From the NCBI RefSeq assembly GCF_018324685.1, contig NZ_AP023354.1, positions 1,984,001 to 2,048,000 of the forward strand: a stretch of 64,000 nt of DNA, written 5' to 3'. Below are positions 1-64,000 of this stretch, in pieces. Within the stretch, counting starts at the first letter, position 1; each line of letters begins with the position of its first letter. Source of the DNA: Actinocatenispora sera (GTDB taxonomy: Bacteria; Actinomycetota; Actinomycetes; Mycobacteriales; Micromonosporaceae). A program made the position numbers and the translations under genes. The notes beneath the pieces were generated by a model. That model ran no database searches. It was given only the letters and a program-made list of their open reading frames with translations, and had not been told where the DNA came from.

Positions 1-1
1 C

Positions 2-460
2 GCCGGACTGGGCAGGCGATTCGCCCCGGGCATCCGGCTGTTCGCCCCAGGCCGGGGCTGCGGGGGCCGGTGGCGCACCCCACGGCGTGGACTCCGGCGG
101 GATCTCCCGGCCGGCGGGCTGCTGCGGGTCGCCCCAAGGGTTGCTGCCCGCCGCGGGCGGCTCGCCCCACGGACCGTTGCCCGTCGGTGCCTGCGACTCG
201 CCCCACGGACCGTTGCCCGTCGGTGCCTGCGACTCGCCCCACGGACCGTTGCCCGTCGGTGCCGGCGGCTCGCCCCACGGCCCACCAGCGGGAGCGCCCG
301 GCTGGCCGGCGGGCGGCCAGGACGGCGGTTGCGCCGAGCCGGCGGGCGCCCGGTACTGGCCGGCAGCCGGTGGCTGGTCGACCGGCGTGCCGCAGCGCGG
401 GCAGATGCCCACGGCCGGTGGCACGCGCTCACCGCACGTCGAACACGTCCGGTCTTCCAT
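2..460 (-). CDS. Zinc-ribbon, Pro/Gly-rich repeat protein (3' end outside window)
   Basis: The frame opens at an ATG (458-460) behind a GGGAGGG ribosome site and runs off the window edge after 153 codons. The N-terminus is a short zinc ribbon with four cysteines at residues 6, 9, 20 and 23 (CSTCG and CPRCG). The rest is low-complexity Pro/Gly/Ala sequence with recurring PWGE motifs, including three identical-length 12-residue units encoded by a 36-bp tandem repeat. Zinc ribbons followed by such linkers are common at the N-terminus of actinobacterial membrane or secreted proteins, so a membrane segment may follow beyond the edge, but that is inference. Function unknown. Confidence 0.7.
   Translation of the reverse strand, partial: MEDRTCSTCGERVPPAVGICPRCGTPVDQPPAAGQYRAPAGSAQPPSWPPAGQPGAPAGGPWGEPPAPTGNGPWGESQAPTGNGPWGESQAPTGNGPWGEPPAAGSNPWGDPQQPAGREIPPESTPWGAPPAPAAPAWGEQPDARGESPAQSG
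161..268. repeat. Three tandem 36-bp coding repeats
   Basis: Units start at 161, 197 and 233 and are nearly identical; a fourth partial copy begins at 269. Each encodes 12 residues containing GPWGES and QAPTGN on the minus strand. The 36-bp unit keeps the reading frame, so copy number can change without breaking the gene. Confidence 0.9.
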
Positions 461-729
461 CGAGCCCTCCCAAGGCTTCCGGCAAACGCTCCGTTTCACG
501 GTGCCATATCGCCGCGATCAGGCCCACGCTGCGCATGGCCCGTCGAAGGGAACGTCACGCTGCCCGGTCACCATCGACCCGGCCCCGTGAGCCTACGAGG
601 CATCGGCGGCGCTCATTTGACAGGGACCACCCAGTTTGCCCACATCATGGGACCCGGCCGACCTCCCGCACGGACCGTACCGGTCGGGTACCGGCATGCA
701 GTGTCCGGTGCGTTCAACGGTGGGGTGAT

Positions 730-2256
730 TCAGCAGGTCGGCGACGGGCTCGCGGACCCCGACGGGCTGGGGCTCGGGCTGGGGCTGGGCGAACCGGAGC
801 CGGACGGCGAGGGACTCGCCGAACAGCTGGGCGACGGGGAGGTGCCGTCCCCGTCGCCACCGGACGGCGAGGTGGACGGCGACGTGGACCCCGACGGCGA
901 GGTCGACGGGCCGCCGGGGGTCGCCCCGGTGGAGCCGGACGGCGACGGGCTCGGCGAGGTACCCGACGGGGACGGGCCGGGGGAGGCCGGCGGCTTGGGC
1001 TTGGTCGGCTTCTTCTTCACCGCCGGCACCACCCGGGTGGCGCCGTAGAAGCCGCCCAGCGACAGCGGCACGACCTGCACCGGGATACCGAACGTCGGCG
1101 CCTGCACGATCTTCCCGTGCCCGACGTACATCGCGACGTGGTAGATCGAGGTGGACACCCCGGGGGTGTTGCCGTAGAAGACGAGGTCACCGGGCAGCAG
1201 CTTGGACAGCGGCACCGGCGAGCCGGCGGTCGCCCGGTACTGCTGGTCGGCGATGCGGGGCAGCGCCACCCCGGCATGCTGGTACGAGTCGAGCACCAGG
1301 CCGGAGCAGTCGTAGGCGTTCGGCCCCTCGGCCCCCCACACGTACGGCTTGCCGACCTGGTGCACCGCGAACCTGACCGCGGCGAGCGCCTTCGCGTTGG
1401 CCTGCATCCCGTCGACCGCGCCACCGATGGTGCCCCGGTACTGCTGGGCGGCCTGCTGCTGTTGCTGCTGCAGGGTCGACAGCGAGGCGTTGTTCTGGTC
1501 CTGCAGCTTCTTCAGGTCGGCCTTGGCCTGATCGAGCTGCTTGCGCAGCGACGCGTACCGGTCCTTGTCGGTGCGCTGGTCCTTCAGCGCCTTCTGGTAG
1601 GCCGCGTCGGCCGCCGCGTACAGCTTCTTGGCCTGCCGGTACGACGCGCCGGCCGAGCTGCCCTGCACGGTGCCGGGCTCGGCCAGCCACGGCGCGAGCT
1701 TCGCGAGCTGGCGGTACTCCCGGGCGGACGGGTCGAGGTGCCGCGGGATCTTCGCCGCGCTGCGGTACGCCTTGCTGCCGTTGTCGCCGGCCCGGCCCTG
1801 GAAGTAGTTCATCTCCTCCCGGGCCACGTCGAGGTTGCGCTTCGCCGCGTCCACGTTCGACTGGGCGGTGTCGATCTGGTCCTGCGCCTGCTTGGCCTGC
1901 TCGGCGAGGGTCTGCACCTTGACCGTCTGGGTGGCGATGCGGCTGCTCAGCGGCCCGGTCGGGTCGGTACCCGCGGCGGGCCGGCCGGTGCTGCCGGGCG
2001 TGCTGCCGGTGCTGGGGGGGACCACCGGGCCGCCGGTCTGCGGGCTGGCGCCGGCGTCCGGTGGTGCGGCCGGCGCGCCGCTGGTGCCGCCGTCCACGGC
2101 GGAGGCGCCGGTGGCGTTCGGCGCGGCGGAGGCGGTGCTGGGGCCGGTCGCGGCAGCGGTGCCGCCGGCGAACAGGATGACCGCGGCCAGACCGGCGGCC
2201 GCCAACCACGGTCGCCGTCGCATCCTGCGGTCTGTCCGCCGTGCCGCTTTCCGCAT
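730..2256 (-). CDS. Secreted NlpC/P60 (C40) cell-wall hydrolase with coiled coil and Ser/Pro tail
   Basis: 508 residues from the ATG at 2256; an ATG at 2271 and one at 2223 are alternatives. A positively charged start and a hydrophobic stretch (about residues 16-38) form a signal or membrane anchor. A long Gln/Lys/Ala-rich region predicts coiled coil, typical of RipA-like endopeptidases. The C40 domain has the catalytic YDCSGLV cysteine motif and the downstream IYHVAMYVG histidine motif; the family cleaves D-Glu-mDAP peptide bonds in peptidoglycan. The C-terminal 85 or so residues are almost pure Pro-Ser-Gly-Thr, probably a wall-spanning tail. Likely role: septal or growth-related wall remodelling. 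Divergent from the next gene. Confidence 0.9.
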   Translation of the reverse strand: MRKAARRTDRRMRRRPWLAAAGLAAVILFAGGTAAATGPSTASAAPNATGASAVDGGTSGAPAAPPDAGASPQTGGPVVPPSTGSTPGSTGRPAAGTDPTGPLSSRIATQTVKVQTLAEQAKQAQDQIDTAQSNVDAAKRNLDVAREEMNYFQGRAGDNGSKAYRSAAKIPRHLDPSAREYRQLAKLAPWLAEPGTVQGSSAGASYRQAKKLYAAADAAYQKALKDQRTDKDRYASLRKQLDQAKADLKKLQDQNNASLSTLQQQQQQAAQQYRGTIGGAVDGMQANAKALAAVRFAVHQVGKPYVWGAEGPNAYDCSGLVLDSYQHAGVALPRIADQQYRATAGSPVPLSKLLPGDLVFYGNTPGVSTSIYHVAMYVGHGKIVQAPTFGIPVQVVPLSLGGFYGATRVVPAVKKKPTKPKPPASPGPSPSGTSPSPSPSGSTGATPGGPSTSPSGSTSPSTSPSGGDGDGTSPSPSCSASPSPSGSGSPSPSPSPSPSGSASPSPTC

Positions 2257-2551
2257 GTCACCATCCCGCATCACGGTCGCCGGGCCCGATCGCCGCGGCC
2301 AAGCTGCGCGCCGCGGCCGCCGTTGTCGACTTCGACCGCAGACCCTGATGAACCTCGCCAAGGCGGTCACCACGGTACGGCACCCACCGCGAACCTTCCA
2401 CCGATCACCGGTCACAAAAGCCTGTGAGCAGGAGGTGCCGTGCGGACGTCCGAGGGGGGTGCCCGATCCACCGCGACCGGGCTCGTAGGCTCGTCGGTAC
2501 GAGTCGCAGACGGTGCCGGCGCAGGTCGGTGGCGGGGAGAGGAGTTGCGCC

Positions 2552-3187
2552 ATGGCGGCGCCAGAACTGTCGGTACGCGCCGACATCGAGGCCAGGCTGG
2601 CCGCCGGTGCCCGGCTGACCGCCGAGGACGGGGTCGCACTGCTCGGCGGCGACGACCTGTCCTGGCTCGGCGGCCTCGCGCACGCCCGCCGCACGGCCAC
2701 CGCCGGCGCGGTCACCAGCTTCCTGCCGGTCACCGATCCGGCCGCGACGCCGCACGTGCTGACCTGGCAGTACGCCTCGGGTCAGCCGGCCGCCGACCGG
2801 GTCGCCGAGCTGCTCGCGTTGCGGGACGAGCCGGCCCGGGTGTTCGCGCCGGTACGCGCCGCGGCCGGGCCGGACGGGCACCAGGTGTCGCCGGCGGAGA
2901 TCCTCAAGCTGTTCGCGGTGTGCCGGCTGCTGTTCGACCAGACCGTCACGATCGGGTGCGACCTGGCCAGTCACCCGGAGTCGACGGCGCAGTTGCTGCT
3001 CGACTTCGGCGTCGCCGACCTGCTGGTCCCGGCCGACGGCTTCGACCCGCAGCACGTCGCCGAGCTGATCTGGGACGCCAACGGCACCCCGGTGCACCGC
3101 GCCCCCGATTTCACCACCGTCCACGACTACGGCCCGGCCACCCCACCGGCCGCCCGCCGCGCCCAGCCCCAGTCCGTCTTCACCTGA
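2552..3187 (+). CDS. MqnC/MqnE-like protein lacking the radical-SAM core
   Basis: ATG at 2552 is preceded by GGGGAGAGGAG, so it is preferred over the upstream in-frame GTG at 2513; 211 residues. Residues 21-45 (LTAEDGVALL..DDLSWLG) match the N-terminal helix of the menaquinone radical-SAM enzymes MqnE and MqnC, and residues 115-190 (LKLFAVCRLLFD, then QLLLDFGVADL and a final VAELIW helix) match their C-terminal region. The roughly 200-residue TIM-barrel section with CxxxCxxC is absent, so it cannot bind the SAM cluster. It may be a non-catalytic paralogue or partner; mqnA and mqnC lie elsewhere in this window. A TAGGCT -10-like hexamer at 2486-2491 could drive it. Confidence 0.7.
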   Translation: MAAPELSVRADIEARLAAGARLTAEDGVALLGGDDLSWLGGLAHARRTATAGAVTSFLPVTDPAATPHVLTWQYASGQPAADRVAELLALRDEPARVFAPVRAAAGPDGHQVSPAEILKLFAVCRLLFDQTVTIGCDLASHPESTAQLLLDFGVADLLVPADGFDPQHVAELIWDANGTPVHRAPDFTTVHDYGPATPPAARRAQPQSVFT

Positions 3188-3278
3188 CCCCCGACGCCGC
3201 CGAGCCCGTCCCGACGCTCCGAAGCGAGCCGGGCGGGGTCAGGATCTCGTCTCTGGTTCCCCGGTAGGGGGTTGTCAA

Positions 3279-3313
3279 GGGGGCGGCGCGCCCGAGCTGG
3301 GTTCCCCGCCCCC
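3279..3313. terminator. Hairpin between convergent genes
   Basis: GGGGGCGG (3279-3286) pairs with CCGCCCCC (3306-3313) across a 19-nt loop. It lies in the 142-nt gap between two convergent genes. There is no T-run, as usual in very GC-rich actinobacteria. Confidence 0.4.
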
Positions 3314-3329
3314 TGATCGGCAACGCGGA

Positions 3330-4508
3330 TCAGTGGTGCAGGTTGGAGAACTCCTGGCGAACGATCCCACCCAGGATCGCGCACCAGGTCGTGGTGTCGG
3401 CGAGCCCGTTCGGCGGCAGCCCGTGCAGCCGCTGCATCTGGCGTACCGCCTGCCGGGTGGCGCCGTCGTAGGTGCCGTCGACGGTCACGTCGTAGCCCTT
3501 GTGCGCGAGGATGCTCTGCGCCGCCTTCACCGCGTCGCCGGTGGCGTGCGGCAGCAGCCGGGGTGCGAGCGCCTCCCAGGTCGGCTGGGTGACGGTACCG
3601 TCGCTGGCCACCTCGAAGCCGTGCTTGGCCTGGAAGTCCTGCACCGCGGCGAGCGTCGCGGCGTCGAACGCGGCGTTCGGCGTCACCGTGTCGTACCCGT
3701 TCGCGACGAGCAGGTACTGCAGGGTGGTCACGGTCGAGCCGGCGGACGAGGTGAAGATGTCCGGCCAGGTGCGGGCCGGCACGTCGGCCAGGCGTTCGCC
3801 GCAGGCGGCGGCGACCTCGCGGCGCAGCGTCGGGAACTCGCGGTAGAAGGCGATGCCGGGGCAGTCGGTGTTGTTCCAGTCCCAGTGGCCGAAGATGTTC
3901 CACGCGTGGATGCCGTACTGCTGGCAGATGGTGGTGCAGAGCCGGACGAGCGAGGCGAACTGCTTCACCGTCGGGGTCTCGGTGATGTAGGTGCCCTCGT
4001 TCTCGATGCCGATCGACTGGGTGTTCTCGCCGACGCAGTGCGCGCCCTGCACCTGCTGGGTGCCGAGTTCCAGCGACGGCAGCGACTCGTGCCGGCCCTC
4101 CAGCACGTACCCGCCGCGGCTGACGGTGAAGTGCTGGCCGGTGTCGGCCCAGCCGTTGTGGTCCATGTGCAGGTCCTGGCAGTCGCGCGCCAGCTGCTTG
4201 GCATGTTCCTCGGAGTAGTCGGTGACGTTCGGGAACGCCATGTGGTGCACCACGATCTTGCGGGTGGTGCCGTACCGGATGGTCAGGTCGCTGTCCGGGA
4301 CGAACCGGGCGTCCCAGCCGGCGCAGTCGATGATCCACGGGATCTTGGTGGTGGGCGCCGCGGCGTCGGCGGCGGTGGCGCTGGAGTCGGCGAGCGCGGC
4401 GTCGGCGCCGGCGAGCAGTCCGAGGCCGGCGGCGCCGGCGACGGCCGCGCCACCGACGCCGGTACGGACGACGGTGCGGCGGCTGATGCCGTGCTGGGGT
4501 GGGGTCAT
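3330..4508 (-). CDS. Tat-exported N-acetylmuramoyl-L-alanine amidase with two peptidoglycan-binding repeats
   Basis: ATG at 4508 has a GAAGGGA site; 392 residues. The start carries a twin-arginine signal (SRRTVVR) followed by an Ala/Gly-rich hydrophobic segment. Residues 80-235 form an Amidase_2/PGRP fold: candidate zinc ligands are H88 or H89 (VVHHM), H208 (FGHWD) and C216 (TDCPG). Two peptidoglycan-binding type-1 repeats follow (VTTLQYLLVANGYD and KAAQSILAHKGYD). The enzyme should cut the bond between muramic acid and L-Ala outside the cell. It converges on the MqnE-like gene and is followed upstream by no obvious operon partner. Confidence 0.92.
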   Translation of the reverse strand: MTPPQHGISRRTVVRTGVGGAAVAGAAGLGLLAGADAALADSSATAADAAAPTTKIPWIIDCAGWDARFVPDSDLTIRYGTTRKIVVHHMAFPNVTDYSEEHAKQLARDCQDLHMDHNGWADTGQHFTVSRGGYVLEGRHESLPSLELGTQQVQGAHCVGENTQSIGIENEGTYITETPTVKQFASLVRLCTTICQQYGIHAWNIFGHWDWNNTDCPGIAFYREFPTLRREVAAACGERLADVPARTWPDIFTSSAGSTVTTLQYLLVANGYDTVTPNAAFDAATLAAVQDFQAKHGFEVASDGTVTQPTWEALAPRLLPHATGDAVKAAQSILAHKGYDVTVDGTYDGATRQAVRQMQRLHGLPPNGLADTTTWCAILGGIVRQEFSNLHH

Positions 4509-4638
4509 GTGGGGTCCCTTCCGGCTATGGCAGAGATATGCGGGAAGTGGTGCCGACACCGGAGAATATTGTCAATCGGGGCCGCGGCGACCCCCGTGCG
4601 GACACCCACCCCCGAATCGTGACCTGCCGCCTCCCAGA

Positions 4639-5205
4639 TCACCGCAGTTCGGACGGTCGGAACCGCTGCGCGGCGTTCCAGGCGGCCTGTTGCTCGCCGG
4701 CGCGGCGCCACAGGGTGGCCAGGTCGGCCGGCGGCAGCGGGGGCAGCCCGAACTCGTCGGCCAGGACCGCGGCGAACTCGTCCACGTCGGTCAGCTCGCG
4801 GGTGTCCCCGGCCGGCGCGAGGAACCCGTCGCCGAAGCCGACGTCGGCCAGCATCGGCCCGCGCTCGGTGCCGACCAGCAGGGCGAGATGGTTGCCCCAG
4901 GCGGATTCGCCGTCCCGGAGCCGGTTGACCGCGGCGCGAACGAGCCGGACCGAGAATCCCAGCTCGCGCAGCAGCAGCCCGAACGCGCCGTTCAGCTCGA
5001 AACAGAAACCGCCGTGGCGCTCCTCGACCACGCGGCGGAACAGCGCGTCGCGGGTCAGCGCCGGCACCCGCCCCAGCTGGATGCCGAGGTTCTCGTACGG
5101 CACCGTCGCGAGATGCGCGCGGTGCAGCGCCGCGAGGGTGTCGGAATCGGCCCGCACCGGGCCGGCATGCCCGATCCGCCGCAGGTACTCGGTTGCCTCG
5201 GTCAC
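4639..5205 (-). CDS. Arylamine N-acetyltransferase with an internal deletion
   Basis: 188 residues from a GTG at 5205 (no strong ribosome site). The catalytic triad of NAT enzymes is intact: C68 in HGGFCFELNG, H106 in GNHLALL and D121 in LADVGFGD. Family members are normally about 260-280 residues. Here the sequence jumps from GFGDGFLAP straight to a segment (TRELTDVDEFAAVLADEFGL) that belongs near the C-terminus, so about 90-100 residues of the middle beta-barrel domain, which helps bind acetyl-CoA, are missing near residues 131-137. The frame is clean. It may be inactive or a minimal variant; either is inference. Confidence 0.75.
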   Translation of the reverse strand: MTEATEYLRRIGHAGPVRADSDTLAALHRAHLATVPYENLGIQLGRVPALTRDALFRRVVEERHGGFCFELNGAFGLLLRELGFSVRLVRAAVNRLRDGESAWGNHLALLVGTERGPMLADVGFGDGFLAPAGDTRELTDVDEFAAVLADEFGLPPLPPADLATLWRRAGEQQAAWNAAQRFRPSELR

Positions 5206-5334
5206 GGCGCGATCATGCCCGACCGGTACGACGGCCGACGGGGGTGCCGGGCGGCCCGCGTACCCTCGGTCAGGGGCTGGTGAGGTGCGGACCGTGCAGC
5301 AGGCCCGACAGCTGTCGGCGAGGGCAGGAGTGCG

Positions 5335-5751
5335 ATGGAGCGGGCGAAGTTTCCGCGCCGCGATCCGGACGGCCGGGTGGCGCGGTTCGGCGACCTGATC
5401 GCCGCCGCGGTCGTCTGGCTGGTGGTGGCGTTCCTGGCGCTGACCGTCATCGACGTGCTCAGCTCGCTGGTGGGGGTCGGCGACGTGGGCTCGTCCCGCG
5501 GCTGGCTGATCGCGATCCTGGCGCTCTGGCTGTACGTCGAGGACTTCCGGGCCTGGCGCGGGGTGCGTTCCCGGCTCGGCATCATGCTGATCGCGCTGCT
5601 GCTCGCGATCCTGGTCGGCGGCGCCGCCGGGTACGGGCTGGCCTACCTGGCGTCGGGGCTGCCGGCGCTGGTCACCGGCTCGGTCGGGGCCGCGGTCGGC
5701 GTCCTGGTCTACGCGCCGATCTGGTTCTACGGCATTCGTTTCGTGGAGTGA
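5335..5751 (+). CDS. Small four-helix membrane protein
   Basis: 138 residues, ATG at 5335 with GGCAGGAG upstream. Hydrophobic stretches at about residues 21-43, 58-70, 80-110 and 112-136 suggest three to four membrane helices. Charged N-terminus (RAKFPRRD) is probably cytoplasmic. No catalytic motif is visible and I do not recognise the family. It sits 13 nt before the next small membrane gene, so the two are probably cotranscribed. Confidence 0.75.
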   Translation: MERAKFPRRDPDGRVARFGDLIAAAVVWLVVAFLALTVIDVLSSLVGVGDVGSSRGWLIAILALWLYVEDFRAWRGVRSRLGIMLIALLLAILVGGAAGYGLAYLASGLPALVTGSVGAAVGVLVYAPIWFYGIRFVE

Positions 5752-5764
5752 GGGAGACACGACG

Positions 5765-6025
5765 GTGAGCCCTGCGGTGAAGTACACGCTCGGGCGGATC
5801 GGGTTGTTCGTCGTCATCGGTGCCGTGGTGTATCCGTTCGGGCTCAACCTGTTCGTCACGCTGATGATCGCGCTGGTCGTCTCGATGCCGCTGTCCTACT
5901 TCGCGCTGCGCAAGTGGCGGGAGCAGATGGCCGAGCGCATCGACGGCTCGGTGCAGCGGCGCAAGGAGGAGAAGCAGCGGCTGCGCGCCGCGCTCTCCGG
6001 CGACGACGAGAACGACGACAAGTAG
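5765..6025 (+). CDS. DUF4229-like small membrane protein
   Basis: 86 residues from a GTG at 5765 with GAGGGAGAC upstream. Two membrane helices (about residues 8-25 and 28-46) are followed by a strongly charged tail rich in Lys, Arg and Glu ending in Asp/Glu residues. The pattern VKYTLGRIGLF... and ...YFALRKWREQM matches actinobacterial DUF4229 proteins, often found near menaquinone or respiratory genes. Function unknown. Confidence 0.75.
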   Translation: MSPAVKYTLGRIGLFVVIGAVVYPFGLNLFVTLMIALVVSMPLSYFALRKWREQMAERIDGSVQRRKEEKQRLRAALSGDDENDDK

Positions 6026-6138
6026 GCCCGAACGCCGGCCGGCGCCAGCGTGATTGACCGTCGGCCCGCCGGTCGCCGCGTGGGGGAACGCGACGCCCGA
6101 CGGGCCGGACGCTCGGGTGCGTACCCGAGAGGCCGGTG

Positions 6139-6161
6139 GCGGCGTCCGGGCGAGACGCCGC
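6139..6161. terminator. Hairpin between convergent genes
   Basis: Perfect 8-bp stem GCGGCGTC / GACGCCGC with a 7-nt loop, in the 155-nt gap between the DUF4229 gene and the convergent peptidase gene. No T-run. Confidence 0.45.
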
Positions 6162-6180
6162 AGCCGGTGGCGGTTGCCGG

Positions 6181-7551
6181 TCAGCCCCAGTTGGGGTTGT
6201 GCCGGTCGGTGGGCTTCGGCCACGGCAGGTGCGAGGCCTTGTACAGGTAGGCGACGCCGCCGGAACCGCTGCCGGTGCCGCCGCTGGTCAGGTGGCGCTT
6301 GGTGCGCAGCCAGATCGTCTCGAACTGGTGCCGCTTGTACACGTGCCGCACCTTGCTGTCGTCCGCCGACGCCGGGTCGTTGACGATCACGTCGCCGTCG
6401 TCGGTGAAGCCGACGATCACCAGCAGGTGGCCGGAGGTGTTGTAGCCGGCGCCGTCGAGCTCGGTGGCGTAGAACGACACCGAGCAGACCACCGGGATGC
6501 CGCTCGCGACCAGCCGCTCCGCCTCGTTCAGCGAGCGGATCTGGGTGACGATGCAGTCCAGCCCGCCGTACGTCGCCGCGTACGCGGCGTTGAACGGCCA
6601 GTTCCCGCAGCCCTCGTACTGGTAGTCGTAGGTGTACCGGGCCGAGTAGTCGACCTGCGGATCGGCGTAGCTCGGGTCGACCCACGCCAGCTGCCGGGCG
6701 GTCGGGTCCTTGCCCCAGCGGTACAGGACCATCGTGGTCGAGGTCGGGCTGCACCAGGCCTCGCCGCCGTTGTCGTACTCCGGGTACTGGCCGGCGTGGA
6801 TGTCCTGCGAGAACGTCGGGACGTCGATCTCCACGCCGTGCTTGAGGCCGAAGGTCGACACCGGCACGTCGAACCGGGCCGGGATGGTGGACGCGAACGC
6901 GCCCAGCCGGTACACCAGCGGGGTCGCGTGGCTGCCCTTCGGCCGATACAGCGTGAGCCGCAGCTGGTAGTCGGTGAGCAGCACGCCGTTCGCGGCGTCG
7001 TCCGAGTCGACCGCGAACGTGTCGGTGTACACGCCGGACCACTCGTCGCCCTGGCCGTCCAGCGAGGTACGGCGGATGTCGGCGTCGCTGTCGCCGGCCG
7101 TCCAGCGCCCCATCACGTACCACGGGGTCTTGTTGCCGGTGGTGTAGCTGCCCTGCATCTCGATCTGGATCCAGGTGCCTTCCGGGGTGTCGGCGTTCCA
7201 CGACGCGACGAGCTCGGTGGCGCCGAAGTCGAGCTTGTACACCGGCGAGGTCCACGTCGCGTACTCGTACTCGCGGGTGGTGCTGGTGTGCGGGTCGGTG
7301 TAGCTGGTGGTGCCGACCGGACGTGCGATCACCACGCCGGGCCGGCGACCCGGCCACGCCACGGTGCCGTCGTTGTGGCCGCGGAGCCAGTCGGCGAACT
7401 TCGTGTGGGCGTGATAGTTGATCGGGACGTCGTCGGTGGCGGCGTTGCGGCTCGGCGCGGCAAGGGCGCTACCGGGCACGACCAGTGCACCGGTGACCGC
7501 GGCCGCGCCACCGAGCAGCGTGCGTCTGCTGACCGAGAGGGAACGTGTCAT
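6181..7551 (-). CDS. Tat-exported C39-like cysteine peptidase
   Basis: 456 residues, ATG at 7551 behind GGAG. A twin-arginine signal (VSRRTLLGG) plus hydrophobic segment precedes AxA at residues 29-32. Residues 40-230 form a beta-rich region of unknown role; residues 240-420 are a papain-like C39 domain with C267 in GEAWCSPTSTTM, H375 in SGHLLVIVGF and D392 in IVNDPAS as catalytic triad. Such secreted C39-like proteases are frequent in actinomycetes; substrate unknown. Converges on the DUF4229 gene and diverges from the CAP gene. Confidence 0.88.
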   Translation of the reverse strand: MTRSLSVSRRTLLGGAAAVTGALVVPGSALAAPSRNAATDDVPINYHAHTKFADWLRGHNDGTVAWPGRRPGVVIARPVGTTSYTDPHTSTTREYEYATWTSPVYKLDFGATELVASWNADTPEGTWIQIEMQGSYTTGNKTPWYVMGRWTAGDSDADIRRTSLDGQGDEWSGVYTDTFAVDSDDAANGVLLTDYQLRLTLYRPKGSHATPLVYRLGAFASTIPARFDVPVSTFGLKHGVEIDVPTFSQDIHAGQYPEYDNGGEAWCSPTSTTMVLYRWGKDPTARQLAWVDPSYADPQVDYSARYTYDYQYEGCGNWPFNAAYAATYGGLDCIVTQIRSLNEAERLVASGIPVVCSVSFYATELDGAGYNTSGHLLVIVGFTDDGDVIVNDPASADDSKVRHVYKRHQFETIWLRTKRHLTSGGTGSGSGGVAYLYKASHLPWPKPTDRHNPNWG

Positions 7552-7745
7552 TGCAGCTCCATATGCGCAAAGGTTCCACGACGCCCGTCACTATTCTCCA
7601 GGTCGAGAACTTTCGCCAGGGCTTCGGTTGGATGGAAGATTTCTCGTTACCGGGCAAAGAGGGGCCGATCGTCCGGGTATGACCGCACGTGGCGCGCGCC
7701 ACCTATGGGCTGCGCTGCCAGCAGTTCGCCCGATACGGTGACGCG

Positions 7746-8612
7746 ATGCGCGGGGCACGCCGATCGGCACGGGCCGAAGAGACACCGCAGATCCGCCGCA
7801 CCCTCCGCGACTTCGGCTGGACACCACCCGGCGAAACCGGTACGCCGACCGGCGGCACGCCGTCGCCCGGCCCCGGCCGGCACCGCACCCGACGCCACCG
7901 CGGCCGCCGCATCGCGGTACTGGTCGCCGTCACGCTCGCGATCGCCGTGCCCGCCGCCGGCGGGTACGGGTGGCACTGGGTGCACCAGCACCCGCACGGC
8001 GTCGTCGGCACCGCCTTCGGCGTCGACGATGGGCGCGGCGCGCCGGACCGCGCCAGCCGCGGCGGTGCCCGTACCACCCCGTCCGGGTCGCCGAGCGCGT
8101 CGACGTCCACGTCGCCGTCGGCGTCGGCCAGCCCGTCGAAGCGGGCGACGAAGTCCGCGAAACCGAGCCACTCGGCCTCGCACTCGACCCGGTCCAGCAC
8201 GTCGCCCGAGTCGACCGGCACCAGCCTGGCCAGCCAGTACGAGCAGCAGGTGCTGATCGAGATCAACGCGGCGCGGAAGTCCGCCGGCTGCGGCGCCCTG
8301 CGGTACGACTCCCGGCTGGCCAAGGCGTCCCGCGCGCACAGCGAGGACATGGCCGCGCACAACTACTTCGACCACACCGCGCCCAACGGCAGCACCCCGT
8401 GGGACCGGGCCAAGGCCGCCGGCTACGACCAGCCGTCCGCGGAGAACATCGCCGCCGGCCAGCGCACCCCGCACGATGCGGTGCAGGCCTGGCTGCACAG
8501 CTCCGGCCACCGCGCCAACATCATGAACTGCGACTCGCACGCCACCGGCATCGGTTTCGCCCGCGGCGGCAGCTACGGCTACTACTGGACCGAGCTGTTC
8601 GGGTACGTGTGA
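7746..8612 (+). CDS. CAP/SCP-domain extracellular protein
   Basis: 288 residues from the ATG at 7746 (an in-frame GTG at 7689 would add 19 residues). A cytoplasmic head with basic residues precedes one membrane helix (about 55-72), then a Ser/Thr/Pro/Lys-rich linker (about 105-160). Residues 165-288 are a CAP domain: HSEDMAAHNYFDH, AENIA and SSGHRANIM carry the conserved His, Glu and His of the family. Two cysteines (182 and 262) could pair. CAP proteins of Gram-positives are secreted; no enzymatic role is established. Confidence 0.88.
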   Translation: MRGARRSARAEETPQIRRTLRDFGWTPPGETGTPTGGTPSPGPGRHRTRRHRGRRIAVLVAVTLAIAVPAAGGYGWHWVHQHPHGVVGTAFGVDDGRGAPDRASRGGARTTPSGSPSASTSTSPSASASPSKRATKSAKPSHSASHSTRSSTSPESTGTSLASQYEQQVLIEINAARKSAGCGALRYDSRLAKASRAHSEDMAAHNYFDHTAPNGSTPWDRAKAAGYDQPSAENIAAGQRTPHDAVQAWLHSSGHRANIMNCDSHATGIGFARGGSYGYYWTELFGYV

Positions 8613-8637
8613 GCCGCCGACGGCCGGCGCGACCCGG

Positions 8638-8724
8638 CTACCGGTCGCGGTGGGCGTGGGCGGCGCCGAGCACGAACGCCAGTACCAGACTGAACAGCCA
8701 ACCCAGCGCGATCGGCACGCTCAC
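8638..8724 (-). CDS. 28-residue membrane peptide, coupled to upstream gene
   Basis: A GTG at 8724 overlaps the TGA of the preceding gene (GTGA, 8721-8724), the classic arrangement for translational coupling. The product is a single hydrophobic helix (VPIALGWLFSLVLAFVLG) ending in AHAHRDR. Codon third positions are mostly G or C. Too short for ordinary gene callers. Function unknown. Confidence 0.6.
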   Translation of the reverse strand: MSVPIALGWLFSLVLAFVLGAAHAHRDR

Positions 8725-8978
8725 GGCATCCGCCGCACCAGCAGCTCGGACAGCCGCGCGTAGAACGTGGTGACCTTGGCGTTGTCGGCGATCTCGTCGA
8801 CCGGCACCACCCGCAGATAGACCGCCCCGTTGACCAGCGCCGGCATCCGCGACACCACCATGCCCCACCAACACCCGTGCCCGTGCACTCCGGCCGCCGG
8901 CGAGATGAACACCTGATCGCCCGCCCGGATATCGTCCGCGGACAACACGTATGTCGCAGTTGGTTTAGGCTTCGCCAC
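8721..8978 (-). CDS. Small SH3-like hypothetical protein
   Basis: 85 residues from a GTG at 8978 with GGAGGT seven bases upstream; the TTG at 8993 is less likely. The sequence (VLSADDIRAGDQVFISPAAG, then WWGMVVSR and AVYLRVVPVDE) looks like a small beta-barrel that could bind a nucleic acid or ligand, but I do not recognise it. It is transcribed away from the GntR regulator at 9144 with which it shares a control region, so it is the likely regulatory target. First gene of a two-gene unit with the 28-residue membrane peptide. Confidence 0.7.
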   Translation of the reverse strand: MAKPKPTATYVLSADDIRAGDQVFISPAAGVHGHGCWWGMVVSRMPALVNGAVYLRVVPVDEIADNAKVTTFYARLSELLVRRMP

Positions 8979-9057
8979 AGCCGGTACCTCCAATACCGGT
9001 CAGGCTCTCGGGGCGCCGTGCCGGGCTCCCCGAGGGCCGCCTCATCTCATGTCCTCA

Positions 9058-9116
9058 GCATAGAGCAACTTGTATCTCCTGTCTACGTTGAGTACGCTAA
9101 AGCAGACAGGTATAAC
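9058..9116. promoter_or_regulatory. Divergent promoter with inverted repeat
   Basis: Plus strand: TTGAGT (9088-9093), 17-nt spacer, TATAAC (9111-9116), a good sigma-A-type promoter for the GntR gene. Minus strand: TAGACA (9085-9080) and TATGCT (9063-9058) with 16-nt spacer for the 85-residue gene. Arms CCTGTCT (9078-9084) and AGACAGG (9104-9110) form an inverted repeat overlapping both promoters, a candidate GntR operator. The stretch is clearly AT-richer than its surroundings. Confidence 0.6.
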
Positions 9117-9143
9117 GTCTGACCTGCGCATACGCTTGTCGGC

Positions 9144-9380
9144 GTGGCGATCACCGTCGATATCAAGGACCCGACACCGGTCTATCGCCAGATCGCGGAT
9201 CAGCTGGAGAAGATGATCCGGTCTGGACAGTTGAAGCCGGGGGAGAAGCTGCCGAGCGAGACGACCCTCGTGCAGGAGACCGGCGTGGCTCGGACGACCG
9301 TCCGGCATGCCCTGGAGGCATTGCGCGACAAGGAACTCATCATCACAGCGGCGGCGCGTGGCTCTTGGGTCAAGGAGTAG
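9144..9380 (+). CDS. GntR-family mini-regulator (HTH only)
   Basis: 78 residues from a GTG at 9144. It is just the winged helix-turn-helix of the family: PVYRQIADQLEKMIRSG, the LPSETTLVQETGVARTTVRHAL recognition unit and the wing, with no effector-binding domain. Such stand-alone GntR proteins occur in YtrA-like systems and on actinomycete integrative elements. Facing genes and an inverted repeat in the shared promoter suggest autoregulation and control of the divergent pair. Confidence 0.85.
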   Translation: MAITVDIKDPTPVYRQIADQLEKMIRSGQLKPGEKLPSETTLVQETGVARTTVRHALEALRDKELIITAAARGSWVKE

Positions 9381-9508
9381 CGCTAACCGCTTTTGGCAAG
9401 CCACGTACGGCGGCCCGTTCGATGGTTACGTGTGTAGTATGTACGATTTACTAGCGTTCGGGAAATAGGCATTCTCCGTCCGCGGCGGAACAGGGCTATT
9501 ATCTGAAC
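9381..9508. promoter_or_regulatory. AT-richer gap with leaderless promoter for the AbiE-like pair
   Basis: A TATTAT -10 hexamer (9497-9502) ends six bases before the ATG at 9509, and there is no Shine-Dalgarno sequence, so the downstream transcript is probably leaderless. The rest of the gap is AT-rich for this genome with no repeat or gene that I can support. Confidence 0.5.
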
Positions 9509-10591
9509 ATGACTGAGGGGTCGCCACTACCAACCGACCGTGAGCTGGTCTCGGTGGCGACGCAGGTCATCGAGCAGCGGCTGCCGTCGACCTGGGCGTT
9601 GTCGCTTGACGAGGCGCGGCAGCCAGCAGACCAGGGCGCCGACGCGATCCTGTCGCTGCGGTCGCCCGACGGTGCCGAGGTCGCCGTGATCGTCGAGGCG
9701 AAGGGCGTGGTCGAGCCGCGGGACGTTGCTGCGATGCGCGACCGGCTCAGCCGGCTGCTCTCTCGCTACCCGGGAAGCATTGGCCTGATCGTGTCCCGAT
9801 ACCTCTCGAACTCCACCCGCAAGCGTCTCGCCGAGGCCGGTCTGTCCTATGTGGATGCATCCGGGAACCTGCTGGTGCGTGCGGACGAGCCGGGCCTGTT
9901 TCTCTCGGATCGGGGCGCGGACCGGGATCCGTGGCGTGGTCCCGGGCGGCCTCGCGGAACCCTCGCCGGAGAGCCCGCGGCCAAGGTCGTCAGAGCGCTG
10001 GTCGATGCGACTGGGCCGTGGAAGATCCGCGACTTGGTGCGTGTTGCCGCCGTGTCGACCGGCTCCGCATATCGGGTGCTGGCATATCTGGAGTCTGAGG
10101 ATCTGGCGCGGCGGGACGATGCCGGGTTGATCAGCGTCCCCGACTGGCCCACGCTGCTCCAACGCTGGAGTGCGGACTATCAGTTCCTGGGGACCAACTC
10201 GGTCGCCCGCTACATCGCTCCTCGCGGTCTGCCGACGCTACTCGACCAGATCCGTGGCGCGGGGGTGGAGGACTACGCGCTGACCGGCTCCGCGGCGGCC
10301 GCAGCGTGGCAGCCGTATGCGCCCGTCCGATCCGTCATGGTGTACGCCCGTGACCCCGACCGAGCTGCAGCCGCGTGGGGTGCCCGCGCCACCGATGCTG
10401 GCGCCAACGTTCTGATCGCGCGGCCGGCCTACCCGGTCGCGCTTGCCCGCACCGTGCAAGCTCTCGACGGGCTCACTGTGGCCGCTCCAGCCCAGGTGGC
10501 CGTCGACCTGATGACGGGGCCTGGTCGGGCACCCGCCGAGGCAGCCGAACTCCTGGATTGGATGAAACGCAATGAAAACGCCTGGCGATGA
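9509..10591 (+). CDS. AbiEi-like antitoxin/regulator with PD-(D/E)xK-like N-terminal domain
   Basis: 360 residues. Residues 40-125 look like a restriction-endonuclease-like fold: D45 (ADAILSL) and E63/K65 (VIVEAKG) fit a D...ExK motif, followed by KRLAEAGLSYVDASGN, a signature seen in AbiEi-type proteins. Residues 155-205 hold a winged HTH (KIRDLVRVAAVSTGSAYRVLAYL), and the remainder (TGSAAAAAWQPY onward) resembles the C-terminal domain of AbiEi antitoxins. It overlaps the nucleotidyltransferase gene by 20 nt. Known AbiEi proteins repress the operon and neutralise the toxin. Whether the N-terminal domain still cleaves DNA is unknown. Confidence 0.75.
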   Translation: MTEGSPLPTDRELVSVATQVIEQRLPSTWALSLDEARQPADQGADAILSLRSPDGAEVAVIVEAKGVVEPRDVAAMRDRLSRLLSRYPGSIGLIVSRYLSNSTRKRLAEAGLSYVDASGNLLVRADEPGLFLSDRGADRDPWRGPGRPRGTLAGEPAAKVVRALVDATGPWKIRDLVRVAAVSTGSAYRVLAYLESEDLARRDDAGLISVPDWPTLLQRWSADYQFLGTNSVARYIAPRGLPTLLDQIRGAGVEDYALTGSAAAAAWQPYAPVRSVMVYARDPDRAAAAWGARATDAGANVLIARPAYPVALARTVQALDGLTVAAPAQVAVDLMTGPGRAPAEAAELLDWMKRNENAWR

Positions 10592-11405
10592 ACGCGCCGA
10601 CCTGCTGGTCCGTGCTCGGGCGGCCCTGTTGGATGCGCTCGACGCCCTTGCCGAGCAGCGCCATGCCGTCATCGTCATTGGGGCCCAAGCGGTCTATCTG
10701 AGAACCGGCGGCATCGAGGTTGCTCTCGCGGAAGCAACCAAGGACAGCGACGTCGCGCTCGATCCGCGGCTTCTCGCGGACATGCCCCGGGTGGAGGCTG
10801 CCATGCAAGACGCGGGCTTCCTACCGGCTTCGAACGGGCAGCCGGGGGCCTGGGTCAATCAGGATGGCATTCCGGTCGACCTCATGGTTCCGGAACAACT
10901 TGCCGGCCCCGGCGGACGGCAGGCCCGCGGCGCTCGGATTCCGCCGCATGACAAGCGAGCGACCCGACGAGCCCGGGGGCTGGAGGCGGTTCTGATCGAC
11001 CACGACCAACTGGCGGTCCCCAGTCTCGATTCTGGCGATGGTCGTGTCGTCACCGTCAACGTTGCCGGCCCGGCCGCGCTGCTGGTCGCGAAGCTACACA
11101 AGATCGCAGAGCGGTCCGAAAGCCCAACCCGGCTCAACGACAAAGACGCCCATGACTCCTATCGGTTGCTCCGGGCAATCGGCACCTCGACTCTTCAGGA
11201 ATCCTTCGAACGCTTGCGGGCCGACCAGTTGTGCGGCGAGGTCACTCGGCAAGCATTGGAACATCTCGATTCCCTGTTCGCGGCAGGCCCGGATGCACTC
11301 GGTTCAGCGATGGCCGGGCGGGCCGAAGAAGGTGTCGGCGAGCCCGAACAGGTTGCCGTCGCCGTGTCACTGCTGGCCGGTGATCTCCTGGCGAGTCTCC
11401 GCTGA
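10572..11405 (+). CDS. AbiEii-like nucleotidyltransferase (probable toxin)
   Basis: 277 residues, ATG at 10572 inside the end of the preceding gene, so translation is probably coupled. The nucleotidyltransferase core is complete: IGAQAVYL (residues 36-43), KDSDVAL with D58 and D60, and a third acidic residue D102 in IPVDLMVP. A helical C-terminal half contains VAKLHKIAER, as in AbiEii/MNT-like proteins. AbiEii toxins transfer nucleotides to RNA targets; the exact substrate here is not predictable. Only 6 nt separate its stop from the convergent acyltransferase stop. Confidence 0.8.
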   Translation: MKTPGDERADLLVRARAALLDALDALAEQRHAVIVIGAQAVYLRTGGIEVALAEATKDSDVALDPRLLADMPRVEAAMQDAGFLPASNGQPGAWVNQDGIPVDLMVPEQLAGPGGRQARGARIPPHDKRATRRARGLEAVLIDHDQLAVPSLDSGDGRVVTVNVAGPAALLVAKLHKIAERSESPTRLNDKDAHDSYRLLRAIGTSTLQESFERLRADQLCGEVTRQALEHLDSLFAAGPDALGSAMAGRAEEGVGEPEQVAVAVSLLAGDLLASLR

Positions 11406-11411
11406 ACTGTT

Positions 11412-13517
11412 TCAGGTCACCGTGGGGAGTTGGTGGGACAGCCAGGTGGTGAGGGTGCGGACGTAGGTGGCGGTCAGGTGCGCGTCGTTGCGGTAGACGA
11501 GCACGTTGCCGATCACCGCCGGACAGGTACCGTCCCGGCACAGCATCGGCGCCACGTCGATCAGCCGCACGCCGGGCACCGCGTCGGCGGCTTCGGCGTT
11601 GACCGGTTCGAAGTCCAGCGCCGTGCTCTCCGAGAAGGCGCACTTGGTCAGGTCGCGCATCGACTTGGACACGCAGGAGGGGATGTCGTCCGGTGGCCGC
11701 GGGTTGTCGTGCATGACCACGACCTTGGCGCCGGTGTCGCGCAGCTCGTCCAGCGTCTTGACGTACCCGTCGCGCAGCGCGTCGGCGCTGGCGTCACCGG
11801 TGAGCCGGTGACCGTCCTCGATCACCGACTCGGTGGCGAGGTTGCCGGTCACGACCAGCGCCGGATGTTCGGCGCTGATTCGCTTCAGCGCGGCGTCCCG
11901 GAAGTCGTCACACTCGGAGTACTCCCGCTTGAACTGGTAGTTGTAGGTGCTGACCTGCGCGGGGGTGCAGGCCGCCTTGCCGAGCGCGATCAGCCGCCAG
12001 CCGCGGTGCTTGGCGATCTTGTCCATCGCCGCGAAGTACTGCAGCGCGTGCGAATCGCCGTACAGCACGACCGTGGTGTCGCCGTGCGGGTCGCCGTACA
12101 CGCAGTCACCCGGGGTGCGGGTTTCCTTCTGCCGCACCAGGCAGTGGTCGTCCTGCGCCTGGCCGTCGTCCTGCACCGCCTTGTCCGGTACCGGGGCGAG
12201 CGCGCGGGCGGTGCGCTGCGGTCCGTCGCTGTGCTTCAGCGCCTTCGCGCCGATCGCGTGCTGCGGTGAGGCCAACGGCACCGTCGGCACCGCGACCAAC
12301 GCACCGACCCCGACCAGCACGGACACCGCGGTGCAGGCGAGCCCGAGCGGCAGCGCGCGACGCGGCCGGGCGAGCGACCTGGCGTGCCGCAGCCGGTCCT
12401 CGACCAGGTGGTGGCTGATCGCGGCGGGGATGCCGGACAGCAGGACCACGACCGCGAGCTGGGACGACGGCAGATCGCCCAACCAGGCGGTGACCAGCGC
12501 GATCGCCGGCCAGTGCCAGAGGTACCAGGAGTAGGAGATGCGGCCGACGTAGCGCACCGGCGGCAGCGACAGCAGCCGTCCCGGCGCCGTGTCGACGACC
12601 GCCGTGCCGGCGGCGATGACCGCGACGGTACCGAGCACCGGTAGCAGCGCGGTGGTGCCGGGGAACGGGGTGTCGTCGCTGTACCCGACGATGGCGATCG
12701 CGATGGCGGCCAGGCCGAGCACCGCGGCCGGCGTGGCGAACCGCCGTACCCGGGCGAACGCGGCGGGCGGGACCAGCGCGAGCAGCCCGCCGGCGGCGAG
12801 TTCCCAACCGCGGGTCAGGGTGGAGAAGTACGCGGCGCCGGCGGCGTCGGCGACCTGCGCCACCGCGTAGGCGAACGAGGCGGCGGCGAGCGTCCCGAGC
12901 GCCACCACCAGTCGGGGCCGCAACGCGACGTGCCGGTACCGGCACCACAGCGCGACGGCGATGACCACGACCGGCCACACCAGGTAGAACTGTTCCTCGA
13001 CGGCGAGCGACCAGAAGTGCTGCACCGGGCTCGCGTCCGCGCCGAGCGCGGAGTAGTCGACGGACTGGCCGGCCAGCCGCCAGTTGACGACGTACAGCCC
13101 GGCCGTGATCACGTCGACGAACACCGACTTGCCGCCCACCGGCGACAGCACCCACCAGGATGCCACGACCACGGCCACCAGTACCGGGACGGTCAGCGGC
13201 AGCAACCGCTTGGCACGCCGGGCATAGAACGACGCCGCCGACACCGTGCCGCGCCGTTCCGCCTCCCGTACCAGCATTCCGGTGATGAGGAAACCGGAGA
13301 TGACGAAGAACACGTCGACGCCGACGTAGCCGCCGCCGAGCCGGGCGATGCCGGCGTGGTAGCCCAGTACGGCCAGCACGGCGACCGCGCGCAGACCCTC
13401 GACGTCCGGACGGAACCGGTGCGGTTGGGCCGGTTTCGGCGACGCCGCCGGCTCGCGGGCGGGCGCTGGCGCGGCGGCGGATCGGTCGTCGCTGATCGAT
13501 GTCTGCTGGACGTCCAT
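11412..13517 (-). CDS. OafA-type membrane acyltransferase fused to an SGNH domain
   Basis: 701 residues, ATG at 13517 with GGAGAGG. After a Pro/Ala-rich cytoplasmic head, residues 35-400 form an acyltransferase-3 domain with about ten membrane helices; the conserved start is FRPDVEGLRAVAVLAVLGYH, with VDVFFVISGFLI and the VQHFWSLAVEEQFYLVWP block. The C-terminal half is an extracellular SGNH domain with the catalytic GDSHALQY block. Such proteins O-acylate cell-surface polysaccharides or peptidoglycan, moving the acyl group across the membrane. Monocistronic. Confidence 0.93.
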   Translation of the reverse strand: MDVQQTSISDDRSAAAPAPAREPAASPKPAQPHRFRPDVEGLRAVAVLAVLGYHAGIARLGGGYVGVDVFFVISGFLITGMLVREAERRGTVSAASFYARRAKRLLPLTVPVLVAVVVASWWVLSPVGGKSVFVDVITAGLYVVNWRLAGQSVDYSALGADASPVQHFWSLAVEEQFYLVWPVVVIAVALWCRYRHVALRPRLVVALGTLAAASFAYAVAQVADAAGAAYFSTLTRGWELAAGGLLALVPPAAFARVRRFATPAAVLGLAAIAIAIVGYSDDTPFPGTTALLPVLGTVAVIAAGTAVVDTAPGRLLSLPPVRYVGRISYSWYLWHWPAIALVTAWLGDLPSSQLAVVVLLSGIPAAISHHLVEDRLRHARSLARPRRALPLGLACTAVSVLVGVGALVAVPTVPLASPQHAIGAKALKHSDGPQRTARALAPVPDKAVQDDGQAQDDHCLVRQKETRTPGDCVYGDPHGDTTVVLYGDSHALQYFAAMDKIAKHRGWRLIALGKAACTPAQVSTYNYQFKREYSECDDFRDAALKRISAEHPALVVTGNLATESVIEDGHRLTGDASADALRDGYVKTLDELRDTGAKVVVMHDNPRPPDDIPSCVSKSMRDLTKCAFSESTALDFEPVNAEAADAVPGVRLIDVAPMLCRDGTCPAVIGNVLVYRNDAHLTATYVRTLTTWLSHQLPTVT

Positions 13518-13962
13518 GCCTCTCCGGTATCAACGCGGGATGTGTGCCGACTGGGCACTGCCTGGCGACGCCTCGTGCAGTGCGAGATGCCACTCAGGTG
13601 CGCAGGACGCGCAGGAATCCGCGGGGGTACGGAGCGGAAAGCGAGGGAAACCGCATGGCTGCGGTCATACCCGCGGCGCCGCGTTCGCATGCCTCGGGCG
13701 CCAGCGGTATCGGTCACATCGGGCAGCGCGGACGGTCAGGCGTCATGCACGTACGCCGACGTGGCGCGCGCCGCAGGACCAGGCAGAACGCGCGCCGCAC
13801 GACCAGGCAGACCACGGCGCGTGTCACCACGATGGGCGCCACCGGCCGCGACGGCCAGCAGGCACGGGTCGACCCGTGCCGCCACGCGGCGGCCCGGGTC
13901 GACCGAGAGTAGCCGGCGCCGACGGGTGGGCTACACCCGATGTGCGGTCACCGGAGGCGCGG
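13518..13962. other. 445-nt intergenic region without a supported gene
   Basis: It lies upstream of the acyltransferase and downstream of ggt, both on the minus strand. It contains a 21-bp direct repeat (13767-13787 and 13791-13811, 20 of 21 identical, 24 bp apart) and the terminator hairpin listed separately. Open frames here lack ribosome sites and homology. Confidence 0.5.
13862..13900. terminator. Terminator-like hairpins after ggt operon
   Basis: GCACGGGTCGACCCGTGC (13862-13879) is a perfect 18-bp palindrome, followed by the hairpin GCCGCCACGCGGCGGC (13879-13894). On the minus strand it lies about 65 nt past the ggt stop. Confidence 0.4.
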
Positions 13963-15804
13963 TCAGCGGCCCACGGCGTACCCCTGGGCGCCGCGCGGGT
14001 TGGCGGCGGCACGCAGGAAGCCGGTACCGGGCCAGTCGGCGTCCCGGGCGACCGCGGACAGCCGGCCGAGCGACCACGGCGGCTGCGTCTCGACCTGGTG
14101 GCCGCGGCGGCGCAGCTCGGCGACCGTCGCCGGGTCCATCCGGTCCTCGACCAGCAGCACGTTGGGCCGGCTGCCGCGCGGGTAGAACGACGACGGGAAG
14201 TGCATCGAGTGGAACATCGGTGCGTCGATCGCCTCCTGCAGGTTCAGCCCACCGTGCACGAGCGAGAGGAAGAAGTTGACGCTCCACTGGTCCTGCTGGT
14301 CGCCGCCGGGCGTACCGAAGGCGAGCCACGGGCGCCCGTTGCGGGTCGCGAACGACGGCGACAGCGTGGTCCGCGGCCGCGCGCCGGGACGCAGCGTGCC
14401 CGGCAGGCCGTCCTGCAGCCAGAACATCTGCCCCCGGGTACCGAGGCAGAAGCCGAGCGACGGGATCGTCGGCGAGGACTGCAACCAGCCGCCGCTGGGT
14501 GTCGCCGACACCATGTTGCCCCAGCGGTCCACCACGTCCAGATGGCAGGTGTCGCCGTTGACCCGACCGTTCGCGCCGGTCTGCGCCTCGCCCGGTTCGG
14601 GCGCGTCGGCCGCCGGCATCGCCACGGTGGGTTCGCCGACACCGCCGACCACGCCGGACGCCGCGGTCGCGACGATCGGCTCCGGGTAGACCGGCAGACG
14701 CGGGGTGCGCCCGGCCGGGCTGCCCGGCCGCAGCTCGCCGTTGGCCGCGGGCCCGATCAGGCCGCGCCGCGCCGCGTTGTACTCCTTGCTCAGCAGTGCG
14801 GTGAGCGGCACGTCGGCGAACCGCGGGTCGCCGTACCAGGCTTCCCGGTCGGCGAACGCGAGCTTGGCCGACTCGGTCACCGTGTGCACGAACTCGGCCG
14901 GTGACGCCGCATCCAGGTCGAACCCGGACAGCAGCGCCAGCTGCTGCAGGAACACCGGCCCCTGGCCCCAGCTGTCGGTCTTGAACACGGTGTGGTCGCG
15001 GTAGTCGACGCTGGCCGGCTCCTCCACCGTGGCCCGCCAACCGGCCAGGTCGTCGCCGGTGAGCAGGCCGGAGTGCTCGTTGCCGGAGGTGTCGCGCCAG
15101 CCGCGGCCGGCGCAGAACTCGGAGACCGCCTCGGCCACGAACCCGGAGTACCAGGCGGACCGGGCCGCCTCGATCTCTCGCTCCCGCCCCGGGCCGTGCG
15201 CCTCCGCCTCGTCGACGACCCGCCGGTACGTGGCGGCCAGCACCGGGTTCGCGAACCGGCCGCCGGCGACCGGTACCGCACCGTCGGGCAGCCAGGTGGC
15301 GGCCGAGGTCGGCCAGTCGGCCCGGAACATCGGCGCGACGGTCTCGATCGTGTTCGCGATCCGCTCGATGACGGGGATGCCGTGCTCGGCGTAGAAGATC
15401 GCCGGCTCGAGCACGTCGCGCAGCCGCCAGGTGCCCCAGCGTTCCAGCATCAGTAGCCAACCGCCGAACGCGCCGGGCACCGTCGCCGGCAGCAGCCCGG
15501 TACCGGGCATCAGGTCGACGCCGAGGCCGCGAACCGCGTCGACGGTCGCCGCGGCCGGGGCCACGCCCTGCCCGCACACCACCGACACCTTCTGCTCGGC
15601 CTCCGGCCAGACCAGCGCCGGTACCTCGCCGCCGGGGCCGTTCAGGTGCGGTTCGACGACCTGCAGCACGAAGCCGGCGGTGACGGCGGCGTCGAACGCG
15701 TTGCCGCCGCGCTCCAGCACGCTCATCCCGGCGGCCGAAGCCAACCAGTGCGTGCTGGCCACCATGCCGTGATCGCCGGACAACTCGGGCCGGGTGGTGA
15801 ACAT
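13963..15804 (-). CDS. ggt: Gamma-glutamyltransferase family hydrolase
   Basis: 613 residues, ATG at 15804 behind GAGAGGAC. Matches Ntn-hydrolase gamma-glutamyltransferases: N-terminal STHWLASAAGMSVLERGGNAFDA, central GLLPATVPGAFGGW, and the autocleavage/catalytic threonine T419 in NGDTCHLDVVDRWGN. No signal peptide is visible, so it is probably cytoplasmic. It is the last gene of a peptide-importer operon (12 nt after the second ATPase gene), which suggests hydrolysis or transpeptidation of imported gamma-glutamyl peptides such as glutathione-like compounds. Whether it is a true GGT or a related acylase cannot be decided here. Confidence 0.88.
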   Translation of the reverse strand: MFTTRPELSGDHGMVASTHWLASAAGMSVLERGGNAFDAAVTAGFVLQVVEPHLNGPGGEVPALVWPEAEQKVSVVCGQGVAPAAATVDAVRGLGVDLMPGTGLLPATVPGAFGGWLLMLERWGTWRLRDVLEPAIFYAEHGIPVIERIANTIETVAPMFRADWPTSAATWLPDGAVPVAGGRFANPVLAATYRRVVDEAEAHGPGREREIEAARSAWYSGFVAEAVSEFCAGRGWRDTSGNEHSGLLTGDDLAGWRATVEEPASVDYRDHTVFKTDSWGQGPVFLQQLALLSGFDLDAASPAEFVHTVTESAKLAFADREAWYGDPRFADVPLTALLSKEYNAARRGLIGPAANGELRPGSPAGRTPRLPVYPEPIVATAASGVVGGVGEPTVAMPAADAPEPGEAQTGANGRVNGDTCHLDVVDRWGNMVSATPSGGWLQSSPTIPSLGFCLGTRGQMFWLQDGLPGTLRPGARPRTTLSPSFATRNGRPWLAFGTPGGDQQDQWSVNFFLSLVHGGLNLQEAIDAPMFHSMHFPSSFYPRGSRPNVLLVEDRMDPATVAELRRRGHQVETQPPWSLGRLSAVARDADWPGTGFLRAAANPRGAQGYAVGR

Positions 15805-15815
15805 CGATGTCCTCT

Positions 15816-16799
15816 CTACTGCGCGAGGGTCGGGACCGAGTCCTCGGTCACCAGGTGGCAGGCCACCGGGTGCTCGGGGGCGCGGACCGGCGTCAGGCTC
15901 GGCACCACGGTGGCGCACCGGTCGATCGCCACCGGGCAGCGGGTGTGGAACCGGCAGCCGGACGGCGGGGTCAACGGCGACGGTACGTCGCCGGACAGCA
16001 CCACCCGGCGCCGGCCGCGCTGCGCCGCCGGATCCGGTACCGGTGCCGCGGACAGCAGCGCCTTCGTGTACGGATGCTGCGGGTCGGTGAAGATCTGCTC
16101 GCGCGGACCGGATTCGACCACGGTGCCCAGATACATCACCGCGATCCGGTCGGCGAGGAACTCGACCACCGACAGGTCGTGCGTGATGAACAGGCAGGAG
16201 AACCCCATGTCCCGCTGCAGGTCGGTGAGCAGGTTGAGCACCGAGGCCTGCACCGACACGTCCAGCGCGCTGACCGGCTCGTCCGCGACCACCAGCTTCG
16301 GCTCGCACACCAGCGCGCGGGCCAGACCGACCCGCTGGCGCTGACCGCCGGACAGCTCGTGCGGGTACCGGTGCCGCATCTGGGCGCGCAGCCCGACCCG
16401 CTCCAGCATCTCGCAGACCTTCTCGGTGGCCGCCCGGCCGGACGCGATCCCGTGCTGCCGCAACGGCTCCGCGACGATCTGGCCGATGGAGAACCGCGGG
16501 TTGAGCGACGAGTACGGGTCCTGGAAGACGATGTGCACGTCCCGGCGCAGCGGCCGCATGCCCCGGCGGGACAGGTGGGTGATGTCGGTACCGTCGAACA
16601 CGATCCGGCCCGAGGTGGGTTCGGTCAGCCGCAGGATGCACTTGCCGACGGTGGACTTGCCGGAGCCGGACTCGCCGACCAGGCCCAGCACCTCGCCGGG
16701 GCCGATGGACAGCGAGACGCCGTCCACCGCGTGGACCGTCCGGCCGCGGCCGGACGGGTAGTGCTTGACCAGGTCGGTGACGGTGAGCAGGTCAGGCAT
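15816..16799 (-). CDS. Peptide ABC transporter ATP-binding protein (OppF/DppF type)
   Basis: 327 residues from the ATG at 16799, which lies inside the end of the preceding ATPase gene (8-nt overlap). Walker [10 protein letters not shown], signature [15 protein letters not shown], Walker [13 protein letters not shown] and the H-loop THDLS are all present. The C-terminal oligopeptide/dipeptide extension with its cysteine ([14 protein letters not shown]) is typical. Pairs with the neighbouring DppD-type subunit to power peptide import. Confidence 0.94.
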
Positions 16800-17814
16800 C
16801 GACGGCCTCCACAGTGGACATTCCGGGATGGAAGCAGGCGGCGAGATGAGCGTCCGCCCCACCCTGGCGATCGAGCGTCGGGCGGGCGGCGGTGCAGTCG
16901 TCGACGGCGATCGGGCAGCGCGGCGCGAACGGGCACTCGTCCGGATCGGCGTACGGGGCGGGCACCATGCCGGGGATCTCCCGCAGCCGGCGCCGGTCCG
17001 TACCGTCCAGGCGGGCGGCGCTGGGCAGCGCGCCGAGCAGGCCGCGGGTGTAGGGGTGCAGCGGCCGGGCGAACAGCTCGGTCACGTTGGCCTGCTCGAC
17101 GATGCGGCCCGCGTACATCACGGCGACCCGGTCGGCGATGTCCGCCACCACCCCGAGATCGTGCGTGATCAGTACGATCGCGGTACCGAGGCGGTCCCGC
17201 AGCGAGCGGAACACGTCGAGCACGCCGGCCTGGATCGTCACGTCCAGCGCGGTGGTCGGCTCGTCCGCGATCAGGATCCGCGGCTCGCAGGCGACCGCGA
17301 TCGCGATCATCACCCGCTGCCGCATCCCGCCGGACAGCTGGTGCGGGTACTCCCGGAGCCGGCCGGCCGGGTCCGGGATGCCGACCAGTTCCAGCAGCTC
17401 GACGGCGCGGGCGCGGGCGGCGCGGCGGGACAGCTTCTCGTGCCGGTGCAGCACCTCGGTGATCTGGAAGCCGACCGTGAAGGACGGGTTGAGCGAGGTC
17501 ATCGGCTCCTGGAACACCACCGAGACGTCCGAGCCGCGCAGCGCGCGCAGCTCCGATCCGCTCAGCCGCACCAGATCCCGGCCGTCCAGCCGTACCGAGC
17601 CGGTCACCTGCGCGGTGGGCGGCAGCAGCCGCGGTACCGACATCGCGGTCACCGACTTGCCCGAGCCCGACTCGCCGCACAGCGCCAGGATCTCGCCCGG
17701 CGCCAGGGTCAGCGAGACCCCCTTGACCGCCTGGACCAGCCCGTCCTCGGTGCCGAACGAGACGTGCAGGTCCTCCACCGCGAGCAGCGGTGCGGCACGT
17801 TCCTCATCAGTCAT
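16792..17814 (-). CDS. Peptide ABC transporter ATP-binding protein (OppD/DppD type)
   Basis: 340 residues, ATG at 17814 overlapping the permease stop by 4 nt (ATGA). Walker [10 protein letters not shown], signature [12 protein letters not shown], Walker [14 protein letters not shown]-loop THDLG, and the C-terminal [14 protein letters not shown] iron-sulfur-like cysteine cluster common in this subfamily. The last codons carry one copy of the palindrome described in the findings (TCCACAGTGGA at 16808), encoding Ser-Thr-Val-Glu. Confidence 0.94.
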
Positions 17815-18701
17815 CGGGCGCTCCTGGGGTCGATCACGTCGCGAAGGCCGTCGCCGAGCAGGTTGAACCCGAGCGTGGTGACCGCGATCATCACGCCCGG
17901 CCACACCGCGAGCCACGGTGCCTGGGACAGGAACTGCTGTGCGGTGGTCAGCATGACGCCCCAGGACGGGGTCGGCGGCTGCACACCGAGGCCGAGGAAC
18001 GACAGCGTCGCCTCGCCGATGATCGCGGCCGGAATCGCCACCGTCGCCTGCACGATCAGCGCGTTGGCGGCGTTCGGCAGCACGTACCGGAACAGGATCG
18101 TGGCGTCGTTCGCGCCGTCGGCGATCGCGCCGGCGACGAAGTCCTGCTCGCGTACCGACAGCACCTCGCCGCGGGTGATCCGGACGATCGCCGGGATCTG
18201 CGAGATGCCGAGCGCGAACACCACGTTGCGCAGCGACGGTCCGAGGATCGCCGCCAGGCCGACCGCGAACACCAGGAACGGGAAGGACAGCACGACGTCG
18301 ACGGCGCGCATCACCACCGAGTCGAGGTAGCGCCGGTAGAACCCGGCGACCAGCCCGATCGGGATGCCGATCACCATCGCCAGCGCCGTGGACAGCACCC
18401 CGGCCTCGAGCGAAACCCTTGCGCCGGACGCGATCCGGGCCAGCTGGTCGCGGCCGAGATCGTCGGTACCGAGCAGGTGTGCGCCGGACGGCGCGCCGAG
18501 CACGTCGTCGAAGTGCACCGCGGTCGGGTCGCCGAACAGCGCCGGACCGAGCAGCGCCAGCAACACGAACAGTACGACGAGGATCAGCCCGGCCAGCGAC
18601 ATCGGCTTGCGGTAGAACCGGCGCCACATCCGCCGCCAGCGGTCCGACCGGCCGGCCACGGCGACCGCCGCGGGTGCCGGGGTGGTGAGCACGTCAGCCA
18701 T
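17811..18701 (-). CDS. Peptide ABC transporter permease (DppC type)
   Basis: 296 residues, ATG at 18701. A basic cytoplasmic start (WRRMWRRFYRKP) precedes six predicted membrane helices; the EAA loop region reads GEATLSFLGLGVQPPTPSWG, diagnostic of DppC/OppC. It overlaps both neighbours (8 nt with the other permease, 4 nt with the ATPase), so the subunits are made in fixed ratio. Confidence 0.93.
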   Translation of the reverse strand: MADVLTTPAPAAVAVAGRSDRWRRMWRRFYRKPMSLAGLILVVLFVLLALLGPALFGDPTAVHFDDVLGAPSGAHLLGTDDLGRDQLARIASGARVSLEAGVLSTALAMVIGIPIGLVAGFYRRYLDSVVMRAVDVVLSFPFLVFAVGLAAILGPSLRNVVFALGISQIPAIVRITRGEVLSVREQDFVAGAIADGANDATILFRYVLPNAANALIVQATVAIPAAIIGEATLSFLGLGVQPPTPSWGVMLTTAQQFLSQAPWLAVWPGVMIAVTTLGFNLLGDGLRDVIDPRSAR

Positions 18702-19653
18702 TGGTCGCTCCCGCCAGCCGGATCCGCGGATTCAGCGCCGCATAGGCGACGTCGACGAGCAGGTTGACCACGATGTACCCGACGACGGTCACCAGCACGA
18801 CCGCCTCGATCACCGGATAGTTACGGGTCAGCACCGCGTCGACGGTCAGCTTGCCGAAGCCGGGGATGACGAAGATCTGTTCGGTCACCACCGCGCCGGA
18901 GATCAGGCCGCCCAGTTGCAGGCCCAGTACGGTGACGACGGTGGTGAGGCTGTTGCGCAGCGCGTGCACGCCCACGACCCGCGGCCCGGACAGCCCCTTG
19001 GACCGCGCGGTACGCACGTAGTCGGCGGACAGCGCGCCGAGCATCGCCGACCGGGTCTGGCGCATCAACACCGCGGCGAAGCCGGTACCGAGCACCAGCG
19101 CCGGCAGGATCATCCGTTCCAGGTTCTGCGCCGGGTTCTCGGTGAACGGCACGTAGCCGGAGGCCGGCAGCCAGCGCAGCTTCACCGCGAACAGCAGGAT
19201 CGCGAGCAGCCCCAGCCAGAAGTGCGGTACCGACAGCCCGAGCAGGCCGAAGCCGGTCGCGGTGTAGTCGGAGAACTTCCCCCGCCGGGCCGCCGCGATC
19301 GTGCCGAACAGCACGCCGACGACGATGGCCACGAGCATCGCGAGGATCGCAAGCTCCAGCGTCACCGGGATCCGGTTCGCCAGGATCTGGCTGACCGGCA
19401 GTTTGTCCTGTGTGGACGTACCGAGGTTGCCGGTGACCAGGTGCTTGAGATAGTCGAGGTACTGCACCGGCAACGACTTGTCCAGCCCGTACTCCGCCCG
19501 GATCGACTTGATCACCTGCGGTGTCGGGTTCTCGCCGGCCAGCACCACGGCCGGGTCACCGGGCAGCGCGCGGACGCCGAGGAACACCACGACGCTCGCG
19601 ATCAGCACCACGATCACGGCCGCGCCGAGGCGGCGCAGCAGATACCAACCCAT
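18694..19653 (-). CDS. Peptide ABC transporter permease (DppB type)
   Basis: 319 residues, ATG at 19653. Begins MGWYLLRRLGAAVIVVL and contains DYLKHLVTGNLGTS and ARSKGLSGPRVVGVHALRN, the EAA-type loop of DppB/OppB permeases, with six membrane helices. It starts 11 nt after the solute-binding gene. Confidence 0.93.
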   Translation of the reverse strand: MGWYLLRRLGAAVIVVLIASVVVFLGVRALPGDPAVVLAGENPTPQVIKSIRAEYGLDKSLPVQYLDYLKHLVTGNLGTSTQDKLPVSQILANRIPVTLELAILAMLVAIVVGVLFGTIAAARRGKFSDYTATGFGLLGLSVPHFWLGLLAILLFAVKLRWLPASGYVPFTENPAQNLERMILPALVLGTGFAAVLMRQTRSAMLGALSADYVRTARSKGLSGPRVVGVHALRNSLTTVVTVLGLQLGGLISGAVVTEQIFVIPGFGKLTVDAVLTRNYPVIEAVVLVTVVGYIVVNLLVDVAYAALNPRIRLAGATNG

Positions 19654-19664
19654 TGTCCTGCCAC

Positions 19665-21275
19665 CTACTTCGCATAGCCCGCGGTCTCGAACCGCGGAAT
19701 GCCGTCGGAGTAGTACCGGATGCCCGCCACGTTCGCCGAGGTGCCGAGGAAGTAGCGCTCGTGGTACAGGTAGATGATTCCGTTGAGCTCGTGCTGGCGC
19801 GCGATCACCGTGCTGTACAAGGCGCGTCGCTTCGCGGTGTCGGTGGTCGCGGCCGCGGCGTGCACGCCGTTGTCGATGACCGGATCGTGCAGCCCGCTGT
19901 AGTTGTTCGAGCCGCCGGAGGTGATCAGGTCGTTGATGTCACCGTCCGGGTCGACCCGGCCGGACCAGCCGACCTGGATGGTGTCGAACTTGCCCTCCCG
20001 GGCCTGGTTGAGCGTGGTGACGAACTCGCCCGGTACCACCTTGACGGCGAAGCCGGCCTCCTTGGCCATCGCCTGGATGACCTGTCCGAGCCGCTCGGAG
20101 ACCGGATCGGCGGTCAGCGACAGCGTCACCGGAACCGGAGTCTTGACCCCCGACTGCTTGACCAGCCGGCGCGCCTTGGCCAGGTCACGCTTCGGGCAGG
20201 TCGCCTTCGGGTCGCGGTACGGGGAGTTCTTCGGCAGCGGTGAGCAGTCCGGGTCGTACAGGCCGTTGAAGACCACCCGGTTGATCACGTCCCGGTCCAG
20301 TGACAGGCCGAACGCCTGGCGCAGCTCGGGATGCTGGGCGAGCGGCGTGTCGACCTTGCCGGGTTTCTTGTCGGTGCCGTGCACGTTCGACGTGTTGATC
20401 GTGATGCCCTGGTAGCTGATGCCGCCGCCGGGCAGGATCTTCAGGCTCTTGTCCGCCGACAGGGTGCCGACGTCCGAGGTCGCCAGCCGCTCCGCGACCT
20501 GGATGTCACCGGACTGCAGGTTCGCCGACCGGACGTTCGCGTCGGTGACGATCTTGTAGATCAGCTTGTCCAGCTTCACCTTGGCCTTGCCGTAGTAGTA
20601 CGGCGACTTCTTCAGCACGATCTGGCTGCCGGAGGTGCGGCTGACGAACGAGAACGGGCCGACGCACTGCGGGTGCGCGCCGAAGTTCTTGCCGTACTTG
20701 CGCAGCGCCGCCGGCGACATGATCATCCCGGCCCGGTCCGCCAGTTGCGCGGCGAGCGGGGCGAACGGGCGGCTCAGGTGCAGCCGTACCGTGTGGTCGT
20801 CGACCACGTCGACCGACTTGACGGCGCCGAGCTCGCTCTTGCGCGACGAGGTCGGCAGCGTCAGGTCACGCACCAGGGTGGTGCGCACCGCCTGCGCGTC
20901 CATGGTGGTGCCGTCGTTGAACTTCAGCCCTTGCCGCAGCGCGATCGTGGCGGTGCGGTCGTGGTCGGAGAGCTTGGGCAGTGCCGCGGCGAGCTGCGGG
21001 ACGATCTTCAGGTTCTCGTCCACGTCGTAGAGCTTCTGGCACATGCTGGCGAACACCTCGCGGGCGACGAAGGTGTTCGCGGTGGTCGGGTCGAGCGCGT
21101 CGGGATCCTGGGACAGTGCGACGGTGAGCGTGCCGCCGTCGCGCACCGGTCGGGCGTCGAACGGCGCCGATCCGGTGAGTTGCCTGCCGACGCTGGTCTC
21201 GGTGCCCGAGCAGGCCGCCGCCGTCAACAGCAGCGGGACGACCGCCAGCGCGGCCATCAGCCGACGGGTACGCAT
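19665..21275 (-). CDS. Peptide-binding lipoprotein (SBP family 5)
   Basis: 536 residues, ATG at 21275 behind GAGGAG. A lipoprotein signal ends in LTAAACSG with the acylated cysteine. The family-5 pattern is clear: GTLTVALSQDPDALDPTTA, REVFASMCQKLYDVDENLKIVPQLA and the LRQGLKFNDG block. Captures peptides or related amides for the downstream permeases. Upstream 172 nt separate it from the GntR gene and contain the perfect palindrome CTGTATACAG, so this is the probable regulated start of the operon. Confidence 0.93.
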   Translation of the reverse strand: MRTRRLMAALAVVPLLLTAAACSGTETSVGRQLTGSAPFDARPVRDGGTLTVALSQDPDALDPTTANTFVAREVFASMCQKLYDVDENLKIVPQLAAALPKLSDHDRTATIALRQGLKFNDGTTMDAQAVRTTLVRDLTLPTSSRKSELGAVKSVDVVDDHTVRLHLSRPFAPLAAQLADRAGMIMSPAALRKYGKNFGAHPQCVGPFSFVSRTSGSQIVLKKSPYYYGKAKVKLDKLIYKIVTDANVRSANLQSGDIQVAERLATSDVGTLSADKSLKILPGGGISYQGITINTSNVHGTDKKPGKVDTPLAQHPELRQAFGLSLDRDVINRVVFNGLYDPDCSPLPKNSPYRDPKATCPKRDLAKARRLVKQSGVKTPVPVTLSLTADPVSERLGQVIQAMAKEAGFAVKVVPGEFVTTLNQAREGKFDTIQVGWSGRVDPDGDINDLITSGGSNNYSGLHDPVIDNGVHAAAATTDTAKRRALYSTVIARQHELNGIIYLYHERYFLGTSANVAGIRYYSDGIPRFETAGYAK

Positions 21276-21333
21276 GGGGGACTCCTCGAACCTCGGGGGT
21301 GTGCCGCGCCACTCAGTCGCCGCGCAACGGCTT

Positions 21334-21343
21334 CTGTATACAG
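21334..21343. promoter_or_regulatory. Candidate GntR operator upstream of the peptide importer
   Basis: CTGTATACAG is a perfect 10-bp palindrome 58 nt before the binding-protein start. It shares the TG(T/C)ATAC core with the longer palindrome next to the adjacent GntR gene, consistent with one regulator acting at both sites. Confidence 0.5.
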
Positions 21344-21447
21344 GATCCAAGCGGAGCCACCAGGATCTTCCTACTATGTGAACCCTGTGGAAGCGCTTGG
21401 TGAGCGCGACGACACCCAGCGTTGAGCGAACGAGGGGTGTGGCGGGA

Positions 21448-22158
21448 TCAGCTGGCCGGCTCGGACCGGGCGGCCACGGGCCGGGCGGCCACGGGATGGA
21501 CGACCCCGGACTGCGCCGCCACGTGCGCCAGGTAGGAGTGGCGCGCCGCGGCCACGTGTGCGACCGAGAGCGACTGCGCGGACTCCTCGTCACCGGCCGC
21601 GATCGCCGCGTAGATCCGCTCGTGCTCGGTCAGCGACTCACCGGCCCGGGTGTACGCGGTCTGCAGGAACACCCACTGAGCGCGGCGCAGCAGCGGCCCC
21701 ACCAGCTGGTGCAGGTGCTCGTTGCCGGAGGCGGCGGCCACCTCGGTGTGGAACCGGGTGTTCAGATCGGCGACCGCGCCGACCTGGTCGGCGTCGCGCT
21801 GATCGTCCAGCACGCTGCGCAGCCGGGCCAGCGCAGCCCCGTCCCGCCGCCGGGCCGCGAGCCGCGCGGCCAGCCCCTCCAGCGCCATCCGGATGTCGAA
21901 CAGCTCCTCGGCGTGCGCCGGCCGCGGCCGGGCGACCGCAGCGCCGCGCCGCGGCGCCACCTCGACCAGCCCCTCGGTGGCGAGCACCCGGATCGCCTCG
22001 CGGACCGGGTTGCGGGACACGCCGAGGTCCTCCGCCAGCCGGTCCTCGACCAGCCGTTCCCCCGGGGGCAGCAACCCGGTCAGGATCCGCTGCCGGATCT
22101 CGTCGGTGACCAGATCGCGCAGCGGGAGGTGGGACGAACCCAGCGTGTGCTCGGACAT
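21448..22158 (-). CDS. GntR/FadR-type (FCD) transcriptional regulator
   Basis: 236 residues from the ATG at 22158; an ATG at 22167 is possible. Winged HTH residues 10-75 (DEIRQRILTGLLPPGERL, LAEDLGVSRNPVREAIRVLATEGLV) followed by an all-helical FCD domain with the metal-ligand pattern (FDIRMALEG, DLNTRFHTEVAAASGN, EHERIYAAIAAGD, HVAAARH). FCD regulators sense small acids. It is read in the same direction as, and immediately before, the peptide importer-ggt operon, so local control is likely. Confidence 0.92.
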   Translation of the reverse strand: MSEHTLGSSHLPLRDLVTDEIRQRILTGLLPPGERLVEDRLAEDLGVSRNPVREAIRVLATEGLVEVAPRRGAAVARPRPAHAEELFDIRMALEGLAARLAARRRDGAALARLRSVLDDQRDADQVGAVADLNTRFHTEVAAASGNEHLHQLVGPLLRRAQWVFLQTAYTRAGESLTEHERIYAAIAAGDEESAQSLSVAHVAAARHSYLAHVAAQSGVVHPVAARPVAARSEPAS

Positions 22159-22162
22159 GATC

Positions 22163-22177
22163 TGCATACGGTATGCA
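22163..22177. promoter_or_regulatory. 15-bp perfect palindrome at the GntR start
   Basis: TGCATACGGTATGCA, two 7-bp arms around one base, ends 4 nt upstream of the preferred start codon. Probable autoregulatory operator; binding would block transcription or initiation of its own gene. Confidence 0.6.
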
Positions 22178-22257
22178 ATCCGCGCCACGATTGCTCGCGC
22201 GGCCCGCTATCTGGACACCCGCAGCCGTCGCCCGTCACCAGGGCGCCATGGCGGGGA

Positions 22258-22396
22258 GCACGGTTTCAGGAGTGCGCTACCGTCTTGGCGGACCGTGTCG
22301 CAGCGAAGCCGGTGGGAACCCGGCGCTGTCCCGCAACTGTGATGACCGGCCCCGATCCCGGGGGCGGTACGAGCCAGGTCGCCTGCCGCACGGATC
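22258..22396 (+). promoter_or_regulatory. Cobalamin riboswitch
   Basis: The conserved core is readable: GCCGGTGGGAACCCGG (22308-22323), GCTGTCCCGCAACTGTGA (22325-22342) and the B12 box GAGCCAGGTCGCCTGCC (22371-22387). CCGTG (22293-22297) can pair with CACGG (22389-22393) to close the aptamer. Small hairpins around 22430-22453 precede the AGGAGG ribosome site, giving a plausible expression platform that hides it when cobalamin binds. It leads into btuFCD. Confidence 0.9.
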
Positions 22397-22480
22397 GCGT
22401 ACTGCGCTTGCGAGGAACGGGCGCCCCGCAGACAGCTCCCCTGTCGGCGACAGCCGTTCTTCGACCGACAGGAGGTAGAG

Positions 22481-23440
22481 ATGAGAGCTTCGTTGCGCCG
22501 GGTGGCCCCGGCGCTGGTGGCGCTGACCGCGACGACGGTCGTGCTGGCCGGTTGCGGTTCGTCCGGTTCCGGCGACAAGGGCACGTCCGGCGCCTCGGCC
22601 TCGGCCGGTGCCGGCTCGTTCCCGGTCACGGTCAAGGGCACCGCCGGCAGCGTCACCGTCGACGCGCGGCCGACCCACATCGTGTCGCTGTCCCCGACCA
22701 CCACCGAGATGCTGTACTCGATCGGCGCCGGTGGCCAGGTCAAGGCCGTCGACGACCAGTCGGACTACCCGGCGAAGGCGCCCCGCACCAAGCTGTCCGG
22801 GTTCAAGCCGAACGTCGAGGCGATCGCCGGGTACGACCCGGACCTGGTGGTGCTGTCGTACAGCTCCGGTGACGTGGTGAAGAGCCTGCAGAAGCTGAAG
22901 ATCCCGGTGTACGTGGCCGCCGCCGCGACCACGCTCGACGACAGCTACCGCGAGATCACCGACCTCGGCCGGCTGACCGGGCACACCGACGGCGCGGCGA
23001 GCACCGTGCGGAAGATGAAGTCCGGCATCGCCAAGGCCGAGCAGGGCCTGCCGAAGCCCGGCACGAAGCTCAGCTACTACTACGAGCTGGATCCGCAACT
23101 GCACACCGCGACCAGCAAGACGTTCGTCGGGTCGCTGCTGACCCCGCTCGGGCTGACCAACGTTGCGGACAAGGCGGACAAGGGCCACACCGGCTACCCG
23201 CAGCTGTCCAAGGAGTACCTGATCGAGGCGAACCCCGACCTGGTCTTCCTGGCCGACACCAAGTGCTGCGCGGCATCGGCCGCCGCCGTCGCCAAGCGGC
23301 CCGGTTGGAGCACGCTGACCGCGGTCAAGGACAAGCACGTGTACGGGCTGAACGACGACGTCGCGTCCCGCTGGGGCCCGCGCGTCGTGCAGCTGGTGCA
23401 GGCCGCCGCCAACGCCGTCCGGGCGGTACCGGCGACGTGA
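22481..23440 (+). CDS. btuF: Cobalamin-type substrate-binding lipoprotein
   Basis: 319 residues, ATG at 22481 behind AGGAGG. Lipoprotein signal with VLAGCGSS. Periplasmic-binding fold of the helical-backbone class: ARPTHIVSLSPTTTEMLYSIGAG, FKPNVEAIAGYDPDLVVL, and the C-terminal VKDKHVYGLND. A cobalamin riboswitch precedes it, so B12 or a corrinoid is the likely ligand rather than a siderophore. A CC pair (TKCCAAS) in the third quarter is unusual. First gene of the btuFCD operon. Confidence 0.92.
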   Translation: MRASLRRVAPALVALTATTVVLAGCGSSGSGDKGTSGASASAGAGSFPVTVKGTAGSVTVDARPTHIVSLSPTTTEMLYSIGAGGQVKAVDDQSDYPAKAPRTKLSGFKPNVEAIAGYDPDLVVLSYSSGDVVKSLQKLKIPVYVAAAATTLDDSYREITDLGRLTGHTDGAASTVRKMKSGIAKAEQGLPKPGTKLSYYYELDPQLHTATSKTFVGSLLTPLGLTNVADKADKGHTGYPQLSKEYLIEANPDLVFLADTKCCAASAAAVAKRPGWSTLTAVKDKHVYGLNDDVASRWGPRVVQLVQAAANAVRAVPAT

Positions 23441-24471
23441 CCAGCCGGCTGCGGCTGCGCTGGGTGGCCGTCGGGGTTGCCGCGGTGCTGGTGGCGCTGG
23501 TCGCCGGCCTCGCGTTCGGCCCGGTGTCGCTGTCGCCGGTCGACGTGGTCACCGATCTGGTGCACCACCTGACCGGCGGTGCGGTGCCGACCGGGCTGTC
23601 CGCTCGCGACGACGCCATCCTGACCCAGCTGCGGCTGCCCCGGGTCGTGCTCGGGCTGCTGGTCGGCGCGCTGCTCGCGCTGTCCGGCGGCTGCTACCAG
23701 GGGGTGTTCCGCAACCCGCTGGCCGACCCGTACCTGCTCGGCGTGGCGGCCGGGGCCGGCCTCGGCGCCACCACGGTCATCGTGCTGCGGCCGGGCTCGT
23801 CGGTGACCGCGCCGCTGCTGATCCCGCTCGCCGCGTTCGTCGGCGCGCTGGCCGCGGTCGCCGGTACCTACCTGCTCGGCGCGGCCGGCTCCCGGTTCCG
23901 GTCGACGGTGACGCTGATCCTCGCCGGGGTCGCGATCGCGGCGTTCTGCACCGCGATCCAGACCTACCTGTTGCAGGCGCACAGCGACACGATCCAGGAG
24001 GTGTACTCCTGGCTGCTCGGCCAGCTCACCACCTCCGGCTGGCACGAGGTGCTGATGCTGCTGCCGTACGCGGTGGTCACCTCGGTGGTGGTGCTGTCCC
24101 AGCGGCGCGCGCTGGACGTGCTCAGCGTCGGCGACGAGGAGGCGGCGAGCCTCGGCCTGCACCCGCAGCGGGTCCGGATGATCCTGGTACTCGCCGCGAC
24201 GCTCGGTACCGCTGCCGCGGTGGCGGTGTCCGGCCTGATCGGCTTCGTCGGCATCATCGTGCCGCACGCGGTACGGCTGATCGCCGGGTCGAGCTACCGG
24301 ATCATCCTGCCGCTGTCGCTGCTGTTCGGCGCCGCGTTCCTGGCGCTCGCCGACCTGCTCGCCCGTACCGTGCAGGCGCCGGCGGAGATCCCGATCGGCG
24401 TGGTGACGGCGTTCTTCGGTGCCCCGTTCTTCATCGTCGTGCTGCGCACCACCAGGCGGGTGGGCCCGTGA
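23437..24471 (+). CDS. btuC: Cobalamin-type ABC permease (FecCD family)
   Basis: 344 residues from a GTG at 23437 that overlaps the btuF stop (GTGA). About nine to ten hydrophobic helices; family marks are LRLPRVVLGLLVGALLALSGGCYQGVFRNPLADPYLLGVAAGA and GLIGFVGIIVPHAVR. It forms the membrane channel of the importer. Confidence 0.93.
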   Translation: MTSRLRLRWVAVGVAAVLVALVAGLAFGPVSLSPVDVVTDLVHHLTGGAVPTGLSARDDAILTQLRLPRVVLGLLVGALLALSGGCYQGVFRNPLADPYLLGVAAGAGLGATTVIVLRPGSSVTAPLLIPLAAFVGALAAVAGTYLLGAAGSRFRSTVTLILAGVAIAAFCTAIQTYLLQAHSDTIQEVYSWLLGQLTTSGWHEVLMLLPYAVVTSVVVLSQRRALDVLSVGDEEAASLGLHPQRVRMILVLAATLGTAAAVAVSGLIGFVGIIVPHAVRLIAGSSYRIILPLSLLFGAAFLALADLLARTVQAPAEIPIGVVTAFFGAPFFIVVLRTTRRVGP

Positions 24472-25289
24472 CCACCGGCGAGGTGATGGTGTCCGCCCGC
24501 GGCGTGGGCGTCCGGATCGGTGCCGCGACGTTGCTGTCCGATGTGGACATCGACGTCGCCGCCGGCGAGTGGCTGACCATCATCGGGCCCAACGGGGCCG
24601 GCAAGTCCACCCTGCTGCGGGTGCTGGCCGGGCTGCTGCCGGCGACCGGCGAGGTACGGATCGGCGGCAGCCCGGTGACCGCGCTGCGCCGCCGCGAGCG
24701 GGCGCGGCAGATCGCCCTCGTCGCCCAGGACCCGGTGGTACCGCCGGGCATGTCGGTGTTCGACTACGCGATGCTCGGCCGCACCCCGTACATCCCGCCG
24801 CTGGCCGCCGAGAGCGCCGCCGACCTGGCCGCGGTGCGCGACGTGCTGGCCCGCCTCGACCTCACCGGGCTGACCGACCGCGAGCTGTCCACGCTGTCCG
24901 GCGGCGAGCGCCAGCGGGTCTTCCTGGCCCGCGCGCTCGCCCAGGGCGCCCGGCTGCTGCTGCTCGACGAACCGACCAGCGCGCTGGACATCGGCCACCA
25001 GCAGGACGTGCTGGAGCTCGTCGACGAACTGCGCGCCACCGGGCCGGCGGACGATCCGCTCACCGTCGTCGCCACCATGCACGACCTGTCCGTCGCCGGC
25101 GAGTACGCCGACCGCATCCTGCTGCTCGCCGGCGGGCGCCGGGTGGCGCTCGGCGCACCGGCCGAGGTGCTCACCGAGGATCTGCTCGCCACCCACTACC
25201 GGGCCCGGGTCCGGGTCGTCGACGGCGACCACGGCCCCCTGGTCGTCCCGGTCCGCCGCACGCCACGGAACCGAGGCGCGGCGGGCTGA
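24468..25289 (+). CDS. btuD: Cobalamin-type ABC ATPase
   Basis: 273 residues, GTG at 24468 overlapping the permease stop by 4 nt. Walker A GPNGAGKST, signature LSGGERQRVFLARAL, Walker B LLLLDEPTSALD, H-loop MHDLS. Completes the importer. The three genes are translationally coupled. Confidence 0.94.
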   Translation: MTTGEVMVSARGVGVRIGAATLLSDVDIDVAAGEWLTIIGPNGAGKSTLLRVLAGLLPATGEVRIGGSPVTALRRRERARQIALVAQDPVVPPGMSVFDYAMLGRTPYIPPLAAESAADLAAVRDVLARLDLTGLTDRELSTLSGGERQRVFLARALAQGARLLLLDEPTSALDIGHQQDVLELVDELRATGPADDPLTVVATMHDLSVAGEYADRILLLAGGRRVALGAPAEVLTEDLLATHYRARVRVVDGDHGPLVVPVRRTPRNRGAAG

Positions 25290-25416
25290 GCTGCGGGTAC
25301 GTGCGCGGCATCACGGCGGGCAGGCAAAACCGGGCGCTGGCACGAAACGTGGATTCGGACAGGCCGTTGCCGTCCCACCCTGGGGGATACCGGATGAACG
25401 ATGAGCGAGGTGCACG

Positions 25417-25575
25417 ATGACCGCCACGATGACCAACACCACGAACCGGACCCGTACCACGCGACTCGCGCCGGCGGTGCCGCACCAGCGTGGGGGCGGC
25501 GGCCGCACCGAGCCGAACCCGTACGTCTCGCGGCGGCGGATCGAGTTCTCCGCGGGCGGCTTCGTCTGGCGCTGA
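25417..25575 (+). CDS. 52-residue small basic protein of unknown function
   Basis: ATG at 25417 with GCGAGG upstream. Nearly every codon ends in G or C, the same bias as neighbouring genes, and the frame is clean to TGA at 25573. The product is rich in Arg and Thr in its first half, has a Gly run (HQRGGGGRT) and ends with the distinctive RRRIEFSAGGFVWR. No membrane helix or cysteine. A mini-frame of 8 codons (25394-25420, behind GGGGGAT) overlaps its start as ATGA, suggesting coupling or a leader peptide. It lies between btuD and an FAD oxidoreductase. I do not recognise it; a peptide precursor or a small regulator are both possible. Confidence 0.65.
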   Translation: MTATMTNTTNRTRTTRLAPAVPHQRGGGGRTEPNPYVSRRRIEFSAGGFVWR

Positions 25576-25651
25576 GCCGCCGCGTCACGTTTCGTTCCGC
25601 CGTCTCGTCCGAGGGGTGAAGCCTTCTTCGACGAAGGGACGAGGGGGAACG

Positions 25652-26845
25652 ATGACAACTCAGGTGGCCGTTGTCGGTGCCGGTTACGCGGGGCTCGCGG
25701 CGGCGAGCCGGCTGGCCCGCCGTACCCATGGTCGGGACGTGCGGATCCAACTGATCAACGCCGGGCCCGACTTCGTGGAGCGCATCCGGCTGCACCAGGT
25801 CGCCGCCGGCACCGGTACCGCCCGGCACCCACTCCGGGAGCTGCTGTCCGGCACCGACGTGTCGGTACGGGTCGGCACCGTCGAGGCGATCGACCTCGCC
25901 GCCGGGACGCTGCGGATGTCCGACGGCGGTCCGGTCGGCTACGACACCCTGGTGTACGCCCTGGGCAGTCACACCCGCACCGATGTCGTGCCGGGTGTCG
26001 CCGAGCACGCGTACACGCTGGACGGGCCGGTCGCCGATCGGCTCGCCGCTCGGCTGCGCGAACTGGACGGCCGCACCGGCACCGTGGTGGTGTGCGGCGG
26101 CGGCCTCACCGGGATCGAGGCGGCGACCGAGATCGCCGAGGCGTACCCGCAGCTCGCCGTGACGTTGGTGACCCGCGGCCGGCTCGCGCACGACGTGTCC
26201 GCCCGGGCCGAGCGCTACATCCGCCGGTCCCTGGACACGCTCGGCGTGCGGGTGCGGGAGGACACGGCGGTCGCCGCGGTCGAGCCCGGCGCGGTGACGC
26301 TCGGCGACGGCGGCACGCTACCGGCCGATGTCGCCGTGTGGTGCGGATCGTTCGTCGCCTCGCGGATCGCCGCGGACGCCGGCCTCGGCACGACCGAACT
26401 CGGCCGGATCACGGTCGACTCGACCCTGCGCGCGCCCGGCCACCCCGAGGTGTACGCGATCGGCGACGCCGCCGCGATCACGATGCCGTGGGGGGTGCCG
26501 CGGATGTCCTGCCAGGCCGGCCTGCCGACCGGGCTGTACGTGGGTGACGCGGTCGCCGCGCAGCTGTCCGGGCGCACCCCGAGGCCGTACCAGTTCCGGT
26601 TCTGGGATCTGTGCATCAGCCTGGGGCGCCGCCGGGGCATCATGCAGGCGGTGCGCCCGAGTGACCGGTCCACCGAACTGTTGTTCTCCGGTCGGTCCGG
26701 CGCGGCGCTCAAGGACATGATCTGCCGCAGCGCCCTGTGGGGGGCGAGCCGGGGCAACGCATCCGCCCGGATGCTCTACCCGTTCGCGCACGCCGCCCGT
26801 ACCCCGGCCGCGGCGCTGGCGGACGCCGCCGAGCTCTGCGCCTGA
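25652..26845 (+). CDS. NAD(P)/FAD-dependent oxidoreductase, NDH-2-like
   Basis: 397 residues, ATG at 25652 behind GAGGGGG. Two dinucleotide-binding motifs: VVGAGYAGLAAASRLA for FAD and VVVCGGGLTGIEAATEIA for NAD(P)H, plus the FAD-closing YAIGDAAAI. The GLTGIE form and the overall layout match type-II NADH dehydrogenases and related oxidoreductases that reduce quinones. The C-terminal amphipathic membrane anchor of true NDH-2 is not obvious, so the electron acceptor is uncertain. Confidence 0.88.
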   Translation: MTTQVAVVGAGYAGLAAASRLARRTHGRDVRIQLINAGPDFVERIRLHQVAAGTGTARHPLRELLSGTDVSVRVGTVEAIDLAAGTLRMSDGGPVGYDTLVYALGSHTRTDVVPGVAEHAYTLDGPVADRLAARLRELDGRTGTVVVCGGGLTGIEAATEIAEAYPQLAVTLVTRGRLAHDVSARAERYIRRSLDTLGVRVREDTAVAAVEPGAVTLGDGGTLPADVAVWCGSFVASRIAADAGLGTTELGRITVDSTLRAPGHPEVYAIGDAAAITMPWGVPRMSCQAGLPTGLYVGDAVAAQLSGRTPRPYQFRFWDLCISLGRRRGIMQAVRPSDRSTELLFSGRSGAALKDMICRSALWGASRGNASARMLYPFAHAARTPAAALADAAELCA

Positions 26846-26899
26846 CCTCCCGCGGCGGATCGCCGGGGTTGCCCACCGGACCGGCCGCCGTCGGCGCAC

Positions 26900-26938
26900 G
26901 ACGCCGTGCCGGAGCCCGGTGGGCCCCGGCACGGCGTC
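26900..26938. terminator. Strong hairpin between convergent genes
   Basis: Perfect 13-bp stem GACGCCGTGCCGG / CCGGCACGGCGTC with a 13-nt loop, midway between the FAD oxidoreductase and the convergent helicase gene. Works for both strands. Confidence 0.65.
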
Positions 26939-27016
26939 CGGCCGCGTCGAGGGCCCACCGGGGCGGCATCCGGCCCGCGCCTGCGATCGCGCGCGGTGGC
27001 CGGGTGCGGTGCCCGG

Positions 27017-29125
27017 TCAGCCGACGAGCTCGGCGGGCAGGTCGGCGGAGTGCAGCACCACCAGCCGGGACACCGCTCGGGTGAGCACCACGTACAGCCG
27101 GTGCAGTCCGCGCGGTTCGGCGGCCACGATGTCGGCCGGCTCCAGCACGATGACGTGGTCGTACTCCAGGCCCTTCGCCAGTGTCGCGGGCACCAGCACC
27201 ACCCGCTCCGCCGCCGCCAGATCGTCCACTGTGGAGTGTGGAATCCCGGCGGCGGCGAGCGCGAGGCCGCATGCCTCGATCGCCGCATCGGGCGCGATCA
27301 CGCCGATCGAGCCCTCCTCGGCGAGCGCGTCGCGCACCGCGCCGGGCAGCTCTTCATCCACTGTGGACATTCGGCGCAGCCGCAGCGAGCCGTCGGCGCG
27401 CAGCGAGGTCGCCGCCGGTACCGCCACGTCCAGCGCCGGCACCAACCGGTTCGCGAGGTCGAGCACCGCGCCCGGCACCCGGAAGCCGGTGGTCAGCGCG
27501 GTCACCTCGGCGTCCGGCTTGCCCAGGTGGGCAAGGGAATCCGGCCAGCGGCGGGCCGCCCACGGGGTGGTGCCCTGGGCCAGGTCGCCGAGCACCGTGA
27601 TCGAGCCGTGCTCGCTGCGTCGCGCCACCGCCCGGCACTGCATCGGCGACAGGTCCTGCGCCTCGTCCACCACCACGTGCCCGTAGCTGCCGACCCGGTC
27701 GATCAGCCCGGCCGCCTCGTCGATCAGCACGTTGTCCGCGGCGGTCAGCTTCGCCGCCTTCGGCGCCCGGTCCAGCCGGGCCGTGCGCAGCGGTCGCGGC
27801 CAGGCGATCGCGTCCTGCTCGGCGTCGGTGAGGATGCCGTCCGCCGCGGCCGCGAGCAGCGCCCGGTCGCCGAGCAGCGCCACCACCAGTCCGATCGGGT
27901 CGACCGCCGGCCAGCAGGTGTCCAGGAACTCGCGAACCGGGGCCGACCTGCCGACCCGGCGCAGCCAGGTGTCGCCGGGCGACTCGCCGCGCGCCTCGGC
28001 CTGCCGGCGCAGCCCGCTCGCCACCCGGGCCCGCACCCGCTCCCGGCCCGTCGCGTACGGCAGGCCCTCCCGCCGGGCGTCGTCCACGATGCGGCGCAGC
28101 GCCTCCGCGGACAGCCGCCACCGGGCCGACCCGTCCGACACCGCCAGCGACTCGGTCGGCTTGACCAGCTGCCCGTACAGCGCGCGGCGCACCACCCGCG
28201 CCATCCGCACGTCGTGCTTGACCGCGGCCGCCGCCGGCGCATCGACGGCCCGGACCGGCGCGTGCGCCACCAGCGCATCCACCGCGTACTGGTCGACGCC
28301 GACCTCGCCGAGCGCCGGCAGCACCGCGGCGATGTAGCCGAGGAACGCCGCGTTCGGCCCGACCACCAGCACGCCGGAGCGGCGCAGCTGCTCGCGGTGG
28401 TGGTACAGCAGGAACGCGGCACGGTGCAGCCCGACCGCGGTCTTCCCGGTACCGGGTGCGCCCTGCACGCACAGCGAGGTGGCCAGCTCGGCCCGGACCA
28501 GATCGTCCTGCTCGGGTTGGATGGTGGAGACGATGTCGCGCATCGGGCCCACGCGCGGACGCTCGATCTCGCTGGTCAGGATGCGGCTCGCGGTGCCGAG
28601 TTCCTCACCTTCGGTCAGGTGCTCGTCCTCGAACCCGGTCAGCGCGCCGGCCGCGAACCCGTACCGCCGGCGGCGCGCCACGCCCATCGGCTGCCGCGCG
28701 CTGGCCTGGTAGTACGCCCGGGAGACCGGGGCGCGCCAGTCGATCACCAGCGGCTCGCCCGAGTCGTCCACCACGTGCCGGCGGCCGATGTGGAAGCTCG
28801 CCCCGGCGTTGTCGGCGTGCTCGGTGTCGACCACGTCGAGGTCCGGGTACCCGGCCGCGGCGGCTTCGGCGGCATGGTCGGCGTGGTCGAGCCGGCCGAA
28901 GAACAGCGGGGTGTCCGGATCGTCGGCCAGCTCGGCGATGCGCTGGGCCAGCGCCCGGCCGAGCGACTCGGCGGCGAACGGGTCGCCGCCGACCCCGTCG
29001 CCGGTGCGGTACAGCCCCTCGGCGCGCTCGCGCATCCGGCGCAGCGCGGCCCGGGAGGAGGTCAGGTGGTGCCGCTCGGCGGCAAGCTCCGCGTCGAGGG
29101 CAGGGTCGGTCTTCTGCACGGTCAT
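27017..29125 (-). CDS. HelD-type superfamily-1 helicase acting on RNA polymerase
   Basis: 702 residues, ATG at 29125. N-terminal coiled region (about 1-70), then an interrupted SF1 core: Walker A GAPGTGKTAVG (222-232), Walker B VVVDEAQDLSPMQ, motif VLGDLAQGT and C-terminal LAKGLEYDHVIVLEP and YVVLTRA. These are hallmarks of actinobacterial HelD, which pulls stalled RNA polymerase off DNA; some relatives (HelR) also protect against rifamycins. A candidate promoter GTGACG-17-TAGGCT (29395 down to 29367) would give a leader of about 235 nt. Two copies of the TCCAC(A/T)GTGGA palindrome lie inside the gene. Confidence 0.9.
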   Translation of the reverse strand: MTVQKTDPALDAELAAERHHLTSSRAALRRMRERAEGLYRTGDGVGGDPFAAESLGRALAQRIAELADDPDTPLFFGRLDHADHAAEAAAAGYPDLDVVDTEHADNAGASFHIGRRHVVDDSGEPLVIDWRAPVSRAYYQASARQPMGVARRRRYGFAAGALTGFEDEHLTEGEELGTASRILTSEIERPRVGPMRDIVSTIQPEQDDLVRAELATSLCVQGAPGTGKTAVGLHRAAFLLYHHREQLRRSGVLVVGPNAAFLGYIAAVLPALGEVGVDQYAVDALVAHAPVRAVDAPAAAAVKHDVRMARVVRRALYGQLVKPTESLAVSDGSARWRLSAEALRRIVDDARREGLPYATGRERVRARVASGLRRQAEARGESPGDTWLRRVGRSAPVREFLDTCWPAVDPIGLVVALLGDRALLAAAADGILTDAEQDAIAWPRPLRTARLDRAPKAAKLTAADNVLIDEAAGLIDRVGSYGHVVVDEAQDLSPMQCRAVARRSEHGSITVLGDLAQGTTPWAARRWPDSLAHLGKPDAEVTALTTGFRVPGAVLDLANRLVPALDVAVPAATSLRADGSLRLRRMSTVDEELPGAVRDALAEEGSIGVIAPDAAIEACGLALAAAGIPHSTVDDLAAAERVVLVPATLAKGLEYDHVIVLEPADIVAAEPRGLHRLYVVLTRAVSRLVVLHSADLPAELVG

Positions 29126-29539
29126 GTCGCCTCACGTCACGTCGGCGGTGGTCCGGTCGGCGGCGGCGCACTGCTCGCCGCGATCCCTGGCGGAGGCCAC
29201 CGAGCCGGGAGCCGGCTCGTCCTTCGCCGCCCGGCGCTCCGAGGCGTGTCCTGGGTCGGGGGAGGCGCTGGCGCCTCTCACCGCGACCCGGCGCGGGCGC
29301 CGCTGCTGTGCGCGGCGCGGTCGGTGCCGTTCAACGGGGCGCGCCACCACGGCGCGCGAATCCGAAAGCCTAGCGTGCCGGCGCCGGTCCGTCACCTGCC
29401 TTTTCGTCGCGCGTCACCCCGGCCGCCGTGCATCGCACCGCCGTTCGCGCCGCGAGCGCGGACGGCTCGGCCCCGCCGCGGCCGCCGGCGGTACGCGGCC
29501 CGTACCGGTTCGGTCGGTTCGACGCGCAATGATGGGACC
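29126..29539. other. 414-nt intergenic region, divergent promoters
   Basis: Between the helicase (minus) and ArsR-type gene (plus). Apart from the helicase promoter candidate at 29367-29395 I see no gene, repeat or RNA. The rifamycin-associated inverted repeat known upstream of some helR genes is not visible. Confidence 0.5.
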
Positions 29540-30175
29540 GTGAGCGGTGACAGCGACGGCAACGACCCCACCAGCACCGGAACGATATCGGACAAACCGA
29601 ACCTGACCGACCCGCGGGCGATCCGGGCGCTGGCGCACCCCGCCCGGTTGGCGATCCTGGAGTACCTGGGCGACCGTGAGTCGGCGACCGCCACCGAATG
29701 CGCCGACATCGTCGGCCTGTCGCCCAGCGCGACCAGCTACCACCTGCGCGAACTCGCCAAGTACGGCCTGGTCCAGGAGGCGCCCGGCACCGATCGCCGG
29801 GAACGCCGGTGGCGCTCCTCGGGCGGCTGGCGGGTCGGCGACGACGCCGGTACCGACCCGGCCGCGCGCGCCGCGACGCAGTTGCTCGCGCCGCTGGTCC
29901 TGGCCCGCGGGGACGAGCAGGCCAGGAGGTTCTTCGACGCGACCCCGCATGCCGACCCGGCGTGGTGGGACGCGGCCAACTTCAGCGAGTCGCGGATGCG
30001 GCTGACCCTGGACGAGCTCCGCGAGCTGACCGCCGCGTGCGTGGAGCTGGTCGAGTCGTTCGCCAAGCGGTACCCGCGCAAGGAGCGCGCCGGCCGCTCC
30101 GACACCCGGGACGTGCTGCTGGAGGTGCGCGCCTTCCCGCTGCCGACGCCGGACGAGCGGCCTACGGATACCTGA
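29540..30175 (+). CDS. ArsR-type winged-HTH regulator
   Basis: 211 residues from a GTG at 29540. After a disordered Asp/Ser/Thr-rich head, residues 25-95 form an ArsR-like HTH (DPRAIRALAHPARLAILEYLGDRESATATECADIVGLSPSATSYHLRELAKYGLV is one continuous match, given here only as its landmarks ALAHPARL, SATSYHL and KYGLV). No metal-binding cysteines. The C-terminal half is helical with no known ligand motif. Its last 14 nt overlap the convergent NUDIX gene. Confidence 0.85.
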   Translation: MSGDSDGNDPTSTGTISDKPNLTDPRAIRALAHPARLAILEYLGDRESATATECADIVGLSPSATSYHLRELAKYGLVQEAPGTDRRERRWRSSGGWRVGDDAGTDPAARAATQLLAPLVLARGDEQARRFFDATPHADPAWWDAANFSESRMRLTLDELRELTAACVELVESFAKRYPRKERAGRSDTRDVLLEVRAFPLPTPDERPTDT

Positions 30176-30665
30176 TCCGCACGGTGTCGAGCGCCTCGCC
30201 CGGCGGGACGAACCACGGCGGGCCCTCGCGCAGCGCGGTGTCGATCCGCAGCCGGGTGAACGGGTGGATGTCCGGCAGCGCGTCCGGCTCGAACCATCGC
30301 ACGTCGAGCGTCTCGTCCTCGTCGCGCCGGGCGTCGCCGCCGATCGCCCGGCAGCGGAACCAGACGTTGAGGTACTCGCACCTGTCGCCGTTCGGGTACT
30401 CGGCCGGGTGCATCGCCAGCCCGGCGAGTCGTTCGATCTCGGCGATCACCCCGGTCTCCTCCTCGATCTCGCGCAGCGCCGCGGCGGCCGGCTGCTCGCC
30501 GGGGTCGATCCCGCCGGCCGGCAGCGCCCAGGTGCCGGTGTCGCTGCGCTGTTCCAGCAGGATGCGGCCGGCGTCGTCGTGCACCACCGCCGCCGCGCTC
30601 GGCACCAGCAACAGGTCGTGCCCGACCACGGCGCGCAACCTGCCCAAGTACTCCGAAATCGCCAT
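30162..30665 (-). CDS. NUDIX hydrolase
   Basis: 167 residues, ATG at 30665. The NUDIX box is complete: G at GGIDPGE, then REIEEETGV (GX5EX7REXXEEXG pattern). An N-terminal segment MAISEYLGRLRAVVGHD and the PSAAAVVHDDAGRILL strand resemble ADP-ribose or mutT-like pyrophosphohydrolases of actinomycetes. Substrate unknown. Convergent overlap with the ArsR-type gene means their 3' ends share 14 nt. Confidence 0.9.
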   Translation of the reverse strand: MAISEYLGRLRAVVGHDLLLVPSAAAVVHDDAGRILLEQRSDTGTWALPAGGIDPGEQPAAAALREIEEETGVIAEIERLAGLAMHPAEYPNGDRCEYLNVWFRCRAIGGDARRDEDETLDVRWFEPDALPDIHPFTRLRIDTALREGPPWFVPPGEALDTVRIRYP

Positions 30666-30760
30666 CCGGCGATCCTAGGAGCCGTCTCGGTCCCGGGCGC
30701 GGCCCGGTAGCGGAGAGCGCGCCGATGCCGTCGAACGATCCGCTGCGCCCCGGGCCGGTC

Positions 30761-31585
30761 TCACGCGGGCCGGTGTTCGGTGGGTACGGCGAGGTCGGCG
30801 GTGCGGTAGCAGGCGATGACGGCGGCGGGGCTGCCGTCGGCGGTCGCCGCGGCGACCCGGTCGAGCACCTCGTCGTAGTCGGCGCCGGTCTCGCCCGCGT
30901 ACGAGGCGGCCATCCGGCCCCACTCGTCCCACGGCAGCATCTCGTACCCCGCGAGCGCGGCCAGGTCGCGGACCGCGTTGCCGCGGATCTCCGCCGGCCC
31001 CCAGTTGTCCGCGTACCCGGGCACGCCGAAGTGCTGCGCGTCGATCTCGCCCGCGCGGTACCGCTGCCACGCCTCGCCGCCGGTCAGGAACAGGCCGGGG
31101 GCGAGATCCTCGGGTGCCTCGGCGACGTCGGTACCGAGCACCTCGGGGTCGAGCCGGACGAAGCGGTCACCGTTCCAGTACTCGAGCAGCCAGTGGTCCA
31201 GGCCGCGGCCGGGCTGGAAGTAGGTAGCGAAGCCGCACCGGGCGCGGGCCGGGACCCCGGCGTGCCGGAGCAGGGCGGTGGCCAGTACGGCGAAGTGCCG
31301 GCAGGTGCCGACCACCCGCGCGGTGGCCGGCCGCGGTGCGGTGAGCGGCCGCGGGTCGAGCCCGGCGAGCACCCGGAGCAGGTCGGCGGCCGGCCGGATG
31401 TCCTTCTCCGCCAACCGGTCGTCCGCGACCCCGGCCCTGCTCGCGTCGGCCGGCTGGATCACCAGCCCGTGCGCCACCGCGCAGAGCGCGACCGGGTCGG
31501 CCGGCAGCCCGTCGAGCAGCGCGGCGGGCGCGGCCGCCAGCGTGGTGATCGGCCCTGCCTGCCGGTAGTGCGCCAGCTCGTCCAT
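30761..31585 (-). CDS. Transglutaminase-like cysteine-protease-fold protein
   Basis: 274 residues, ATG at 31585 with GGAGG. The transglutaminase-core triad is visible: Cys in GTCRHFAVLATALLRHAGVPAR, His in LDHWLLEYW and Asp in VRLDPEV. No signal peptide, so probably cytoplasmic. Family members act as proteases or deamidases; role unknown. Confidence 0.8.
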   Translation of the reverse strand: MDELAHYRQAGPITTLAAAPAALLDGLPADPVALCAVAHGLVIQPADASRAGVADDRLAEKDIRPAADLLRVLAGLDPRPLTAPRPATARVVGTCRHFAVLATALLRHAGVPARARCGFATYFQPGRGLDHWLLEYWNGDRFVRLDPEVLGTDVAEAPEDLAPGLFLTGGEAWQRYRAGEIDAQHFGVPGYADNWGPAEIRGNAVRDLAALAGYEMLPWDEWGRMAASYAGETGADYDEVLDRVAAATADGSPAAVIACYRTADLAVPTEHRPA

Positions 31586-31632
31586 CGCCGCCTCCGTCGA
31601 TCGTGCTCCCGCGGCGACGCTACCGAGCTGCC

Positions 31633-31692
31633 CTGACAGCCCCTGTCAGTCGGCAGCAACCCGTCCGCGCCGTGCCCTGCCGGCGCGGACGG
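31633..31692. terminator. Two hairpins after the S66 peptidase gene
   Basis: CCGTCCGCGCC / GGCGCGGACGG (31661-31692, 11-bp stem, 10-nt loop) followed on the minus strand by CTGACAG / CTGTCAG (31633-31649, 7-bp stem, 3-nt loop). They sit about 70 nt past the S66 stop on the minus strand and before the transglutaminase-like gene. Confidence 0.5.
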
Positions 31693-31761
31693 GGTGCCGG
31701 CGGCGGACGGTGTTCGTGCCCTGCCGGCGGCGGACGGCGCTCGGCGACGGTCGGGCGCGGG

Positions 31762-32805
31762 TCAGTAGGTGACGGTGATGCGGTGGGCGGGGCCGTCGAC
31801 GCGGGCCCGGCCGCCGATCGGGATAACCTGCTGCGGGTCGGTGTGCCCGAGATCGACGTCGAACACGATCATGGCGTCCGGCGCGTACTCGCCGAACGCG
31901 CGCAGCACCGCTTCGCGCTGCTCGGCTCGGTACCGGACGCGGCCGTCGGGGTCGAGCGGCTGTTCGAACGACCACGCCTTCGGCCGCCCCATCAGTACGG
32001 CCGGGAACTGCCGCAGCAGCCCGCGCTCGCCCATGCAGCGCAGGATCCGGTAGACCTCCTCGGCCCGGGGCATCTCCTCCGAGGTCTCCAGCATCAGCAC
32101 GCTGCCGGCATAGCTGTCGGCCGGCTCGATCTCCCGGTTGGCCATCAGCAGCCAGGACAGGATCTCCAGGTTGCCGCCCCACACCGGGCCGTCGACCACC
32201 CGGTCGCCGCGGTGCCAGTACCAGCCGGTGGCCGGTTCGGTGGCCGGCTCCGACTCGAACGTGCGCGGGTCCTCCCACCGCGAGTTGACCTCGGTGAACG
32301 TGGTCGTCTCGGCCAGCTCGTACGGGCCGGTGTCGAACAGTGCGGCCCGCAGGCTGGCGGCGGTGAGCGGGTGCAGCGCGCCGGGCCGGCCGAGCTCGAC
32401 CATCACCGAGCCGCCGTGGTAGCCGACGATGCCGAGGTTGCGCAGCAGGAGCAGCAGGTTGGTGTTGTCGCTGTAGCCGAAGAACGGCTTCGGGTTGGCC
32501 GCGAGCAGGTCCCGGTCCAGGTGCGACAGCACGGTGAGCTGGTCGTCGCCGCCGATGCTGGCGAACACCGCGGCGATCTCCGGGTCGGCGAACGCGGCGT
32601 GCAGGTCGGCGGCCCGTTCCTGCGGGCTCGACCCCATCTTCCGGCTCGCCGGGTACTCGACGACCCGCAGCCCGAAGTCGTCCCGGAGCCGCTGCAAGCC
32701 CAGCTCGTACGGGGCGGGGAACAGCCCGGGCAGCCCGGACGCGGGGGAGAGCACCGCGACGGCGTCGCCGGGGCGCGGTTTCGGAGGACTGACGCACTCG
32801 GACAT
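31762..32805 (-). CDS. S66 family LD-carboxypeptidase / MccF-like peptidase
   Basis: 347 residues from the ATG at 32805. Starts with PPKPRPGDAVAVLSPAS, has the nucleophile S112 in FFGYSDNTNLL, the GPVWGGNLEIL block and a C-terminal LGHTDPQQVIP with the catalytic His. S66 enzymes either trim murein tetrapeptides (LD-carboxypeptidase) or cleave microcin C-type peptidyl nucleotides (MccF self-immunity). The GYHGG and long Trp-rich insert (GWYWHRGD) lean towards the MccF-like branch; substrate uncertain. Confidence 0.87.
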   Translation of the reverse strand: MSECVSPPKPRPGDAVAVLSPASGLPGLFPAPYELGLQRLRDDFGLRVVEYPASRKMGSSPQERAADLHAAFADPEIAAVFASIGGDDQLTVLSHLDRDLLAANPKPFFGYSDNTNLLLLLRNLGIVGYHGGSVMVELGRPGALHPLTAASLRAALFDTGPYELAETTTFTEVNSRWEDPRTFESEPATEPATGWYWHRGDRVVDGPVWGGNLEILSWLLMANREIEPADSYAGSVLMLETSEEMPRAEEVYRILRCMGERGLLRQFPAVLMGRPKAWSFEQPLDPDGRVRYRAEQREAVLRAFGEYAPDAMIVFDVDLGHTDPQQVIPIGGRARVDGPAHRITVTY

Positions 32806-32870
32806 GCCGGGACGGTAGCCGCCGGCCGGCCCGGTCCAGTACCGATTTCCAGCCAACGCCACCCCAGGGC

Positions 32871-32900
32871 TTGCGTGGATCGAGTATGAAGGATTATTTT
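32871..32900 (+). promoter_or_regulatory. Candidate leaderless promoter for the MFS gene
   Basis: TTGCGT (32871-32876) and TTATTT (32895-32900) are 18 nt apart in an unusually AT-rich stretch; the ATG at 32907 follows 6 nt later. Confidence 0.4.
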
Positions 32901-32906
32901 CGAAAT

Positions 32907-34160
32907 ATGTCCTTCACGTCTTCGGAACGACGCGAGCTCGCCATCGTCGCCGGGTGCACCGCGGTCACCTTCGCCGGCGACTTCATGGCCGACACCTCCC
33001 TGGTGCTGACCCTCCAGGACAACGGCGCCGCCGGGTACGCGGTCGCCGCGCTGCTGGTCGCCGGCGTCGCCCCGGCCGTCCTGCTGGCCCCGCTCGCCGG
33101 ACGCCTCGTCGACCGCTTCCGGAGCAGGACGCTGCTGGTCACGGTCGGCGCGGTCCAGGCGGTGCTGTGCGTCGCCCTCGCGTACGTACGGCAGCCCGCG
33201 CTGATCATCGGGCTGATGGCGGTGGTCGCGGGCGGTCTCGCGATCACCGGTCCGGCGCTCGGCGCGATCGTCCCGCGCGCCATCCACCGGGACCGCATCC
33301 CGCAGGCTCAGGCCGCCGTGCAGACCGTCCGCGGGATCGGCATCCTCGCCGGGCCGGCCATCGCCGGCATCCTGGTCGGCCGGTTCGGCCAGACGATCCC
33401 GCTGCTCATCGACGCCACCAGCTTCCTCGCGGTGATGGCCGCAGGGCTGCTGCTGCGCACCGCGCACGGCGGTGCACCGCTGCGCCGCGACGCAAGTACC
33501 GGCCGGGTGCGCGGCGGCCTGTCGCTGGTGCGGGCGGACCGCCTGCTGACCATCGCTCTCGTCCTGATCGCGGTCGGTATCACCGCCGTGTCCTGCGACA
33601 ACGTCGGCGAGGTCTACCTGGTCCGGGAGACCCTGCACGGCAGCTCCAGCGCGTACGGGCTGCTCAGCGCGCTGTGGTCGGCGGCCGCGATCGCCGGCGG
33701 CTGGCTGCTCGGCAAGCGCGCCCCGGACGACCGCGGGGTGGTACGGCTGCTGCTCGTGCTGCTCGGCATCTTCGGGCTCGTCATGCTCGGCCTCGCGAGC
33801 GCCCCGACGGTGCCCTGGCTGATCCCCGTCTACGTGGTCGGCGGCCTCGCCAACGGCGGCCTCAACCTGGCCATCGGCGTACTGCTGGGTCGGCGGGTCC
33901 GGCCGGACGAGCGCGGCCGGGTCGGCGCCACCTTCAACGGCTTCATCAACAGCGGCACGCTGATCGGCTACGCCGCCGGCGGCGGGCTGCTCTCGCTGGT
34001 CAGCCCGCGCATCCTGTTCACCGGTAGCGGCCTGCTCTCCCTCGCGGTGATCGGCGTCCTGGCGGTACCGGTGCTGCGTGGCCTGCGCCGCGCCCCGGCG
34101 ACCATCACCGGCGACGACGCCGTACCGACGGCCCCGCTGGCCGAACCCGCGGCGAGCTGA
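32907..34160 (+). CDS. MFS efflux transporter
   Basis: 417 residues from the ATG at 32907, chosen because a -10-like hexamer ends just before it; an ATG at 32886 would add 7 residues. Twelve hydrophobic helices with the MFS loop PLAGRLVDRFRSRTLL between helices 2 and 3. Resembles the MFS_3-type exporters of macrolides and other drugs. Monocistronic; the stop codon lies inside the first unit of the 20-bp tandem repeat array. Confidence 0.88.
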   Translation: MSFTSSERRELAIVAGCTAVTFAGDFMADTSLVLTLQDNGAAGYAVAALLVAGVAPAVLLAPLAGRLVDRFRSRTLLVTVGAVQAVLCVALAYVRQPALIIGLMAVVAGGLAITGPALGAIVPRAIHRDRIPQAQAAVQTVRGIGILAGPAIAGILVGRFGQTIPLLIDATSFLAVMAAGLLLRTAHGGAPLRRDASTGRVRGGLSLVRADRLLTIALVLIAVGITAVSCDNVGEVYLVRETLHGSSSAYGLLSALWSAAAIAGGWLLGKRAPDDRGVVRLLLVLLGIFGLVMLGLASAPTVPWLIPVYVVGGLANGGLNLAIGVLLGRRVRPDERGRVGATFNGFINSGTLIGYAAGGGLLSLVSPRILFTGSGLLSLAVIGVLAVPVLRGLRRAPATITGDDAVPTAPLAEPAAS

Positions 34161-34330
34161 TCAAGGTTCCGGCGAGCTGATCAAGGGCTCAGCGAGCTGA
34201 TCATGGACCCGGCGACCTGATCAAGAGCCCGGCGAGATGATCAAGAGCTGAACGAACTGATCAAGGGCCCGGCGAGCTGATCACGGGCCCGGTGGGTCGG
34301 TCGAGGATCCGACGGGTCGGGCGAGGGACA
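34151..34330. repeat. Nine tandem 20-bp repeats
   Basis: Exact 20-bp period. Units starting at 34151, 34171, 34191, 34211, 34231, 34251 and 34271 follow the consensus GGCGAGCTGATCAAGGGCCC, each with TGATCA at the same place; two more degenerate units start at 34291 and 34311. The array begins in the last codons of the MFS gene and fills most of the gap before mqnA. Confidence 0.95.
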
Positions 34331-34430
34331 GGTTCGGGTCGGGCGAGGGATGTCCGTCCCGCTCGGTTGATCGACGCCTCGTGGCCGGCGCGGGCACGGG
34401 GTGGCGGGTGGGAGACGGCGGTCACGCGGC

Positions 34431-34443
34431 TAGTGTTCGAGCG
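34431..34443 (+). promoter_or_regulatory. -10 element and leaderless start of mqnA
   Basis: TAGTGT at 34431-34436 ends seven bases before the GTG at 34444 and no Shine-Dalgarno sequence lies between, as in actinobacterial leaderless transcripts. Confidence 0.55.
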
Positions 34444-35295
34444 GTGAGCGTGCTGCGGCGGCCCCGGGTGGGGCACATCGAGTTCCTCAACTGCCTGCCC
34501 ATCTACTGGGGGCTGATGCGCTCCGGCACGCTGGCCGACGTCGACCTGACGAAGGCGCCGCCGGACGTGCTGAACGACCAGCTGGTGGCCGGGGAGCTGG
34601 ACATCGCACCGATCAGCCTGGTCGAGTTCCTGCGGCACGCCGACGACCTGCTGGTGCTCCGCGACATCGCGGTGACCAGCGACGGGCCGGTGCTGTCGGT
34701 CAACATCGTGCACAAGCGGCCGCTCGCCGAGCTGGACGGGCGCCGGGTCGCGCTCGGCTCCACCAGCCGCACCGGCGTCCTGCTGGCGCAGCTGCTGCTG
34801 GCGGAGCGGTACGGGGTGCGGCCGGAGTACGTGCGCGGCGCGCCGGACCTCGACGTACTGCTGGCCGACGCGGACGCCGCCGTGGTGATCGGCGACGTGG
34901 CGCTGCGCGCGATGTACGAGGGAGACCACGACGGGCTGACCGTCACCGATCTCGGCTCGGCCTGGAAGGACTGGACCGGGCTGCCGATGGTGTTCGCGGT
35001 GTGGGCGGCCCGGCGCGACTACGCCGCCGCCAACCCGGGCCTGGTCAAGGACGTGCACCAGGCGTTCCTGCGGTCCACCGCGCTGGCCCGGACGGAACTG
35101 GACGCGGTCGTCGACTCCGCGGTCCGCTGGGAACCGTTCGACAAGGCGATCCTGGCCCGCTACTACCAGGCGCTGGAGTTCGACCTGAGCGACCGGAAGG
35201 TGGCCGGGCTGCGGGAGTTCGCCCGCCGGGCCGCCGCTGCCGGGGCCGTGCCCGCGCTGCCCGCCGACGGCCCCACCTTCTTCGCCGACGCCTGA
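34444..35295 (+). CDS. mqnA: Chorismate dehydratase, futalosine menaquinone pathway
   Basis: 283 residues from a GTG at 34444. Family landmarks: VGHIEFLNCLPIYWGL, the APPDVLNDQLVAGELDIAPIS region, LGSTSRTGVLLAQLLL and DLGSAWKDWTGLPMVFAVW. MqnA turns chorismate into 3-enolpyruvylbenzoate, the first step of futalosine-route menaquinone synthesis. mqnC lies 23 kb away; mqnE and mqnD are not in the window. Converges on a TetR gene. Confidence 0.94.
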   Translation: MSVLRRPRVGHIEFLNCLPIYWGLMRSGTLADVDLTKAPPDVLNDQLVAGELDIAPISLVEFLRHADDLLVLRDIAVTSDGPVLSVNIVHKRPLAELDGRRVALGSTSRTGVLLAQLLLAERYGVRPEYVRGAPDLDVLLADADAAVVIGDVALRAMYEGDHDGLTVTDLGSAWKDWTGLPMVFAVWAARRDYAAANPGLVKDVHQAFLRSTALARTELDAVVDSAVRWEPFDKAILARYYQALEFDLSDRKVAGLREFARRAAAAGAVPALPADGPTFFADA

Positions 35296-35347
35296 CCCGC
35301 AGCTACTCCGACCGCTGCTCGCTGGGCGAAAGATCCCGGAGCGGCCG

Positions 35348-35926
35348 TCACGGCGTCGGCTCGGCACGCTGGGCGGCCCGGGCGGATGCGGTCGTGGTGA
35401 TGCCGGTGAGGATCAGGGCGAGGCCGGTGTGGAAGGCGGCGTCTCGTTCGGCGCGCTGGGCCGGGGTCGGCGGGAAGTCGCTGCGCGCCTGTTCCTCGAT
35501 GGTGAAGCCGTTGGCGTAGGCGAAGACCGTGTCGACGGCTGCCATCGCGCCGGCCTGGTCCAGCCCGGAACCGCGCACCATGGCGATCATCCGGTGCCAG
35601 CCCTGCTGCGCGGCCGCCTGGTCCGGCCGTACTCCGGTGGCGACCAGCCGGGCGCCGTCGCGGTGCCGTAGCAGCCGGTTCCGGTACTCCATCGCCCCGC
35701 TGCGGAGCATCTCGTCCCACCGGCCCGAGGCGGCCGGGGTCCCGTCGTCCATGGTCACCGCTTCGACCATCGCGGTGAGCAGCGCCCGCTTGCTCGGGAA
35801 GTGCCGGTAGAGGGCGCCCGGCTGGACGCCGAGCCGCTCGGCCAGCCGGCGCGTGGTGAGCGCGTCGAGTCCCACCTCGTCGAGCAGGTCGAGCGCTGCG
35901 TGCAGGACTTCGTCGCGTCGAGACAC
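35348..35926 (-). CDS. TetR-family regulator (TetR class C-terminal domain)
   Basis: 192 residues from a GTG at 35926. HTH residues 1-50: VSRRDEVLHAALDLLDEVG, LTTRRLAERLGVQPGALYRHF. The C-terminal domain (residues 75-185) resembles tetracycline-repressor-type ligand domains, with GFTIEEQAR near the dimer face. Divergently transcribed from an FAD monooxygenase, a layout shared with TetR/TetX-like and rifampicin-oxygenase pairs; the two tandem palindromes in between are the evident operators. Confidence 0.9.
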   Translation of the reverse strand: MSRRDEVLHAALDLLDEVGLDALTTRRLAERLGVQPGALYRHFPSKRALLTAMVEAVTMDDGTPAASGRWDEMLRSGAMEYRNRLLRHRDGARLVATGVRPDQAAAQQGWHRMIAMVRGSGLDQAGAMAAVDTVFAYANGFTIEEQARSDFPPTPAQRAERDAAFHTGLALILTGITTTASARAAQRAEPTP

Positions 35927-35963
35927 CCGGACAGTTTGCCAGCCGGGTACCCGCGTGGTTAGA

Positions 35964-35993
35964 GTGAACAATGTTCACGTGAACTTAGTTCAC
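35964..35993. promoter_or_regulatory. Two tandem perfect TetR operators
   Basis: GTGAACAATGTTCAC (35964-35978) and GTGAACTTAGTTCAC (35979-35993) are abutting 15-bp palindromes, each two 7-bp arms around one base. They occupy the gap between the TetR gene and the monooxygenase and end 20 nt before the latter's ATG. Confidence 0.85.
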
Positions 35994-36013
35994 TCAGCGA
36001 TGTGGAGGGTGTC

Positions 36014-37159
36014 ATGCGGATCGTCGTGATCGGAGCCGGACTCGGTGGGCTCGCGCTGGCCCGGCGGCTGCGGCGGGAGGGATTCGACGTCGGGGTCGTC
36101 GAGCGCGACGCCAGCGCCGAGGCCCGCTTCCAGGGGTACCGGATCGGGCTGGAGCCGGACGGCCTCGCCGCGCTGCGGGGCTGCCTGACCGAGCGGCTGC
36201 TGCCGCTACTGGACGCGGTCGCCGGGGAGATGACGGGCGCCGGCCGCGCGGTCGACCCGCAGCTCAACCTGCTGGCCGAGCTGCCCCCGCGGTACGAGGG
36301 GCTGCTGTTCGACCGCGCCGTGCTGCGGCACCTGCTGCTTGCCGGGATCGAGGACATCGTCACCTTCGACCGCCACCTGACCGGCTACCGGGAGCATGCC
36401 GACGGCGTCGTCCTGACGTACGCGGACGGCAGCACCGAGACCGCCGACCTCGTCGTCGGTGCCGACGGCATGGGCTCCACCGTGCGCCGGCAGCTGCTGC
36501 CCGACGTCGAGGTGCGTGACCTCGGCCGGTACGGCGGGATCGGCCGCACGCCGCTGACCGAACGGTTCGCCGACCTGGTACCCGGCTGGAGCACCATGGT
36601 CTCCGCGCCGGACGTGCAGCTGATGCTCGGCAAGATGCCGTTCCGCCGGTCGCCGCGCGCGGCCGCCGCCGAACTCGCGCCGGAGGTCGCCCTGCCGGAC
36701 ACGCCGAGCTACCTGCGGTGGGTCATGCTGCTGCCGCCGGATCGGGCCGAGCTGGGCGCGCACCTCGCCGACGACCAGGACGGCGGACTCGCGGTACTCC
36801 GGTCCATCGCCGCCGGCTGGCACCCGGACCTGGTGGCGCTGCTCGCCGAGGCCGACCGGGCCAACAGCGGGGTCGGTCCGCTGCGGCTCGGCGATCCGGT
36901 CGAACCGTGGGAGACCGGCCGGGTCACGCTGCTCGGCGACGCCGGCCATCCGGTACCGCCCGGCGGTGCCGGCGCCGCGCTGGCGTTCCTGGACGCCGCC
37001 GACCTGACGAACGCGCTGGTCGCGGCGCGGGACGGCGGTACGACACGGACGGCCGCGCTCGCCGGGTACGAACAGCGGATGTGCGCCCGCGGCGCGGAGT
37101 CGCGGGCGCAGGCGCTCGCCGCCTTCCAGATGTTCGACGCCGCCCGCAGCGCGAGCTGA
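36014..37159 (+). CDS. FAD-dependent monooxygenase (PHBH/TetX-like)
   Basis: 381 residues from the ATG at 36014 behind GGAGGG. FAD motif IGAGLGGLALARRLR, the DG-type motif VVGADGMGSTVRRQL and the GD motif LLGDAGHPVPPGGAGAAL are all present. The class hydroxylates aromatic or polyketide substrates; some members inactivate tetracyclines or rifamycins. Control by the divergent TetR suggests the substrate is its inducer. Substrate not predictable. Confidence 0.9.
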   Translation: MRIVVIGAGLGGLALARRLRREGFDVGVVERDASAEARFQGYRIGLEPDGLAALRGCLTERLLPLLDAVAGEMTGAGRAVDPQLNLLAELPPRYEGLLFDRAVLRHLLLAGIEDIVTFDRHLTGYREHADGVVLTYADGSTETADLVVGADGMGSTVRRQLLPDVEVRDLGRYGGIGRTPLTERFADLVPGWSTMVSAPDVQLMLGKMPFRRSPRAAAAELAPEVALPDTPSYLRWVMLLPPDRAELGAHLADDQDGGLAVLRSIAAGWHPDLVALLAEADRANSGVGPLRLGDPVEPWETGRVTLLGDAGHPVPPGGAGAALAFLDAADLTNALVAARDGGTTRTAALAGYEQRMCARGAESRAQALAAFQMFDAARSAS

Positions 37160-37172
37160 ACGTCCCGGTTCG

Positions 37173-37670
37173 GTGGTCTCCGCACGTTTCGCGACTCCGC
37201 CTTTCGGCCGACTCTCAGCGCTGCCGACGCTGCCGACCGCCGAGTGCACGGTGGCAGTCGACGGCAAGCCCGACTGGCAGCATCACGAGCTTGGCGGACG
37301 CTCGTACTTCTGCGGGTTCGGCCCCGCGCTGCGGGCAGGGGAGACGACGTACCTGACGATCACGGTGAAGATCGAGAAATCCATGGTCGGCTCGGACGGG
37401 ACGCTGTCGATCATGGCGGGCAACATTCCGGACCGGAACTCGAAGAACGACCGCGCGGCGATCACGTTGACGGTACTGAGCGGCAGCGCGGCGCCGTCGC
37501 ACAGCGCCAGCGGCTCGGTCGGTACCGGTGGGCACGGCGGCGGTGACGCCGGCGGCTCGCTGCCGGTGACCGGTACCCGGCTCGGCCTGTACGGCGGGGC
37601 CGGCCTGCTGGTGCTGCTGGCCGGTGTCGGCCTGGTCGTGCTGGGTCGGCGGCGCCGGGCGAACATCTGA
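37173..37670 (+). pseudogene. Truncated LPXTG-anchored surface protein
   Basis: The C-terminal sorting signal is intact: LPVTGTR, a hydrophobic helix and RRRRANI. Before it lie a Gly/Ser/His linker and part of a beta-sandwich repeat (GETTYLTITVKI ... NIPDRNSKNDRAAITLTV), typical of adhesin-like stacked domains. No signal peptide, start codon with ribosome site, or upstream domains exist; the frame merges into the 3' flank of the monooxygenase gene. Most likely a remnant after 5' deletion; a short unexported protein is unlikely to work. Confidence 0.6.
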
Positions 37671-37680
37671 GCGAGCTCCC

Positions 37681-37800
37681 GGCCGGGTCGACCTGACGGG
37701 GTTTCGGCCGGGTCGACTTGACCGGGCTCTTGGCCGGGTCGACTTGACCGGGTTTCCGGCCGGGTCGGCCTGATTCGGCTCACGACCGGTTTGACCTGCG
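37681..37800. repeat. Degenerate tandem repeats of about 26 bp
   Basis: Units starting at 37681, 37706, 37732, 37758 and 37784 share GGCCGGGTCGACTTGACCGG. Spacing is 25, 26, 26 and 26 bp and similarity decays rightwards. They fill the gap between the surface-protein remnant and the paa promoter region. Confidence 0.85.
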
Positions 37801-37868
37801 GATTCACGGTGGCCGCGGCGCCTGGCGTCGCGGCCACCGCCGTGCCCGGCGCGCCGGGCCGGCACGAC

Positions 37869-37909
37869 GTGTTACAGATTCTTGCCGCGGTGACGGGATG
37901 CTGTAACAC
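37869..37909. promoter_or_regulatory. Inverted repeat upstream of paaA
   Basis: GTGTTACAG (37869-37877) and CTGTAACAC (37901-37909) are perfect complements, 23 nt apart, ending 7 nt before the paaA ATG. Each half contains TGT(T/A)ACA, itself nearly palindromic. Likely operator for a phenylacetate-responsive repressor, possibly PaaR-like; no regulator gene is adjacent. Confidence 0.6.
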
Positions 37910-37916
37910 TGGGGGC

Positions 37917-38960
37917 ATGGAGCGGCAGGAGGTGCCCGGTGCGTCCGGGCTGTTGTCCGAGGTGGCGGCGGCCGAAGCGGAGCTGCGCGCGACCGCCGAG
38001 CGAGACCACGGCGCGGCCGCGGCCGGCGACGAGCTGGCGGCGTACTTCGACGCGGTCGTCGGGGCGGAGGCGAAGATCGAGCCGCGCGACTGGATGCCCG
38101 AGGCGTACCGGAAGGGGCTGGTGCGGCAGATCGCCCAGCACGCGCACTCGGAGATCATCGGGATGCAGCCGGAGGGCAACTGGCTGACCCGGGCGCCGTC
38201 GCTGGCGCGCAAGGCGATCCTGCTGGCCAAGGTGCAGGACGAGGCGGGTCACGGCCTCTACCTCTACGCGGCGGCCGAGACGCTCGGGGTGTCTCGCGTG
38301 CAGCTGTTCGACAAGCTGCTGTCCGGGCGGCAGAAGTACAGCTCGATCTTCAACTACCCGACGCTGAGCTGGGCGGACGTGGGCGCGATCGGCTGGCTGG
38401 TGGACGGTGCGGCGATCGTCAACCAGGTGCCGCTGTGCCGCTGCTCGTACGGGCCGTACGCGCGGGCGATGATCCGGATCTGCAAGGAGGAGTCGTTCCA
38501 CCAGCGGCAGGGGTTCGACCTGCTGTACACGCTGGCCCGCGGCACCGACGAGCAGCGCGCCATGGCGCAGGACGCGGTCGACCGCTGGTGGTACCCGTCG
38601 CTCGCGATGTTCGGGCCACCGGACGCCGACTCGACCCACTCGGCGCAGTCGATGGCCTGGAGGATCAAGCGGTTCAGCAACGACGAGCTACGGCAGAAGT
38701 TCGTCGACATGACCGCGCAGCAGGCCGGGGTCCTCGGGCTGAGCCTGCCGGACGAGGCGCTCGCGTACGACCAGGAGTCCGGGCACTGGCGGTACACCCA
38801 GCCCGACTTCGCCGAGCTGATGCGGGTCATCTCGGGCGACGGGCCGTGCAACCGGCAGCGGATCGAGCACCGCCGGCGGGCGCATGACGACGGCGCCTGG
38901 GTACGGGACTCGGCCGCGGCGTACGCGGCGAAGCAGCGCACGAGGAAGGCCGCGGCATGA
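37917..38960 (+). CDS. paaA: Phenylacetyl-CoA epoxidase catalytic subunit
   Basis: 347 residues, ATG at 37917. Diiron carboxylate ligands lie in [36 protein letters not shown] and [15 protein letters not shown]. PaaA forms the core of the multicomponent oxygenase that epoxidises the ring of phenylacetyl-CoA in the cytoplasm. First gene of a tight five-gene operon with start/stop overlaps throughout. A second, orphan PaaA lies at 51951-52964. Confidence 0.95.
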
Positions 38961-39271
38961 CCGTCGAGAACGGACAGTCCACAGTGGATAGTCAGGACTG
39001 GCCGCTGTGGGAGGTGTTCGTCCGCCCCCGGCGCGGGCTGGCCCACTCGCACGTGGGCAGCCTGCACGCCTCCGACGCGGAGCTCGCGGTGCGCAACGCG
39101 CGCGACCTGTACACCAGGCGGCAGGAGGGCGTGTCGATCTGGGTGGTGCCGGCGGCGGCGATCACCGCGTCCAGCCCGGACGAGAAGGACGCGTTCTTCG
39201 CCCCGGCCGGCGACAAGGTCTACCGGCACCCGACGTTCTATCCGGTACCGGAGGGGGTCGAGCACCTGTGA
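38957..39271 (+). CDS. paaB: Phenylacetyl-CoA epoxidase subunit PaaB
   Basis: 104 residues, ATG overlapping the paaA stop (ATGA). Core [22 protein letters not shown] and the [18 protein letters not shown] block are typical. PaaB bridges the PaaAC complex. Its N-terminus has an unusual Ser-Thr-Val-Asp insert encoded by a copy of the TCCACAGTGGA palindrome (38978-38988). Confidence 0.95.
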
Positions 39272-40011
39272 GATCCGACTACGTGCTGGCGCTGGCCGAC
39301 GACGGCCTGATCGCCGCGCAGCGGCTCGCCGAGTGGACGTCCCGCGCACCGGAGCTGGAGGAGGACGTCGCGCTGGCGAACATCGCCCTGGACACCCTGG
39401 GCCAGGCGCGGCTGCTGTTGAGCCATGCCGGAGAGCTGGAGGGTGCCGGCCGGGACGAGGACGATCTCGCCTACCTCCGCGACGAGCAGGACTTCCGCAA
39501 CTGCCAGCTGGTCGAGCTGGACAACGGTGACTTCGCGGTGACGATCGTGAAGTTGCTGTGCTTCGCGACCTACCAGCACGAGCTGTACGCGGCGCTGCGG
39601 CGCAGCACCGACGAGCGGCTCGCCGCGATCGCGGCGAAGGCGGTCACCGAGACCGAGTACCACGTCGACCACGCCCGGCTGTGGACGCTGCGGCTCGGCG
39701 ACGGTACCCCCGAGGCGCACCGGCGGATGACTGACGCGCTCGCCCGGATCTGGCCCTACACGCACGAGCTGTTCGAGGCCGGCTGGATCGATCCGGAGCT
39801 GCTGGCCGAAGGGGTCGCGGTCGATCCGGCCACCCTGCGCGAGCCCTGGCTGTCCACAGTGGACAAAACCCTGGTCGAGGCGACGCTGGCGGTACCGGAC
39901 GACGACTGGGCACCGAGCGGCGGCCGGCACGGGGTGCACACCGAGGTGATGGGCTACCTGCTCGCGGAGATGCAGTACCTGCACCGGGCGCACCCGGGTG
40001 CGACATGGTGA
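39268..40011 (+). CDS. paaC: Phenylacetyl-CoA epoxidase structural subunit PaaC
   Basis: 247 residues from a GTG at 39268 overlapping the paaB stop (GTGA). Ferritin-like fold without a full diiron site: LADDGLIAAQRLAEW, EEDVALANIALDTLGQAR and HVDHARLW. Pairs with PaaA. Carries another in-frame palindrome copy (39853-39863). Confidence 0.94.
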   Translation: MRSDYVLALADDGLIAAQRLAEWTSRAPELEEDVALANIALDTLGQARLLLSHAGELEGAGRDEDDLAYLRDEQDFRNCQLVELDNGDFAVTIVKLLCFATYQHELYAALRRSTDERLAAIAAKAVTETEYHVDHARLWTLRLGDGTPEAHRRMTDALARIWPYTHELFEAGWIDPELLAEGVAVDPATLREPWLSTVDKTLVEATLAVPDDDWAPSGGRHGVHTEVMGYLLAEMQYLHRAHPGATW

Positions 40012-40481
40012 CCGAGGCGGCGGCCCGGGCCGCGGTCGCCGCGGTCGCCGACCCGGAGCTGCCGGTGGTGACGATCGACGACCTGGGCATCCTGCGTACC
40101 GTGTCGGTCGAGGCCGACCGGGTCCGGGTCGCGATCACCCCGACGTACTCGGGCTGCCCGGCCATGGACGTGATCCGGTCCGACATCCGGTCCCGGCTCG
40201 CCGAGATCGGGGTGTCCGACGTGGAGGTCGAGACGCAGCTGGCGCCGCCGTGGACGACCGACGCCATCAGCCCGGCCGGCCGGGCGAAGCTCGACGCGGC
40301 CGGGATCGCGCCACCAGGCCCCCGCGGGCAGGCTCCCGTCGCGGTACGGCTGTCGGTGCGGTGCCCGCACTGCGCGTCCCCCGACACCGAGGAGCTGTCC
40401 CGCTACTCGTCGACCGCCTGCAAGGCGCTGTGGCGGTGCCGGGCCTGCGGCGAACCGTTCGACCGGATCAAGGAGCACTGA
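40005..40481 (+). CDS. paaD: PaaD, MIP18-like protein with zinc-ribbon tail
   Basis: 158 residues, ATG at 40005 overlapping paaC. N-terminal DUF59/MIP18 domain (VADPELPVVTIDDLGILR ... TYSGCPAMDVI) followed by a zinc ribbon (CPHCAS and CRACGEPFD). PaaD is thought to help iron-sulfur loading of PaaE. Confidence 0.94.
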   Translation: MVTEAAARAAVAAVADPELPVVTIDDLGILRTVSVEADRVRVAITPTYSGCPAMDVIRSDIRSRLAEIGVSDVEVETQLAPPWTTDAISPAGRAKLDAAGIAPPGPRGQAPVAVRLSVRCPHCASPDTEELSRYSSTACKALWRCRACGEPFDRIKEH

Positions 40482-41587
40482 TGGCGGTCACGCTGCGGCG
40501 GCCGACGCGCCGTCGCCCGGAGTTCCACAAGCTGGCCGTGGCCCGGCTCGAGCGGCTGACCGAGGACGCCTACCTGCTCGGGTTCACGGTACCGGCGGAA
40601 CTTCGCGACACGTTCGCGTTCCGGCCCGGCCAGCACCTGACCGTGCGCCACCTGGTGGACGGCGACGACGCACGCCGGTCGTACTCGATCTGCTCCACGC
40701 CCGAGCGGCTCGCCACCGACGGCGAGCTGCAGGTGGGGGTGAAGCTGATCGCGGACGGGGTCTTCTCCCGGTACGTGTCCGAGGAACTCGCCGTCGGCGA
40801 CCGGCTCGAGGTGCTCCCGCCGCTGGGCCACTTCACCACCGACCTCGCTCCGGAGCGGTCCCGGCACTACGCGGCGATCGTCGCCGGCAGCGGCGTGACA
40901 CCCGTGCTGTCGCTGGTGTCGACGGCGCTGTCGGTGGAGCCGGAGAGCCGGTTCACCGTGCTGTACGGCAACCGGTTCGTGCGCTCGGTGATGTTCGTCG
41001 ACGAGCTGGCCGACCTCAAGGACCGTTACCCCGACCGGCTGCAGCTGGTACACGTGCTGTCCCAGGAGCCGGGCGGCTCGGAGTTGCTCTCCGGACGGCT
41101 GGACCCGGACCGGATCGGCCGGCTGCTAGCCACGCTGGTCGATCCGTCCACAGTGGACGAGTGGTTCCTGTGCGGCCCCTACGGCATGGTGGTCGGCGCG
41201 CAGCGGGTGCTGGCGGAGGCCGGGGTCGACGAGCGCTCGGTGCACACCGAGCTGTTCCACGTCAGCGCCGAACCGCCCGCCACGCCGTCCGCCGCGCCGG
41301 TACCGGCGGGGGAGGCCCAGGTGACCATCACCCTGGACGGCCGGTCCAGCACGTTCGGGATGGCCTACGACGAGCGGATCCTGGACAAGGCCCTCGAGGT
41401 ACGGGGTGAATTGCCGTACTCGTGTCGCGGTGGGGTCTGCTCCACCTGCCGGGCGAGGGTCACCGGTGGCGAGGTCCGGATGGCCCGCAACTTCGCCCTG
41501 GAACCCGACGAGCTGGCCGCCGGCTACGTGCTGACCTGCCAGTCCAGCCCGGCCACCGAGCACGTCGAGGTCGACTACGACGGTTGA
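40481..41587 (+). CDS. paaE: PaaE, ferredoxin reductase of the epoxidase
   Basis: 368 residues, ATG at 40481 sharing a base with the paaD stop (TGATG). FNR-type FAD domain (RSYSICST), NADP domain (AGSGVTPVLSL, FLCGPYGMV) and a C-terminal plant-type 2Fe-2S ferredoxin with cysteines 315, 320, 323 and 353 (CRGGVCSTCR). Delivers electrons from NADPH to PaaA. Contains the palindrome at 41147-41157. Confidence 0.95.
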   Translation: MAVTLRRPTRRRPEFHKLAVARLERLTEDAYLLGFTVPAELRDTFAFRPGQHLTVRHLVDGDDARRSYSICSTPERLATDGELQVGVKLIADGVFSRYVSEELAVGDRLEVLPPLGHFTTDLAPERSRHYAAIVAGSGVTPVLSLVSTALSVEPESRFTVLYGNRFVRSVMFVDELADLKDRYPDRLQLVHVLSQEPGGSELLSGRLDPDRIGRLLATLVDPSTVDEWFLCGPYGMVVGAQRVLAEAGVDERSVHTELFHVSAEPPATPSAAPVPAGEAQVTITLDGRSSTFGMAYDERILDKALEVRGELPYSCRGGVCSTCRARVTGGEVRMARNFALEPDELAAGYVLTCQSSPATEHVEVDYDG

Positions 41588-41615
41588 GTAACCGCCTGCC
41601 GGGCACGGCGGGTAC

Positions 41616-41656
41616 GGACCGGCCGGGTTTCGTATCTGACGAAACCCGGCCGGTCC
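41616..41656. terminator. 18-bp stem terminator after paaE
   Basis: GGACCGGCCGGGTTTCGT (41616-41633) pairs perfectly with positions 41639-41656 over a 5-nt loop. It lies between paaE and the convergent kinase gene and can serve both strands. Confidence 0.85.
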
Positions 41657-41660
41657 TGTG

Positions 41661-44234
41661 TCACTCCGGTTCGCCGGGCTGGTAGAGCTCGCCGATCCGC
41701 GCCCGCTGCAGGCCGCGGTGGTAGGACGACAGCGTGCCCCGGACCTCCTCGGCCGACCGTTGCCGCCGCACCGGAGCCGGCGCGCGGGTGACGCTGCCGG
41801 GTACCAGTTGCGCCTGCGGATCCCGCCGGGGCAGACCGCCGGTGGTGCCGTGGCCGGCCAGGCGCGAGGAAGCCGCGGCGAGCCGCCACCCGTCGTCCGC
41901 CGGCGACTCCCAGCGACCGGTCGCCGAGGCGCGCGGCGGCGGTGCCTCGTCGCGGGACCCGTCCGGTACGCCGGACGCCTGCTCGGGCCGGGACGTCGAG
42001 GCGATCTGGAACCAGGCGGACCCGGCCGGACGCGACGGCGGCTCGGCCGCCGCTGCCGTGGCCGGGTGGGGCGGCAGCCCGATGGACGGCCGTGCCGGCG
42101 CCGCGGCCCGTACGGTCTGCGGCGTCTCGACCCGGCGCCGTGCCGACGTCGGGTCGGGCACCGACCGGTACCCGGGCGACTCCAGGATGTCCTGCGGGAT
42201 GACCACCTCGGCCAGGGTGCCGGGCAGCGCCGAGCGCAGCTCGACGGTCGCGCCGATGTGCCTGGCCAACCGGCCCACCACGGCGAGACCCATGTTCCGG
42301 GACAGCGACGCGTCCACCGACGGCGGGTCGGCCAACCGCCGGTTCAGCTCGGTCAGCCGATCGGCGCGGATCCCGGCACCGGCGTCGGTGATCGTGACGT
42401 AGACCCGGTTGCCGATCCAGCACGCCTCGGCCGTGACGATGGTGTCCGGCGGCGAGAACGAGGTCGCGTTGTCCAGCAGCTCGGCGATGAGGTGGACCAG
42501 GTCGTTGACCGCGCGACCGGCGACGTCCACGCCCATGTCGACGACGCCGAGCTCGATCCGCGTGTACTGCTCCACCTGGGACTGCGCGGCGCGCAGCACG
42601 TCGCCCAGCGCCGCCGACTCGCGACGGGCCCGGCTCACGTCGACCCCGACCAGGACCAGCAGGTTCTCGTCGTTGCGCCGCATCTGGGTGGCCAGGTGGT
42701 CGAGGTGGAACAGCTGACCGAGCCGGTCCGGGTTCTGCTCGCCCTGCTCCATCTGGTCGATGCGCCGGATCAGCCGGTCGACCAGCAGCTGCGAACGGCG
42801 GGCGAGGTTGACGAACATCGTCGACACGCTGCTGCGCAGCGTGGCCTGCTCCGCCGCGATCCGGACCGTCTCCCGGTGCACGACGTTGAACGCCTCGGAC
42901 ACCTGGCCGATCTCGTCCTGGCTGGGTCTGGCCACCACGTCCTGGACGCCGGCGGCGAGGTCGTCGGCGGTGAGCGTGCCGAGCGTGCCCGGGTCGCGGA
43001 GCCGGGCCACCGTATCGGGCAGCTCCTGGTACGCCACGGACAGCGCACCGGCCTCCAACCGGTGCAGCGACCTGGCCATGGAACGCGCGGTCAGCAACGC
43101 GATCGCGATCGCCACCAACACCATCAGCGACACCGCCGCCGACTCGGCGACGAGCTGGCGGAGCAGGTCGTTCTCCTGCTGCTGGACGAGGGCGCGGAAC
43201 TCTTCGCGGAGCCGGGTTTCGACCAGGCCGCTGAGCGCCACCCGGGTACCCATCGTCCTGGTCCACTGCGCGGTACCGACGTCGCCGGAGATCGTGCCGG
43301 TGCCGCCGGCGCTCGCCCGGCTCAGGTCACCCTCGTACCGCTGGGCGGCGATGATGTCGTTCTGGGTCTGCGCCGTGGTCAGGGCGTGCCGGTCGCCGGG
43401 CAGGGGCGTGTCGGTGTTCGCCCCGACCCCGCGGCCGGCGATCGTTCGCTCCATCGCGGTGACGTGGTCGCCGTCCACGGCGTCGCGGAACGCGCGCAGC
43501 GCCTCGGCCTGCCCCTCCAGGTTGGCCTGGAACGACTCGTGCTGGGCGGAGGTCACGTCGGAGCCACCGGCCAGCATGACGATCCCGACCTCCTGCTCCT
43601 GCGAGGTCATCTCGGTGTGCGAAGCCATCGCGCTGGCGCCACGGGCCAGGTTGGCCGCCTCGTCCGAACCGGCCACGTTGGCCAGCGTCTGCCGGTACGC
43701 CAGCAGGTCGGCGATCAGGCTGCGGTAGCTGAACACCGCGGTGGACAGCGGGATGATGTCGCGCTTCTCGATCGACCGGCGCAGCGGATCGAGCTCGTCG
43801 AGCTGGGTGTCGATGCGGCCCAGCAGATCGGTGAGGTTGCGCTCCGAGCTGTCCACCCCGGCGCGCGCCGCGCGGTACTCCCGCAGCTGCCTGTCGGCCT
43901 TGGCGATCTGCTCCCGGTACGCGCGAGCGGCGGCGCCCTGCTTCTGCTTCGGCGTGGTGAGCAGGGCCGCGGCCAGCGTCCGTTCGGTCTGCAGCTGGGT
44001 GGTCAACGCGGTGGCGTCGTCGGCGAGCCGGGCTTGCCGGATCGCCTGCCGGGCCTGCAGCACGTCCTGGCCGGTACCGACCAGCTGGACGGCGGCGACC
44101 CCGATCAGCGCGGTGATCGGCACGATCAGGATCAGCCCGAGCTTGGTCCGGATTCGTGCATCACGAAGGCGGGCCACCGGACCACGACGCCGGTCCGTGG
44201 TCGGTCGCTCGCTGGTGCTCTGCCGTTCTGTCAC
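41661..44234 (-). CDS. Large NIT/HAMP sensor histidine kinase, conservon type
   Basis: 857 residues from a GTG at 44234 with GAGGGG. Layout: basic cytoplasmic head, membrane helix about 33-52, a long extracellular helical sensor (NIT-like, about 55-360, with MLAGGSDVTSAQHESF), second helix about 365-385, HAMP (about 386-470), a degenerate dimerisation helix (LARRSQLLVDRLIRRIDQMEQ) without a clear phospho-His box, and a HATPase (LIAELLDNATSFSPPDT, ITDAGAGI, MGLAVVGRLARHIG). A Pro/Ala/Arg-rich tail of about 200 residues follows. Such kinases normally head conservons with roadblock, DUF742 and GTPase genes; none is next to this one. Confidence 0.88.
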   Translation of the reverse strand: MTERQSTSERPTTDRRRGPVARLRDARIRTKLGLILIVPITALIGVAAVQLVGTGQDVLQARQAIRQARLADDATALTTQLQTERTLAAALLTTPKQKQGAAARAYREQIAKADRQLREYRAARAGVDSSERNLTDLLGRIDTQLDELDPLRRSIEKRDIIPLSTAVFSYRSLIADLLAYRQTLANVAGSDEAANLARGASAMASHTEMTSQEQEVGIVMLAGGSDVTSAQHESFQANLEGQAEALRAFRDAVDGDHVTAMERTIAGRGVGANTDTPLPGDRHALTTAQTQNDIIAAQRYEGDLSRASAGGTGTISGDVGTAQWTRTMGTRVALSGLVETRLREEFRALVQQQENDLLRQLVAESAAVSLMVLVAIAIALLTARSMARSLHRLEAGALSVAYQELPDTVARLRDPGTLGTLTADDLAAGVQDVVARPSQDEIGQVSEAFNVVHRETVRIAAEQATLRSSVSTMFVNLARRSQLLVDRLIRRIDQMEQGEQNPDRLGQLFHLDHLATQMRRNDENLLVLVGVDVSRARRESAALGDVLRAAQSQVEQYTRIELGVVDMGVDVAGRAVNDLVHLIAELLDNATSFSPPDTIVTAEACWIGNRVYVTITDAGAGIRADRLTELNRRLADPPSVDASLSRNMGLAVVGRLARHIGATVELRSALPGTLAEVVIPQDILESPGYRSVPDPTSARRRVETPQTVRAAAPARPSIGLPPHPATAAAAEPPSRPAGSAWFQIASTSRPEQASGVPDGSRDEAPPPRASATGRWESPADDGWRLAAASSRLAGHGTTGGLPRRDPQAQLVPGSVTRAPAPVRRQRSAEEVRGTLSSYHRGLQRARIGELYQPGEPE

Positions 44235-44285
44235 CGGCCACCCCTCGAGACGGACATACAACGCAGCCAACGATGAATGCTGTGA

Positions 44286-44302
44286 TGCGGCGTCAACGCC
44301 GC
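44286..44302. terminator. Small hairpin upstream of the kinase gene
   Basis: TGCGGCG / CGCCGCA with TCAA loop in the gap between the acyl-CoA ligase stop and the kinase start; could end the ligase transcript. Confidence 0.3.
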
Positions 44303-44390
44303 AAGAGCGATGAACCGCTGGATTGCATCATGAATGTCTGGGCGAAAAAAGACCGCTGTCGATGTCTTCCGGGCGTTGCCCGCTGTTTCG

Positions 44391-46019
44391 TTACGAATCC
44401 GGTCGGTACATCGCGTCGATCTCCTCCCGGTAGCGGGCGTTCACGGTCTCGCGCCGGATCTTCAACGACGCGGTCAGCTCGCCGCCGGACACGGTCAGCT
44501 CGCCGTCCAGGATGCGGAACGCCCGGATCGACTCCGGCCGCGACACCGCCCGGTTGGCCTCGGTCACGGCCGCCTGGATCTCCGCCCGCAGCACCGGATC
44601 CCGGTCCAGCGGACCGTCGGCGCGGTTGCGCTCGCGCAGTACCGCCGGGTCCAGGGCGACCAGGCAGGACACGAACGGGCGGCGGTCGCCGACCACCACC
44701 GCCTGGCTGATCAGCGGGTGTGCCCGCAGCCGGCTCTCCAGCGTGGTGACGTCGACGTTCTTGCCGCCGGCGGTGATCACCAGATCCTTCTTGCGTCCGG
44801 TGATGGACAGGAACCCGTCGTCGTCCAGGACACCGATGTCGCCGGTGTGCAACCAGCCGTCCACCAGGGCGCCGGCCGTCGCCGCCGGGTTGCGGTGGTA
44901 GCCACCGAACACGCAGTCCCCGCGGACCAGCACCTCGCCGTCGGCGGCGATGCGCACCGAGACTCCGGGCAGCGGCCGGCCCACGGAACCCGGGCGGCTC
45001 GCGTCCGGGCCGTTGATGGTGGCCGGCCCGGCGACCTCGGTCAGCCCGTACCCCTCGTAGACGGCGATCCCGGCGGACCGGTAGAAGTGGCCGAGCTGCT
45101 CGTCGTGCGGGGCGCCGCCAACCACGATCGCGCCGCACCTTCCGCCGAGCGCCGCCACGGCGTCGCCACCCGGCGCCGCGTCCCGCAGCTTCTCCATGTA
45201 CCGGGGGACCAGCGGCAGCACCGTCGGCCGCACCGCGGCGAGGCCGGCCGCGAGCTCGGCGGTACGGGGCAGGTGGGTGACGCGCACCTGGCGCAGCACC
45301 GCCGCGCACTGCATCGTGCGGGTGAAGATGTGGGCGAGCGGCAGGAACAGCACGATCGCACCGCCGGGCGCGAACACCGGGCCGAGCCGGTCCAGGAACC
45401 CGTCCAGGTTCGACAGGAAGTTGTCATGCGTGATCGCCACGCCCTTGGCCGGCCCGGTGGTCCCGCTGGTGTAGATGATCGTCGCGACCGACTCCGGCGG
45501 TACCTTCCGGCGCTGCGCGAACGCCTCGTCGTCGACGTCCGCCGCCCGCTCGGCGAGCCGGTCCAGCGCACCGCCGTCCAGCCGCAGCACGACGGGAGGC
45601 GGGCCGCCGATCGTCCGGGTCGCCGTCTCGACGACGCGGGCCTCGTCCGCGCCGCCGACGAGGCACCAGCCGGCGCCGGAGTCGCGCAGGATCCAGGCCA
45701 CCTGCTCGACGCTCGCGGTGTCGTACACCGGAACGCTGACCGCGCCGATCGACCAGAGCGCGTAGTCGCAGACCGTCCACTCGTACCGGGTCGCGGACAG
45801 CAGGCCGACCCGGTCGCCGGCGCGGATGCCCGCGGCGATCAGGCCCTTGCCGACGGCGGTCACCCGGTCGGCGAACTCGGTCGCGGTCACCCGGCCGGGG
45901 CCGTCGGACGGCGCGAACGCGACCGCGCTCGGATGCTCGATGGCGTTGCGGTACACCGGATCGGCCATGCTGGACAGGCCGCTCGCCGCCGCCACCGCGG
46001 GCGTGTGGTACTCGCGCAT
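44391..46019 (-). CDS. AMP-forming long-chain acyl-CoA ligase
   Basis: 542 residues, ATG at 46019 overlapping the preceding methyltransferase stop by one base. ANL-superfamily motifs: P-loop IIYTSGTTGPAKGV, EGYGLTEVAGP, GWLHTGDIGVLDDDGFLSITGRKKD and the C-terminal lysine region SLKIRR. Activates a fatty or aryl acid to its CoA thioester. Coupled to a methyltransferase, which is an unusual pair. Confidence 0.9.
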   Translation of the reverse strand: MREYHTPAVAAASGLSSMADPVYRNAIEHPSAVAFAPSDGPGRVTATEFADRVTAVGKGLIAAGIRAGDRVGLLSATRYEWTVCDYALWSIGAVSVPVYDTASVEQVAWILRDSGAGWCLVGGADEARVVETATRTIGGPPPVVLRLDGGALDRLAERAADVDDEAFAQRRKVPPESVATIIYTSGTTGPAKGVAITHDNFLSNLDGFLDRLGPVFAPGGAIVLFLPLAHIFTRTMQCAAVLRQVRVTHLPRTAELAAGLAAVRPTVLPLVPRYMEKLRDAAPGGDAVAALGGRCGAIVVGGAPHDEQLGHFYRSAGIAVYEGYGLTEVAGPATINGPDASRPGSVGRPLPGVSVRIAADGEVLVRGDCVFGGYHRNPAATAGALVDGWLHTGDIGVLDDDGFLSITGRKKDLVITAGGKNVDVTTLESRLRAHPLISQAVVVGDRRPFVSCLVALDPAVLRERNRADGPLDRDPVLRAEIQAAVTEANRAVSRPESIRAFRILDGELTVSGGELTASLKIRRETVNARYREEIDAMYRPDS

Positions 46020-46843
46020 CAGCCCGCACCCCGGCCCGGGTCGGTCCCCGCGGCCGCGCCGGGACGCCGCCCCACCGTGGTGTGCATCAGCCAGGCGGAG
46101 AGGACGAAGCCGGGATCGTCGAGCAGCCGGTGCAGCGTGGCCAGCTGCTCGCCGGTCATCCCGTCGGCCCGCAGCGTCGGCTCGATCTGGTACGCCAACG
46201 CCTGGTACAGGCCGCATCCGGCGCTGCCGCCGGGCCACGACCGGCCGAACACGACGGTCCGCTCGGGCGCCAGGCCCGCGGTGCGCATCGCCGCGTAGGC
46301 GTACCTGGTCCAGCCGAGATCCGCGCCGTTGCGCCGGCCGAGGCTCCGGATGATGTCGTTGAACAGCTCGAACGTCTCGGCATCGGCCGGATCCGGCACC
46401 GCGAGGACGGGGTCGCGCTCGCGGCAGTCGCAGTCCGACAGCACGATCAGCCCGCCCGGGCGAAGCGCGGAGACCAGCCGGGCCAGCACCTCGTGCCGGT
46501 TCGGCAGGTGCACGAACACCATCCGGGCGTGGATCAGGTCGTACTCGCCCGCCGGTACCGGGTCGCGGCCGACATCGTGCCGGAGCACCGTCAGGTTGTC
46601 GCGCTCGGTGAGGTACCGCGGATCGACGTCGGTGGCGGTGACGTGCCCCTCCGGGCCGACCCGGTCGGCCAGCCAGCCGGCGATCGAGCCCGCGCCGGCC
46701 CCGATGTCCAGGCACCGCCAGCCGCGGCCCACCCCGTACTCGGTGAGGACGGACGTGGTGTGGCCGTCGAACGCCTCGCTGAGCTGATCGAGCTGTCGTG
46801 CGCCGGCCGCGCCGGCGTTGTCGAAGCTGTATCCGGTAGGCAT
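46019..46843 (-). CDS. SAM-dependent methyltransferase
   Basis: 274 residues, ATG at 46843. Class-I SAM motifs: motif I CLDIGAGAGSIAGWLAD, acidic VTATDVDPR, and the YDLIHARMVFVHLP and LRPGGLIVLSDCD blocks. Resembles UbiE-like and small-molecule methyltransferases. Coupled by overlap to the acyl-CoA ligase; substrate unknown. Confidence 0.88.
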   Translation of the reverse strand: MPTGYSFDNAGAAGARQLDQLSEAFDGHTTSVLTEYGVGRGWRCLDIGAGAGSIAGWLADRVGPEGHVTATDVDPRYLTERDNLTVLRHDVGRDPVPAGEYDLIHARMVFVHLPNRHEVLARLVSALRPGGLIVLSDCDCRERDPVLAVPDPADAETFELFNDIIRSLGRRNGADLGWTRYAYAAMRTAGLAPERTVVFGRSWPGGSAGCGLYQALAYQIEPTLRADGMTGEQLATLHRLLDDPGFVLSAWLMHTTVGRRPGAAAGTDPGRGAG

Positions 46844-46987
46844 CTGGGCGGCTCCAGTCCGAACGTTCCCTTCGGGAAGTGGATACGCGTAGCTGCCGCC
46901 TCGTGCGCTATGCGGTGGATGCGCTCGGAGCCGGGATTTGCAATGTTTGACCAGCGGTACCCCGTCCGCAACCCTCGCCGGCGCCCG

Positions 46988-47440
46988 TTACCGCGCCGAG
47001 ATCTCGTCCTCGCGGGCCGCCGTCGAAGATCTAGGGAGATCTCGGATCAGACAGGTCAGTCGGGCCGTGCAGACCGTCCGGCCGTCGTCGTCGGTGAGCA
47101 CGATCCGGTACGTGGCCAGCGTGTCGCCGCGATGCACCGGGGTCGCCGTCCCGGTGATGGTGCCGCGCAGCGCGGGCCGGTGGTGCGTGGCGTTGATCTC
47201 GACCCCGACCGCGCGCCGCTGCGGGCCTGCATGCAGGGCCGCAGCCATGGTTCCGAGCGTCTCGGCGAGCACGCAGGACACGCCGCCGTGCAGCATCCCG
47301 TACGACTGCGTGTTGCCGGCTACGGGCATGCTGCCGACCACGCGTTCCGGGTCGGCCTGCCGGATCTCGATGCCGGTACGTTCGACGGCCGGGCCGAGCG
47401 GGCCGATGCCGGCGATGGCGTTCGGATCGAACGACTGCAC
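46988..47440 (-). CDS. PaaI-type hotdog thioesterase
   Basis: 150 residues from a GTG at 47440 behind GGAGGA. Hotdog fold with the PaaI signature GMLHGGVSCVLAETLG and the strand GVEINATHHRPA. Hydrolyses acyl- or aryl-CoA thioesters; PaaI relieves dead-end CoA esters in phenylacetate catabolism. Located near an acyl-CoA ligase and between two paaA copies, which fits that role but does not prove it. Confidence 0.87.
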   Translation of the reverse strand: MQSFDPNAIAGIGPLGPAVERTGIEIRQADPERVVGSMPVAGNTQSYGMLHGGVSCVLAETLGTMAAALHAGPQRRAVGVEINATHHRPALRGTITGTATPVHRGDTLATYRIVLTDDDGRTVCTARLTCLIRDLPRSSTAAREDEISAR

Positions 47441-47639
47441 GGGCGGTCCTCCATCGGTGTTTTCCCCTCGTGTTCGCCGCGCCGCGCGACGGAGTTTCGC
47501 CGGGGGTCTTTCGGGGACGACGTGGTGTAGGCAAAATAGGCGCTCGCCAGGAACCGTGCAAAAGCATCGTCTGGGATTCCCGGCGCAACCGCGGTTCGTA
47601 TCTCGCAACCGGCATGAGAACGCACGGAAGGCGAAGAGC

Positions 47640-48367
47640 ATGACAAGCAACGACAACACGACTGTGGTCCTGGTGCACGGCGCCTGGCACAGCCCGTGGT
47701 GCTGGAACCCGGTGGTCGCCGAGCTCGACCAGTACGGCATCCACAGCGTCACCGTCGACCTGCCGAGCTGTCGCACCGTCGACGGCGCGCCGGCGGGTGA
47801 CATGCACGCCGACGCCGCCGAGATCCGCAACACCCTGGACCGGTACGAGGACGTGGTGCTGGTGGCGCACTCGTACGGGGGATTCCGGCGACCGAGGGCG
47901 CGGCCGGCCATCCGGCGGTGCGGCACCTGGTCTACGTCGCCGCCTACAACGCCGACGAGGGCGAGTCGCTCGGCGGCTACGCGGTACCGAACCCGGGGCC
48001 GGACGTGCTCAACCCGCCGGCGGACCTGACGATGGGCGAGAACGGCATGATGGGCGTGCGGACGGATCGCGCCGCGACGTTGTTCTACAACGGGATGCCG
48101 GCGGACGCGGCCGAGGCGGCGGTGGCGCAGCTGCGGCCGATGTCCGCCGCCGTGCTGTCCCAGACCCCGACCGCGGTCGCCTGGCGCGACATCCCGTCGA
48201 CCTACGTGCTGACCGGCCAGGACAACGCGACGCCGACCGTGGTGCAGCGCGAGCTGTGCAAGCGGGCGGGTGCGGTGATCGAGCTCGGCGACTCCTGCCA
48301 CTCGCCGATGCTGGCCGCGCCGAAGCGGGTCGCCGACATCATCGGCTCGGTGGTCGCCGCGCGGTAA
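47640..48367 (+). pseudogene. Alpha/beta hydrolase with a one-base frameshift
   Basis: ATG at 47640 with GGAAGG. Frame one reads VVLVHGAWHSPWCWNPVVAEL to the nucleophile motif LVAHSYGG; then at the G5 run 47877-47881 the homologous sequence continues in another frame (IPATEGAAGHPAVRHLVYVAAYNADEGESL) to a stop at 48365-48367 and ends with the catalytic-His block GDSCHSPMLAAP. Adding one base at the G run restores a 243-codon gene. This is either a real recent mutation, phase variation, or a sequencing error in a homopolymer. Confidence 0.85.
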
Positions 48368-48385
48368 CTGTCCACAGTGGATCGA

Positions 48386-48412
48386 CCGGGCCGGCCGCCG
48401 CGGCCGGCCCGG
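48386..48412. terminator. Terminator hairpin after the hydrolase
   Basis: Perfect 11-bp stem CCGGGCCGGCC / GGCCGGCCCGG with a 5-nt loop, 18 nt past the stop. One TCCACAGTGGA palindrome copy lies just before it (48371-48381). Confidence 0.65.
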
Positions 48413-48443
48413 GGCAACGTCGTGCCTGTCGGAGGGAAACGTC

Positions 48444-49649
48444 TTGGGCGTCAGGAGAATGCTGGCCGGGCTCGCGATACCAGCTGTACTGCTGGTCCTG
48501 GCGGCCGCCTGCACCAGCGACGGCGGCAAGAGCGTGTCGGCCGCCCCGATCCGGATCGGCTTCATCGCCGACATGTCCGGGAACCAGAAGGGCATCGGCC
48601 GGTCCATGCGGGACGGCCTCGACCTGTACCTCAAGCTGCACGACGGGCGGCTCGGCGGGCGTCGGGTCCAGGTCGTGCAGCGCGACGCCGGCGACGACCC
48701 CACCAGTACCAAGGCGGCCAAGGCGGAGCAGAGCCTGCTGAACCAGCGGGATCTGCTCGCCATCACCGGCATCAGCGACGTGCGCACCGTGCTCGCCATG
48801 CAGAAGCCGGTCACCGAGCGCAAGCTGCCGCTGGTCAGCACGCTGGCCTGCACCGACCAGGTACCCGACCTCACCTACCTGTGGTGCGCTTCCAACCTCA
48901 CCTCCGATCCGCCGGAGGCGCTCGGCGCGTACGTCGCCAAGCACGCGGGCGGGCGGGTCTACGTCCTCGGTACCGATCTCGGCCCCGCCAAGGGCGACAC
49001 CACGCAGACGTTCGTCCGCACCTTCAAGGCCGCCGGCGGCAAGCTCGCCAACCCCGACGGGCAGCCCACCTACGCGCCGTACAGCGACAAGGCCAGCTAC
49101 CGCTCCTACCTGACCGAGGCGCAACAGAACGGCGCCAAGGCCATCTACGTCTGGGCGACCGGGATGCAGGCGGTCCAGTTCGTCAAGGAGTACCAGAAGC
49201 TCGACCTGAAGTCGCAGGGCATCAAGGTGTACGCCTCGGGGCCGCTCACCTGCTGCGATCTGCTGCAGGTCGAGGGGTCCGCGGCGCTGGGCATCTACAG
49301 CTCGCTGGACTACACGCCGACGCTGGACAACGACGCGAACCGGGAGTTCGTGGTCGCCTACCAGCACGCGTACGGGACCGCGCCGAACGAGCCCGCGGCG
49401 TACGGCTACAGCGCGGCATCCATTCTCGACCAGGCGATCTCGTCGGTGACCGCGGACGGCACGACGCTGACCGGCAAGGCGGTGAACACCGCGATCGCCA
49501 ACCTCGGCATCCAGAACGACCCGCGCGGAAGTTGGCAGTTCAGCAAGAAGCACGCGCCGGTGCAGAAGTTCTACCTGCGTCAGGTGCGGATGGACGGCTC
49601 CGTGCTGTCCAACGTCCTCGTCAACGAGCTACCCACGATCGGGGAGTGA
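48444..49649 (+). CDS. Branched-chain amino-acid-type receptor lipoprotein
   Basis: 401 residues. TTG at 48444 is preferred because GGAGGG lies seven bases upstream; an ATG at 48459 is the alternative. Lipoprotein signal VLAAACTSDGG. Peripla_BP_6 fold: IRIGFIADMSGNQKGIG, VVQRDAGDDPTSTKAAKAEQSLL, GKAVNTAIANLG. Family members bind branched-chain or aromatic amino acids, amides or aromatic acids. No permease or ATPase gene is near; instead a PrnB-like enzyme starts 7 nt downstream, so it may feed or sense that pathway. Confidence 0.9.
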   Translation: MGVRRMLAGLAIPAVLLVLAAACTSDGGKSVSAAPIRIGFIADMSGNQKGIGRSMRDGLDLYLKLHDGRLGGRRVQVVQRDAGDDPTSTKAAKAEQSLLNQRDLLAITGISDVRTVLAMQKPVTERKLPLVSTLACTDQVPDLTYLWCASNLTSDPPEALGAYVAKHAGGRVYVLGTDLGPAKGDTTQTFVRTFKAAGGKLANPDGQPTYAPYSDKASYRSYLTEAQQNGAKAIYVWATGMQAVQFVKEYQKLDLKSQGIKVYASGPLTCCDLLQVEGSAALGIYSSLDYTPTLDNDANREFVVAYQHAYGTAPNEPAAYGYSAASILDQAISSVTADGTTLTGKAVNTAIANLGIQNDPRGSWQFSKKHAPVQKFYLRQVRMDGSVLSNVLVNELPTIGE

Positions 49650-49656
49650 CGCCGCG

Positions 49657-50772
49657 ATGTCCGGGCCGGGCAACCATCGCGACAGCAGGCTGGTGCGCGC
49701 GCTCGATCCGCTCGACGCCGACGAGACGTACCGCCGGCTGCCCGAGATGAACGCCGCCGCCGACGTGCCCGCGTTGGTCGGTGCGCTGCGCCGGCTGGCC
49801 GCCAACGCCGCGGCGGCGCCCGACGGCACACCGTACGAGTGCCGCGCGGCCATGCGCGATCTCGGCCTGCTGCTCGGTTCGATCAAGCGGCACGGCGTGG
49901 AGCCGGTGACGGCGGTACCGGAGGTCGAACCGGTGCTGCTACGCCTCGCCGCCCGCGGCGACGTGGTGCCGCGCGACACCGTGCATCACTACAGCGTCTG
50001 GAACCCGTACGGCGAGCGGCAGCGAAGCTACACCGGATCGTCGCAGGAGAGCGCGCTGATCGACTCGGTCCGGCTCAGCCTGCCCCGGCTGTCGCAGGCG
50101 GTCGAGCTGTGCGATCCGCTCGCCCGGGCCGAGCTGACCGATCCGGAGTTCCTCACCGCGATGGGCAGCTTCCGCGCCCACCTGGCCTCGCTGGACGAGG
50201 CGATCGAGCTGGTGAACGGCCGGGTGACGCCGGCGTTCTTCGCGAACGAGCTGCGGCCGTACTTCGACGAGGTGACCATCGACGGCCGGGTCTGGCGCGG
50301 CGGAGCCGGCGCCGGGCTGCCGATGCCGCTGCTGGACCTGGCGCTGTGGGCCGCCGACCACGATCCGGACGACGACGACTCCGCCGGCTACGCGGAGTTC
50401 TGGGCCGGCGGGGTCCCGTACGCCCTGCCGGAGTGGCGGCGCCGGTACGCCGAGCTGGCCGGGGGCCCGTCGCTCGTCGCGCGGGTGACCGCGGCCCTGG
50501 ACGAGGCCGGCGACGGCCCGATGGACGACCGGCTGTGGGCCGCCGCCACCGCGGTCGAGCAGTCGCTGCGCGCGCTGCTGTCGTTTCGGGCCAAGCACTT
50601 CACCGTCGCCCGCCAGTCCTACCAGGAGGACGTCCGGCTGTTTTCGGTGGGCAGCAGCGGCGGCAGCGTGGAGCTACTGGCCAGCATCGTGCGACTCACC
50701 CGGGACAACGCCCGGGTGGTGCGGCCGCGGCGTAGCGCACGCTCCGATCCGGAGCGGCTGTCTCGTGCCTGA
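49657..50772 (+). CDS. PrnB-family heme enzyme (IDO/TDO superfamily)
   Basis: 371 residues, ATG at 49657. It follows the full length of monodechloroaminopyrrolnitrin synthase PrnB: AAMRDLGLLLGSIKRHGVEP, VWNPYGERQRSYTG, FFANELRPYFDEV and the C-terminal FRAKHFTVARQSY, where H314 aligns with the heme-ligating His of PrnB. PrnB rearranges the indole of 7-chlorotryptophan. The other prn genes (halogenases, PrnD) are absent, so the substrate is probably tryptophan or another indole. Operon with a receptor lipoprotein (7-nt gap) and an FAD monooxygenase (8-nt overlap). Confidence 0.82.
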   Translation: MSGPGNHRDSRLVRALDPLDADETYRRLPEMNAAADVPALVGALRRLAANAAAAPDGTPYECRAAMRDLGLLLGSIKRHGVEPVTAVPEVEPVLLRLAARGDVVPRDTVHHYSVWNPYGERQRSYTGSSQESALIDSVRLSLPRLSQAVELCDPLARAELTDPEFLTAMGSFRAHLASLDEAIELVNGRVTPAFFANELRPYFDEVTIDGRVWRGGAGAGLPMPLLDLALWAADHDPDDDDSAGYAEFWAGGVPYALPEWRRRYAELAGGPSLVARVTAALDEAGDGPMDDRLWAAATAVEQSLRALLSFRAKHFTVARQSYQEDVRLFSVGSSGGSVELLASIVRLTRDNARVVRPRRSARSDPERLSRA

Positions 50773-51934
50773 CGCCGTCGTGGTCGGCGCCGGCTGTGCC
50801 GGAGCGCCGACGGCGATGCTGCTGGCGCGCGCCGGCTACCGGGTCACGTTGGTGGACCGGGCCCGCTTTCCCCGTGACACCCTGTCCACGCACTACCTGC
50901 AGCAGCCGGCGGTCGCGTTGCTGCGCGACTGGGGGCTGCTGGATGCCGTGCTCGGCACCCGCTGCCCGCCGATCGCACACCTGCGGTACCGCGCGGCCGA
51001 CGTCGCCATCGACGGTCCGATGTGGACGTTCGACGGCATCGGCTACGCGCTCGGCCCGCGCCGGTACCTGCTCGACCAGCTGCTGGTGGACGCCGCCGTG
51101 GCCGCCGGGGTGGACTTCCGCGCCGGACAGCGGGTCACCGACCTGATCGTCGAGGGCGACCGCGTGGTCGGGGTACGGCTGCGCGCCGAGCGCGGCGGAA
51201 CCGACCAGCTGCGGGCGCCGCTGGTGGTCGGCGCGGACGGGATGCGGTCGGTGGTGGCAGCCCGTACCGGTGCCGCGGTGCGCGTCACCGACCCGCCCCG
51301 GACCTGCGTCTACTACAGCTACTGGCCCGGCGTCTCGGACCGGTTCGAGATCCACGAGGCGCCCGGCAGCTGGATCGGCGTGGTGCCCAGCAACGACGGT
51401 CTGACCCTGGTCGCCGCGTACTTCCCGCAGTCCGCGTACCCGCAGGTACGGCTCGACGCCGGTGCCGCGTACCTGGCCGCGGTGCGCGACACGGCGCCGG
51501 ACGTCCACGCCCGCATGCGGGCGGTCGATCGCGCCGAGCGCATCTACGGCACCGGTGCGCAGCTCAACTTCTTCCGGCAGCCGGCCGGGCCCGGCTGGGT
51601 ACTGGTCGGCGATGCCGGCCATCACAAGGACTCGCTGACCGCGCGCGGCATCACCGATGCGTTCCACCAGGCCGCACTGCTCGCCGACAGCATCGGATCC
51701 GGCCTCGACCTGCACGATCCGGACCGGCTTCGCGCCGCGCTGCGGCGGTTCGAACGCGGCCGCGACGACCTGCTGGCCGACGAGTACCAGCACACCCTGA
51801 AGCTCGCCCGGTTGGCGCATTCGCCGCGGCGGCTGGCGTCGTTGCGGGCCGCGGCCGGGGATCCGGTGCAGGCCGCCGGCTTCTTCCGCTCGCTGTGCGG
51901 TCACCCGTTCCAGGAGCGGATGACTCCACCGTGA
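50765..51934 (+). CDS. FAD-dependent oxidoreductase coupled to the PrnB-like gene
   Basis: 389 residues from a GTG at 50765, inside the end of the PrnB-like gene. FAD motif VVVGAGCAGAPTAMLLARAG, DG motif VVGADGMRSVVAARTG and LVGDAGHHKDSLTARGITDAF. It belongs to the geranylgeranyl-reductase/PHBH-like group. The halogenase motif GWxWxIP is absent (here GSWIGVVP), so it is not a PrnA/PrnC-type halogenase. Likely oxidises the product of the PrnB-like step. Confidence 0.88.
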   Translation: MPDAVVVGAGCAGAPTAMLLARAGYRVTLVDRARFPRDTLSTHYLQQPAVALLRDWGLLDAVLGTRCPPIAHLRYRAADVAIDGPMWTFDGIGYALGPRRYLLDQLLVDAAVAAGVDFRAGQRVTDLIVEGDRVVGVRLRAERGGTDQLRAPLVVGADGMRSVVAARTGAAVRVTDPPRTCVYYSYWPGVSDRFEIHEAPGSWIGVVPSNDGLTLVAAYFPQSAYPQVRLDAGAAYLAAVRDTAPDVHARMRAVDRAERIYGTGAQLNFFRQPAGPGWVLVGDAGHHKDSLTARGITDAFHQAALLADSIGSGLDLHDPDRLRAALRRFERGRDDLLADEYQHTLKLARLAHSPRRLASLRAAAGDPVQAAGFFRSLCGHPFQERMTPP

Positions 51935-51950
51935 CCGCGGAGCCGCCCGG

Positions 51951-52964
51951 TCAGACGGCGCGGCGGCGCCGCTGCTTCTCGGCGTAGGCCAGCGCCGACT
52001 CCCGGACCCAGGCGCCCTCGTCGTGGGTGCGCCGGCGACGCTCCATCCGTTGCCGGTTGCACGGGCCGTACCCCTGGAGCACGGCGGTGAGCGCGTCGAA
52101 GTCGGGCAGGGTGAAGTCCCAGTGGCCGCGCTCGGTGTCGAAGCGCAGTGCCTCGTCCGGCAGCGTCAGGCCGAGCGAGCCCACCTGCTCGGCGATCACG
52201 TCGACGAACTTCTGCCGTACCTCGTCGTTGGTCAGCCGCTTGATCTTCCACGCCATCGAGCGCGACGTGTTGCGCGACGCGCGGTCGGGCAGACCGAACA
52301 GCGCGAGCGCCCGGTACCACCAGCGATCGACGGCCTGCTGCGCCATCCGGTGCTGCGCCGGGGTGCCGCCGGACAGGGTGTGCAGGATCGAGTAACCCTG
52401 CCGCTGGTGGAACGACTCCTCCTTGCAGATCCGGACCATCGCCCGCGCGTACGGCCCGTACGAGCAGCGGCACAGCGGCACCTGGTTGGCGATCGCCGCA
52501 CCGTCCAGCAACCAGCCGATCGCACCGATGTCCGCCCAACTGGCGGCCGGGAAGTTGAACACGACGCTGTAGTGCTGGCGACCGTCGTGCAGCTGGTCGA
52601 GCAGCTCGCCGCGGGTCACCCCGAGCGTCTCGGCCGCCGCGTACAGGTACATCGCGTGGCCGGCCTCGTCCTGCACCTTGGCCAGCAGCGCCGTCTTGCG
52701 CCGCAGGCTCGGCGCGCGGGTCAACCAGTTCGACTCCGGCTGCATACCCATCAGCTCAGAGTGCGCGTGCTGGCCGATCTGCCGGATCATCATCGACCGG
52801 TACGCGTCCGGCATCCAGTCGCGCGGCTCGATCTTCTGGTCGTCGGCGACCATGGCCTCGAAGTACCGCTGCAGGTCGGCCTCGTCCGCGCCGGCCTCGT
52901 CCCGGTCCGGCGCACCGATCAGCCGAAGCCGTTCGCCGCCCGCGTCGTGGGGACCCTGTGGCAT
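51951..52964 (-). CDS. Second PaaA homologue, orphan
   Basis: 337 residues, ATG at 52964 with GGGGAGAG. Strong match to the PaaA at 37917: [59 protein letters not shown], so the diiron ligands are kept. No paaBCDE genes accompany it. It converges on the PrnB-like operon with 16 nt between stops. Either it borrows PaaB, C and E from the other operon or it serves a different aromatic CoA ester. Confidence 0.9.
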
Positions 52965-53276
52965 GGTTTCTCTCCCCGGACGGCAATGCGGAAACAACGT
53001 GGCTGACGTGATGTTTGTAACCGAACCGCCCATCGGTGTCAACGAGCGGACAGGTACCTGCCACGGCGTTCGGTGGTCCCGCGGTGTCGAGGTCCGAAGT
53101 GGACGGTCGATCGCACCGGCACGCCAGCACGCCGGCACGCCGGCCCGGCGGCTCCCGGCCGCGGTGACGACGGCGCCCGGCCGTCCGGAAGGGCCGTCCC
53201 CCGTGGTGCGCTGCGTCGCTCGCCGGTCGGAGAGGTGTGCGAGGCTGCTGACGTGACGACGGAGAGGGTGGATCGG
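52965..53276. other. 312-nt divergent intergenic region
   Basis: Between the orphan paaA (minus) and thiO (plus). A GCACGCCG-type 8-bp repeat occurs three times at about 53118-53141. An AT-richer stretch (53000-53025) contains TGTAACC, similar to the half-sites upstream of the paaABCDE operon. Otherwise nothing. Confidence 0.45.
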
Positions 53277-54440
53277 GTGAGTGGCGACGTCGTGGTGGTC
53301 GGCGGCGGGCTGGTCGGGCTGGCGGCGGCGTGGCGGATCGCCGGCCACGGCGGCCGGGTCACCGTGGTCGAGCGGGACGCGCCGGTCCGGTTCACCTCCC
53401 GCGCGGCGGCGGCGATGATCGCCCCGGTCGGGTACCGCGAGCCCGCCGACGACGCGTTCCTGCGGCTGCGGCTGGACGCGCAGCGGGAGTGGACGCCGTT
53501 CGCCGCCGAGCTGGTCGAGCAGACCGGGATCGACCCCGCGTACCGGCGGATCGGCTCACTGGTCGCGGCCACGGACAAGGACGGGCTGGCACGGGTGGTG
53601 GCGTTGCGCGAGTTCCATGCCGAGCTGGGGATCGAGTCGTCGCTGGTGGATGCGGCGGGTGCCGCGCGGCTCGAACCGGAGCTGCGCGGCGCGCTCGGCG
53701 GGTTGCAGGTGCCGGGGGAGGGTTGCGTCGACCCGGAGGCGGCCGGCCGGGCGCTGGTCGCCGGGATCCACGCCCGCGGCGGTACGGTCTGGTCCGGTGC
53801 GGGCGTCGCGGAACTGTGCGGTGACGCGACCCGGATCAGCGGGGTGCGGTTGGTCGACGGCTCGGTGCTCGCCGCCGACGTGGTACTGGTGGCCGCCGGC
53901 GCGGCGAGCTGCGCGCTACCGGGCGTGCCGGAGTCGGCGCGCTTCCCGCTCCGCGCGGTCAAGGGGCAGTCGGTGCTGGTCGCCGACCGGCCCGGAGATC
54001 CGCTGGTACGCACCGTGTTACGCGCCGGGATCAACGTCGTGCCGCGAGGCGACGGCCGGCTGATGATCGCGGGTACGGTGGAGGACGGCGCGGCGCCGGG
54101 GGACCGCAACACGGTGCTCGGCGCGTACCAGGTGCTGCAGCGGGCGATCGCGGCGGTGCCGGCGCTGGCCGGCTGCGACGTGGACACCTGGTGTGTCGGG
54201 CAGCGGCCGGTGGCGCCGGACGATGCGCCGGTGCTGGGGCCGAGCGGGGTTCCCGGCCTGTGGTGGTCGACCGGCCACTCGTACTACGGGATCCTGCTGT
54301 CGGCGTTGACCGGCCGGCTGGTGGCCGACGCGCTGGCCGGCGACGCCGCCGCCACCGTCCGGATCGGACAGTTCACTGTGGACAGGTTCGCCGCCGGGGC
54401 ACCGCGCTACACCTCGCTGGACCACGACCGGCACGCCTAG
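53277..54440 (+). CDS. thiO: Glycine oxidase-like FAD amino-acid oxidase
   Basis: 387 residues from a GTG at 53277 (GGAGAGG nine bases upstream; an in-frame GTG at 53253 adds 8). FAD motif [20 protein letters not shown], then [13 protein letters not shown], and the C-terminal [39 protein letters not shown] region typical of ThiO. ThiO oxidises glycine to the imine for thiazole synthesis in thiamin biosynthesis. It stands alone here, without thiS or thiG, so a general D-amino-acid dehydrogenase is an alternative. Confidence 0.82.
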
Positions 54441-54523
54441 GCTCGTCCGCGAAGCTCCGCGCGAGCGAGCGGCGTCGAGAACCCCCACACTGATGGTTTC
54501 CCGTTCGACCGGAGGACCGAGCC

Positions 54524-54847
54524 ATGCCCGACCGACCAGAGATCGTCTGCATCTGCGGCTCCACCCGGTTCGTGGACGAGATGCGTGCGGCGAACCGCGA
54601 TCTGACCTTCGCCGGTGTCATCGTCGTCGCGCCAGGCGTCTTCGTGCGCGCGGAGGACCACGGGGCGGACGAGTTGATCACCAGCGAGCAGAAGGCCGCG
54701 CTGGACGCCCTCCACCTGCGCAAGATCGACCTGGCGGACCGGGTTCTGGTCGTCAACCCCGGCGGCTACATCGGCGAGTCCACGAGCAGAGAGATCGCGT
54801 ACGCCCGCGCCACCGGCACGCCGGTCTCGTTCACCGATCCCGTCTGA
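54524..54847 (+). CDS. Nucleoside 2-deoxyribosyltransferase-like / DUF4406 protein
   Basis: 107 residues, ATG at 54524 with GGAGG. Starts with VCICGSTRFVDEM and has the acidic motif block NPGGYIGESTSREIAYA, the Rossmann-like pattern of DUF4406 and nucleoside deoxyribosyltransferase relatives, where the Glu in GEST acts as nucleophile. Frequently found in phages and as small housekeeping proteins; substrate unknown. Confidence 0.8.
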   Translation: MPDRPEIVCICGSTRFVDEMRAANRDLTFAGVIVVAPGVFVRAEDHGADELITSEQKAALDALHLRKIDLADRVLVVNPGGYIGESTSREIAYARATGTPVSFTDPV

Positions 54848-54887
54848 CGCTCCGGGGGCGTGTCGAGTAGCGCTTCCGCGCGGCGAC

Positions 54888-55697
54888 TCAACGGCGGGCG
54901 ACGGTGACGATCTCCCGGCTGGTCGGGGTGATCGGGCCACGCTGCCAGTCGCCGTACTGCGCCTCCACGGTGAAGCCGGCGTCGGCCAGGAAGCCGTTGA
55001 GCGGCGCCACGTCGAGGAAGCGAAGCCGGGCCCGGTCGACGCGCAGTACGGTGCCGTCCGGGTCGGCGGTCGTCTCGACGAAGCTCACGACGCCGGCGTC
55101 GACGGACTCAACGTCGTGCCAGGTGCGCAGCGGTCGGTCGGCGGCGTCGACCACGTCGGCGGCATTGGCCGGGATCCAGTCGAGCCAGGCCCTGGCCTGC
55201 GGATGCCGGGTCTCGAAGACGAACCGGCCGCCCGGCGCCAGCGCGGCGTGGATCGCCTGCAGCGAGGCGCGGAGGTCCTCGTCGGTGACCAGCACCTGGA
55301 ACGCGTGCCCGGTCATCACGGCGAGCTCGAACCCGCCCTCGGTACGGGTGTCGGACTCGGCGGCGGTCGCCTCGATCCAGTCGATGTCGGTGCGGCGCCG
55401 GGCGCGGTCGAGCGCGGCGCGGTCCGGGTCGAGGCCGACGAGCCGACCGCGGTGGCCGTGCTCGCGGGCGTAGGTGAGCATCGAGCCGGTGCCGCAGCCG
55501 ACGTCGAGCACCGAACCGGCCGCCATGACCAGGTGGTGGTGGAACGCGTCCCCGCGGTACGTGTCCGGGTTCCAGGGGTTGAGCAGGTCGTAGAGGGCGG
55601 CGGCGTCCGCGTCGGAGTACACGCAGGCAGTGTCGAGGCCGGCCGCCGCGGCAGCAACCGCTTTCCCGCGGGTACCGAGGTCTCGCCATGCCCGCAC
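54888..55697 (-). CDS. SAM-dependent methyltransferase
   Basis: 269 residues from a GTG at 55697; starts at 55712 (TTG) or 55622 (GTG, VYSDADAAALYDLL) are possible and no clear ribosome site decides. Motif I LDVGCGTGSMLTYARE, acidic GLDPDRAALD, and LAPGGRFVFETRHP. Class-I methyltransferase of unknown substrate. The upstream flank is the TGATCAAGGG repeat and stem-loop. Confidence 0.82.
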   Translation of the reverse strand: MRAWRDLGTRGKAVAAAAAGLDTACVYSDADAAALYDLLNPWNPDTYRGDAFHHHLVMAAGSVLDVGCGTGSMLTYAREHGHRGRLVGLDPDRAALDRARRRTDIDWIEATAAESDTRTEGGFELAVMTGHAFQVLVTDEDLRASLQAIHAALAPGGRFVFETRHPQARAWLDWIPANAADVVDAADRPLRTWHDVESVDAGVVSFVETTADPDGTVLRVDRARLRFLDVAPLNGFLADAGFTVEAQYGDWQRGPITPTSREIVTVARR

Positions 55698-55700
55698 CCT

Positions 55701-55785
55701 CGCGTTGATCAAGGGCCTCTCGCGTTGATCAAGGGATCGCGTCGCAACGCCCTGGCACGACGTGACCGGATCCCTTGATCAACGC
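55701..55785. repeat. TGATCAAGGG repeat pair with 17-bp inverted copy
   Basis: Two 20-bp units CGCGTTGATCAAGGGCCTCT / CGCGTTGATCAAGGGATCGC (55701 and 55721) match the core of the array at 34151. GCGTTGATCAAGGGATC (55722-55738) is perfectly complementary to 55769-55785, giving a 17-bp stem with a 30-nt loop. Confidence 0.85.
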
Positions 55786-55813
55786 CGCGCTGGGGGGCGT
55801 GGCGGGTTGCCGC

Positions 55814-55915
55814 CATCCCATTACGCTGAAGGGCCTGATGACCTGGTCGATCAACGGGGACGGCTCGAAGGGCTGGACCTTCGGCGACAACGTCAAGGCG
55901 CTGGAGGGGCGCTGA
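55814..55915 (+). pseudogene. C-terminal remnant of a GH18 chitinase
   Basis: 33 codons ending at TGA 55913-55915 read like the final strand and helix of glycoside hydrolase 18 enzymes (KGLMTWSINGDGSKGWTF, then NVKALEGR). Nothing upstream continues the match and no start codon is in place. It follows directly on the inverted repeat, which may mark the break point. Confidence 0.55.
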
Positions 55916-55961
55916 CCCGATACGGCCGCCAGCGCTCGGGAGCGCTGACCCTATACGGCCG
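55909..55961. repeat. 20-bp direct repeat
   Basis: GCGCTGACCCGATACGGCCG (55909-55928) and a copy with one change (55942-55961), 33 bp apart, with AGCGCT...AGCGCT between. Lies at the end of the chitinase remnant. Confidence 0.7.
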
Positions 55962-56073
55962 ACACCTTCCGACCGCTGCTGACCTGGCGCGGCCGTGGCC
56001 GCTCGGCGGGACCGAACCGTCGAGCGGTCGCCTGCCGCCGGTGCGTCCGGCGCAGCGGCGGGCCGCCGCCCGG

Positions 56074-56718
56074 TCAGGACGTCGGTTTCGGCGGCAGCGG
56101 CGTGGCGTGCACCCGGAATCCGCCGTCCAGGACCGGCGCGAACGGTGCCGGTGCCAGGCAGGTACCGGCCGAGGGCTGGGTCGGGTTGCCCGCGCCGTCC
56201 GTGTCGAAGTTGACGATGTCCCAGGAGAAGCCCATCCGGTCCGGCGCCGGGCCGCGGCCGTCGGTGACGCTGAACCCGCGGCGGGTGCCGACCCAGTCGG
56301 CCACCTGCGGATCGGCGCGGGTGATCACCGCGGTGAGCGTGGCGGTACGGCCGCCGGTGACGAGGCAGTCGACCCGCCCCTCGGCGGTCACGGTGACGTT
56401 CTGGGCGGCCACGTGGTGGGAGATCCGTACCGTGCCGGTCGCGTCGGTCGGCAGGCCGCTCGGCAGCCCGGGCAGCGGCCGGCTGAACGGCTTCGCCGTT
56501 GCATCGAACCGGAACCGGATGGTGTCGTCGGGTGAGTACGCGTAGAAGACCCCGGCGGCGCCGGCCACGCTGGCCGGCCGCAGGTCGCCCGGCGACGCGT
56601 GGTGCCGGTCCGGGTGGGCGGGCGCGGCCGCCGCGCCGGCCGACACCAGACCCGCCGCCAGCACGGCGGCGATGGTCACGCCGATCGCGGTACGCGGCCG
56701 AGTTCCGTTGCGGTGCAT
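56074..56718 (-). CDS. Secreted protein of unknown function
   Basis: 214 residues, ATG at 56718 with GGGAG. A cleavable signal peptide (RTAIGVTIAAVLAAGLVSAGAAAAPA) is followed by a beta-rich domain (FRFDATAKPFS, GTVRISHHVAAQNVTVTAEGRVDCL) with two cysteines that could pair. This resembles conserved secreted proteins of streptomycetes without known role. Confidence 0.75.
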   Translation of the reverse strand: MHRNGTRPRTAIGVTIAAVLAAGLVSAGAAAAPAHPDRHHASPGDLRPASVAGAAGVFYAYSPDDTIRFRFDATAKPFSRPLPGLPSGLPTDATGTVRISHHVAAQNVTVTAEGRVDCLVTGGRTATLTAVITRADPQVADWVGTRRGFSVTDGRGPAPDRMGFSWDIVNFDTDGAGNPTQPSAGTCLAPAPFAPVLDGGFRVHATPLPPKPTS

Positions 56719-56940
56719 GGAGACTCCCGAAGTTCTCGTGACGGGTGGGCCGTTCGAGCATGTCGGGGCGGCACCGGTTCGCACCTCCCGCTGCCGAGGG
56801 CGGTACCGGCTCCGGCCTCCCGCCGCGGAGGGCGTCACCGCTCCCTCGCGGGAGGGAACCACGCGGTGGCGTCGCCGGACCTTTCCGGCAGCCCGGCCGG
56901 CCCCGCGCGCGATCCGGGCCGGGTGTGGTGAGCTGGGCGG

Positions 56941-57975
56941 ATGGCGAAGGTGGAAACGCTCGGGCTGGTGCTGCACCCCACCCGGGACGTGACGGCGGTG
57001 GTGTCGACGGTGCTCGCCTGGGCGGCCGAGCACGACGTCGCGGTACGGGTCGGTGTCGCGGACGCCGACCGGGCCGCCGGTGCGCGGGCGGTGCCGGACG
57101 ACGAGCTCGCCGGCAGTGACGCGATCCTCAGCATCGGCGGCGACGGGACGATGCTCGGCGCGCTGCGGCTGGTCGCGGACGACCCCCGGCCGGTACTCGG
57201 GGTCAACATGGGCCGGCTGGGCTTCCTCGTCGAGATCGAACCGCCGGAGCTCGTCACCGCGCTGAACCGGCTCGCCACCAGCGACGTGACGCTGGAGCAC
57301 CACAGTTGCCTGCGGATCACCGCCGGCGGGGACGGCTGCGTCGCCTTCAACGACCTGGCGCTGTCCCGGCGGCCCGGCGACGGCACGGTCAACGCGATCC
57401 TCACCATTGACGACCAGCAGTACGGGTACTTCCGGGCCGACGCGGTGATCATGGCCACGGCGACCGGCTCCACCGCGCACAGCTACTCGGCCGGCGGGCC
57501 GCTGCTGTCGCCGGCGACCGACGCGGTGGTGATCACCCCGGTCGCGCCGATGTCCGGGATCAGCCGCCCGCTCGTGCTCGGCGCCGGCGAGCGGGTCGAG
57601 TTCTCCCTGCTCTCCGACGTCGGTGGTGTCTCCGACGGCCTCCGCGGTGGGAAGAACGTCGGCGGTGGCTCCGACGGCCTTCGCGAAGGGAAGAACGTCG
57701 GCGGTCCTTCCGACGGCCTCCGCGAAGGGAAGAACGTCGGCCGGCCGGTGATCGAGGCCGATGGCCAGGTGCTCGGAGAGCTGGAGCCGGGCCGGACGGT
57801 ACGGGCCGAGCTGCGCCGCGACGCCGGCCTGGTGGTGCGGCTCGACGTCCGCCGACACCGCCAGCGCAGCCAGGCGAAGCTGAGCCTGCTGGACCTGCCG
57901 CTGCTGCCCGACCAGCTGCGCGAGCTGCTGCCGCCGCAGGTCCGCGACCAGCTGGCCCGCCGCGAGTCCCCCTGA
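56941..57975 (+). CDS. nadK: NAD kinase with an in-frame triple-repeat insertion
   Basis: 344 residues, ATG at 56941. NAD-kinase motifs: GGDGTML (66-72), NMGRLGFL, the FNDLALSR strand and ATGSTAHSYSAGGPLLSP. The enzyme phosphorylates NAD to NADP using ATP or polyphosphate. Residues 231-269 are three 13-residue units (SDGLREGKNVGGP type) inserted between the FSLLSD strand and PVIEADGQ; normal NAD kinases lack them. The tail (LSLLDLPLLPDQLREL) is also longer than usual. No recN/tlyA neighbours as seen in many actinobacteria, so this may be a second copy. Confidence 0.9.
   Translation: MAKVETLGLVLHPTRDVTAVVSTVLAWAAEHDVAVRVGVADADRAAGARAVPDDELAGSDAILSIGGDGTMLGALRLVADDPRPVLGVNMGRLGFLVEIEPPELVTALNRLATSDVTLEHHSCLRITAGGDGCVAFNDLALSRRPGDGTVNAILTIDDQQYGYFRADAVIMATATGSTAHSYSAGGPLLSPATDAVVITPVAPMSGISRPLVLGAGERVEFSLLSDVGGVSDGLRGGKNVGGGSDGLREGKNVGGPSDGLREGKNVGRPVIEADGQVLGELEPGRTVRAELRRDAGLVVRLDVRRHRQRSQAKLSLLDLPLLPDQLRELLPPQVRDQLARRESP
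57631..57747. repeat. Three 39-bp repeats inside nadK
   Basis: Units at 57631, 57670 and 57709, each with TCCGACGGCCT..GCG and GGGAAGAACGTCGG; the second contains the 12-bp palindrome CCTTCGCGAAGG. The 39-bp length keeps the frame. Confidence 0.92.
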
Positions 57976-58122
57976 CCGCTCCCGGGTACGGACGGGCGCC
58001 CGCCGCCGTGACCAACGCCTCGCGGACGGTACGGGTCCGCGGCCCCGCGTACCGCCCGGCCGGATCAGCGTGGCGGGGCGTGATCCGCGCCCCGGTGCCG
58101 GCCTTGCCGGTTCGGCGACGCG

Positions 58123-58135
58123 TACCCTCGGGGTC
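58123..58135 (+). promoter_or_regulatory. -10 element and leaderless start of mqnC
   Basis: TACCCT (58123-58128) ends seven bases before the GTG at 58136; no ribosome site between. Same arrangement as at mqnA. Confidence 0.45.
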
Positions 58136-59323
58136 GTGACTGAGCACCGGGAGATCGACGAGATTCTGCAGCGTGCGGCGGACGGCGGGCGGATCACGCC
58201 CGAGGAGGCGCTGCTGCTGTACACCGACGCGCCGTTCCACGCGCTGGGCTCGGCGGCCGACACGGTGCGGCGCCGCCGCTACCCGGACGACATCGTCACG
58301 TACATCATCGAGCGCAACATCAACTACACCAACGTCTGCCTCACCGCGTGCAAGTTCTGCGCGTTCTACCGGGCGCCGAAGCACGCCGAGGGGTGGGTCC
58401 GCAGCCTCGACGACATCCTGGCCCGGTGCGCCGAGACGGTGGAGTTGGGCGGGACCCAGATCATGTTCCAGGGTGGGCACCACCCGGACTTCGGCGTGGA
58501 GTACTACGAGGAGCACTTCGCCGCGATCAAGAAGCACTTCCCGCAGCTGGTGATCCACTCGCTCGGGGCCAGCGAGATCGTGCACATGGCGAAGATCTCC
58601 GGGGTGTCCACCGAGGAGGCGCTGCGCCGCATCCACGCCGCTGGGCTCGACTCGCTCGCCGGCGCCGGCGCGGAGATCCTGCCGGCCCGGCCGCGGACGG
58701 CGATCGCGCCGCTGAAGGAGTCCGGCGAGCGCTGGCTGGAGGTCATGGAGCAGGCGCACCGGCAGGGCATCGAGTCGACCGTGACGATGCTGATGGGTAC
58801 CGGGGAGACGAACGCCGAGCGGATCGAGCACCTGCGGATGATCCGGGAGGTACAGGACCGTACCGGTGGGTTCCGGTCGTTCATCCCGTACACGTACCAG
58901 CCGGAGAACAACCACCTGAAGGGCCGCACCCAGGCGACCAACCTGGAATACCTGCGGCTGCTGGCGGTGGCCCGGCTGTTCCTGGACAACGTGCCGCACC
59001 TGCAGTCGTCCTGGCTGACGACCGGCAAGGACGTCGGCCAGCTGTCGCTGCACATGGGCGTCGACGACCTCGGCTCGATCATGCTGGAGGAGAACGTCAT
59101 CTCCTCCGCCGGCGCGCGGCACCGTTCCAACCTGCTGCAACTGGTGTGGATGATTCGCGACGCGGACCGGATCCCGGCGCAGCGCGACACGCTGTACCGC
59201 CACCTGCGGGTGCATCACACACCGGCGGACGACCCGACCGACGAGCGGGTGCACTCGCACGTCTCGTCGATCGCGCTGGACCCCGGCGAGCGCACCAGCC
59301 TGGACCTCGCCGACGCCACCTGA
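58136..59323 (+). CDS. mqnC: Cyclic dehypoxanthinyl futalosine synthase
   Basis: 395 residues from a GTG at 58136. Radical-SAM cysteines C68, C72 and C75 (CLTACKFC), then MFQGGHHPDFGVEYYEE, the GAGAEIL block and the MGTGETNAERIEHL block diagnostic for MqnC. It cyclises dehypoxanthine futalosine in the menaquinone pathway, in the cytoplasm. Confidence 0.95.
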   Translation: MTEHREIDEILQRAADGGRITPEEALLLYTDAPFHALGSAADTVRRRRYPDDIVTYIIERNINYTNVCLTACKFCAFYRAPKHAEGWVRSLDDILARCAETVELGGTQIMFQGGHHPDFGVEYYEEHFAAIKKHFPQLVIHSLGASEIVHMAKISGVSTEEALRRIHAAGLDSLAGAGAEILPARPRTAIAPLKESGERWLEVMEQAHRQGIESTVTMLMGTGETNAERIEHLRMIREVQDRTGGFRSFIPYTYQPENNHLKGRTQATNLEYLRLLAVARLFLDNVPHLQSSWLTTGKDVGQLSLHMGVDDLGSIMLEENVISSAGARHRSNLLQLVWMIRDADRIPAQRDTLYRHLRVHHTPADDPTDERVHSHVSSIALDPGERTSLDLADAT

Positions 59324-59329
59324 GCCACC

Positions 59330-59351
59330 GTCCACAGGCGTTGTCCACAGG
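59330..59351. promoter_or_regulatory. Two DnaA-box-like sites
   Basis: CGTCCACAG (59330-59338) and TTGTCCACA (59341-59349), the second an exact match to the actinobacterial DnaA box, in the gap after mqnC. Confidence 0.3.
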
Positions 59352-59433
59352 TTGGGCCGCGTCCTTCCCAGATCACCGATCCGCCGCTAGGTTTCCTCCT
59401 GCCCGTGCTGTCTGCGCCCGGAGGTGGGAAGTC

Positions 59434-61311
59434 ATGGCTGGTGGCTGGCGACGGCGTGAGGTCGTGTCCGGGCTTGCGGCGGCCCTGGCGGTGGCGGGAT
59501 CCGGTGTCGTGGTGGCGTCCGGCGTCGCGCACGCCGCCGGCGGTCACGACCGGCAACTCTCGTACGACGCCGCGCTCTACCTGGTCGGCGCCCCCGACCA
59601 CGGCGGTGCGCAGGAGTTCGACACCGACGCCGGTGAGCTGACCTCGGTCAGCGTGTTCCTGGTCAGCAACGCCTCGGTCGGCTCCGTCGACGTCTCGGTG
59701 CGCACCGCGGTGGACGACCCGGGCAGCGCCGTCGGTGCCGGCCACGTCGATCTCGCCGACCTCGGCGGCTCCGGGATGGGCTGGGTGCGGGTGCCGGTGT
59801 CCGCCACCGTCTCCGCCGGGCAGACCTACTACCTGGTCGTTTCGGTGTCCGGTGCGGACGACAAGGTCGTCTGGCAGGGCACCCGGTCCGCCGCCGGCGG
59901 CGCGCTGCCCAGCTGGAACTACGACCAGCCGTACTGGGGCGGCTGGCACCGGGAGACCGGCCGGCACCTGGCGTTCGGCGTGAACGACACGGTCGACTGC
60001 GCCGCCGACAACACCTGCTACCGGCACCTGCCCGCGAGCGAGCTGTCGGTCACCACCGCCGGCCTGCTCGGCAACGCCGACCACGTGGTCGCGCTCAGCC
60101 CGCTGGAGGCGGCCGGAGCGTCGTACGTGCCGGGCAGCTCGGTGCTGCGGTTGCCCGACGGGCGGCTGCGCTACCTGCCCACCGGCGCCACCGCGCCGAT
60201 CACCGTGCCCGCGAACGATCCCGGTGCCGCCGCGGCGGTCCGGGAGAGCCGGGCCTGGCTCGCCGCCGGTACGGTGCCGGGCGGCACGCCGCAGCAGCGC
60301 GAGATGTCCGCCCGCGCGCTGCTGGACATGCGCCTGCTGACCCAGCGCAACGGCGCCGTCGCCGCCGCCTGGTACGGCGCCTGGACCTACTCCTGGCCGC
60401 GCGACTCCAGCTTCGTCGCCGCCGCGCTGATGCGCACCGGCCACCTCGCCGAGGCGTACCGGATCCTGGCCTTCGACGCCTCCACCCAGCGCGCCGACGG
60501 TACCTGGGAGGCGCGCACCACCCTGGACGGCGCCGGCCCGCCGGACGGCCGGCACTGGCAGCTGGACGCGAACGGCTGGGTGCCGTGGGCGGTCTGGCAG
60601 TGGCTGCGCGCCGGCGGCGACACCCAGCGCACGAAGGCGCTCTACCCGACCGTGCGCAAGGCCGCCGACTACGCCGCAGCCAGCCTCGACGCCTCCGGCC
60701 TGCCGCCGGCGAGCCCGGACTACTGGGAAATCGGTACCGACGCGCCCAACCTCGGCACCGCGGCACCGCTGCTCGCCGGGCTGCGCGCGGCGACCGACCT
60801 GGCCCGCCGGTTCGGCCAGGCCGACGACGCCCGCCGCTGGCAGCGTGCCGCCGACCGGCTGACCGACGGCATCGCCGCCACCTTCGGCCGTAACGGCTAC
60901 CAGCGCACGATCACCGACGGCAGCGGCGCCGACTCGGCGGTCGCGTTCCTCGCCCCGCCGTTCTCGGTCGCGCCGGCCGGACTGGGCCCGGCGCTGCAGC
61001 ACAGCTTCGACCTGCTGCGCCGGCCGAACGGCGGCGTCGTACCGGGGGAGTCGTGGACCGGCGCGACCACCTGGACGCCGGAGACGATGTTCTTCGCCCT
61101 GGCCTGGGCCAGCACCGGCGAGCGCGCCAGGGCCACGGAGCTGCTCGGCTGGCTGGCCGCCCACCGGACCAGCCTCGGCGCGTTCCCGGAGCAGCTGACC
61201 GCCGCCGGCTACCCGGCCTCGGTCGCCCCGCTCGCCTGGACCGACTCGCTCGCCGTGCTCACCCTGGCCCAGCTCGACGGCCACCGGATGCCCGTGCCGC
61301 CACACCGCTGA
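59434..61311 (+). CDS. Secreted GH15-like (glucoamylase-fold) protein
   Basis: 625 residues, ATG at 59434 with GGAGG. Signal peptide with RRREVVSGL (possible Tat). Residues 45-190 form a beta-sandwich of carbohydrate-binding type; residues 265-620 an (alpha/alpha)6 barrel of the GH15 clan: AWTYSWPRDSSFVAAALMRTGH, DANGWVPWAVWQWL and PDYWEIG. The catalytic acid pair is probably Glu in YWE and a Glu near PGESWTGATTWTPE. Probably hydrolyses an alpha-glucan or related glycan outside the cell. Confidence 0.83.
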   Translation: MAGGWRRREVVSGLAAALAVAGSGVVVASGVAHAAGGHDRQLSYDAALYLVGAPDHGGAQEFDTDAGELTSVSVFLVSNASVGSVDVSVRTAVDDPGSAVGAGHVDLADLGGSGMGWVRVPVSATVSAGQTYYLVVSVSGADDKVVWQGTRSAAGGALPSWNYDQPYWGGWHRETGRHLAFGVNDTVDCAADNTCYRHLPASELSVTTAGLLGNADHVVALSPLEAAGASYVPGSSVLRLPDGRLRYLPTGATAPITVPANDPGAAAAVRESRAWLAAGTVPGGTPQQREMSARALLDMRLLTQRNGAVAAAWYGAWTYSWPRDSSFVAAALMRTGHLAEAYRILAFDASTQRADGTWEARTTLDGAGPPDGRHWQLDANGWVPWAVWQWLRAGGDTQRTKALYPTVRKAADYAAASLDASGLPPASPDYWEIGTDAPNLGTAAPLLAGLRAATDLARRFGQADDARRWQRAADRLTDGIAATFGRNGYQRTITDGSGADSAVAFLAPPFSVAPAGLGPALQHSFDLLRRPNGGVVPGESWTGATTWTPETMFFALAWASTGERARATELLGWLAAHRTSLGAFPEQLTAAGYPASVAPLAWTDSLAVLTLAQLDGHRMPVPPHR

Positions 61312-61614
61312 CGCGCCGATCGGCGGCGCCGCCCGGCGCCCGGCGCGGCGGACCGCGCCCGGTGCCCGGGTCCGCAGCGCCGCCGAACCCGGGCGGTGCG
61401 CCACACCGGTCGTTCCGGGCGGTGGGCTAGGTTGGGCCGATGACCACCGGGACGGCGTCACGCCACGCACGGATCGGTGACCCGGTGCCGTTCTGAGCGC
61501 CGGCCGGGCCGGCACCGGCCCGCCGTTCGATCCGGGACCCCGCGTGGCCGCGCGGGCTCCGCCTCCGTCGTGTTGATCACGGGCTCACCATCAACCACGA
61601 CAGGAGAACTTCTC
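61312..61614 (+). other. 303-nt gap with a candidate leaderless 18-codon leader peptide
   Basis: TAGGTT (61428-61433) lies six bases before an ATG at 61440 that opens an 18-codon frame to TGA 61494-61496, with GC-rich third positions. It would be the 5' leader of the downstream hydrolase. No other gene or repeat is seen. Confidence 0.4.
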
Positions 61615-62349
61615 ATGCCCAGCACGATGCTGCAGATTCGCACCGACGACGGCGTGGCCGACGCGTTCGCCGCCGTCCCCGACCACGGCGGGCCGCACCC
61701 CGGGGTGCTGATGTACCCGGACGGTTTCGGCATCCGGCCGGTGGTGCGCGAGCTGGCCGGCGAGCTGGCCGGCCACGGGTACCACGTGCTCGTGCCCAAC
61801 GTCCTCTACCGGCACGGCCCGACCCCGGTGATCGACCTTCCCGACCACATCGATGCGGACGCGCGGGTTCGGGTCATGGCGCAGCTGATGCCGTTGCTCG
61901 GTACGCACACCGCCGACCGCTCGCGCCGCGACGCCGCCGCCTACCTCGCGTTCCTCACCGCGCAGCCCGGGGTCGCCGCCGGTCCCGTCGCGGTCACCGG
62001 GTACTGCATCGGCGGCCTGCTGGCGATGCGGACCGCGGCGGCGCACCCGGACCGGGTGGCCGCGGTGGCCGCGTTCCACGGTCCGGTGGGCGCCGACGGT
62101 CCGGACCTGTTCGCGTCGCTCACCGCCCGGGTGCTGCTCGGCCACGCCGCGAGCGACCTGACCCCCGACACGCTCGGCGACCTCAACCGGGCGCTGGACG
62201 CCGCCGGCGTCGACTACGTCTCGGAGATCTACCCCGGTACCGTGCACGGCTTCACGATGTCGGACACCGACGCCTTCAGCGCCAGCGGGCTGCGGCGCCA
62301 CTGGGACCGCCTGCTCCCGTTCCTGCACCGGACCCTGGGCAACGGCTGA
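61615..62349 (+). CDS. Dienelactone hydrolase family protein
   Basis: 244 residues, ATG at 61615 with AGGAGAA. Alpha/beta hydrolase with the family's nucleophile C131 in TGYCIGG, an acidic residue in GHAASDLTPD and His in GTVHGF. Dienelactone hydrolases open lactones of aromatic catabolism; many homologues act on other esters. No catechol-pathway genes adjoin it. Confidence 0.9.
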   Translation: MPSTMLQIRTDDGVADAFAAVPDHGGPHPGVLMYPDGFGIRPVVRELAGELAGHGYHVLVPNVLYRHGPTPVIDLPDHIDADARVRVMAQLMPLLGTHTADRSRRDAAAYLAFLTAQPGVAAGPVAVTGYCIGGLLAMRTAAAHPDRVAAVAAFHGPVGADGPDLFASLTARVLLGHAASDLTPDTLGDLNRALDAAGVDYVSEIYPGTVHGFTMSDTDAFSASGLRRHWDRLLPFLHRTLGNG

Positions 62350-62453
62350 AGCCGACCCGCGGGCCCGACGCTCGGATCTGGACATTCGCGGCCTGGCACG
62401 ACAGTATCCCCTGGTATCGACGAAGTTCGCGTAGCGGGCGAAGGAGGACGGCC

Positions 62454-63878
62454 GTGGCTGGACGATTCGCGGTGCGGGCGGTGGCGGGGCTGGCGGTGCT
62501 CGCGGTCGCCGTCGTCGTCCCGGCGGTACCGGCGGCCGCGCAGGCCGCCGCCGGTGGGCAGGGGGCCGGCGCCCCGGCGGGGCAGCGCGGCCCGACGCGA
62601 CTTGCCGTGCAGGCCGGGCCGGGTGCCGCGGCACGGCACTGGGTGACCGGGTGGTCGGCGAGTTCCACCACCGCGGCGCGCGACGCCAGCGGTTGCCCGG
62701 CGTTCAGCGGGCTGCACGACCAGACCGTCCGTACCGTCACCACCGTCTCGGCCGGCGGCAGCGAGGTACGCATCGACGTGACGAACCGGTTTGGCACGGT
62801 GCCGCTGCACGTCGGCCGGGCCACGGTGGCGGTGCGGGGCGAGGCCGCCGACGCGGTGCCCGGCACGATGCGTCAGCTCACCTTCCACGGCCACCGCGAG
62901 GCCACCATCCCCGCCGGCGCCAGCATGCGCAGCGACCCGGTCGACCTGGCGGTACCGGCGCTGCAGCAGCTCGCGGTCAGCGTGTACCTGCCGGACGCGA
63001 CCGGGCCGGTCACCCAGCACCCGTGGGGCCGGTCGGGCGCCTACCTCGCCAGCGGCGATCGGGCCGGCGACCCGGCGGCCACCGGGTACCAGGTGTCGAG
63101 CTGCTCGATGTTCACCGACCGGGTCGAGCTCCGGGCGACCGGCCGGGCCGCCGGCCCCGCGGCGGGCGGCGCCATGGGTCCCGCGGCGGGCCGCGCCATG
63201 GGTCCCGCGGCGGGCGGCGCGATGGGGCCCGCGGCGAGCCGCGCCATGGGTACCGTGGTGACGCTGGGTGACTCGATCACCGACGGCACCACCTCGGTGC
63301 GCGGCACGATCTTCAGCTGGCCGGACGAGCTGGCGCGGCGGCTCGCCGGGCGACCCGGCCGGACGCTGTCCGTCGCGAACGCCGGGATCAGCGGCAACGA
63401 GGTCCTCGTCGACCGGATCCCGGTGCAGTACGGCGAGAGCGCGCTGCACCGGCTGGACCGGGACGTGTTCCGGGTGACCGGGGTGCGCACGATGATCCTG
63501 CTGGAGGGGATCAACGACATCGGCGCGGACAGCGCGACGGCGGCGCAGCTGATCGCCGCGGACCGGCAAATCGTCGCCGCCGCGCACGCCCGCGGCATCC
63601 GGGTCGTCGGCGCCACGCTGACCCCGTTCGCCGGCTCCACCACGAAGTTCGGCGGTGACTACGGCACCGCGTACGGGGATGCGCAGCGGCGGGCGCTCAA
63701 CGACTGGATCCGTACCGGTGGTGCGTTCGACGCGGTGGTCGACTTCGACCGGGTGGTCGCGGACCCGGCCGACCCGAGCCGGATGCTGCCCGCCTACGAC
63801 AGCGGTGACCACCTGCATCCCGGCACCGCCGGCTACCAGGCGATGGGCGACGCCATCGACCTCTCCGAGCTCACCTGA
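62454..63878 (+). CDS. Secreted SGNH/GDSL esterase with in-frame repeat
   Basis: 474 residues from a GTG at 62454 with GAAGGAGG. Signal peptide (VAGLAVLAVAVVVPAVPAAAQA). A beta-sandwich domain (HWVTGWSASST, LYLP-like strands) precedes the SGNH domain: VVTLGDSITDG (catalytic S274), GGISGNEVL-like block, GINDIG and DHLHPGTAGY with Asp and His. Four 8-residue PAAGRAMG-type repeats (residues 235-266) interrupt the chain just before the nucleophile block. Extracellular lipase/esterase; substrate unknown. Confidence 0.9.
   Translation: MAGRFAVRAVAGLAVLAVAVVVPAVPAAAQAAAGGQGAGAPAGQRGPTRLAVQAGPGAAARHWVTGWSASSTTAARDASGCPAFSGLHDQTVRTVTTVSAGGSEVRIDVTNRFGTVPLHVGRATVAVRGEAADAVPGTMRQLTFHGHREATIPAGASMRSDPVDLAVPALQQLAVSVYLPDATGPVTQHPWGRSGAYLASGDRAGDPAATGYQVSSCSMFTDRVELRATGRAAGPAAGGAMGPAAGRAMGPAAGGAMGPAASRAMGTVVTLGDSITDGTTSVRGTIFSWPDELARRLAGRPGRTLSVANAGISGNEVLVDRIPVQYGESALHRLDRDVFRVTGVRTMILLEGINDIGADSATAAQLIAADRQIVAAAHARGIRVVGATLTPFAGSTTKFGGDYGTAYGDAQRRALNDWIRTGGAFDAVVDFDRVVADPADPSRMLPAYDSGDHLHPGTAGYQAMGDAIDLSELT
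63156..63251. repeat. Four 24-bp coding repeats
   Basis: Units at 63156, 63180, 63204 and 63228, each CCCGCGGCG..GC..GC.ATGGG, encoding PAAG(G/R)AMG. In frame inside the esterase gene. Confidence 0.92.
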
Positions 63879-63939
63879 GCGGCACGTGAGCGGTACGGGG
63901 GCCGGTACGGGGTCCCGGATTGCGGCCTGACGCTGGACA

Positions 63940-63992
63940 GATCATGTTCAAAACGACATGATCCCTTGTTATCGATATCGGAAGATAACGAG
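63940..63992. promoter_or_regulatory. Two inverted repeats in an AT-rich island at the window end
   Basis: GATCATGT / ACATGATC (63940-63963, 8-nt loop) and CTTGTTATC / GATAACGAG (63965-63992, one mismatch). This is the most AT-rich stretch of the window end; it may be operator plus promoter for the next gene or the esterase terminator. Confidence 0.45.
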
Positions 63993-64000
63993 AGGATCCC

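Follow-up and report, generated by a model that had tools for sequence, protein, structure and literature searches.

A dispersed palindrome that looks like a PadR-family binding site multiplied genome-wide

The palindrome TCCACWGTGGA (W, A or T) occurs in tens to hundreds of copies, with a patchy distribution, in many relatives of the genome analyzed here (G000). It resembles a site in front of a gene encoding a small PadR-family regulator and therefore looks like a PadR-binding site multiplied genome-wide. We consider it probable that TCCACWGTGGA is a PadR operator that has multiplied into a landscape of binding sites spanning the genome, with PadR as the predicted reader and a putative role for the intragenic copies. 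The genome-wide excess of the motif, its excess beyond codon usage, its conservation, the more or less close match to it ahead of padR in many genomes, and the co-occurrence of the motif and the gene are established observations.

The window, that is, the whole 64,000-nt stretch of DNA analyzed, contains seven exact copies, compared to 0.03 expected from dinucleotide shuffles. The initial annotation had positioned all seven correctly and had rightly considered their number far above chance. As it also stated, six copies lie in called genes, on both strands, in the frame TCC-ACW-GTG-GAN. On the minus strand, these are TCCACAGTGGA at 16808..16818 (STVE), located at the extreme 3' end of the ORF, with a low local coding score (7.8 vs. 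5.5 for the next frame), and TCCACTGTGGA at 27225..27235 and 27357..27367 (both STVD, in the same ORF). On the plus strand, TCCACAGTGGA is found at 38978..38988, close to the N-terminus of an ORF starting from the ATG at 38958, and at 39853..39863 and 41147..41157 (both STVD). The remaining copy, TCCACAGTGGA at 48371..48381, is outside called genes, again as annotated. In genomes G001 and G003, the copies at 16808, 27357, and 41147 are intact, the one at 48371 is retained despite differing flanks, and the one at 27225 has C at the center; the copies at 38978 and 39853 are intact in G001, while in G003 the former is replaced and the latter has a central G. Of the partial copies reported earlier, the one near 54374 is TTCACTGTGGA at 54372..54382, with one mismatch, while nothing within two mismatches was found near 10474.

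The suspected iteration extends far beyond the window: the 7.04-Mb chromosome carries 206 copies, approximately one per 34 kb, while the reversed control sequence is absent (0 copies). About half of these copies (104) have the extended form GTCCACWGTGGAC, and the fuller consensus is (T)GTCCACWGTGGAC(A). In 1.18 Mb of the chromosome, we found 65 copies with 0.1 expected, 45 of them in called genes and 20 outside, with no clustering of sites at gene starts. The proposed frame lock is strong, but not absolute, as the genic sites in this segment are split 33, 9, and 3 over the three frames. In the same 1.18 Mb, motif codons were observed in 33 of 45 Ser-Thr-Val-Asp/Glu peptides, compared to 0.16 predicted from codon usage, in agreement with the earlier suggestion that a DNA-level constraint dictates the peptide. 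The codon-preferred neighbor of the motif is TCC-ACC/ACG-GTG-GAC.

In a comparison of two congeners, the sites are better preserved than the sequence around them. With A and T at the center considered equivalent, 23 of 34 sites of G000 are retained in G003 (14.2 expected, z 3.1), and in the reverse test 23 of 29 sites of G003 are retained in G000 (12.0 expected, z 4.2); a smaller initial test on orthologs had been weak (10/14 vs. 6.5, z 1.9; 6/7 vs. 4.1, z 1.5). Turnover proceeds largely via point changes, the center being the position most commonly changed: two sites exchanged A and T there between G000 and G003, and four of the 34 have C or G in the sister genome. The latter sites, as well as the existence of the codon-preferred neighbor, could be expected if the motif were a by-product of common peptides or of conversion of C/G to A/T at the center. 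This explanation is highly improbable. An origin from peptides and codon choice is excluded by the 33 motif-codon cases, and central conversion is rejected, as copies with the C/G center are not depleted (4–121 in 23 dense genomes, 1–50 in 38 sparse ones); moreover, G000 has 206 copies with the A/T center, while both types together do not exceed 63 in any sparse genome.

Of 69 copies of CCACWGTGG, 65 sit within the full 11-mer, and outside the motif the inner words are little enriched: CCACWGTGG is found 4 times with 2.7 expected, CACWGTG 38 times with 24.8 expected, a mild excess, and ACWGT 406 times with 500 expected. Among half-site spacers from 0 to 29 in 464 kb, only spacer 1 stands out, with 21 occurrences compared to 0–2 for all others. 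The inner words bear on the comparison with HIP1 of cyanobacteria made in the initial annotation. In a HIP1-like scenario, a solitary DNA methyltransferase would act at the motif, and mismatch repair directed by its methylation would create the palindrome. The two look alike, as both are exact palindromes in great excess, mostly genic and patchy among relatives, and in cyanobacteria HIP sequences track methyltransferases (PMC4390886). However, the motif studied here is longer (11–13 bp vs. 8) and far sparser than HIP1 with its approximately one copy per kb; it also differs in the low enrichment of inner words and in the link to a repressor gene. Since CCACWGTGG is so rarely found alone, and given the turnover by point changes and the PadR gene common to dense genomes, preceded by a related box in many of them, an origin of the HIP1 type is unsupported, and we regard it as improbable. 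The overlap with the DnaA box TTGTCCACA, also noted earlier, is real but partial: GTCCACA is shared, while the motif is a symmetric dyad with a fixed 1-bp center, the outer T is not favored (3 of 37 sites have it, at −8), and TTGTCCACA itself is found only twice in 464 kb, so that the motif was rejected as a DnaA box.

The preferred reading, an expanded PadR operator, starts from the padR locus. The motif, often with one or two mismatches, is found upstream of a PadR-family gene, whose usual neighbor is a release-factor gene, presumably prfB. In 77 distinct padR loci (80 minus three duplicates), the closest match within the 160 bp preceding the gene had 0, 1, 2, and 3 mismatches in 6, 24, 21, and 26 cases, respectively, that is, 51 of 77 are within two mismatches; mononucleotide shuffling of the 80 loci yielded 0.12 at no more than one mismatch and 2.28 at no more than two. 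By locus set, the loci being interrelated, boxes within two mismatches are present in 27/30, 19/20, and 5/27 cases. The last set mostly comprises the sparse genus g4, and in 22 of its 27 loci the best match has three mismatches, a level reached by shuffled sequence in about a quarter of cases. In the dense genus of G000 itself, the padR box is TACACAATGGA, with two mismatches. In many genomes, one or two related boxes are located in the promoter of padR, which suggests autoregulation. In all 13 loci of family f15 (L288–L300), padR is followed by the release-factor gene and the start of an ABC-ATPase gene, which we take to be ftsE; Pfam assigned example neighbors to RF-1/PCRF and ABC_tran, respectively. 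No release-factor gene adjoins padR in the stretches fetched from the dense genomes G019 and G021.

All five PadR proteins scanned matched PF03551 and PF10400 above the cut-off, and the nearest solved chains are 5x11 and 1yg2 (AphA). PadR-family winged-helix repressors are dimeric, and they are known as local regulators with few sites. The dyad boxes of varying quality that precede padR in many genomes recall operators of this family (PF03551); unlike the sites of such local regulators, they are accompanied by hundreds of mostly intragenic copies. In a scan of named genomes, pairs of motifs were also found at L105, L141, L162, and L171 beside PadR genes of one blastp cluster (PadR identity confirmed by Pfam at L105, L141, and L171), and upstream of DUF1707-type genes at seven loci, likewise grouped by blastp into a single cluster (verified with Pfam at L118 and L128).

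We surveyed 298 genomes of the order, calling genomes with at least 20 copies dense and PadR absent if there was no match at E 1e-45. All 56 dense genomes carry a PadR match with E 2.7e-52 or better, and each of the 144 genomes without PadR has at most four copies of the motif. In family f15, 63 of 64 genomes carry PadR, and the sole exception, G609, has no motif copies. PadR looks necessary for the dense motif, but not sufficient: copy numbers stay below 20 in 98 of the 154 carriers, including genus g4 (0–15) and f13 (0–3). This co-occurrence is confounded by phylogeny, as 51 of the 56 dense genomes belong to one family. An alternative is that another DNA-binding protein reads the motif and also regulates padR: PadR presence does not predict motif density, the padR box is poor in genus g4, and G008 is dense (404 copies) with no PadR ortholog found in its 69% complete assembly. 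Still, a second PadR subgroup, encoded at different loci, also has the motif beside its genes, and we consider another reader unlikely. It is quite likely that the motif is read by the PadR subgroup usually encoded beside the release-factor gene.

Under the expanded-operator reading, a PadR repressor, dimeric by family analogy, would bind TCCACWGTGGA and regulate its own gene, which usually lies just upstream of the release-factor gene (and the ABC-ATPase gene in f15), via the promoter boxes. Mainly through point mutation, the site would have spread in numerous lineages of the order and then been maintained at tens to hundreds of places on the chromosome, most of them intragenic, so that PadR may sparsely coat the chromosome, either in a nucleoid-associated role or with titration of the repressor. 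That the sites serve organization or titration rather than reflect weakly selected spread is a tentative suggestion. A role in chromosome organization is possible, and dispersed palindromes read by a regulator-family protein (a predicted one here) are also the targets of SlmA (TetR family) and Noc. In the case of similar nucleoid occlusion, sites should be concentrated around the origin and kept away from the terminus. In G000, dnaA is at 1,239,396, and the initial 2.35 Mb, an interval with dnaA roughly at its center, contains 100 of the 206 sites (68.7 expected, p 8e-6; this value is rough, as it ignores clustering and the 2.35-Mb edge is the position of the last among the first 100 sites listed), and the 400 kb opposite the origin contain six sites. 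The terminus is thus thinner in sites, not empty, and in G581, among the sites listed, there is no trend (50 of 92 sites lie within the initial 4.56 Mb out of 8.21 Mb) and no terminus avoidance. The origin bias seen in G000 does not recur among the sites listed for G581, and terminus avoidance is not supported as a general rule. SlmA- or Noc-like occlusion seems improbable.

To our knowledge, it is unusual to find near-perfect palindromes dispersed in large sets; for HIP1, the best-known case, the explanations are still models only. Searches by the exact string and by PadR and palindrome topics yielded nothing on the motif in titles and starts of abstracts, with subscription literature mostly outside their scope. 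Here, a candidate reader protein is available, as are a genome lacking both this protein and the motif (G609), relatives of high and low motif density, and sister genomes between which sites have turned over, so that it becomes testable why genomes gather such sites. One speculative and rather unlikely outcome is that a PadR encoded before the release-factor gene and ftsE has turned into a sequence-specific nucleoid protein, the intragenic sites forming a chromosome-wide sink for the repressor. If so, the level of free repressor, and hence the output of the release factor and FtsEX, would be coupled to DNA quantity and, in certain lineages, to the origin dose as well.

The palindrome TCCACWGTGGA (W, A or T) occurs in the window seven times, at 16808, 27225, 27357, 38978, 39853, 41147 and 48371, as the initial annotation had it, against an expectation of 0.03. 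Its over-representation extends to the whole chromosome of Actinocatenispora sera (G000; 7,044,238 bases, one contig), which carries 206 copies vs. none for the reversed control. The window is locally rich, with seven copies per 64 kb vs. a genome mean of 1.9. The consensus from 37 sites is (T)GTCCACWGTGGAC(A), with flanks leaning towards A/T out to ~9 bases from the centre. In 1.18 Mb of G000, the edge of the motif is sharp, the outer T and A being present in 65 of 69 copies of CCACWGTGG. Copies with a single mismatch, the centre apart, are also in excess there (26 vs. 3.1 expected), as are those with C or G at the centre (5 vs. 1.2). In 464 kb, no half-site spacing other than the motif's own was prominent. 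Gaps below 1 kb separate neighbouring sites in 12 of 99 cases, compared to 4.1 expected (p 0.0006; sites listed for the first 2.35 Mb of G000). A second repeat, unrelated to the motif, is GTTGATCAAGGGA(T), with 16 copies of the 13-mer vs. ~0 expected in 464 kb (positions 1–400000 of G000 and the window).

Called genes contain 45 of the 65 sites in the 1.18 Mb: 33 in the frame TCC-ACW-GTG-GAN, read as Ser-Thr-Val-Asp/Glu, and 12 in other frames. The other 20 lie outside called genes, although such DNA makes up only 15% of this sequence. Coding sites show no excess near gene starts; the last fifth of the gene holds 15 of the 45, and they are otherwise spread along genes. In G581, a genome of another family, the sites of 15 loci fall in the same frame (7), in another (2), or outside called genes (6). 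Normal codon choice in the peptide, which the initial annotation had set against action at the DNA level, fails as a full explanation, since the motif codons are used in 33 of 45 such peptides vs. 0.16 predicted by codon usage. The frame preference would follow if TCC-ACC/ACG-GTG-GAC, the neighbour favoured by codon usage, were the source of the sites.

We compared G000 with its relative G003 over 411,623 alignment columns at ~89% identity. Identical sites were found in G003 for 21 of 34 G000 sites, and two more were altered only by A/T at the centre; these 23 kept sites compare to 14.2 predicted from same-phase neighbours (z 3.1). In the reverse direction, 23 of 29 were kept vs. 12.0 predicted (z 4.2). 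The 11 G000 sites not kept comprise four with C or G at the centre, one with another single change, one with two changes, and five with three or more changes or gaps. Apart from these five larger replacements, the pattern is consistent with sites being gained and lost mainly through point mutation, under selection for a dyad site.

The first 2.35 Mb of G000, roughly centred on dnaA (1,239,396) and ending with the last of the 100 sites listed, hold 100 of the 206 sites vs. 68.7 expected; the 400 kb opposite dnaA hold six. No positional trend was seen among 50 listed of the 92 sites of G581, where dnaA is at 751. The origin bias may be lineage-specific or may reflect core genes near the origin.

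Among G000 and 60 relatives, 23 genomes are dense (20 or more copies) and 38 sparse, with a minimum of 0. In a sample of 298 genomes of the order, 56 are dense, with up to 717 copies; outside the order, no genome in a class sample of 393 exceeds eight. The extremes are G026, with 773 copies in 10.3 Mb, and G636, the densest seen, with 717 in 6.6 Mb. When named genomes were scanned, close pairs of the motif turned up at 80 loci or more; those listed are mainly from Mycobacteriales in the wide sense (e.g., Amycolatopsis, Prauserella, Virgisporangium, Streptoalloteichus, Nocardia), with a few unrelated bacteria. Three loci outside Actinomycetota (L119, L142, L165; Rhodobacteraceae, Roseovarius) carry motif clusters with repeated 23- and 39-bp spacing in GGGGTCCACWGTGGACCCC-like surroundings. 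The A. comari locus L112 matches G000 at 83–95%, and both have a motif pair 19 bp apart (G000, 1396629 and 1396648; L112, 2388 and 2407), kept in A. comari ~9 bp past the stop codon of a 66–67 aa ORF, as in G000.

Four pair loci of the scan have an adjacent PadR-family gene (three confirmed). At seven others, the small genes beside the pair form one blastp cluster (two confirmed as DUF1707). L118, L127, L128 and L174 have a DUF1707-type gene with paired motifs upstream, ~2 kb or less from an smc-like gene, confirmed in L118 (SMC_N, SMC_hinge). Across the window's family, most genomes have a PadR gene as the best relative of the pair-locus PadR. This padR adjoins a release-factor gene (presumably prfB; Pfam domains PCRF and RF-1) in the majority of the loci fetched, but no such gene lies beside it in the fetched stretches of G019 and G021. 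In all 13 loci fetched from family f15, padR is followed by the release-factor gene and then by the start of an ABC-ATPase gene, which we take to be ftsE.

The best motif match upstream of padR has 0, 1, 2 and 3 mismatches in 6, 24, 21 and 26 of 77 distinct loci, counts that are not independent, as the loci are related. By locus source, boxes with at most two mismatches were found in 27/30, 19/20 (hand-picked) and 5/27 (mostly the sparse genus g4), and in 2.28/80 shuffled controls. Box quality is poor in g4, good in many dense genomes and intermediate in the dense own genus. The number of sites and the quality of the padR box may be evolving together.

A profile of 23 such PadR proteins matched 154 of the 298 order genomes at 1e-45 or better, a line chosen after the table was inspected. 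All 56 dense genomes are among these carriers, and the 144 remaining genomes hold at most four copies. In f15, 51 of 64 genomes are dense, and G609, the sole one without a PadR ortholog, has no copies. In the 61-genome set, all but one of the 23 dense genomes have a match at 1e-25 or better, as do 25 of the 38 sparse ones; the dense exception, G008, has 404 copies and no PadR ortholog found in a genome that is 69% complete. Motif density is set by more than PadR alone.

From the promoter position and the co-occurrence, we infer that PadR binds the motif. The intragenic copies may serve nucleoid organisation or repressor titration, or may reflect weakly selected spread. Our preferred reading is that the motif is a PadR-subgroup operator that has been multiplied across the chromosome.
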